Virus record (IMG/VR): IMGVR_UViG_3300004154_000036
Coordinates: 1-28,063 of that record
Strand: one strand, 5' to 3'
From: a virus
Length of the DNA stretch: 28,063 nt
Of this stretch, positions 1 through 28,063 are shown piece after piece; within the stretch, counting starts at the first letter, position 1; each line of letters starts with the position of its first letter. The notes beneath the pieces are model-generated. The model saw nothing but the letters and a program-made list of their open reading frames with translations. It made no database searches and was not told the DNA's origin. Made by a program: the position numbers and the translations under genes.

Positions 1-63
<63 letters not shown>

Positions 64-75
64 AATTTATATCAC

Positions 76-113
76 AAAAGGCTGATTTGCAGTAAGTTGC
101 GAATTAGCCTTTT
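76..113 (+). terminator. terminator-like hairpin after tRNA-Ser
   Basis: A 15-bp inverted repeat (76-90 with 99-113, two G-U pairs, 8-base loop) starts with AAAAGGCT and ends with AGCCTTTT. The A-stem/T-tail form works as a terminator for the tRNA and can also act for transcription coming from the other side. Confidence 0.75.
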
Positions 114-370
114 CTTATGTCAGCTCGCGGAAAAAAATAAGTAATTGAAAATCAGGGTCTAACAAAAGCCCGAGGACGCAGAATGTACAACTAAATTACA
201 ACAGCCACCCCGCAGAAGTTGTCGCGGACAGATTCATTGAATGTCCCCCAATCCTTTGTCAGAACGGGTTTTCGCAAGGATTTCGCTAAACCACAAACAA
301 TCTAAACCTATTACGATATATCCATAATAATCTTGCAATTTTTGACTCTTTTTTATAGAATGAAAACACT
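114..370. other. non-coding left attachment region upstream of integrase
   Basis: No convincing gene is seen here. The stretch contains imperfect inverted repeats, for example AATCCTT (about 251) with AAGGATT (about 276), and a GGACA...TGTCC dyad near 226-246, which could be integrase arm or excisionase sites. A TTTTTGACT followed by a T-rich stretch and TATAGAATG (340-362) partly resembles the late-gene motif found elsewhere in the window. It may carry the integrase promoter, but a -35/-10 pair is not clear. Confidence 0.4.
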
Positions 371-1540
371 ATGGGAAAGATTACAAAAAAATATTGCGAA
401 GGCAGACGTTCACCGTTCCAGCTTTCGTGGAGTGATAAAGGTAAGCGTATATCGCGCTTTTTCGATACGGAAGACGCTCGCGATGAGTTCTTGAAAGAAT
501 ACAGTTTTCTTGAAAACCAAAGCTTTCAAGGGCTGATGACTATAGATAAGAACGCCATCGAAGACATCGCCAGAATCGAGACTCTCCGCGGTTCTACGAG
601 CTATCGTGAACTATGGGAGTTCTGGACGAGACACCATAAGGACAGAGTCGTAATGAAGCTCTGGGATGCCTGCGACGCATATCTACGGGATATGATTCAG
701 AATAAAAAAGCAAATACCGAGCATATTCGGCATGTCCGCAGAATCCTTGAAGCGCTGGTAGAAATGTTCGGGGAAAGATTAGTCGAAGACATAAGGCGCG
801 AAGAATTGGAAGAATGGTTGTTTGCACTGCCATATTCGCCTGTCACGAAAAAGAATTATCGTTCGACTTTGTGCGCCTCTTGGAACTGGTTTGAAAAGCA
901 CAATTTTATCGATAAGAACATAGCAAAGGCTCTCGACTGCCCTGCCATAGACGCAGGTGAAATCGGCTTTCTTACAGTTACCGAAACTGAACAGCTTTTA
1001 CGCGCTAATGAAAAATCCGATCCCGAAATTTGCGGGCTTATGGCTCTCGGACTTTTTGCAGGGATGCGAACTTCGGCAATCCCAAGAGTCGCCTATGAAG
1101 AAATTTCAATGCGTAAAGGGATTCTGACGCCTGCAGAAAAGACGAAGAAAAAACGCCGCAATTATATCGAGAATCTCCCCGACAATTTATGGGCATGGCT
1201 CGAACGTACACCTCAAAGCGCATTCGGATGGTGCGAAAGGAAATTCAAAAAACGCAGAGAGTCAGCCCTTAGGCGTGCCGGACTTCTCGTCAACGGCTCT
1301 CAACTCAAAATGCCAGACAAAAACGGCAAGATACCGCAAAAGAAAATACCGCCTAAAAATGCCTTCCGCCATAGCTTCGCCAGCTACCACGTTGCATGGA
1401 AACGCGACTTCCAAGATACCGCGCTCATACTATCCCACCAAGGTACGGAGATTCTTTTCAAACACTATCGTGGCAACGCCACCAAGGAAGATGCCGAAAA
1501 ATACTTCGCAATTTATCCATCGGATTATCAGAAGGATTGA
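371..1540 (+). CDS. int: tyrosine recombinase / phage integrase
   Basis: This 389-residue protein should catalyse phage integration and excision at the adjacent tRNA-Ser. The C-terminal catalytic domain shows Arg233 in GMRTSAI, a lysine-rich beta-hairpin around KTKKKRR, Arg333-His334 in NAFRHSFASY, His356 in LSHQGTE and the nucleophile Tyr366 in KHYRG. The first position of the usual HxxR box is Asn330 (NAFR), a change seen in some integrases. The N-terminal half carries the arm-binding and core-binding (SAM-like) parts. The position next to a tRNA and at the phage end fits. No cI-like repressor gene neighbours it. The ATG at 371 is used; the SD is weak. Confidence 0.93.
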   Translation: MGKITKKYCEGRRSPFQLSWSDKGKRISRFFDTEDARDEFLKEYSFLENQSFQGLMTIDKNAIEDIARIETLRGSTSYRELWEFWTRHHKDRVVMKLWDACDAYLRDMIQNKKANTEHIRHVRRILEALVEMFGERLVEDIRREELEEWLFALPYSPVTKKNYRSTLCASWNWFEKHNFIDKNIAKALDCPAIDAGEIGFLTVTETEQLLRANEKSDPEICGLMALGLFAGMRTSAIPRVAYEEISMRKGILTPAEKTKKKRRNYIENLPDNLWAWLERTPQSAFGWCERKFKKRRESALRRAGLLVNGSQLKMPDKNGKIPQKKIPPKNAFRHSFASYHVAWKRDFQDTALILSHQGTEILFKHYRGNATKEDAEKYFAIYPSDYQKD

Positions 1541-1571
1541 CATTAAAAATCGGCGACATTGAATGTAAAAA

Positions 1572-2468
1572 ATGGCTCGCAAAAAATCTAAGAAAAAATC
1601 TTTTTCCACAAAATTTACCGTCTTTATTGTGATATTGGGTGTCTTGTTCGCATTAGCGCAATATTTTTATCCTACACAAGTAGAACAGGTTAAAAACAAG
1701 GTAAGCGAACTTGTCTCCGAATACACGCCCCAGCCGAAGTCTGATGATATTGTATATTTGGCGAATTCCGATGAGATTGCCGTAGGAAATTATCTGCCTG
1801 CCGCTACGCAAAAGGTTCAAATTCTCAAAAATATCGGCTACATATCTGCGTTTTCAAACGATCTTGGAGTTCCCCTATGGGTTGCGTATGTAGCGCAATA
1901 CCCATTCAAATTTAATACGGTGAGTCGCCCTTCAAGTTTCACCAGAGATTCAAGAGCATCGGGAAGCGCTGAGCATAAGGACTATTCGAATTCTGGCTAT
2001 GACAGAGGTCACATGGCGCCGAATTATGTCATTGGAATGTGCTATGGGGAACAGGCTCAAATGGAAACCTTTTTGCTTACAAATATCGTACCGCAAAAGG
2101 CGAATATGAATCGTGGAATTTGGAAGGATATTGAGCAGTATATTTCAAATGATTTGGCAAAAAAATACGGTAAAGTTCTCGTATTCATAGGTCCTATATT
2201 CGAACAGCCTATTCAGCGAATAAAAGGTAAAATTGCTATTCCTTCGGCTTGCTATGCTATTCTGATGACGAAAGGTTCTGATAACGCTATATACGCAATG
2301 GGCTTTATAGTGCCTCAAGCTCCTACAAAAAAGTACATCTGGGATTACTCTGTTCCTATTGATGAAATTGAGCGACTTACGGGAATAGACTTTCTTCCGC
2401 AATTGCCCGATGAACTTGAAAACAAGATAGAAGCGCGTAATGATATTGTTCCTTTTAAGGTAAAATAA
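1572..2468 (+). CDS. membrane-anchored DNA/RNA non-specific endonuclease (DRGH family)
   Basis: This 298-residue protein has a basic N-terminus followed by one hydrophobic segment (about residues 13-30, FTVFIVILGVLF...), then a linker and a beta-beta-alpha-metal nuclease domain. The catalytic signature YDRGHMAPN places the general base at His147, and NRGIWKDIE gives the metal-binding Asn180 and Glu188 with the 8-residue spacing seen in Serratia nuclease. The enzyme should cut DNA and RNA without sequence preference, probably outside or in the periplasm, held by the N-terminal anchor or exported. It follows the integrase by 31 bases and is not a normal phage replication gene, so it is probably cargo. 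A role in defence, nutrient scavenging or competence cannot be decided. No immunity protein is evident next to it. Confidence 0.85.
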   Translation: MARKKSKKKSFSTKFTVFIVILGVLFALAQYFYPTQVEQVKNKVSELVSEYTPQPKSDDIVYLANSDEIAVGNYLPAATQKVQILKNIGYISAFSNDLGVPLWVAYVAQYPFKFNTVSRPSSFTRDSRASGSAEHKDYSNSGYDRGHMAPNYVIGMCYGEQAQMETFLLTNIVPQKANMNRGIWKDIEQYISNDLAKKYGKVLVFIGPIFEQPIQRIKGKIAIPSACYAILMTKGSDNAIYAMGFIVPQAPTKKYIWDYSVPIDEIERLTGIDFLPQLPDELENKIEARNDIVPFKVK

Positions 2469-2746
2469 AAATCTTTCCTCAATTTACAAGGGATTGGCGG
2501 CTTTTACTAAAAAAATTCTTGTCGGAATAATGTGTTTTTGAGAATATATAACACGAAAATGAGAGAGGCATATCTCACTTTTCCGTCGGCAAGTATGGCG
2601 ACTGCTTGTCCACTCCGCATTGATTATAGGAGTGCGTATGTCCGCAAGGAATACTGACCCCTCCGAAGCTTTTGGGAGGCGCAAAAAAAGCAAAACTGCG
2701 CCTTTGTATGTCTTGCCGGATGTATCGGGGTGTAAATTTTCACTAT
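2469..2746. other. gap between nuclease and two-gene module
   Basis: No convincing gene is seen. A short ORF at 2620-2883 overlaps the following gene and looks spurious. Near 2660-2682 there is a CCTCC...GGAGG inverted repeat followed by an A-rich run, which may be a weak terminator or a regulatory hairpin. The promoter of the next gene pair probably lies here; a -10/-35 pair could not be fixed. Confidence 0.35.
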
Positions 2747-3916
2747 ATGGCAAAGAAGACACCTACAATATCAATGGCCCTGCTCTCGGGCATAGGAGAG
2801 CAAAAATTAAAAACTATACTTATTCCGATAAAGCCCATTCTCGAAGAAAAATCTCTCTGGTGGGAAACTGTGAGCGATTTTAAGCCTAGAGAGCTGACTA
2901 ATTTTTTACGGAGTAGCCGTGATCTTCCAAAAGAAGTTTCTGACGCCCTCTATGTAATAGGAACACTTGCTAAACCCGACTATGAAAGCTTCGTTATGGA
3001 TGCCTTTCTTAATACAGCCGTTGATGTTCCATCGTCCAATATAAAAGCGGCAGTACAGTTATGGGATATGTCTCCGCAAGAATGTTCTTCAATAATTGTA
3101 AGACAGGATGCCCTGCGCGGCAGAAAGTACAGCTACTATCGCCCAAAAATAAAGGATGAAAGCGTTTTGCAAATTCCTACGGAAGAGATGATAGAATCTG
3201 TCCGCAAAGAAATGTCCGATTGGTTTTTCAAAAACAACAAAGGCACTTATACTCTAATTTTATGCCATGAAGTTGAGGAGTGGATTTATTTCAGCATATT
3301 CCACGGCGGGCTGATTAAACGCGATAACGACGTAAATAGCGGAGAAGTTGGCGTTGTTACCTATCGCCCCGAATTATCAGATTTTGTACGCATAAACAAG
3401 ACGACGGGCGTTCTTGGAATTCATTTATCGGTTCGCAATAAGACCGTGGAAAATTATTATGTAAAAGCTTTCAATCAGCTATTTTTGCCCGACACTTCTT
3501 ATATCGCCCGCAATTGTTATACATTGGAGCCGTTAAAAGATGAAAACAAAATACAGATTGTCGGGGAGCTTGGTGCAAAAATTTCAGCGTTCTCTCTCAA
3601 AAAGGTATTTTTACAATTTAAGGACAACGAGGTTTGCATCAAGGGCGATAATTTAAAAACGCTTTGGAAAGATTGGAATCTGCGTATTGGCATGTTTAAA
3701 AAGGCGGATTTTGATGTTGTTTTCAACGGTGATGACAACCCCAAAAAGCTCACAATTATACCGCCCTACAGTGTCGATTTCCCCGAACGCTACGACGATG
3801 AAGATTTGAACGTGCTTCTCTGTGAAAATGGCTTCCTCATAGATGAAGAAGACGTACCTGAACCTATTCAAGAAGATTTATTCCATGCTCCAGAACCTGT
3901 CAGAATGGGCAACTAA
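2747..3916 (+). CDS. uncharacterised protein A of a two-gene cargo module
   Basis: This 389-residue soluble protein is not recognised. The frame is open back to a TTG at 2672, but no SD precedes that codon; the ATG at 2747 (MAKKTPTISM) is preferred, although a Cys-containing stretch (CMSCRMYRG) lies upstream in frame. No transmembrane segment or Walker motif is seen. Mixed alpha/beta content with a very acidic end (YDDEDLN, IDEEDVPEPIQEDLF) suggests a partner-binding tail. The next gene starts inside this one (ATG at 3885, stop here at 3914-3916), so the two are translationally coupled and likely act together. Between integrase and the replication genes, this is a typical site for phage cargo such as defence genes; that function is inference only. 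Confidence 0.75.
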   Translation: MAKKTPTISMALLSGIGEQKLKTILIPIKPILEEKSLWWETVSDFKPRELTNFLRSSRDLPKEVSDALYVIGTLAKPDYESFVMDAFLNTAVDVPSSNIKAAVQLWDMSPQECSSIIVRQDALRGRKYSYYRPKIKDESVLQIPTEEMIESVRKEMSDWFFKNNKGTYTLILCHEVEEWIYFSIFHGGLIKRDNDVNSGEVGVVTYRPELSDFVRINKTTGVLGIHLSVRNKTVENYYVKAFNQLFLPDTSYIARNCYTLEPLKDENKIQIVGELGAKISAFSLKKVFLQFKDNEVCIKGDNLKTLWKDWNLRIGMFKKADFDVVFNGDDNPKKLTIIPPYSVDFPERYDDEDLNVLLCENGFLIDEEDVPEPIQEDLFHAPEPVRMGN

Positions 3917-4895
3917 GTACGCTTGCCTTCCCAATAGCCTCAACGCTTGGCGGCAAATATGCGGAGAAAAATTGCCAAAAAACTTTCTTATAAAAAGCGA
4001 TAAGGAAGTTTCGGTGCTGTATTCGGACGGCTATTCTTTCGAGCTACAAAGCAGGTATGAAAAAAACGCGGTAGTCTATTCGGAAAATCTGGAAAAGAAA
4101 TTTGAAGTTGAGCGCAAAGAGCTTCTTCGGCTTGAACTCGACAAGGAAAAATTTTCGCAGGCTATCGCAAATGCAATAGAGCTGACACAGGATGTTGTCG
4201 CTTTTGAAAACGGAGACGGATACTACCTTGGGAGCCGTCAACTTGGCAGAAAGAAATACTCGATATTCCTACTATTTGACGCCCTGAACGCAGAGTATTC
4301 AGTCTCAAAATATGGAGATGCAATTCCTATAATTTTTGTTCTTTCAAAGACTGCGATAACCAAGGATATGTCGCGCTGGATTGCCGAACACGAAGGCATA
4401 TGTTTCGAGCTTCATAACGCCTTTCTTTTCGATGGAGAAAATATTACCTGCACGCAAAGTATCGCTGATATTGTAGGCTTTGGCGGAACATTGAATATCC
4501 CCGATACACAGCTTGTAAAATGGACAAAACGCCGCCCCGCAAATCCGAAATGGCAGCATATTAAAATCACCCTAGATGACCCCGATTACCTGTTCATACG
4601 CTTCGGTACTCCGTATGAGAATGTTCATTACGGACAACTCCCCGTGTTCGTCAAAAAAGCTGGCAAAATAAAGCAGAAGAATAAGCTCTGGTGGTTTCTG
4701 TTAAAACTTTCGCAAGACACGGAACACGACCATGAAGCGCATAAAAATTATCTTCCGAAATTGCGTAAATTTTTCAAAGATTTCTTTGAAATTTATGACA
4801 CTGATCCGCTTCCAATTAAAGACGGATACATAGACCCTCAGTTTGCAATAGATGTTTCTGAGCATATACTATCGGATGCAGGAAGGAACTTCTGA
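3885..4895 (+). CDS. uncharacterised protein B of a two-gene cargo module
   Basis: This 336-residue protein is not recognised. I use the ATG at 3885 (MLQNLSEWATKY), preceded by AGAAG, rather than the earlier in-frame ATG at 3843. The reading frame overlaps the end of protein A by 32 bases. It is rich in charged residues in the first third (EKKFEVERKELLRLELDKEKF, helical), followed by a hydrophobic beta-rich middle (YSIFLLFDAL, IPIIFVLSKTA) and a C-terminal part with KLWWFLLKLSQDTEHDHEAH. No catalytic motif is obvious. A strong intrinsic terminator follows 20 bases after the stop, so A and B form a closed two-gene unit separate from the early operon. An enzyme-plus-sensor or toxin-plus-antitoxin arrangement is possible but not shown. 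Confidence 0.75.
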   Translation: MLQNLSEWATKYACLPNSLNAWRQICGEKLPKNFLIKSDKEVSVLYSDGYSFELQSRYEKNAVVYSENLEKKFEVERKELLRLELDKEKFSQAIANAIELTQDVVAFENGDGYYLGSRQLGRKKYSIFLLFDALNAEYSVSKYGDAIPIIFVLSKTAITKDMSRWIAEHEGICFELHNAFLFDGENITCTQSIADIVGFGGTLNIPDTQLVKWTKRRPANPKWQHIKITLDDPDYLFIRFGTPYENVHYGQLPVFVKKAGKIKQKNKLWWFLLKLSQDTEHDHEAHKNYLPKLRKFFKDFFEIYDTDPLPIKDGYIDPQFAIDVSEHILSDAGRNF

Positions 4896-4915
4896 TAACA
4901 TTGCCGCTACTTTTC

Positions 4916-4942
4916 GCCTCTCGGTTTCGAGGGGCTTTTTTT
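4916..4942 (+). terminator. intrinsic terminator after two-gene module
   Basis: An 8-bp stem (4916-4923 with 4928-4935, one G-T pair, GTTT loop) is followed by seven T residues (4936-4942). It closes the cargo module and insulates it from the early phage operon. Confidence 0.9.
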
Positions 4943-5182
4943 GTGTCTAAAGTCTAAAATTTTTACGTCTTTTCGATTTTAGACCGAAGGGGAGAAATAT
5001 CGTTAACGCCTTAGTTGCAAGATAGTTGCGCGGTCTAGAATTCCGTCTAAAAAGTTTTAAAGTCTAAAAAGACCGCAGTCGGTTAGCGGCAGAGTTCAAT
5101 AATAAAAAATATAGAACTCCGCGTTAACCCGATAAATCCACTCTTCTGTCGCTTTTGGGAAAACGCACCAGATGTAAAAGCA
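4943..5182. promoter_or_regulatory. early control region with repeated GTCTAAA boxes
   Basis: Five direct copies of GTCTAAA or GTCTAGA lie at 4945, 4952, 5033, 5045 and 5062, and one reversed copy (TTTAGAC) at 4978. GTTAACGC (5002-5009) and its reverse complement (5121-5128) bracket the second half. A hairpin GCGG...AGTTC (5086-5097) with GAACTCCGC (5114-5122) lies in the probable leader of the 5183 gene. Repeated operator-like boxes directly upstream of the replication operon are what a lysogeny switch would need. No repressor gene is recognised nearby, and the promoter itself could not be placed with confidence. Confidence 0.6.
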
Positions 5183-5644
5183 ATGAAACCCATAAGCGAC
5201 AGTATGGAATTAAGCAATCGGGTTGCGCGCCTTGAAGAAGTTATCAGGGTGCAGAACGACCTTCTTGTCAATCTTACTGAGCGCGTTGGCGACACTTTTG
5301 CAAAGCAGGCATTCTCTGTGGAAGATTTGAAGCACCGCTGGAACTGCAAGGAAACTTGCGTACGCCGTATTGTCAAAGCCCACAAGCTGAAATTGCTTCG
5401 CGGCGCAGATGGAAAGCCGAGGAGTCCCATTGCCGTATTGAGAAGTTCGGTTCTCAAATATGAAAACGGAAACACTTTGATTCCGCTTCGCAAGCGTAAG
5501 ACAAAGCCCGTCCAAACTTGGTCGGACAATCCGTTTCTACCGAAGCCCGAATTCAAAATACCGTCTGGCAAAGGAGTTCGCAAATTAGGAGAACCTATAT
5601 GCGAATTACCGCAGGTAAAATCAACCGCCCTCAAAAGGGCGTAA
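5183..5644 (+). CDS. small DNA-binding (helix-turn-helix-like) early protein
   Basis: This 153-residue protein begins with a coiled-coil segment (residues 5-40, SNRVARLEEVIRVQNDLLVN...) and then a segment FSVEDLKHRWNCKETCVRRIVKAHKL (about 45-70) that resembles the winged helix-turn-helix of excisionase/MerR-type proteins. A basic stretch LRKRKTKP lies further on. It is the first gene of the early operon, directly behind the repeated GTCTAAA boxes, so a role as excisionase or operon regulator is plausible. Its end overlaps the start of the next gene by 46 bases. There is no clear SD in front of the ATG at 5183; the in-frame ATG at 5204 is an alternative start. Confidence 0.7.
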   Translation: MKPISDSMELSNRVARLEEVIRVQNDLLVNLTERVGDTFAKQAFSVEDLKHRWNCKETCVRRIVKAHKLKLLRGADGKPRSPIAVLRSSVLKYENGNTLIPLRKRKTKPVQTWSDNPFLPKPEFKIPSGKGVRKLGEPICELPQVKSTALKRA

Positions 5645-6594
5645 TATACGGTTGCGAAGGTGTCGGAAAAAGCACTTTTGCTTCAAAATTTCCCAAGCCA
5701 ATCTTTGCGGATTTGGAAGGGGGCACGGCGCACTTGGATGTCCAGCGAGCCGACATATCCTCTTGGGAAGAGCTACTGGCAACAATAGACGAACTGTCGA
5801 AAGATTCTAACGGATTCAAGACGTTCATCATGGACACGGCAGACTGGGCTGAACGTATGTGCGCTGCATTCTTGTGCAAGAAATACAAGAAGACAGGCAT
5901 AGAAGATTTTGGCTACGGCAAAGGCTATCAGTATCTGGCGGAGGAATTCGCTGGCATGCTGGGAAAACTTACGGCTCTGCAAAATAGCGGGATGCACGTC
6001 GTTTTGCTGGCACACTCGACAATCCGAAAGCTTGAACTTCCCGAAGAAACAGGCTCATACGACCACTATGAGCTGAAATGTTCAAAGACGGTATCGCCTC
6101 TTGTTAAGGAATGGGCGGACGGACTTCTGTTCGCAAATTATCGAACGACAGTTATTGCGAATTCTGACGGCAAAGGAAAAGCGGTCGGAGGCAAAGAACG
6201 TGTTCTTTACACGGAGCACACGGCATTTTGCGACGCAAAAAATCGTTGGGGCTTGTCGGGCATACTTCCTTTGTCTTTTGAAAGCGTGGCAGGAATATTC
6301 GGAATTCCCGAACTTTCTTCCGCTACCGAAAACGAAAGTGAAACTTTCGGCAACGTCGAAATCACTGATACCCGCAAAGCAAACATTACGCTTATCGAAA
6401 CTTCGATGGAGTTTTCAGGCGTGTCCGAAGCGGAGTTGAACGACTATTTGCGAGGGAATAATTCCAAGAAGAAAGTCTTTATCTCAAAGGAGCAGACATT
6501 CAGGGATCTCTCTGATTCATGGCTTGAAAAGATTTCCGCAGAAGATGCTTGGGAAAAAATCGAATCACAAATCGTTGCAGGGAGGGCAAAATAA
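5599..6594 (+). CDS. phage RecA-like ATPase, Sak4-type recombination protein
   Basis: This 331-residue protein has a Walker A motif GCEGVGKS at residues 18-25 and a Walker B TFIMD at 75-79, in the compact RecA-fold of the AAA_24/Sak4 group. These proteins act in phage DNA recombination and single-strand annealing, usually together with a single-stranded-DNA-binding partner; the next gene encodes a candidate partner. The start is the ATG at 5599, preceded by AGGAGA, not the longer open frame from 5518. The C-terminal quarter (LNDYLRGNNSKKKVFISKEQTFRDL) is not assigned. It belongs to the early operon with overlapping genes on both sides. Confidence 0.85.
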   Translation: MRITAGKINRPQKGVIYGCEGVGKSTFASKFPKPIFADLEGGTAHLDVQRADISSWEELLATIDELSKDSNGFKTFIMDTADWAERMCAAFLCKKYKKTGIEDFGYGKGYQYLAEEFAGMLGKLTALQNSGMHVVLLAHSTIRKLELPEETGSYDHYELKCSKTVSPLVKEWADGLLFANYRTTVIANSDGKGKAVGGKERVLYTEHTAFCDAKNRWGLSGILPLSFESVAGIFGIPELSSATENESETFGNVEITDTRKANITLIETSMEFSGVSEAELNDYLRGNNSKKKVFISKEQTFRDLSDSWLEKISAEDAWEKIESQIVAGRAK

Positions 6595-7043
6595 TGAGTT
6601 CTTCCGAAAACGAAAGATTGGATTGGAATTCGCCAACATCGGTTGATGCGAAGGAATTCAAAGTTTTGCCCGCAAACACTGAGGTCGGCTTCACCGTAGT
6701 CGAATTTGAACGAGCCACCACCGCCAAGGGGGACAACATGGCAAAGATTTCTTTACGCTGTGAAACTTCTGACGGGCTGACTGCTACGATTAAAGAAAAT
6801 CTTGTGCTTATCCGCAACTGCGAATGGCGCATAAATCAGCTCTTTAGGAGCGTCGGACTCCGCAAACACGGGGAAACTTCTGTTCCCAAATGGGGTGAAC
6901 TCAAAGGTTCACGCGGACGCGCGCGTCTTGGTGTTGAGCAATGGGTCGGCAAAGACGGTAAGACTTATGACGGCAACGTCATTAAGGATTACCTTGAGCC
7001 GAACGAAACCGCCGCCGCCGAAAGCGACGAGGACTTATTCTAA
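6594..7043 (+). CDS. DUF669-like, probable ssDNA-binding protein
   Basis: This 149-residue protein overlaps the preceding ATPase gene by one base (TAATG), with GGGAGG in front. The N-terminus (DWNSPTSVDAKEFKVLPANTEVGFTVVEFE) matches the DUF669 pattern often found next to Sak4-type ATPases, where it probably binds single-stranded DNA. The end AAAESDEDLF is acidic with a terminal Phe, like the C-terminal tip of bacterial SSB that recruits repair enzymes. Identification rests on pattern and neighbourhood, not on a full alignment. Confidence 0.75.
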   Translation: MSSSENERLDWNSPTSVDAKEFKVLPANTEVGFTVVEFERATTAKGDNMAKISLRCETSDGLTATIKENLVLIRNCEWRINQLFRSVGLRKHGETSVPKWGELKGSRGRARLGVEQWVGKDGKTYDGNVIKDYLEPNETAAAESDEDLF

Positions 7044-7054
7044 GGAGGTTTGTC

Positions 7055-7696
7055 ATGAATTTTATCATATTTGATATAGAAACGGCAGGACTTCCAAAAG
7101 ATGAAATCTCGCACCTCATACCTGAATTCGAAGCTCCTTCTAACTATAAGGACGCGGAGAAAATACAAACGTACAAAGAGCGCAAGCAGGAAGAATGGCT
7201 CTTGGATTCGGCGCTGTCGGCTGTCAGCGGTAAGATTCTAGCAATCGGGTTTCAGAAAAACCACGATGCAATCGACATTATTTCTGACGACAACGAGGCA
7301 GAAGTTCTACGCCGCTTCTGGGAATTGTATAGGGAAAATGCGGATGCAACGTTCATAGGCTTCAACTCCAATAGCTTTGACGTTCCGTTTTTGCTTAGAC
7401 GTTCGTGGAAGCATAAGGTGCTGGTTCCGAATATTCTTAGCGGAAGATTTTTGAACGGTCGCTTTATGGACTTGGCGCAAATTTGGGCGTGCGGAACTGG
7501 CGAGCGCATATCGCTTAAAAATCTGGCAAGGTTTTTTGGCGTAGGCTCAAAAGACCAAAGCGGTGCGAATTTTGCATCTATGTGGCAAGCAAACAGGGAT
7601 GTCGCAATAGAATATCTGAAAAACGACATCGCCCTTACCAAAGCCGTCGCGGTTGCGATGGACATCATGGAAGATGACGACGGAGGGCTTTTCTAA
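7055..7696 (+). CDS. DnaQ/PolB-like 3'-5' exonuclease
   Basis: This 213-residue protein has the DEDD exonuclease motifs: Exo I FDIETAG (Asp7, Glu9), Exo II GFNSNSFDVPFL and Exo III with the late Asp in YLKNDIALTKAV. It should degrade DNA ends from the 3' side, as in recombination-dependent phage replication. A full AAGGAGG SD lies at 7042-7048. It ends MEDDDGGLF, again an acidic tail with terminal Phe like an SSB tip. Its stop overlaps the next start (TAATG). Confidence 0.88.
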   Translation: MNFIIFDIETAGLPKDEISHLIPEFEAPSNYKDAEKIQTYKERKQEEWLLDSALSAVSGKILAIGFQKNHDAIDIISDDNEAEVLRRFWELYRENADATFIGFNSNSFDVPFLLRRSWKHKVLVPNILSGRFLNGRFMDLAQIWACGTGERISLKNLARFFGVGSKDQSGANFASMWQANRDVAIEYLKNDIALTKAVAVAMDIMEDDDGGLF

Positions 7697-8172
7697 TGAA
7701 AACTGTAATCATTGGAATTGACTCCGGCGCAAGCGGTGGCGTTGCAATAATATTCCCGAACGGAGAGGCGCAAGCCTCTCCCATCGGGAGTGTTTCAGAC
7801 CTCTGTGAAGTTTTCAAAGATGCTATAAGGCATTCTGAGAAAAGCGGGTACTTTATTGAAGCGGTGCTTGAAGAAGTTACGGGGTATATAGGTGGCAAAC
7901 CACAGCCTGCAAGTCGCTCCTTTGTTTTGGGAAAATCGTACGGTGCAATTATCGGACTACTCATAGGTTTGGAAATTCCGTTTCGTACGGTGCGTCCGCA
8001 AAAATGGCAGTCAGGATTGTCGGGGGTAAAAGGTCTTTCTTATGCGCAGAGAAAACGCAAATTGAAGGATTATGCGGTTCAAATGTATCCGCATTTAAAG
8101 CCGACTTTAAAAACTGCCGACGCGATTTTAATCGCAAATTTCTGGAAAGGAGTTTTGAGCCATGAAGCTTAG
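7696..8172 (+). CDS. RuvC-like Holliday junction resolvase
   Basis: This 158-residue protein has an RNase H-fold pattern of RuvC type: GIDSGASGG with the first catalytic Asp9, a central Glu in VLEEVTGY and a C-terminal Asp142 in KTADAILIANFW. It should resolve branched DNA made during phage recombination before packaging. It starts on the stop of the exonuclease gene and its own end overlaps the helicase start by 11 bases, so it is part of the same coupled operon. Confidence 0.87.
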   Translation: MKTVIIGIDSGASGGVAIIFPNGEAQASPIGSVSDLCEVFKDAIRHSEKSGYFIEAVLEEVTGYIGGKPQPASRSFVLGKSYGAIIGLLIGLEIPFRTVRPQKWQSGLSGVKGLSYAQRKRKLKDYAVQMYPHLKPTLKTADAILIANFWKGVLSHEA

Positions 8173-9715
8173 ACCCTATCAGGAAAAAGCGGTTGACGCC
8201 ATTTTTAAGTCTTGGTGCGACTTTAACAAAACCTTGCTAGTACTCCCGACAGGTACGGGAAAAACTATTTGCTTCGCCAAGGTTGCCGAACGTGCAATTG
8301 AAAGCACAGGCGAAAAAGTCCTTGTGCTTGCTCACCGCGAAGAACTTCTGACACAGGCTCGTGATAAGATTCATGCAACAACGGGGCTTTCATGCGCTTT
8401 TGAAAAAGGCGCTGAAACTGCATTGGGTTCTTTTGAGCCTATCACTTGTGCAAGTGTTCAAACGCTTATGCGCTCCTCGCGCTTGCAAAAATTCAACGCA
8501 AGCCACTATGGAACTATAATTGTGGACGAGGCGCACCATGCTTTGTCCGACTCATATCAAAATATTCTGAACCATTTTTCTTACGCCAATGTTTTGGGCG
8601 TTACTGCTACGCCAGATAGAGGCGACAAGAAAAATCTGGGCAAATATTTTGAAGATGTGGCTTTTGAATATGGAATACGCGATGCCATCAAGGATGGGTA
8701 TTTGTCAAAAATTCTGGTCAAAACTGTTCCGTTAAAAATATCGCTTAAGGATGTCAAAAGCACGGCGGGTGATTTTTCTGCAGACGATTTGGGTAATGCG
8801 ATAGATCCGTATCTCGAAGAAATTGCAAAGCATATTCCGCGCGACAGAAAGACGCTGATATTCTTGCCTTTGATAGAAACTTCAAAGCGCATGACGCAAA
8901 TTCTTGTGTCGCTCGGTCATAAGGCGGAACATATAGACGGAATTTCCCACGACCGTTCGGAAATTCTTGAACGTTTCCATACTGGCGAATGCGGCGTATT
9001 GTGCAACTCCATGCTTTTGACTGAGGGTTTTGACGAGCCTAGCATTGACTGCATAGTTTGTTTGCGCCCCACAAAAATAAGAAGTCTTTACGCGCAAATT
9101 GTTGGGCGCGGAACTCGCCTGCATAGCGGCAAAGAAAATCTCCTCATACTGGATTTCCTCTGGCAAACGGCACAGCATGACTTATGTCACGCCGCGCACC
9201 TAATAGCGCCAAAAGAAGAAATCGCCCTCAAAATGCGCGAGATTTCCGAGCAGGAAAATGGCGTAATCGACCTGAGTATTCTTGAAGAACAGGCGGAATC
9301 TTCCGCACGCGAAGAAAGAGAAAGGTCTCTTGTGGAAGCCATAAAATCCAATGCAAACAAGCGAAGCAAACTCATAGACCCGATAGAATACGCGCTTTCT
9401 TTGCATGATGACGCGCTTGAAGACTATTCTCCCACATTTGCGTGGGAAAAAGAAAAGCCAACATCAAGACAGGTTGCGATTCTTCAAAAGTTGAGTTTTG
9501 ACCGCAATAAAATCACATCAAGGGGCTATGCAGCTATGCTGATAAACCGTGTCATATCCCGACGCGTCGCAAATTTGGCAACGCCCAGTCAAATAAAAAC
9601 TTTGGAGAAATTCGGCATTGATGAAGCTGGTTCTTTAAGTTTTTCAGAAGCTTCGCGCAAGATAGGCGAAATTGCCGCCAATGGCTGGAGAACAGGAGGT
9701 TTTTATGGACAATAA
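8162..9715 (+). CDS. superfamily 2 DEAD/DEAH helicase (RadD/SSL2-like)
   Basis: This 517-residue helicase shows the Q-like region LRPYQEKAVDAI at the N-terminus, Walker A LPTGTGKT (residues 28-35), DEAH box (VDEAHHA, near 122), motif III-like GVTATPDR, and motif VI QIVGRGTRLHSGKENLLILDF. The C-terminal 130 residues (PTSRQVAILQKLSFDRNKI, TPSQIKTLEKFGI) are typical of phage versions of this family. It probably unwinds or remodels branched DNA in replication and recombination. The end overlaps the next gene, whose SD lies inside this frame. Confidence 0.9.
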   Translation: MKLRPYQEKAVDAIFKSWCDFNKTLLVLPTGTGKTICFAKVAERAIESTGEKVLVLAHREELLTQARDKIHATTGLSCAFEKGAETALGSFEPITCASVQTLMRSSRLQKFNASHYGTIIVDEAHHALSDSYQNILNHFSYANVLGVTATPDRGDKKNLGKYFEDVAFEYGIRDAIKDGYLSKILVKTVPLKISLKDVKSTAGDFSADDLGNAIDPYLEEIAKHIPRDRKTLIFLPLIETSKRMTQILVSLGHKAEHIDGISHDRSEILERFHTGECGVLCNSMLLTEGFDEPSIDCIVCLRPTKIRSLYAQIVGRGTRLHSGKENLLILDFLWQTAQHDLCHAAHLIAPKEEIALKMREISEQENGVIDLSILEEQAESSAREERERSLVEAIKSNANKRSKLIDPIEYALSLHDDALEDYSPTFAWEKEKPTSRQVAILQKLSFDRNKITSRGYAAMLINRVISRRVANLATPSQIKTLEKFGIDEAGSLSFSEASRKIGEIAANGWRTGGFYGQ

Positions 9716-11714
9716 TATCCATGAAATCCTAAACGCCCTTTCTCCGCACCGTGCGGACGATTATAAGACTTGGCTGGAAGTTGGAATGATTCTGCACTCC
9801 ATAGGCGAAAGCCTTGGAGTTTGGGACGCTTGGAGTAGGCAATCTCCGAAATATAAGCATGGAGAATGCGAAAAAAAATGGGCGACGTTCGGCAACTTTT
9901 CAGGAGCGCAAGTGTCCTTGGGAAGTCTTATCAAAATGGCAAAAGAGGACGGTTATTCTCCAAGTCAAGGTTTCGGATTTGACGATCCGATAAGTGATTC
10001 AAAAATATCCAAAACTTCCAAAACTCCAAATACGGAGCTTCGGGATTTTATTCGCGCCGTATTCAGACCCAATGACATAATAAACTACGTTGTAGATTCC
10101 TTTGAAAAAGACGGCAAATGGCTACCGTACGGCAAAGGCGTATGCAAAACCTATGAACGCCTGATGTCAGAACTGGATAAGTACGACGACATAGGCTATG
10201 TTTTAGGAGACTGGAAGCCCCTTGCGGGTGCGTGGACTAGGAGTAATCCTGTCTTGCCCGACACAAGCGGTTCAAAAAATGCGGATGTTGCGGAGTTCCG
10301 GCACTGTCTTATAGAGTCTGATTCCTTGCCCAAAGACAGGCAGCTGGCAAAAATTCTCGAGCTGAATTTGCCATGCTCCGCCATAGTCGATTCGGGAGGG
10401 AAATCAATTCATGCGATTGTAAAAGTTGACGCGGGCAAAGATGAAGTCCTATACAAAGAGCGTGTGTTGGCGCTTCATAAATTTCTAGAGGAACGCGGTT
10501 TTCCTGTGGACAAAGCCTGTAAAAATGCGAGCAGGCTCTCCAGAATTGCAGGTGTTAGCAGAGGTGAAATTCGGCAATCCCTATTGTCTGTAAATGTAGG
10601 TGCAAAGTCTTTTGACGAATGGAAGCTGTTTGCTTCTGCGCCGAAATTCAGGCTTATGTCGGCAAAAGAATTGCGCGCAATATCGCCTGACGACTATTCA
10701 GACGTGCTTCTTGGGAACCGTTTTTTATGCCGCTATGGCACATGGTTGATTGTTGCACAATCAGGCATAGGCAAAAGCGTTTTGGCTATGCAGTTGGCGA
10801 TGAGCTTTACGCTTGGCAAGCCCGTGTTTGGAATAGACCCGCATTGCCCAAGAAAAGTTTTGCTCATTCAGGCGGAAAACAACGATATAGACTTATCGGA
10901 GCCGTTTCATTCCATAACAAAGAAGCTAAACTTCACCGTGTTGGAAAATTCAAAGATAGACGAAAAACTATTTTTCCTTTCCGAAGACAGTTCCAGCGGC
11001 TCAAAATTTGTAGAGCTTCTCGATGCTGTTTGTATGGAAGCCAAGCCCGACATTGTTATAATCGACCCGCTGTTGTCATACATAGGCGGCGACATTAGCA
11101 GGCAGGAAGTTTGTTCCGAATTTTTAAGAAACCAACTCAATCCGATTGTTCGGAAGCACAATATGGGGTTGATTCTTATGCACCACACAGGCAAGCCGCC
11201 TAAGGAAAAATCCATTCAAAATGTCTCTGACATGGCGTATATGGGTATCGGTTCTTCCGAACTTACCAACTGGGCGCGAGCCGTGTCGGTCTTGGTTCAG
11301 AATAAAGATGACAGTAGCGTCTATGAATTTATCCACACAAAGCGCGGACACCGTTCAGGTACGGACATCAAGACGTATATCAGGCACGCTGTAGGCGGTA
11401 TTTGTTGGACTGTTACAGACGAGCCTGCAAAAGCCGTGAAAGGCGAGAAGGCTCCACGCTCATCGAAGTATGACAAACTGCACCTTGAAAATCTCGCACC
11501 TTGTCCCAAAGAAGCTCTCTTTTCTGAAATCTCCAAACGCTTGTCGGCTGTCGGTGAACCAGCTTCATCGGGCGATGCGCTCAAGGTTTTTAATGCGGTA
11601 CGCCAACTTAGACCTTCACCGCTAATCTTCACCAAAGAAAGCGAGCTATGGCAAGGTCGCCTATATATCGCCGAAAGCCTTGATTCTAAGGGCAATGCGG
11701 GAGGTGTGCTATGA
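9705..11714 (+). CDS. replication protein: PriCT-2 / primase-like N-part with RepA-like helicase
   Basis: This 669-residue protein starts at ATG 9705 behind ACAGGAGG. The N-terminal 85 residues (DDYKTWLEVGMILHS...WDAWSRQSPKY...CEKKWATF) match the PriCT-2 domain of primases. The middle carries primase-polymerase features: RHCLIESDSLPKD with an acidic ExD pair and SGGKSIH at 230-236. The C-terminal half is a RecA-fold ATPase of RepA/AAA_25 type, with Walker A SGIGKS at 353-358 and Walker B ending at Asp454 (IVIIDPLLSY). It is the likely replication initiator helicase-primase. A linker near residue 105 has a KISKTSK repeat also found in the 27172 protein. Confidence 0.9.
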   Translation: MDNNIHEILNALSPHRADDYKTWLEVGMILHSIGESLGVWDAWSRQSPKYKHGECEKKWATFGNFSGAQVSLGSLIKMAKEDGYSPSQGFGFDDPISDSKISKTSKTPNTELRDFIRAVFRPNDIINYVVDSFEKDGKWLPYGKGVCKTYERLMSELDKYDDIGYVLGDWKPLAGAWTRSNPVLPDTSGSKNADVAEFRHCLIESDSLPKDRQLAKILELNLPCSAIVDSGGKSIHAIVKVDAGKDEVLYKERVLALHKFLEERGFPVDKACKNASRLSRIAGVSRGEIRQSLLSVNVGAKSFDEWKLFASAPKFRLMSAKELRAISPDDYSDVLLGNRFLCRYGTWLIVAQSGIGKSVLAMQLAMSFTLGKPVFGIDPHCPRKVLLIQAENNDIDLSEPFHSITKKLNFTVLENSKIDEKLFFLSEDSSSGSKFVELLDAVCMEAKPDIVIIDPLLSYIGGDISRQEVCSEFLRNQLNPIVRKHNMGLILMHHTGKPPKEKSIQNVSDMAYMGIGSSELTNWARAVSVLVQNKDDSSVYEFIHTKRGHRSGTDIKTYIRHAVGGICWTVTDEPAKAVKGEKAPRSSKYDKLHLENLAPCPKEALFSEISKRLSAVGEPASSGDALKVFNAVRQLRPSPLIFTKESELWQGRLYIAESLDSKGNAGGVL

Positions 11715-11980
11715 GACTTTCAGGCATTGAATATACTGTCGGTGAACTCGGTGAAAGTTTGCGTTTTGAGGCTCACTTCATCGGTGAGGATATGTCGGTG
11801 AGGCAGGCTTTTAGCTTTTCCTCACCCTGTCGCTGTCTTAGTGAGGCGGTGAGAGTGAGACCCCATATATATACTTTAGTATATATGGGTTCACCCTCAC
11901 CGACACACAGACTTGCGACAGGCGGTTGGACGATGTTCACTTACCCATCAACCCATACCCTCGCAGGAGGTGCCCAATGA
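11711..11980 (+). CDS. small ORF across the CGGTGA repeats, doubtful
   Basis: The frame encodes 89 residues. Its ATG overlaps the helicase-primase stop (ATGA) and its stop overlaps the next start (ATGA at 11977), which is the coupling seen throughout this operon. However, its second half reads through repeats and an AT palindrome, and the protein (RFEAHFIGEDMSVRQAFSF, then low-quality sequence) shows no known pattern. It may be a real small protein or just an open frame that keeps ribosomes moving across an origin region. Confidence 0.4.
   Translation: MRLSGIEYTVGELGESLRFEAHFIGEDMSVRQAFSFSSPCRCLSEAVRVRPHIYTLVYMGSPSPTHRLATGGWTMFTYPSTHTLAGGAQ
11738..11904. repeat. CGGTGA iteron-like cluster with AT palindrome, possible replication origin
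   Basis: CGGTGA occurs in direct orientation at about 11740, 11749, 11782 and 11797, as GCGGTGAGAGTGAG at about 11846, and reversed as TCACCCTCACCGAC at 11891-11904. Between the last two copies is a near-perfect palindrome built on CATATATATACT / AGTATATATG (11863-11888). Clusters of short direct repeats beside an AT-rich dyad, directly behind the replication helicase gene, are typical of initiator-binding origins. The region could also be an operator for the next gene. Confidence 0.5.
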
Positions 11981-12516
11981 CCGACCGCGAAATATACCAG
12001 CGCGAATACCGCCAATGGGTAGCCAGCCTTTCGCCGAAGCAACGCGCCAAGCTAAAGGCGCAAGGCTTAGACAAACCCATGGCGGACGACTTTACCAGTT
12101 TCAAGCCAGACCCCGAGCTTAGCCTTGCAAGCATCACTACCGACTTCGACTACGATCAGCTCGACGAACCCGAGAAGCTGGATAATGGTGCGCTGGAGAC
12201 CAAGGCGAAGGCATATGGAGCGCAACTGCTCATCTGGGTGTTTCAGCGCATACAAAGCCACGGCAACGAGCGTATGGCAGCTCTCGACAAGGAGTGTCTG
12301 CTGTTTGCGCTCGGGCTGGAAAATCTGCTGAATGTGAAAACCCAGACGGCTCTCGGCGAAAAGTACGGCATTACTCGAGCCTGTGTCTCAGCCCGTGTAA
12401 AATCGTGGCAGAAGCTTCTGGGCATGAAGCCGTCGTCGATGATGAAATCCGATTCAGCGTGCCGCTCATATCGTCGCGCAAGAATTGCAAATTTGACACG
12501 GAAGGTAGATGTATGA
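11977..12516 (+). CDS. sigma-region-4-like HTH regulatory protein
   Basis: This 179-residue protein starts at ATG 11977 behind CGCAGGAGG. The N-terminal part is basic and helical (REIYQREYRQWVASLSPKQRAKLKAQG). The C-terminal part has a clear helix-turn-helix at about 122-145 (TQTALGEKYGITRACVSARV), of the kind found in sigma region 4 and phage positive regulators. It lies just before the first gene that carries the TTTTGACA-type start motif and at the border between early and late genes, so it is the best candidate for the late-gene activator. No region 2-like promoter-melting part is evident, so calling it a full sigma factor would go too far. Confidence 0.7.
   Translation: MTDREIYQREYRQWVASLSPKQRAKLKAQGLDKPMADDFTSFKPDPELSLASITTDFDYDQLDEPEKLDNGALETKAKAYGAQLLIWVFQRIQSHGNERMAALDKECLLFALGLENLLNVKTQTALGEKYGITRACVSARVKSWQKLLGMKPSSMMKSDSACRSYRRARIANLTRKVDV
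12492..12515 (+). promoter_or_regulatory. start-proximal motif copy 1 (DUF3102 gene)
   Basis: TTTGACA at 12492-12498, 11 bases, then TGTATG at 12510-12515, the last three being the start codon. This copy has three T residues instead of four and is the only one with an SD-like GGAAGG between the two parts. Confidence 0.6.
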
Positions 12517-13151
12517 ACGCACAACTCGAAAAAATTTCCGACCAGAATACCGTAGCTTCCGACATAGTTTCGCAGATAAACGACCTGCATCATCAGGCTG
12601 AACTCATCGCAAGCACCGCCAAAGAACAGGCAGGCAAGGCTGTTGAAATTGCTGTCGAGTGCGGACGTCTTTTGACCGAACAAAAGAAGCGTACAGCACA
12701 CGGCGAATGGATTGCGTGGATAAAGTCTAACTGCCGTTTCTCCGAGGACACAGCGCAAAACTATATGCGCCTATTCCGCAAAGTCTCCCAGCTTGCGGAA
12801 CTCGAAAGCAAGAGCGAAGCCGACGCAAAAACCGACACAGTTCGGTTTATCGATAAGCTCAAGGCAAAGAGCATACGTCAGGCATACATCGCAACAGGTA
12901 TCTTGCCTGAACAGCCCGTAAAAAAACTCGGGGTAGCTGATGTAGGCGATGGTGCTTGCGGCGATTCTAAGCCCATTGTGTCGCACGTAAAGCACATCGA
13001 CGCTATCGTGCTGTGGTACCGCAAGACCGTAGAAAACAAGCCCGCAAGTCGTTGGAAGTTCATAGAACGTGAAGCCCTCATAAACGACCTCACGCCCCTC
13101 ATGGAAATCTACAATGAGCTTGTAGAACTCCAAGAAAACATGGGCAAATAA
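12513..13151 (+). CDS. DUF3102-family protein
   Basis: This 212-residue protein starts at ATG 12513, which overlaps the stop of the HTH gene (ATGA). The middle segment has the DUF3102 pattern: a long helix followed by CGRLLTEQKKRTAHGEWIAWIKSNCRFSEDTAQNYMRLFRK (about 47-87). The family is common on phages and integrated elements and is thought to bind DNA or partner with regulators, but its function is not known. The N-terminus is probably a coiled coil. The gene lies downstream of the regulatory HTH protein and before the tRNA-like element. Confidence 0.85.
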   Translation: MNAQLEKISDQNTVASDIVSQINDLHHQAELIASTAKEQAGKAVEIAVECGRLLTEQKKRTAHGEWIAWIKSNCRFSEDTAQNYMRLFRKVSQLAELESKSEADAKTDTVRFIDKLKAKSIRQAYIATGILPEQPVKKLGVADVGDGACGDSKPIVSHVKHIDAIVLWYRKTVENKPASRWKFIEREALINDLTPLMEIYNELVELQENMGK

Positions 13152-13156
13152 CAATT

Positions 13157-13228
13157 CGCGGAGTAGTTTAACGGCAAAACACCCGACGCATACTCGGGAG
13201 ACTGGCGGTTCAAATCCGCCCCCTGCTT
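13157..13228 (+). tRNA. tRNA-like element with CAT anticodon position, atypical
   Basis: A cloverleaf can be drawn. D-stem GTTT/AAAC has an AACGGCA loop, the anticodon stem is CCCGA/TCGGG, the variable loop is 5 bases, and a perfect T-stem GGCGG/CCGCC has loop TTCAAAT. The anticodon loop reads CGCATAC, so the anticodon would be CAT (Met-type), but position 33 is G instead of the nearly invariant U. The acceptor stem has four Watson-Crick pairs, one G-T and two mismatches, and no CCA is encoded, unlike the host tRNA-Ser. It may be a degraded phage tRNA-Met, a tRNA with changed function, or a tRNA-shaped regulatory RNA. Confidence 0.6.
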
Positions 13229-13273
13229 AAAATAAGAATTGACTTATATATGCAGATTTTTTGCAGTTATATC

Positions 13274-14062
13274 ATGAGTAGTAAATCAATCTTAAAAAAA
13301 TGTTCATTATGCCATAATGTAAAAAAACTTTGTAAATCTCATTTAATATCTGAACTATTTTATAAAGAAACTTATGAGAAGGGTTCTGAAAAATTAAATG
13401 TAATACCATTAGCTAATTCAAATAGAAAATTTAAAACCATACAACAAGGTATGAATATGGACCTATTGTGTGAAGATTGCGAAGGAAAATTTAATCGCTA
13501 TGAAACATATTACGCTAATCTTATTAAAGCGCAAAGTATATGGGATTCAGGAACCGTTATTTACGATTCTGATGGGATTGAGGGAAGGAGCATTACTGGT
13601 TTGGATTATTACAAAATTAAATATTTAATGCTTTCAATAATATGGAGATTGTCGTTTCAATATTCTGGCGAAAAGCTTTTAGATTTAGGGCTTTATCAAG
13701 AAAAATTAAGAGATATACTCTTGAACGAAAAAGATATAAAAGAGTTTGATTATCCAGTATATTTTCAACACATAACATTAGCTGGTAATCCATTTAATAT
13801 AATTGGAAGTGGAGGATTTCATCGGAATAAGAAAGGCAAAAGAAACCATCTTATCTTCTTAAATGATCTAGCATTATTTGCCACAATAGGAGAAGATTCG
13901 GCGGATGAATTAGAACAAGAAATTTCTTTAAAACGAGATGGCAGTTGCATTATGGTAAGTAGCGACTTTCATTCTAGTAACTTGTTTGAAGTATACCAAA
14001 ATGCCATAAAAAAACATAGCGCTAAAATTCATAAAAATGATGCTGTAAAGGAATCTATTTGA
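13274..14062 (+). CDS. HNH-like zinc-binding cargo protein
   Basis: This 262-residue protein starts at ATG 13274 (MSSKSILKKC); an in-frame ATG at 13250 is less likely. It has CSLCHNVKKLCKSHLISELF near the N-terminus and LLCEDCEGKFNRYE at about residue 65. The two CxxC knuckles with a His between them are the arrangement of HNH-type nucleases and related zinc proteins. The remainder is helical and then beta-rich with GSGGFHRNKKGKRNHLIFL. The DNA is markedly more AT-rich than the phage genes on both sides, which points to recent acquisition. A nuclease or defence role is an inference; no known family name is assigned. Confidence 0.65.
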   Translation: MSSKSILKKCSLCHNVKKLCKSHLISELFYKETYEKGSEKLNVIPLANSNRKFKTIQQGMNMDLLCEDCEGKFNRYETYYANLIKAQSIWDSGTVIYDSDGIEGRSITGLDYYKIKYLMLSIIWRLSFQYSGEKLLDLGLYQEKLRDILLNEKDIKEFDYPVYFQHITLAGNPFNIIGSGGFHRNKKGKRNHLIFLNDLALFATIGEDSADELEQEISLKRDGSCIMVSSDFHSSNLFEVYQNAIKKHSAKIHKNDAVKESI

Positions 14063-14233
14063 ACGTCAACACACAGCAGGGGAGTCCGGCAGACCCCTTT
14101 CTCCTTGCGAATGGTTTTTTTGAAAGTTTACACCTTTGGCGATAATTTGGCGGTCAAACCCGCTTGCACAAAGGATTTCAGCGTGGGTGGAAAATTCTGA
14201 AAAGTCACCCTTTTTGACACTTTTCCACCCTGT
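14063..14233. promoter_or_regulatory. regulatory gap before small terminase, with hairpins
   Basis: A hairpin AGGGG...CCCCT (14078-14098) ending in T-rich sequence may terminate the preceding gene. Further on, GGGTGGAAAA (14185-14194) and TTTTCCACCC (14221-14230) form a 10-bp inverted repeat whose right arm ends directly before TGTATG. A second possible pairing, GGGTG with CACCC (14185-14210), is followed by TTTTT and would act as a weak terminator. The arms overlap the start motif of the small terminase gene, so the structure could control its expression. Confidence 0.5.
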
Positions 14234-14236
14234 ATG
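14211..14236 (+). promoter_or_regulatory. start-proximal motif copy 2 (small terminase)
   Basis: TTTTTGACA at 14211-14219, 11 bases, then TGTATG with the ATG at 14234. No SD lies between the two parts; the spacer is pyrimidine-rich. The T-run directly follows a GGGTG...CACCC hairpin. Confidence 0.65.
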
Positions 14237-14842
14237 GAAGAAAACATCGCAAGCAGGATTCTTAGCAAGGACATAGAGAATATCGTTAAAAAAGCCGCCA
14301 GTGGCAAACCATTGAGCAATGCCGAACGCCAACGAATAGAAGCCGCATATGCACAAAAAACTGAAACTGTCCGCTATGCAAAAAATCTAGTGGAATTGGC
14401 AAACGCCCTCGAAGTGAGCAGGCAGTCGATTCACAAATGGCGCAAAAAGGCAGGTTCTCCGAAGGCGCTTTCAAACGGCAAACATAATGTTCAAAAGTGG
14501 CGCGAGTTCATTCGCGATAACGACCTAAGAGAACCCGATACTCCAGAAGAAACCGCCCTTAAAAGCCGCAAGCTTTTGGCGGAAGTAAAGCAGGCGGAAC
14601 TGAAACTCAAAGTCATGGAAGGTACTTATGTTGCCATTGAAAGAGTCCGTGAAGTTTGGATGACACATATAGGGCAAGTTCGTAGCATTCTTGAGAGCCG
14701 ATTCTTAAACGAGCTTCCGCCCATTCTTACGACATTGAATGCCATCCAAATCCGAGAGAAAATGCAGGACGTTCTGGACGAAACTTATAAGGCTATTAGC
14801 ATTGCGGCAAGTTCCATAAAAGAGTCTGTGGACATTGATTAG
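14234..14842 (+). CDS. terS: phage terminase small subunit, probable
   Basis: This 202-residue protein has a helix-turn-helix LVELANALEVSRQSIHKWRKKAG (about residues 53-75) of the Nu1/TerS DNA-binding type, then a long helical region KSRKLLAEVKQAELKLKVMEGTYV, which in such proteins drives oligomer formation, and a C-terminal helical domain. It should recognise the packaging site and load the large subunit. Unusually it is separated from the large terminase gene (20770) by about 6 kb of other genes. The stop codon overlaps the stop of the convergent 14839 gene (TTAG). Confidence 0.75.
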   Translation: MEENIASRILSKDIENIVKKAASGKPLSNAERQRIEAAYAQKTETVRYAKNLVELANALEVSRQSIHKWRKKAGSPKALSNGKHNVQKWREFIRDNDLREPDTPEETALKSRKLLAEVKQAELKLKVMEGTYVAIERVREVWMTHIGQVRSILESRFLNELPPILTTLNAIQIREKMQDVLDETYKAISIAASSIKESVDID

Positions 14843-15141
14843 TATTCTTCTGGGAACAAAAGCGTCGTAACGCTTCTGTCGGCTTCCGTAATTATCCAAA
14901 TGCGCCTCTTGTCTGGCAGGCAGTATTCGCTCATGAGTCGCAAGCCGTCTTTTAAGGCTTCTTCGTTTATGCCTTTGTCCTCATCGCATATATCGCCCCA
15001 GTCGCAATTTCCGTGGCGTATGAGATACGGCAACAGCGGAAACTTATTTTCCTCGCAATAGTTGAAAAGCGCAGATGTCGCCACCACCTGCCCGAAGTTG
15101 AATTTAGAATCTATTATGATGTGTGGGTGTTCTTCGTTCAT
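14839..15141 (-). CDS. small conserved mobile-element protein (CDWGD / ITEADRS family)
   Basis: This 100-residue protein carries a pattern I recognise from many plasmids and phages: FGQVVATSALFNYC, RHGNCDWGDICDEDKGINEEAL, and the end RRIWIITEADRSVTTLLFPEEY. Its function is not known to me; some database entries wrongly link it to restriction enzymes. It starts by ATGA overlap at the stop of the upstream minus-strand DUF2786 gene, so the two form a small operon. It converges with the small terminase gene. Confidence 0.8.
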   Translation of the reverse strand: MNEEHPHIIIDSKFNFGQVVATSALFNYCEENKFPLLPYLIRHGNCDWGDICDEDKGINEEALKDGLRLMSEYCLPDKRRIWIITEADRSVTTLLFPEEY

Positions 15142-15830
15142 GCTATTGCCTTGTTGATTGCTATTGTTTTGCCCTTTGCAAATCCAGCCCGATAGGAGTC
15201 TCCATCGCTTCTGACAGTTCTGCGACGTTCGGACTTAAGGTAGCGTCCGAAGGTGTTGTTGACGTAGCTGTCTATTGCTTCTTTCGTGTTTACCAGAACT
15301 ATCTCATAGTTCTTGCAGGCGGATTCTGATTCTTCCGCCTTGGCTTGCTTTTCCGCTTCCGTGAGGCGTTCTATGATTCCGTAGGAAAGTCCGCGATAAT
15401 AGGAAGCTTTGTCTGCGTTTATGTTTTCCTTCTTGTAGGCATTCCAACAGTCGAAAAATGTTTGGCGCAAATATCCGTGGATGTATTTGGCGATTTCTAT
15501 GTCTTCTGGCGTGCCCACCAACATCATGCCCTTGCTTCCAAAATTGTTAGTAGTCAGAACTCGCACCCGATAAAATCTCAATAGAATATTTATTATGCAG
15601 GTATCGGCGGGATTCAGCATGCCTTTGCGAGAAAAGAATTCCTCGTGCCTGATTCCCATGTCGGATTTTTCTTCAGGGTCTCCCAGATTTGCCATGGAGA
15701 TTTTATACTTTGTCATCAGGCGTTGTGCCATCTCCATCGCGTTCTTTACTTCGCCCTCGGAAGCGTTTTTTCCTTTTGCGAGATTTAACAGTTTTTGTAT
15801 CCTTTTTATGATATGTTTTTCGTTATCCAT
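15138..15830 (-). CDS. DUF2786-domain protein
   Basis: This 230-residue protein has a DUF2786 N-terminal segment (IIKRIQKLLNLAKGKNASEGEVKNAMEMAQRLMTKYKIS, residues 7-45), known from phages and other mobile elements, with unknown function. The remainder is helical, with a basic C-terminus (LKSERRRTVRSDGDSYRAGFAKGK). An SD-like AAGGAAA precedes the ATG. It is transcribed from a sigma70-type promoter whose mirror image drives the divergent 16170 operon. Confidence 0.85.
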   Translation of the reverse strand: MDNEKHIIKRIQKLLNLAKGKNASEGEVKNAMEMAQRLMTKYKISMANLGDPEEKSDMGIRHEEFFSRKGMLNPADTCIINILLRFYRVRVLTTNNFGSKGMMLVGTPEDIEIAKYIHGYLRQTFFDCWNAYKKENINADKASYYRGLSYGIIERLTEAEKQAKAEESESACKNYEIVLVNTKEAIDSYVNNTFGRYLKSERRRTVRSDGDSYRAGFAKGKTIAINKAIA

Positions 15831-15885
15831 ATTGCTTTGTTTCCTTGATTTTATCGGACCTTATTAGCTTCTTCCGACTGTGTTT

Positions 15886-15914
15886 ATATTAGCATATTTG
15901 GCGGAAATTCGCAA
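15886..15914 (-). promoter_or_regulatory. sigma70-type promoter of the minus-strand DUF2786 operon
   Basis: Read on the minus strand: -35 TTGCGA (15914-15909), 17-base spacer, extended -10 TGC-TAATAT (-10 at 15891-15886). The predicted start is about 50 bases before the DUF2786 gene. The -35 and spacer hold GCGAATTTCCGC, an imperfect palindrome shared with the divergent promoter. Confidence 0.75.
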
Positions 15915-16103
15915 TGGTTTTATTCATCTTTTTTAGCGTGAAATAATATTTCATAATAAGGTAAAATAATCTTGAAATCGGCAATAAAACCGCCTCCGAA
16001 AAGCCCCTTCCGCAAGCCTTCATCATAAAGGAATTTGCGATGGCTATGATGGCATCATATAATTATATATGATATATGATGATAAAAAAGACAGATAAAA
16101 ATG

Positions 16104-16132
16104 TTGCGAATTTCCGCGCCTTATGGTAATAT
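16104..16132 (+). promoter_or_regulatory. sigma70-type promoter of the 16170 operon
   Basis: -35 TTGCGA at 16104-16109, 17-base spacer, extended -10 TGG-TAATAT (-10 at 16127-16132). The segment is a near copy, in reverse, of the DUF2786 promoter; TTGCGAATTTCCGC is identical in both. The predicted start is about 30 bases before the ATG at 16170. Confidence 0.75.
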
Positions 16133-16169
16133 AAACGACATAGGAACAACTCTTAGGAAAAGGAAAAAT

Positions 16170-16670
16170 ATGAAACAAATCACGATAACAGAAAAGGATG
16201 CGAAAAAATATAAATTCCCCGCCAAGGCAGTTGGCTACTGGGGCGTAATGACTGAAAGCGAAACGGATATTTCGCTACATCGAATGAAAAAAGACGGGAC
16301 TCTTGGAAGCAACAGGACGAGCAATATTCTAAAAATGAATAAAACCGTAGCTCCCGAGTTTTTTACAAAAAATATCGTCGAGCATGAAAAGCCTGCGGAG
16401 AAAATACCCGACGAAGATAAGCTGGAAAAAACTATCGTTAAAACCTTCAAACTCGGAGCCAGAAAGCTTCGCTGGATAGTTAAGCTCATAGAAGCCATGA
16501 AAGACGATCCATTCGGGCAACAGGCTATAGAAAAGCTCGGGGGTGAAATTCCATTCGCTCAAAAGGTGATAGAAGACACAGACCCCGAACGTGAATTTGG
16601 AAAAGCGTACAGTTCCATTTCAAGCGCAATGAAAGTCTGGAATTCCCGCATGATGAGAGGAGCCTTGTAA
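16170..16670 (+). CDS. uncharacterised phage protein
   Basis: This 166-residue protein starts at ATG 16170 (MKQITITEKDAKKY), which has a good purine-rich SD AGGAAAAGGA; the open frame upstream to 16101 covers the promoter and is not used. It is charged and mostly helical in the second half (KLEKTIVKTFKLGARKLRWIVKLIEAMKDD). No family is recognised. It is the first gene of an operon under the mirrored sigma70 promoter and is followed by a coupled gene (TAATG). Confidence 0.75.
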   Translation: MKQITITEKDAKKYKFPAKAVGYWGVMTESETDISLHRMKKDGTLGSNRTSNILKMNKTVAPEFFTKNIVEHEKPAEKIPDEDKLEKTIVKTFKLGARKLRWIVKLIEAMKDDPFGQQAIEKLGGEIPFAQKVIEDTDPEREFGKAYSSISSAMKVWNSRMMRGAL

Positions 16671-17026
16671 TGGAAAAGAAAAGATACTTTCATATGCTAT
16701 GCACCGACGGCGAAAAAGTTCGGTATGAGGGGCGTTTCCAATGCAGGACTAAAATTGAAGCATACAGGCTGTTGCGCTCAAAGGTTGCACGCAAAGATTT
16801 GCGGGGGCTTAAATATACCATAACGGAATTTCCAATAGACGTATTGCGCGAAATAGTGGATGCCATAATAAGCAAAAGACCTTTGCTCGAGGGCGATATA
16901 AGGCGCGATGATGGAATTGCACTGCCGCCCAAAGACCCCAATTCAAAATACTTTTCTCTCGCAGGCTATAAGGGCAATCCCAACCCGCCTACAATTGGAA
17001 ACGTAAAACGCAGACTGGGCGATTGA
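16670..17026 (+). CDS. uncharacterised small phage protein
   Basis: This 118-residue protein starts on the stop of the preceding gene (TAATG). It begins with MEKKRYFHMLCTDGEKVRYEGRF, a short beta-rich part, followed by helical and basic segments. No family or motif is recognised. It overlaps the next gene by one base, so it belongs to the same operon as the HAD-like protein. Confidence 0.7.
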   Translation: MEKKRYFHMLCTDGEKVRYEGRFQCRTKIEAYRLLRSKVARKDLRGLKYTITEFPIDVLREIVDAIISKRPLLEGDIRRDDGIALPPKDPNSKYFSLAGYKGNPNPPTIGNVKRRLGD

Positions 17027-17478
17027 TGAAATTCCTATTAGACCTAAATCAGACACTCATAGATAAGCCCAAAGACGCGCCAAGAATCCGCCCTTTCGAG
17101 CTACAGATAGAAACTGAAACATATCGACAATGGCTTGTTGAGATTCTGCGAGAAAAATACGTCATTCTGATTACTGCTCGTCCGAAAGAATACCGAGCCA
17201 TGACATTGGAAAGAATACAAAGGCTTACGGGCTGGCTTCCGCAGGAATCCTACTTTGCTGAAATCCGTTCATGGCCACATTTCAAAAAGGAGCATCTCTT
17301 GCGGAAATACGTTCTTCCAAAAACCGACAGCGAACGGTTTTTCGGGATAGAATCCAATCCCAAGACAAGGGCGGTATATGCCAGATACGGAATCGACGCG
17401 CTCCCTGCCATAGGCGAAAACGGAGAAAGGATTTTCATAGATTTTGACCCATTTTCAGACGGCGAAGAAAAAGTCTAA
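17026..17478 (+). CDS. HAD-superfamily-like protein, copy 1
   Basis: This 150-residue protein uses ATG 17026 (MKFLLDLNQTL), overlapping the previous stop. It has HAD-like motif I in the form DLNQT (the nucleophile Asp is present but the usual second Asp is Asn), motif II in ILITARP with Thr, a Lys-rich segment (FKKEHLLRK), and motif IV-like GIESNPKTRAVYARYGI with Glu. A second copy at 19639 shares DLNxTL, ITARP, TGWxPQExYFAEI and FGIESNPK, so the pair is a gene duplication. HAD enzymes remove phosphate from nucleotides, sugars or nucleic acid; the DxN change in both copies suggests altered chemistry. It lies before the ParB-like genes. Confidence 0.75.
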   Translation: MKFLLDLNQTLIDKPKDAPRIRPFELQIETETYRQWLVEILREKYVILITARPKEYRAMTLERIQRLTGWLPQESYFAEIRSWPHFKKEHLLRKYVLPKTDSERFFGIESNPKTRAVYARYGIDALPAIGENGERIFIDFDPFSDGEEKV

Positions 17479-17479
17479 A

Positions 17480-17505
17480 TTTTGACATCGCTTCGTCTGT
17501 ATATG
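17480..17505 (+). promoter_or_regulatory. start-proximal motif copy 3 (ParB-like gene)
   Basis: TTTTGACA at 17480-17487, 10 bases, then TGTATATG with the ATG at 17503. The TTG inside TTTTGACA would be an in-frame start (17482), but it is part of the motif. No SD is present. Confidence 0.65.
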
Positions 17506-18147
17506 TCAGACGATAAAAAAGCACGAATTTTAGCGGACGGGATAGAGGTATGGTGTAGCTACGACAAGCTTGTAGCCGTGGACGACATTTTGTCCAATCC
17601 GAAAAATCCTAATACTCATCCTGCGTCGCAGGTCAGCCTTTTGGCGCAAAACATACGCTATCATGGCTGGCGGCACCCCATTACAATTTCCAAATTGTCC
17701 GGTTTTATTGTGTCGGGGCATGGAAGATTGGAAGCCGCAAAAGAACTCGGGGTGTCCATTGTTCCCGTCGAATATCAGGACTTTGCTTCCGAGGACAACG
17801 AGCTTGCCGTGCTTGTCGGCGACAATCGCCTTGCGGAACTTTCTTCGATAGACCTCAACAGCCTGCAGGACATAGTTGACGGTTTTGAAAAAAACGACTT
17901 TGACGCAATCCTTGCGGGATATGAAAAGGCGGACTTGGAAGCCTTGCTAAGCGGAAATTGTGAAGATTCTCCCGAAGACGAAGACGAAAAAGAATTAGAC
18001 CCGAGCCAAGTTACGCTACAAGCTGGCAATTATCGCTGGCGTGTTTCTCAAGAAGAATTTGGCAAATGGATAGACGCCCTTAAACAGCAAGTCGGCTTCG
18101 ACAAGGAATCCGTTATAGCGGAACTCAAAAGGAGAATGGGCATATGA
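17503..18147 (+). CDS. ParB/Srx-like domain protein
   Basis: This 214-residue protein uses ATG 17503. It has a ParB N-terminal-like (ParB/sulfiredoxin fold) domain: DILSNPKNPNTHPASQVSLLAQNIRYHGWRHPITI followed by the nucleotide-binding box SGHGRLEAAKELG (71-83). The C-terminal half is acidic (DSPEDEDEKELD), with a short helical end. Chromosome-segregation ParB has a C-terminal dimer domain and a central HTH, which are absent here; phage versions of this small form usually lie near methyltransferases or terminase genes and may act on DNA or nucleotides. The stop overlaps the next start (ATGA). Confidence 0.83.
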   Translation: MSDDKKARILADGIEVWCSYDKLVAVDDILSNPKNPNTHPASQVSLLAQNIRYHGWRHPITISKLSGFIVSGHGRLEAAKELGVSIVPVEYQDFASEDNELAVLVGDNRLAELSSIDLNSLQDIVDGFEKNDFDAILAGYEKADLEALLSGNCEDSPEDEDEKELDPSQVTLQAGNYRWRVSQEEFGKWIDALKQQVGFDKESVIAELKRRMGI

Positions 18148-19655
18148 TAAGCATAGAGCCTATTTCCGCCGTAAATCCGTCAACCTATAATCCAAGAACC
18201 GCAGATCCGAGGCGTTTGGATTTAATAGAGCTTTCTTTGCGTAAGCTCGGCTTTATTGCCCCGATATACGCAGACGAAAACGGCGAAATCCTATCAGGGC
18301 ACCAGCGACACTTTGTCGCCACACGGATGGGCTGTACGCACATTCCCGTATGCAGAGTCCCCGCCATGGATTTGGAAAAACGCAAAGCCATCAATATAGT
18401 GTTCAATCGCGGCACAAACGATATGGACATCTGCAAAACTTCGGCGAAAGCAAAAATTCAGCTGGAGTCTATGGATATTCAAAAACTGGCTGATAAAATT
18501 TCTGACAAAAGCGTCGGAAGCGACGAGTTCTTCCGTTGCGCTAAGCCATTTAAAGAGTCTGTAAAAAAGCTCTGTAAAATAAATGCTGGACGCTGGATTC
18601 CCTATGCAAGAGCTATAGCGCGAACTCTCCGAAAGGCGGGAGTCGTCATGCCCATAGTCTGCACTCCAGACGGCAAAGTCGTAAACGGCATAGGTCGCCT
18701 TGAAATGCTTGCCGAGCGTAAAGAAGAATTCGGCGAGGTGGTGTACATTTCAGCAGAAGAAGCGATATTTGCAGACGCCATGATGAATCAGCTTACAATG
18801 GAATTCAATATCCATGAACGCTATGAGGATTTGCTGCGGTATAATTCTTTCCGCAGGGCACGCAGAGTTCGCGAAGAACTTGGCAACGGTTTCATCTTCA
18901 CCGTTCACGGCAATCAGCCCTGCCATAGTTTCGATATTTTTAATCCAAAACAACAAACCTTATGGCGCAAAGAACACGGCAATACGATTTTGGATTTCGG
19001 CGCAGGACACCTTACCGAAACAAAAATTCTGAATACTGCAGGCTTCGACTGTACTCCTTTTGAGCCGTACCATATCGACGTTTCCGAAATAGACAAAAAA
19101 TCGTCTTTGGAAATATCCGAAGCATTCTTGGAAAAAGTGGCAAGCGGTACGGAATGGACTTCGATATTTGTTTCCAGCGTTATGAATTCCGTTCCATTTG
19201 CCAAGGATAGAGAGCATATAGCGGTGATTTGTGCGGCATTATGCAGACCATTCACAAATCTTTATATCTGCGCTTCCAGCACTGAAGAAACAGGCTATAG
19301 ACAGGTGAACGGCAAAGCTTTCAACAATGAATCCAATGCGGGCAATATCGCCTTTCGCTTGGAATACGAAAGCGGAATCAGAATTGGAGATTTTCAGGAT
19401 AAGCCAAAAGTTCAAAAATATCATACGAAAAAAGAGATGTTCGATTTGTGCGTGCCCTTCTTTCGCAATGTAAAAATTCAGTCTCTTTCCAACAATATTT
19501 GCGCGAAATGTTCCTCCGTTAAACGCATACCTTGGGAACGACTCGAAGAAGCTTTGAGGTTTGAATTTGAACTTCCATATCCCGACGGCTCGCGCATGGA
19601 ACTTTCAGAAAAAGCAATTTCAGCCTTCAAAAAACGCTATGATATACTTGGTTGA
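18144..19655 (+). CDS. ParB-ParB-SAM methyltransferase fusion protein
   Basis: This 503-residue protein starts at ATG 18144 behind AAAGGAGA. The first domain (1-110) is ParB/Srx-like with LSGHQRHFVATRMG at 50-63. A second ParB-like part (about 140-230) has VVNGIGRLEMLAER at 179-192. The last half is a class I methyltransferase: motif I TILDFGAGHLTE with Asp284, then a beta strand FVSSVMNSVP and downstream NNICAKCSS, which may bind a metal. The DNA-methylase motif IV (N/DPPY/F) is not seen, so this is not a plain DNA methyltransferase. ParB domains would target the enzyme to a nucleic acid or handle a nucleotide. The product overlaps the start of HAD copy 2. Confidence 0.82.
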   Translation: MISIEPISAVNPSTYNPRTADPRRLDLIELSLRKLGFIAPIYADENGEILSGHQRHFVATRMGCTHIPVCRVPAMDLEKRKAINIVFNRGTNDMDICKTSAKAKIQLESMDIQKLADKISDKSVGSDEFFRCAKPFKESVKKLCKINAGRWIPYARAIARTLRKAGVVMPIVCTPDGKVVNGIGRLEMLAERKEEFGEVVYISAEEAIFADAMMNQLTMEFNIHERYEDLLRYNSFRRARRVREELGNGFIFTVHGNQPCHSFDIFNPKQQTLWRKEHGNTILDFGAGHLTETKILNTAGFDCTPFEPYHIDVSEIDKKSSLEISEAFLEKVASGTEWTSIFVSSVMNSVPFAKDREHIAVICAALCRPFTNLYICASSTEETGYRQVNGKAFNNESNAGNIAFRLEYESGIRIGDFQDKPKVQKYHTKKEMFDLCVPFFRNVKIQSLSNNICAKCSSVKRIPWERLEEALRFEFELPYPDGSRMELSEKAISAFKKRYDILG

Positions 19656-20055
19656 CCTTAATTACACGCTCGTCGGGAATTCCCCAAAATGGGGCGAGCC
19701 AAGGATTTCTCCTTTTGAACGCCAGATAGAACAGGAAATTTATAGGCCTTGGCTTGTGGACTTTTTGCGGGATAAATACGCTATCCTGATAACGGCGCGC
19801 CCGAACAGGTATAGGCAACTTACGCTTGCGCGAATAAAAGAGCTTACGGGCTGGCAACCGCAGGAAGCGTACTTTGCTGAAATTTCAGCGCCACCGCCTG
19901 AAATCAAAGAACATCTGCTTTTGTCATATATATTCCCAAAACACGGTAAAAATACGAAGTACTTCGGAATTGAGAGCAATCCAAAGAGTCGGGGTATGTA
20001 TGAAAAATACGGAATAAAATCCTGCAATCAGACCGATTTTCGATGCGAATTTTGA
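19639..20055 (+). CDS. HAD-superfamily-like protein, copy 2
   Basis: This 138-residue protein uses ATG 19639 (MIYLVDLNYTL) inside the end of the fusion gene. It repeats the layout of the 17026 protein: DLNYT in motif I with Asn at the second acidic position, ILITARP, TGWQPQEAYFAEI and YFGIESNPKSRGMYEKYGI. The C-terminus is shorter by about 15 residues and ends with SCNQTDFRCEF, so this copy may be less constrained or have another partner. The duplicated pair brackets the two ParB-like genes. Confidence 0.75.
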   Translation: MIYLVDLNYTLVGNSPKWGEPRISPFERQIEQEIYRPWLVDFLRDKYAILITARPNRYRQLTLARIKELTGWQPQEAYFAEISAPPPEIKEHLLLSYIFPKHGKNTKYFGIESNPKSRGMYEKYGIKSCNQTDFRCEF

Positions 20056-20074
20056 CATTCAGCTATCTTGTATG
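20050..20074 (+). promoter_or_regulatory. start-proximal motif copy 4 (CmoA-like gene)
   Basis: TTTTGACA at 20050-20057, 11 bases, then TGTATG with the ATG at 20072. The TTTTGA part overlaps the stop of HAD copy 2. No SD is present. Confidence 0.65.
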
Positions 20075-20767
20075 AAGCTGAATACAGACGATAAAATAGA
20101 ATCGAGACAGTCTAATTGGGTATTTGACAAAAGCGTAGCTGAAAATTTCGACGAACACGTCCGAAAGAGCGTTCCCGATTATGTCGCAGTGCAGACGCTT
20201 GCTGAAAAGCTTTCCGATTGGTTCACATATGAGGGTTGCACCATAATAGATTTCGGCGCTTCCACAGGCGAAACTCTCCGCCGTATAAAAAATAGGCACA
20301 GCAAAAATATCAATCTCATAGGCTATGATAACTCCGAAGCTATGGTTGAACAGGCGAAGCGCAAAGGTATAGACATTACCCTTGCAGACCTTTCCAAGCC
20401 CTTTGAAATTCCTGCACATTCTTATGGTCTAGCGCTTTACACTTTGCAATTTCTGCGTCCCGACGACCGCCATGAATTCTTACGCAGAGTCTGGCGTAAA
20501 CTGGAATATTCGGGGGCTATGCTTGTTGTTGAAAAAGTCCTCGGGGGTACACCTATTATGCAGGATATTTTGCAACAGCTCTATTGGGAGACAAAGGCGA
20601 ATAACGGCCTTAGCGCGGAACAAATACTAAACAAGGCAAAAGCCCTGCGTGGATGTATTTATCCGAAGACGATAGACGAAAATGAAAAAGAATTCCATGA
20701 ATGCGGATTTAGCTATGAAATCGTCTTCAAAGATTCCCAATTCTGCGGCTGGCTTCTTACAAGATAA
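20072..20767 (+). CDS. CmoA-like SAM-dependent enzyme
   Basis: This 231-residue protein is a class I SAM enzyme with the plan of CmoA, which makes carboxy-SAM from SAM and prephenate for tRNA modification. Matching segments are WVFDKSVAENF (16-26), the SVPDY near 33-37, motif I IIDFGASTGE (58-67), GYDNSEAM (84-91), TLQFLRPDDR (124-133) and GAMLVVEK. From memory, CmoA has an Arg after the conserved Lys in the helix that follows SELEI, reported to hold the extra carboxylate. The aligned segment here reads SAEQILNKAKAL, so that Arg appears to be missing. It may thus be a plain methyltransferase of this group or use another cofactor. It ends 3 bases before the large terminase start. Confidence 0.75.
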   Translation: MKLNTDDKIESRQSNWVFDKSVAENFDEHVRKSVPDYVAVQTLAEKLSDWFTYEGCTIIDFGASTGETLRRIKNRHSKNINLIGYDNSEAMVEQAKRKGIDITLADLSKPFEIPAHSYGLALYTLQFLRPDDRHEFLRRVWRKLEYSGAMLVVEKVLGGTPIMQDILQQLYWETKANNGLSAEQILNKAKALRGCIYPKTIDENEKEFHECGFSYEIVFKDSQFCGWLLTR

Positions 20768-20769
20768 GC

Positions 20770-22554
20770 ATGCTATCAGATATTCTTTCAGACGCTTGGA
20801 CTCCAGCAGACAGGCGCAAGCCGTGGAAATGGTGTGAGGAACACATAAAAAGTATTCCGTTTTCGCCCATGCCTGGACCATTCAGGAGTGAAAATTCTCC
20901 GTGGGTGCGCGAAGTTATGGAGGCTATTGTTGACCCCAAAATAAAATTGGTCTCGATGATAGCTGCTGTTCAATCTTCAAAAACGACGGCACCGGAACTT
21001 ACGCTTTGCTACATTATCGCAAATTTGCCTGGACCATGCCTATGGCTTGACCAAACCGACGAAGACGCCAAAGACGAATCCGAAAGTCGTCTCCAAAAGC
21101 TTTTTGAAAGTTGCGAACAGGTAAGGAAGTTCTTTCCCAAGAATAAAAACAAACAGCGCAATTGCACCATACATTTTAACAACGGAATGACCCTTTGGCT
21201 TCTTGGCGCGTATAATAAGACCAATCTGCAAAGACGCTCCATCAGATGGCTTTTCGGGGATGAAACATGGCGATGGCCAGTCGGGCACATGGCGGAAGCG
21301 GAAGCGCGAACTACTGCATTCGGCTGGCTCGGCAAATGTGTTTTCATGAGCCAAGGCGGAGAAGAAAACGACGACACGCACCGCAAATTTGAAACCACCG
21401 ATATGCGCGAGTGGCATTACAAGTGTCCGAAATGTGAAAAATTCATCGCCTACAAATGGGAAAATATCGAGTGGGACGACGACGCAAAAGATGAAAATGG
21501 CGAATATGACTTCCGCAAAATAAATCAGAACACAGCCCTAAAATGCCCCGAGTGTGGCGAATATTTTGAAGACTCCGATCGCATGAGGCGTATTCTGAAC
21601 CGCGATGGAATGTTTATTCCTATGAATCCTAACGCTTCTAAAGAAAATGCGGGGTTTCATTGGAACGCCTTAGCGTCTATGTCATGGGGCAAGCTCGCTG
21701 AACTTTATTTAAGAGCGAAGATAGCGGCAAGAAAAGGCGATTCTTCTCTGTTGCAACAGTTCTACCAGAAACGCCTTGCGCTCCCGTGGAAAGAATTTGC
21801 GGAAGACTACCGTTTGGAAATCGCTTCGTCTGGATACAATTCCGGCGATGCTTGGGCGGAAGAAGGCGGCTTTAACAAGACTGCGGAGATAATTTCACAA
21901 CCGTTTTCGGAGAACGAATGCATTGCTCCATTGAGAATAATGTCTGTCGACGTTCAAATGGACTGTTTCTATCTAGTCGTTCGAGCATGGAGTCCCGAAG
22001 GTTCTAGCCGTCTTTTATGGCATGAAAGAGCCTTAACATGGGAGGATATAGAGGAAGTTCAGAAGCGTTTTCGCGTACTCGACAACCTTGTTTTTATAGA
22101 TGCTGGTTATAATTCCTATGAAGTTTACAAGCAATGCGGAAAGCGAAACTGGATCGCCGTAATGGGCGATAACAGAGCAAACTTTCACCACAGGCTACAA
22201 AGTGGGAAAAGCGTTTTGAGATTCTATTCTCCGGTAAAAAATATCTTTATTTCAAAACAGACAAAATGCCGTATGCACTTTTGGAGTAATCTGAATGTGA
22301 AAGACACTCTCGCCAGAATCCGCCGAAATCAAAACCCATCCGATGGCGCAACGTGGGAAGTGCCTTGTGATATTAGCGAAGACTATCTCAAACAAATGGA
22401 ATCCGAACACCGCATCAAAAAAGGCAATAACTGGATATGGGAACAAATCGGCAACCGCTCCAACCACTACCTAGACTGCGAAGCCATGAATACAGCAGGA
22501 GCGTTGATGTTGAAGATTATTGGCAATGATTCTATGAAAACAGAAGTTTCTTAG
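20770..22554 (+). CDS. terL: terminase large subunit, GpA family
   Basis: This 594-residue protein is the packaging motor and nuclease. The ATPase half has a Walker A variant AAVQSSKTT (Gln68, Lys71, Thr72) and Walker B WLFGDE (Asp164, Glu165), as in lambda GpA. Two CxxC pairs (CPKCEKF and CPECGEYF, near 220 and 258) form a zinc site typical of the family. The C-terminal nuclease half includes MSVDVQMDCFYLVV and LVFIDAGYNS with conserved Asp residues. The last 23 bases overlap the end of the convergent TIR gene. Confidence 0.95.
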   Translation: MLSDILSDAWTPADRRKPWKWCEEHIKSIPFSPMPGPFRSENSPWVREVMEAIVDPKIKLVSMIAAVQSSKTTAPELTLCYIIANLPGPCLWLDQTDEDAKDESESRLQKLFESCEQVRKFFPKNKNKQRNCTIHFNNGMTLWLLGAYNKTNLQRRSIRWLFGDETWRWPVGHMAEAEARTTAFGWLGKCVFMSQGGEENDDTHRKFETTDMREWHYKCPKCEKFIAYKWENIEWDDDAKDENGEYDFRKINQNTALKCPECGEYFEDSDRMRRILNRDGMFIPMNPNASKENAGFHWNALASMSWGKLAELYLRAKIAARKGDSSLLQQFYQKRLALPWKEFAEDYRLEIASSGYNSGDAWAEEGGFNKTAEIISQPFSENECIAPLRIMSVDVQMDCFYLVVRAWSPEGSSRLLWHERALTWEDIEEVQKRFRVLDNLVFIDAGYNSYEVYKQCGKRNWIAVMGDNRANFHHRLQSGKSVLRFYSPVKNIFISKQTKCRMHFWSNLNVKDTLARIRRNQNPSDGATWEVPCDISEDYLKQMESEHRIKKGNNWIWEQIGNRSNHYLDCEAMNTAGALMLKIIGNDSMKTEVS

Positions 22555-23284
22555 ATGGTAGCAGTCTATATAAAATATCCAATGTATCTTGCCCAAATTT
22601 GCTTTTGCTTTTCGCTTCATTAACCCATTTTTTAATGGTATCAGCCGAGAGTCTCTTCATATGCCCTAAGTCAACCGTGTATTCAAACTCCGCAGCCTCT
22701 TTTATCATTGCAAAATTGATTTGTTGTTCTCTGTGTTCTAGCCTAGGACGTTTCTTTATAAGTTTGCTTATTGACAACTCGTGATAAATCCATGGGGACA
22801 TTGTTTTTGATAAGTAAGTATCCATACTTAACGAATTGGGTGTATTGTAAAAAAATAAACACTCACATTTGTCAATCATCATGCTTAATGCGGTAGACAA
22901 CATCATGTTAACATTACTGGACATCCAAAGTAATTCTGATTCATTTTTTGGTGGAAATCTTTCTTTTAATAAATTTAAAAGGTTCATAGAGTATCCCCAA
23001 AGATATGAATCAATGAACGGAGATAATCCTAACTTTTCCTCCAAATATCCCGCAAGTAGCGTTGCTGTTCTAATATCTTTGTGTGAATGTGAAATGAAAA
23101 CATTTGCATCTACTAAGGGAAACCAATTTTCCTGCATTTCAGAAGCATCAATTCTGTCTTGATATACTATATATTCCTTCAGTTTATCAAGTATTTCGGC
23201 ACCTCTTGTTTCTTGTGTTGCCTTTGCTAATTCATAGTCAATACCGCTTATATTTAAGCTTTGAATTATAAAACCTCTAAACAT
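22532..23284 (-). CDS. TIR-domain cargo protein
   Basis: This 250-residue protein starts at ATG 23284 (MFRGFIIQ), with AAAGGAG 6-7 bases ahead; longer open frame upstream has no such site. A TIR-like domain covers about residues 58-180: ANVFISHSHKD (60-70), GLSPFIDSYLWG (86-97), and SPWIYHEL (163-170) with Glu169 at the position of the catalytic Glu of TIR NADases. Bacterial TIR proteins often consume NAD+ in anti-phage defence. The gene is AT-rich, antisense to the packaging/head operon and inserted between terminase and gpW-like genes, so it looks like acquired cargo expressed from the prophage. No partner gene is next to it. Confidence 0.82.
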   Translation of the reverse strand: MFRGFIIQSLNISGIDYELAKATQETRGAEILDKLKEYIVYQDRIDASEMQENWFPLVDANVFISHSHKDIRTATLLAGYLEEKLGLSPFIDSYLWGYSMNLLNLLKERFPPKNESELLWMSSNVNMMLSTALSMMIDKCECLFFYNTPNSLSMDTYLSKTMSPWIYHELSISKLIKKRPRLEHREQQINFAMIKEAAEFEYTVDLGHMKRLSADTIKKWVNEAKSKSKFGQDTLDILYRLLPSKKLLFS

Positions 23285-23342
23285 TATGTACTCCTTTTGC
23301 GTATTTAATTCCATTCTGCTATAAGATTTAAGAAAGGCAATC

Positions 23343-23367
23343 TTTTTGACAGCCGCCGCCTTGTATG
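23343..23367 (+). promoter_or_regulatory. start-proximal motif copy 5 (gpW-like gene)
   Basis: TTTTTGACA at 23343-23351, 10 bases, then TGTATG with the ATG at 23365. No SD is present. A small AAGATT...AATCTT hairpin precedes the T-run. Confidence 0.65.
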
Positions 23368-23622
23368 AGCGATTCATACAATTACAAACGCGGCTATTCT
23401 GTTCCAGAGCTTGAGGCGCTTCTGGCGCAAGTTAAGGCGGAACGGGAAAAATACCTGCAATCGGCAAGCGACAGCGGGAGTTCATATTCCCGCATAGCTT
23501 TGGCGGAAATTGAGAAGAAGTTCAATGGCATTATGGATGCCTTGGAATTTCTCGCGCCGGCAATATACAAACCGCAAAGTCGCGTATCTTTTAGCGGCGT
23601 TATGGGAGGCGTTATTCAGTGA
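23365..23622 (+). CDS. gpW-like head-tail joining protein
   Basis: This 85-residue protein sits between terminase and portal, the place of lambda W. It has two helices (YSVPELEALLAQVKAEREKYLQS and SRIALAEIEKKFNGIMDALEF) and a short C-terminal strand, as in the gpW fold; lambda gpW is 68 residues. It would complete filled heads before tail joining. The stop overlaps the portal GTG start. Confidence 0.7.
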   Translation: MSDSYNYKRGYSVPELEALLAQVKAEREKYLQSASDSGSSYSRIALAEIEKKFNGIMDALEFLAPAIYKPQSRVSFSGVMGGVIQ

Positions 23623-25046
23623 ATGTCCGCAAAAAAATTGCTAATTTGTTTTATGGTATTGGTTATGCTTTTGAGTCTGCTCGCGCTAGCATATCTCGCG
23701 GAAATCCCAATACTGCCAATCCTACGGACGCTCGCCACGAACTACCATCCTATACTCGCACAGAGCTTGTAAGAAAGGCTCGTTATCTTGAAAAAAACTC
23801 GGGGCACATTCGCGGAATTCTGCGCGACCTAAAGGTGTATGGCATAGGCAGGGGCATTTATCCGAACGCCAAATCAGACAGCCAAGACTGGAACAAGCTC
23901 GCAGAAGATTGGTTTTTCCGTTGGTCACGCCACTGCGAAATCTCCAACAGATTTTCGTGGAAAGAGTGTCAGGCTATGATACTTCGCGCCCTTGTCGTTG
24001 ACGGCGAAATCTTCGTGATAAAAACTTTCGACGCTTTCGGAATACCAAAAATTCAGCTGATAGAAAGCCACCGCCTTATCTCGCCATCGTCGGAAACATC
24101 GGAACGTGTAATAGACGGAATGGAATTCGACAAGCACGGCAGAGTTAAAAACTACCACTTTTTTTTCGGCAATGAAGGCAATACGACAAAAGTTCCGGCG
24201 TCCGCTGTTTTGCATATTTTCGACCCCGAGCGTATTTCGCAGGCGCGGGCATATCCGCATATTCAGCACAGCATAAACGACGTAATCGACCGAAAGGAAA
24301 TCCTCGCTCTTGAGAAAAAGAAGGTTAAATCCATTTCGGATATTGTGCATATTCTAAAAGGCGGAAACAACTTGAGTCTAGACGGCGACTATAAAGTAGA
24401 TGTCGGAAATAAGCCCGACGGAACTTCTCCCGACACGCTAAACCGCATACTTGGCGGAAAGAATATACGCATAGACCCCGATGAAAGCATAGACGTTCAC
24501 GAGAGCAATATTCCAAGCCCGACATTTTCGGGATTTTTGACGGAACTCGACCGTTCTGGAACGCTCGGGGTTCTCCCATATGAATTCGTCGTAGATCCTT
24601 CAAAAATCGGCGGAGCTTCCGTGCGTCTTATAGCGTCTAAAACACAACGCTACATAGATGACATCACGCAAATTATCGACGAGCGTTTCAACGACGCCGT
24701 ATGGTTCTTCGCCATAGGCTGGGCGGTATCGCAAAACATTCTGCCGACTCAAAATTGGTGGTGGTACTGCACATGGACGCACCCCCGCAAGCTTACTGTG
24801 GACGCTGGGCGCGAAGAACAGCAAAACCGCGCCAATGTTGAAATGGGTCTTAAAACTCTGGAAGAATCCTTCTCCGAATGCGGTTTGGATTTTGAAGATG
24901 AAATGCGCACCCGCGCCGACAATGCTCGGTTTATTATGAATCTTGCGGGACTCCCCGAAAATGAACCTATCCCGCTATGGATGCTCTACAAAGTGAACGG
25001 AACGCAAATACTCTCCACGGAAGAAATCAAAAAAGATGAGAAATAA
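23619..25046 (+). CDS. phage portal protein, lambda family
   Basis: This 475-residue portal starts with GTG at 23619, which overlaps the preceding stop and has GGAGG 9 bases ahead. The segments TRTELVRKARYLEKNSGHIRGILRDLKVYGIGRGI and CQAMILRALVVDGEIFVIK are typical of lambda-type portals, and the C-terminal wing/crown regions follow. It forms the dodecameric gate of the head. The end overlaps the protease start. Confidence 0.92.
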   Translation: MNVRKKIANLFYGIGYAFESARASISRGNPNTANPTDARHELPSYTRTELVRKARYLEKNSGHIRGILRDLKVYGIGRGIYPNAKSDSQDWNKLAEDWFFRWSRHCEISNRFSWKECQAMILRALVVDGEIFVIKTFDAFGIPKIQLIESHRLISPSSETSERVIDGMEFDKHGRVKNYHFFFGNEGNTTKVPASAVLHIFDPERISQARAYPHIQHSINDVIDRKEILALEKKKVKSISDIVHILKGGNNLSLDGDYKVDVGNKPDGTSPDTLNRILGGKNIRIDPDESIDVHESNIPSPTFSGFLTELDRSGTLGVLPYEFVVDPSKIGGASVRLIASKTQRYIDDITQIIDERFNDAVWFFAIGWAVSQNILPTQNWWWYCTWTHPRKLTVDAGREEQQNRANVEMGLKTLEESFSECGLDFEDEMRTRADNARFIMNLAGLPENEPIPLWMLYKVNGTQILSTEEIKKDEK

Positions 25047-25860
25047 CATTTTCCTAAACGGCGTCTGCAAACCTTGGAATATCCATGCGGGGACATTCCT
25101 TGCGCTATCGCTACGCACTCTTGCCGAAGTTAAGGGCTCCGATTCTCTTTCGGGTTGGCGTGAAAAGTTCTCTCAATTTATCCCGCAACGCGAGTCTTTG
25201 AAAATTGACGAAAACGGCATTGCCCACATCGCAATTCACGGAACACTTTTCAATAAGGAAGCTCCGTATTTTGTGGCAGGCTACGGCGGCACTGATTACG
25301 AAGAAGTTTTATCCGACATTGCCGTAGCGCAAAAAAGCGCGAAGGGGATATTTCTTAGCATAGACTCTGGCGGCGGGCACGCTTGTGGAAACGAACGTGT
25401 TTCCAAAGCTATATCGCAATGCAAAAAGCCTGTGTTTGCTCATGCCGATGGTATGTGCTGTTCGGCGGCTTATGCGATAGCGTCGGGTGCGTCTTATATT
25501 TGCGCTTCTTCTGACGCCACAATAGGCAGCATAGGCACGATACTTCCGCTTATGGATATTTCGGGGTTATGGGAAAAGCTCGGGGTAAAGGCGGATTACA
25601 TCACAAACAAGGAAGGCGACCTCAAAGCCGCAGGCTATCCGCCGAGCCAAAGCGAAGATGAAAGAAGTTCTTTGCAGGCGGAGACGCAGGAATATTTTGA
25701 ACTCTTTAAAGCCCACGTTTTGAAGCATAGGGATATCGCAAAAGAAGATATGCGCGGACAGGCCTTTGTCGGGCAATCCGCATTGAAGCACGGTCTGGTT
25801 GACGAAATTTGCGACAGAAATTCCGCATACAAAAAACTGTATCTTTTGACACAGCGTTAA
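25036..25860 (+). CDS. S49-family head maturation protease
   Basis: This 274-residue protein is a ClpP/SppA-fold serine protease as in lambda C. It shows GIFLSIDSGGGHACG, ADGMCCSAAYAIASGA with nucleophile Ser143, and DLKAAGYPP with Lys197 as the likely general base. It should cut scaffold and other head proteins during assembly. In lambda the scaffold is made from an internal start in the protease gene; here a separate scaffold-like gene follows. Confidence 0.92.
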   Translation: MRNNIFLNGVCKPWNIHAGTFLALSLRTLAEVKGSDSLSGWREKFSQFIPQRESLKIDENGIAHIAIHGTLFNKEAPYFVAGYGGTDYEEVLSDIAVAQKSAKGIFLSIDSGGGHACGNERVSKAISQCKKPVFAHADGMCCSAAYAIASGASYICASSDATIGSIGTILPLMDISGLWEKLGVKADYITNKEGDLKAAGYPPSQSEDERSSLQAETQEYFELFKAHVLKHRDIAKEDMRGQAFVGQSALKHGLVDEICDRNSAYKKLYLLTQR

Positions 25861-25869
25861 TTGTATATG
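25844..25869 (+). promoter_or_regulatory. start-proximal motif copy 6 (scaffold-like gene)
   Basis: TTTTGACA at 25844-25851 inside the end of the protease gene, 10 bases, then TGTATATG with the ATG at 25867. No SD is present. It allows separate high expression of scaffold-like and capsid genes. Confidence 0.65.
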
Positions 25870-26280
25870 GACGAATCCAACAAAGAAAAAACTCTCGCCG
25901 ATGCGCTTTCAAAAATCGAAACGCTTACGGCTGAAAATACGAAGCTGGGTGCGGATTTGGAAAATGCGAATATTCGTATTTCCGAACTTCAAACCGAGCT
26001 TGACGCTGAAAAGACTACGCTTGCTTCCGCAAAGGAAAGCCTCGCAAATCTTGAAGGCAAGCACAGAGACATCGATAAAGAAGTCTCTCTTAAAGTCGCG
26101 GAAATTGCGGCTAAAAGCGGCGTCGAGCCTATCGAAAACGTTTCGGAAGGTGGCGACGATGAAAGCATAGAAGAACTTGCCAAGCGCATAGACGCCGCCC
26201 ACGGCGTTGAAAAAGCCAAGCTCGTGGAATCCAACTACGACAAAATCATGAACGCGCTTAGAAAGGTACGCCAGCAATGA
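25867..26280 (+). CDS. scaffold-like coiled-coil head protein
   Basis: This 137-residue protein uses ATG 25867 rather than the TTG at 25861. Residues 10-80 form a long coiled coil (LSKIETLTAENTKLGADLENANIRISELQTELDAEK), followed by a helical, acidic C-terminal part. Placed between the protease and the major capsid gene, it is probably the assembly scaffold cut by the S49 enzyme. The stop overlaps the capsid start (ATGA). Confidence 0.7.
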   Translation: MDESNKEKTLADALSKIETLTAENTKLGADLENANIRISELQTELDAEKTTLASAKESLANLEGKHRDIDKEVSLKVAEIAAKSGVEPIENVSEGGDDESIEELAKRIDAAHGVEKAKLVESNYDKIMNALRKVRQQ

Positions 26281-27170
26281 ACGCCATTCCACAAGCATTA
26301 AGGCGTTCGCTTATCCTTAAGTCGGCGATGGAAGAATTTAAGCACAAGCTGATTTCATTGGGTTTGTTCTCGACGGTTCTTCGCAATCTTCCACTTGAGG
26401 GCAACGATGAAATCGACATTCCCTATGTGCCGCTTGCAACTTCCGCTTCAAAGGATTTTGACGGAACGTACAAGTTCGACAAGGGCGACTTGAAGTCTAT
26501 CAAAATTACTGTCGATAGGCGCAAGTATCAGTCTTTGACCTATACTTCCGAAGAAAAGGCGCGCCAGCCGTATTTCGACCCAGTGACTCTTGGCAGGCTC
26601 AAGGGTGCAAAGCTTGCCGAAGACGTTCTTCTCGACATCTTGAGCGTAATCACGCAGGCAAACTATGGCGATGCTATCCTTACGCGAAACGCCACGGACT
26701 TCGATACGGACGACATCATAGATCTTGAAACCAAAATCGACGAGCTTGAATGGCCCGACTCTCCGCGGGGAATGTTGCTGAAAAGCTCCTATATTGGGAA
26801 TGTCAAAAAGGACATCAAGGACTCTGGCGGTATTGGAAATTTCGGATTCACGGCTTTGGGCAATTTGCCGAACCTTCTCGGCTTTTCGTTCTCGAAGTTT
26901 AACAGGCTTCCCGACAACGGCGAAAAGTTGCAGGGCTTTGTGGTGTATCCGTCGGCTATCATGGTGGCTCTTGCGCCCATCGCGCCTGTGCCAAACGTCA
27001 TGAAACAGCTTTCGACTTACACAACCTATACAGATCCGCAGACTGGGTTGACCCTCGAATACAGGGCTTGGGGCGACGCAGACACAGACGCTTCTAAGGA
27101 AATCATAGAGTGCAACTACGGCTTCGGCGTGGGCGAAAAGGCGGCTCTTAAACGTATCGTATCGGAATAG
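26277..27170 (+). CDS. major capsid protein
   Basis: This 297-residue protein follows the protease and scaffold-like genes. It has an N-terminal helix, a beta-rich middle (NDEIDIPYVPLATSASKDF, ITVDRRKYQSLTYTSEEKAR), helices (AKLAEDVLLDILSVITQANYG) and the strand-rich part MLLKSSYIGNVKK typical of HK97-fold coat proteins of this type. Length and position fit; the sequence alone does not name a close relative. Confidence 0.85.
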   Translation: MNAIPQALRRSLILKSAMEEFKHKLISLGLFSTVLRNLPLEGNDEIDIPYVPLATSASKDFDGTYKFDKGDLKSIKITVDRRKYQSLTYTSEEKARQPYFDPVTLGRLKGAKLAEDVLLDILSVITQANYGDAILTRNATDFDTDDIIDLETKIDELEWPDSPRGMLLKSSYIGNVKKDIKDSGGIGNFGFTALGNLPNLLGFSFSKFNRLPDNGEKLQGFVVYPSAIMVALAPIAPVPNVMKQLSTYTTYTDPQTGLTLEYRAWGDADTDASKEIIECNYGFGVGEKAALKRIVSE

Positions 27171-27171
27171 C

Positions 27172-27417
27172 ATGAACTCATATATTACGATAGGCTACAA
27201 AAAGAACGGCGCTTCGGAAATCCTTGCGACTCCCGAAGTGCCGTATCCAAAACACCGCGAAATCTTCAAAACCCTTACGGGCGACTATACGGACGTTGAA
27301 CTCTGGAGCCGTGCTATGGGAAAGATAAAACAGCGAAAAATGAAGGCTTCAAAAATATCAAAAACTTCAAAAGTTCCCAAAACTGCAAATATTTCAAAAA
27401 AGGAAAATGAACAATGA
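27172..27417 (+). CDS. small head-region protein with KISKTSK-rich tail
   Basis: This 81-residue protein starts one base after the capsid stop codon. The first 55 residues (SYITIGYKKNGASEILATPEVPYPKHREIFKTL) form a short globular part; the last 25 are a basic, low-complexity tail (MKASKISKTSKVPKTANISKK). A related stretch occurs in the linker of the 9705 replication protein. Function is not known; a small capsid-associated or DNA-binding role is possible. The stop overlaps the next start. Confidence 0.7.
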   Translation: MNSYITIGYKKNGASEILATPEVPYPKHREIFKTLTGDYTDVELWSRAMGKIKQRKMKASKISKTSKVPKTANISKKENEQ

Positions 27418-27662
27418 GAGAAAATGACATTTATAGAATCAGACCCGAACACACCCATGAAGGCGGACTGCAAATTTGCGACGACGGCGCGGACGGCACT
27501 GTTCAGAAGCTTGGCTTCTTTGGCGTTGCCCCAACAGTTCAAAGAGCAAATTCGGACCAAGCCAAACTTGCTGAATCTGCGACTCTCGCGCAGGCAGTAA
27601 AGCTCATAAACGAGCTACGAGACGCGCTTGTCGAAAAGGGGTTGATTAAAGGTTCTGAATAA
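27414..27662 (+). CDS. head fiber / decoration-like small protein
   Basis: This 82-residue protein has the pattern LGFFGVAPTVQRA followed by ATLAQAVKLINELRDALVEKGLI, which I recognise from small phage head-fiber or decoration proteins encoded next to the capsid gene. It starts by overlap with the previous stop (ATGA) and is the last gene before a terminator. Confidence 0.7.
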   Translation: MRENDIYRIRPEHTHEGGLQICDDGADGTVQKLGFFGVAPTVQRANSDQAKLAESATLAQAVKLINELRDALVEKGLIKGSE

Positions 27663-27688
27663 ATTTTTCATAACCTTGATGTTGATGG

Positions 27689-27721
27689 GAGGGCTTCTGA
27701 GAAATTGGAAGCTCTCTTTTT
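27689..27721 (+). terminator. intrinsic terminator after capsid operon
   Basis: A 9-bp stem (27689-27697 with 27708-27716, one G-T pair) with a 10-base loop is followed by TTTTT. The T-run is also the first part of the next start-proximal motif. Confidence 0.88.
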
Positions 27722-27741
27722 GACATTTCGTTATTTGCATG
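27717..27741 (+). promoter_or_regulatory. start-proximal motif copy 7 (head-tail connector gene)
   Basis: TTTTTGACA at 27717-27725, 10 bases, then TGCATG with the ATG at 27739. No SD is present. Since a terminator stops transcription directly before it, this copy must be close to, or be, a new promoter. Confidence 0.7.
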
Positions 27742-28050
27742 GGCTTCTTTTCAGAAATCAAATCCGCGCTAAACGAAATTTTTTCCGAATTTTCTGAACC
27801 TGTTGTATGGCGTGATAGGAGGATGAACACGATTATCTCTGAAGGGCATCAGGCGGTAGAATTGGAGTCTGGCGGTTTTGTTCCCGATGAGACTTTAACT
27901 ATAAAATTTCTCGAAAAGGAACTAGATGGCGAATATCCTGCCATAGGCGAAATCATCGAAATAAACGGCAGAAGCTTTCGTATTCAGTGGGTAAGCTCGC
28001 GTGTAAATCGGGGGCAAGTTCAAGTTTCCTTAACGCCAAAAGACAAATGA
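27739..28050 (+). CDS. head-tail connector-like protein
   Basis: This 103-residue protein lies downstream of the capsid genes, where lambda-type phages encode head-tail connectors. A helical N-terminus (FFSEIKSALNEIFSEFSEP) is followed by a beta-rich part (EIIEINGRSFRIQWVSSRVNRGQVQVSL), which fits gpFII-like or related connectors. The next gene starts at 28047 by ATGA overlap. Confidence 0.6.
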   Translation: MGFFSEIKSALNEIFSEFSEPVVWRDRRMNTIISEGHQAVELESGGFVPDETLTIKFLEKELDGEYPAIGEIIEINGRSFRIQWVSSRVNRGQVQVSLTPKDK

Positions 28051-28063
28051 GCGTTAAATTTGA
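28047..28063 (+). CDS. next phage structural gene, 5' end only
   Basis: An ATG at 28047 overlaps the stop of the connector gene (ATGA) and reads MSVKF to the window end, in the tight overlapping style of this operon. Too little is present to name it; a tail or connector protein is expected at this position. Confidence 0.5.

Follow-up and report, generated by a model that had tools for sequence, protein, structure and literature searches.

A TTGACA box ahead of SD-less phage genes is a likely late promoter in temperate phages of Verrucomicrobiota

Several genes in a 28,063-nt stretch of viral DNA (the window: IMG/VR virus record IMGVR_UViG_3300004154_000036, positions 1 to 28,063) begin at a short, nearly fixed distance behind the hexamer TTGACA, which raises the question of what this hexamer does there. 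A sequence-only reading, made without database searches, had put forward three possibilities: that it is a promoter yielding mRNA that is leaderless or nearly so, that it is an activator box, or that it signals initiation without an SD. Our results clearly favour the first, perhaps combined with the second. The motif is likely a late promoter of a family of temperate phages of Verrucomicrobiota bacteria, probably read by a helix-turn-helix (HTH) protein and producing leaderless mRNA, a conclusion that is supported without any mapped RNA 5′ ends.

The seven sites and their conservation

All seven copies that had been claimed were confirmed, on the plus strand, with TTGACA beginning 19–21 nt 5′ of the ATG and a box-to-codon gap of 13–15 nt. 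Copy 1 (12491–12515; TTGACA 12493–12498, 14 nt, ATG 12513) precedes a DUF3102 gene, copy 2 (14211–14236; TTGACA 14214–14219, 14 nt, ATG 14234) the small terminase gene, copy 3 (17480–17505; TTGACA 17482–17487, 15 nt, ATG 17503) a ParB-like gene and copy 4 (20050–20074; TTGACA 20052–20057, 14 nt, ATG 20072) a methyltransferase gene. Copy 5 (23343–23367; TTGACA 23346–23351, 13 nt, ATG 23365) stands before an 85-aa gene that precedes the portal gene, copy 6 (25844–25869; TTGACA 25846–25851, 15 nt, ATG 25867) before a scaffold-like gene that precedes the major head protein gene, and copy 7 occupies 27717–27741 (TTGACA 27720–27725, 13 nt, ATG 27739). Copies 1, 3, 4, 5 and 6 lie within or at the head of tightly packed gene runs, in line with the claim that most copies head gene units. 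The claims of a missing SD at six of the seven starts (copy 1 has only AAGG) and of a terminator before copy 7 also held: a strong intrinsic terminator-like hairpin with a U-tract lies immediately 5′ of that copy (27681–27721, plus strand; −22.7 kcal/mol, z −6.75), its U-tract being the TTTTT of the motif.

Conservation of the sites is shown. Two Puniceicoccaceae prophages (A and B; Marseille-Q1082) retain all seven, with the boxes identical at 126 of 126 letters and the spacers at 44%. Within the window, TTGACA is the top hexamer 13–17 nt before open reading frames of at least 80 codons, with 7 of its 16 occurrences (both strands counted) in that position against a background of 2.2% (P = 2.5 × 10⁻⁸). 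The two outcomes named beforehand as refuting the motif, equal density away from starts and loss at orthologous genes, were both looked for and neither was met. The motif had been described at middle and late genes; it extends to tail genes and across the whole phage family, with around 80 relatives, for the most part GC-rich, bearing it. These sequences are related by descent, and the P values given here overstate their independence.

One part of the original description failed. The second half, TG(T/C)ATG, had been taken as a fixed element, and relatives instead have TAT, TTT, CCT, GAT, GGT or GGC before ATG or GTG. A strict search with the full motif string, allowing two mismatches, was not by itself above chance (5 found versus 8.0 expected) because conservation does not extend to this half. 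What stays invariant is TTGACA with a start codon 13–17 nt downstream, and a logo of 152 sites contains only TTGACA, a C after the box and G-Y|R, with no conserved elements 5′ of the box down to −46. TTTT and TGT as essential parts of the motif are ruled out by the GC-rich relatives; they are partly AT-rich context.

Copy 2 is kept in A and B and reads TTTGACA-N13-GTG in relative L007; copy 5 lies immediately 3′ of an inserted minus-strand gene in the window and immediately 3′ of terL in A and B.

Spacing, start codons and the inferred mRNA 5′ end

Box-to-start distances are strongly one-sided, with 2 sites at 12 nt, then 126, 73, 31, 27 and 12 at 13–17 nt and 1 at 18 nt; control hexamers showed no comparable edge. 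An independent set of sites gave 0 at 10–12 nt and 39, 19, 6, 9 and 7 at 13–17 nt. When the start codon is 15–17 nt away, G-Y|R is still found at the 13/14 position in 17 of 38 sites, compared to 5.0 expected from shuffled spacers (P < 5 × 10⁻⁵). GTG accounts for 32 of 99 starts at 13 nt versus 7 of 107 at 14–17 nt (P = 2 × 10⁻⁶). Codon counts at 13 nt are ATG 67, GTG 32, TTG 2 and CTG 0, with TTG and CTG at motif starts at background level and not enriched. This pattern meets the rule for leaderless starts; that position 13 is the mRNA 5′ end is inferred. No SD precedes any of 82 motif starts, and inner genes of motif-headed units in the window do have SDs. Finally, five divergent gene pairs carry back-to-back boxes 8–10 bp apart, with start codons around 50 bp apart.

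The spacing and the absence of SDs are shown, whereas equating the distance edge with the transcription start is an inference made without 5′-end data. In the model that we propose, the promoter box is usually GTTGACAC (TTTTGACA in AT-rich members) and would be followed by a C-rich spacer without a −10 element and then by an initiator G-Y|R, with R 13 (or 14) nt past the box. With transcription beginning at this R, the box would span −19 to −14 and the mRNA would open at the start codon or 1–4 nt before it (a leader of 0–4 nt). The first gene of each unit would be translated leaderless and the inner genes by means of SDs and coupling. For copy 3, the 5′ end is placed at A17501 in GT|AT-ATG, from sequence alone.

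An alternative is that UUGACA, 13–17 nt before the start, is an SD-free translation signal recognised by an RNA-binding protein or by a ribosome that the phage has modified. In its favour, the box always occurs with a start codon and never with an SD, holds little promoter information by itself given its 16 occurrences in the window, and in some relatives, such as L054, is borne by each of several successive genes around 250 nt apart. We nevertheless consider it unlikely. Against it stand the hard lower edge at 13 nt, the fixed distance of G-Y|R from the box even when the ATG lies 2–4 nt further on, and the fact that GTG is confined to 13 nt; within motif-headed units of the window, inner genes use SDs instead, divergent pairs leave only around 50 bp between start codons, and copy 7 lies immediately behind a terminator-like hairpin. 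The one-sided distances, lack of SDs, fixed G-Y|R and divergent pairs thus fit a promoter with 0–4-nt leaders better than a translation signal.

Still less probable is RNA processing: the late mRNA would be long, and a phage nuclease recognising UUGACA would cleave it between G-Y and R, 13 nt past the box, so that genes become leaderless at the cut. The constant offset of 13 nt and the choice of start codons would be accounted for equally well, and several sites do lie inside dense gene runs. However, an extra, unseen promoter within neighbouring genes would be needed at the divergent pairs, and another for copy 7 behind its terminator-like hairpin, and the linked factor described below resembles a DNA-binding HTH protein rather than a nuclease.

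Sigma-type elements and known promoter systems

The claim that the geometry fits neither sigma70 nor sigma54 held. TTGACA is the sigma70 −35 consensus, and TTGACA-N18-TATAAT seems to serve early phage genes (the integrases of A and B), so an ordinary sigma70 promoter with a normal −35 box could be proposed. The absence of a −10 element is shown: among 208 nonredundant sites, none shows a −10-like hexamer 17 nt past TTGACA, nor any at 14–17 nt, and 1 does at 18 nt. A transcription start at sigma70 distance would also remove the start codon, all but excluding this reading. A sigma54 promoter was rejected, as the 152-site logo has no GG and GC pair 10 bp apart (−24/−12). The stretch from −13 to −7 is AT-poor (23–32% AT versus around 44% in the flanks), which, together with the missing −10, is hard to square with known sigma70-type opening and counts against our promoter reading, as does the position of the box around 16 bp nearer to the start than a −35 box.

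Box specificity is shown to be phage-specific. The strict AT-rich motif is present 6 times in host genome G001, 6 of 6 within its two prophages, and in host genome LW23 some prophages carry TTGACT sites (9 of 19 and 10 of 19, with TTGACA at 0–1) and others TTGACA sites (10 of 20 and 9 of 20), so that prophages of both types coexist in one genome. A host housekeeping promoter was ruled out by the absence of the motif outside the G001 prophages, by its presence at only 1 of 64 control regions and by the two box types in one genome.

Late promoters specific to a phage have precedents. The late promoters of jumbo phage AR9, read by its nvRNAP, have the form AACA-N6-TA/G (PMC5312081, PMC9209446) and resemble the present sites in having one short box, a short fixed spacer, a pyrimidine–purine start, late genes and phage-specific recognition. 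They differ in that the box is around 7 nt from the start rather than 13, in the polymerase, which in AR9 is phage-encoded and multisubunit, includes a sigma-like subunit and has no counterpart among the early genes scanned here, and in mRNA leaders of 26–491 nt compared to the 0–4 nt inferred here. T4 late (gp55/gp33) and middle (MotA) factors give the host polymerase a new box; the phage factor that we propose would redirect host polymerase similarly, although T4 promoters retain a −10-type element and none is seen here. In leaderless promoters of Deinococcus-Thermus (PMC12340547) the promoter likewise abuts the start codon, without an SD and with leaderless mRNA, but there it is the −10 region itself that adjoins the ORF. 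Verrucomicrobia phage P8625 (NC_029047), a Puniceicoccales phage, also has SD-less ATGs preceded by TTGACA at a constant distance; there, however, the hexamer lies around 30 nt 5′ of the ATG and is accompanied by a −10 resembling TATTGG and by the dyad GTATCC/GGATAC, an ordinary sigma70 geometry, and no homologue of the HTH protein was found in P8625. The open-access literature that we searched held no account of this motif, of leaderless transcription in Verrucomicrobiota phages, or of a single-TTGACA-box promoter 13 bp before the start without a −10 and with built-in leaderless translation.

A helix-turn-helix protein as candidate reader

In the promoter model, specificity would be phage-encoded, with the 179-aa HTH protein encoded at 11977–12516 (plus strand) the most likely reader, guiding host RNA polymerase to the boxes. 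Its gene, the last early gene and the last before copy 1, has a strong SD and no motif. Linkage is shown: among HTH homologues from other genomes, found by profile alone, TTGACA-N13–17-start sites adjoin 80 of 154, compared to 1 of 64 control regions in Verrucomicrobiota genomes of the same set (P = 6 × 10⁻¹⁵). Binding of the box and use of the host core polymerase are inferred; without binding data, the protein is the best candidate on the strength of linkage and weak profile matches. A small protein at the end of the early genes, directly before its motif site, matches the arrangement of Ltr/RinA, late transcriptional regulators of Gram-positive temperate phages (PMC13123087). No sequence relationship to Ltr/RinA was shown, and phi13 relies on one late promoter, which combines direct repeats with a TATA box for sigma-A (PMC13123087), unlike the many promoters without −10 across the late region here.

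Six of 16 HTH homologues weakly match the Sigma70_r4 domain (best E = 4.9 × 10⁻⁶), and the window protein has neither this nor any other Pfam match. In a PHROG scan, 1 of the 16 weakly matched a 'late transcriptional activator' family (E = 0.076). The structure model of the window protein is of moderate quality (pLDDT 76, pTM 0.44), with matches to sigma region 4 at Z scores up to 5.6 amid generic HTH proteins, and fold searches gave no placement beyond this generic HTH/sigma-4 similarity. A peptide-pattern scan of viral contigs recovered only two relatives; profile searches worked better.

It remains possible that the promoter reading is right and the factor is another phage protein, or a virion-carried or unrecognised phage RNA polymerase. 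Linkage cannot prove binding, DUF3102, ParB-like and other genes also recur, and a search for T7-type polymerases in 10 relatives, which found no match, had no working positive control and carries little weight. Against this, distant HTH homologues found by profile alone adjoin sites, Pfam shows no RNA polymerase among the early genes of the window or of relatives G006 and G005, and in the window the motif stands ahead of both the DUF3102 and the ParB-like gene.

A bolder version of the HTH reading, which we hold only tentatively and judge more apt to fail than to stand, makes one joint claim: a small stand-alone sigma-4-like HTH protein would read the canonical −35 sequence TTGACA (or TTGACT) at −19 to −14 and set host core polymerase to begin 13 nt downstream without a −10, giving obligately leaderless late mRNAs family-wide. 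If true, this would be a bacterial-type promoter class outside the sigma70, sigma54 and phage-polymerase types. If our model is right, it offers a defined factor–box pair, available in nature with either TTGACA or TTGACT specificity, for studying minimal-factor opening of GC-rich DNA. The motif would also be a signature for late genes and true starts in poorly known Verrucomicrobiota phages, and the system a test bed for leaderless translation in Verrucomicrobiota.

Copy 1 overlaps the 3′ end of the HTH gene and is kept in both Marseille-Q1082 prophages. The first site overlaps the end of this gene in the window, A, L028, C15, C17 and others; G007 is an exception, with its first site more than 1 kb 3′ of the gene. 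The early module of G005 is another one, with a family A DNA polymerase and a resolvase, yet G005 retains both the HTH gene and the motif.

A TTGACA box tied to start codons in the window and its relatives

The window, a virus record of 28,063 bases, has an integrase gene and a replication module (an AAA_24 ATPase, an exonuclease, a helicase and a primase-like AAA_25 protein), followed by the genes for terminase, portal, protease and major head protein. In large-terminase sequence it shares 88% identity with A and B, the two prophages of Puniceicoccaceae bacterium Marseille-Q1082, and 56–61% identity with D, a prophage of Verrucomicrobia bacterium LW23, and the metagenome contig C. Because of these matches to Marseille-Q1082 and LW23 prophages, we infer that the host is probably a verrucomicrobiote. 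A tRNA gene with anticodon CAT (13157–13228) lies between a DUF3102 gene and the small-terminase unit and adjoins an AT-rich gene (13250–14062). A paralogous pair of unknown function (17026–17478 and 19639–20055; phrog_32036) flanks two ParB-like genes, and both members are kept in A and B.

The sequence-only reading had described seven TTGACA boxes fused to start codons, and all seven were found, starting at 12493, 14214, 17482, 20052, 23346, 25846 and 27720. We compared all hexamers for placement 13–17 nt upstream of an ATG or GTG opening an ORF of 80 codons or more. TTGACA ranked first in the window (7/16, P = 2.5 × 10^−8), in prophages A (11/24) and B (11/23; P = 3 × 10^−13 each) and in contig C, with five of eight so placed. 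It was thus enriched before long-ORF starts, and the outcome that would have refuted the earlier claim, equal density away from starts, failed to appear. Conservation upstream of orthologous genes also held: the motif is kept at 7/7 orthologous sites in the window, A and B, with box letters identical at 126/126 positions, compared with 44% identity over the first ten spacer letters, 42% upstream and 64% in coding sequence. All six occurrences of the strict motif in the Marseille-Q1082 genome (2.7 Mb) fall inside its two prophages.

In a wider set of 80 contigs with related terminases (identity 65% down to 61%, one Marseille prophage excepted; most GC 54–66%), the consensus was (G/T)TTGACA-C-N9/10-G-(C/T)|(A/G)TG. 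The proposed second half, TG(T/C)ATG, did not hold as a fixed element, as relatives have the motif without the T-run and without TGT. No conserved element was found upstream of the box, to −46. As these sequences share kinship, our P-values are optimistic, and the strength of the case lies rather in the agreement among independent kinds of evidence. A minus-strand start in each of contigs L047, L052, L062, L064 and L065 has a TTGACA-N13-GTG site to itself; in L062 and L064 it is at an inverted ParB-like gene adjoining terS. Six contigs (L066, L081, L089, L092, L103 and L104) have a TTGACG box 16 nt upstream of similar starts (ATG-GA(A/C/T)-GCC), hinting at a possible weaker class of site.

Promoter, ribosome signal or processing site

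The motif is likely to be a promoter and not a ribosome signal, an inference made with no transcript ends known. Box-to-codon distances are one-sided: in the wider set we counted 2 sites at 12 nt, 126, 73, 31, 27 and 12 at 13–17 nt and 1 at 18 nt, and in a second set, collected through the HTH protein only, none at 10–12 nt and 39, 19, 6, 9 and 7 at 13–17 nt. When the codon lies 15–17 nt from the box, G-Y|R stays at the 13/14 position (17/38 versus 5.0 expected), 1–4 nt before the codon, as in GC|ATC-ATG and GC|ACAG-ATG. GTG makes up 32/99 starts at 13 nt versus 7/107 at 14–17 nt (P = 2 × 10^−6), and neither TTG nor CTG starts are enriched at the motif; the same codon rule is known for leaderless translation in mycobacteria (PMC4633059). 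Five contigs have a divergent gene pair, RuvC-like or nuclease-like on one side and ParB-like on the other, with back-to-back boxes 8–10 bp apart and start codons about 50 bp apart. Together, the one-sided distances, G-Y|R position, codon usage and divergent pairs point to a probable fixed 5′ end 13–14 nt behind the box. No Shine–Dalgarno sequence preceded any of 82 motif starts; inner genes of motif-headed units in the window (18144, 23619 and 27414) do have one.

Alternatively, a longer RNA might be cleaved 13 nt behind UUGACA. Such processing cannot be excluded, but the divergent pairs argue against it, as does a strong terminator-like hairpin that precedes copy 7, as the sequence-only reading had stated. 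The promoter reading is also favoured over a ribosome signal by the places of copy 7, behind this hairpin, and of copy 5, behind an inserted minus-strand gene (22532–23377) whose 5′ end lies at the copy. This phrog_33368 gene, which matches TIR_2 only very weakly (E = 0.005), lies between terL and the portal module, is not at that place in A or B, and is possibly cargo.

The promoter reading must accommodate an unusual geometry. The misfit with a sigma70 −35/−10 pair held, with a −10-like hexamer at sigma70 distance in 0/208 nonredundant sites, and the bases immediately after the box have an unusually low AT content (23–32% versus about 44%). A transcript starting at position 13 would place the box at −19 to −14, whereas a −35 box lies about 16 bp farther from the start. 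This geometry is special to the phage family, because an ordinary TTGACA-N18-TATAAT stands upstream of the integrase gene in both A and B, and in phage P8625 (contig L109), which infects a related host, TTGACA lies some 30 nt ahead of the ATGs and is accompanied by −10-like sequences. Those P8625 promoters, of a different late type, look leaderless at 5412, 10736 and 15558 (TTGACA-N17-TAT(T/C)(G/T)G-N7-ATG) and carry a GTATCC-N7-GGATAC dyad. The promoter reading leaves unexplained how GC-rich DNA opens without a −10 element. As Pfam scans of the early genes in the window, G005 and G006 revealed no RNA polymerase gene, we assume that the host core polymerase would transcribe from the motif.

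A linked HTH protein as candidate reader of the box

Box specificity is carried by the phage: within the LW23 genome, some prophages use TTGACT (9/19 and 10/19 boxes at starts, with 0–1 for TTGACA), whereas others use TTGACA (10/20 and 9/20). The motif is accompanied by an early gene for a helix-turn-helix (HTH) protein of 140–200 aa (window: 11977–12516, plus strand), which itself has a good Shine–Dalgarno sequence and no motif. In the window, A, B, C, D, the LW23 prophages and contigs L028, L029, L032, L034 and L036, the first copy of the motif either overlaps the end of this gene or comes shortly after it. The protein was present in 9/12 records searched, the remaining three being 26–34-kb contigs that may be fragments. 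Relative G005 retains both HTH gene and motif even though the remainder of its early module, with a family A DNA polymerase and a resolvase-type integrase, differs.

When 289 genomes of the phylum were searched with an HTH profile, 17 contained homologs. Stretches of at least 6 kb around homologs had two or more TTGACA sites at starts in 17/17 cases; pooled, TTGACA was at starts in 80/154 beside homologs versus 1/64 in control stretches. Sigma-70 region 4 was matched by 6/16 homologs (best E = 4.9 × 10^−6), and nine of the 16 weakly matched a PHROG sigma-factor family. The structure model (pLDDT 76, pTM 0.44) matched sigma region 4 among generic HTHs. Because of its linkage to the motif and these region 4-like matches, the HTH protein is the best candidate reader of the box, although without binding data it is not a proven factor. 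In prophage B the HTH gene is frameshifted into two pieces (G001:C1:1515001–1515503), either through a sequencing error or as the mark of a prophage unable to switch on its late genes.
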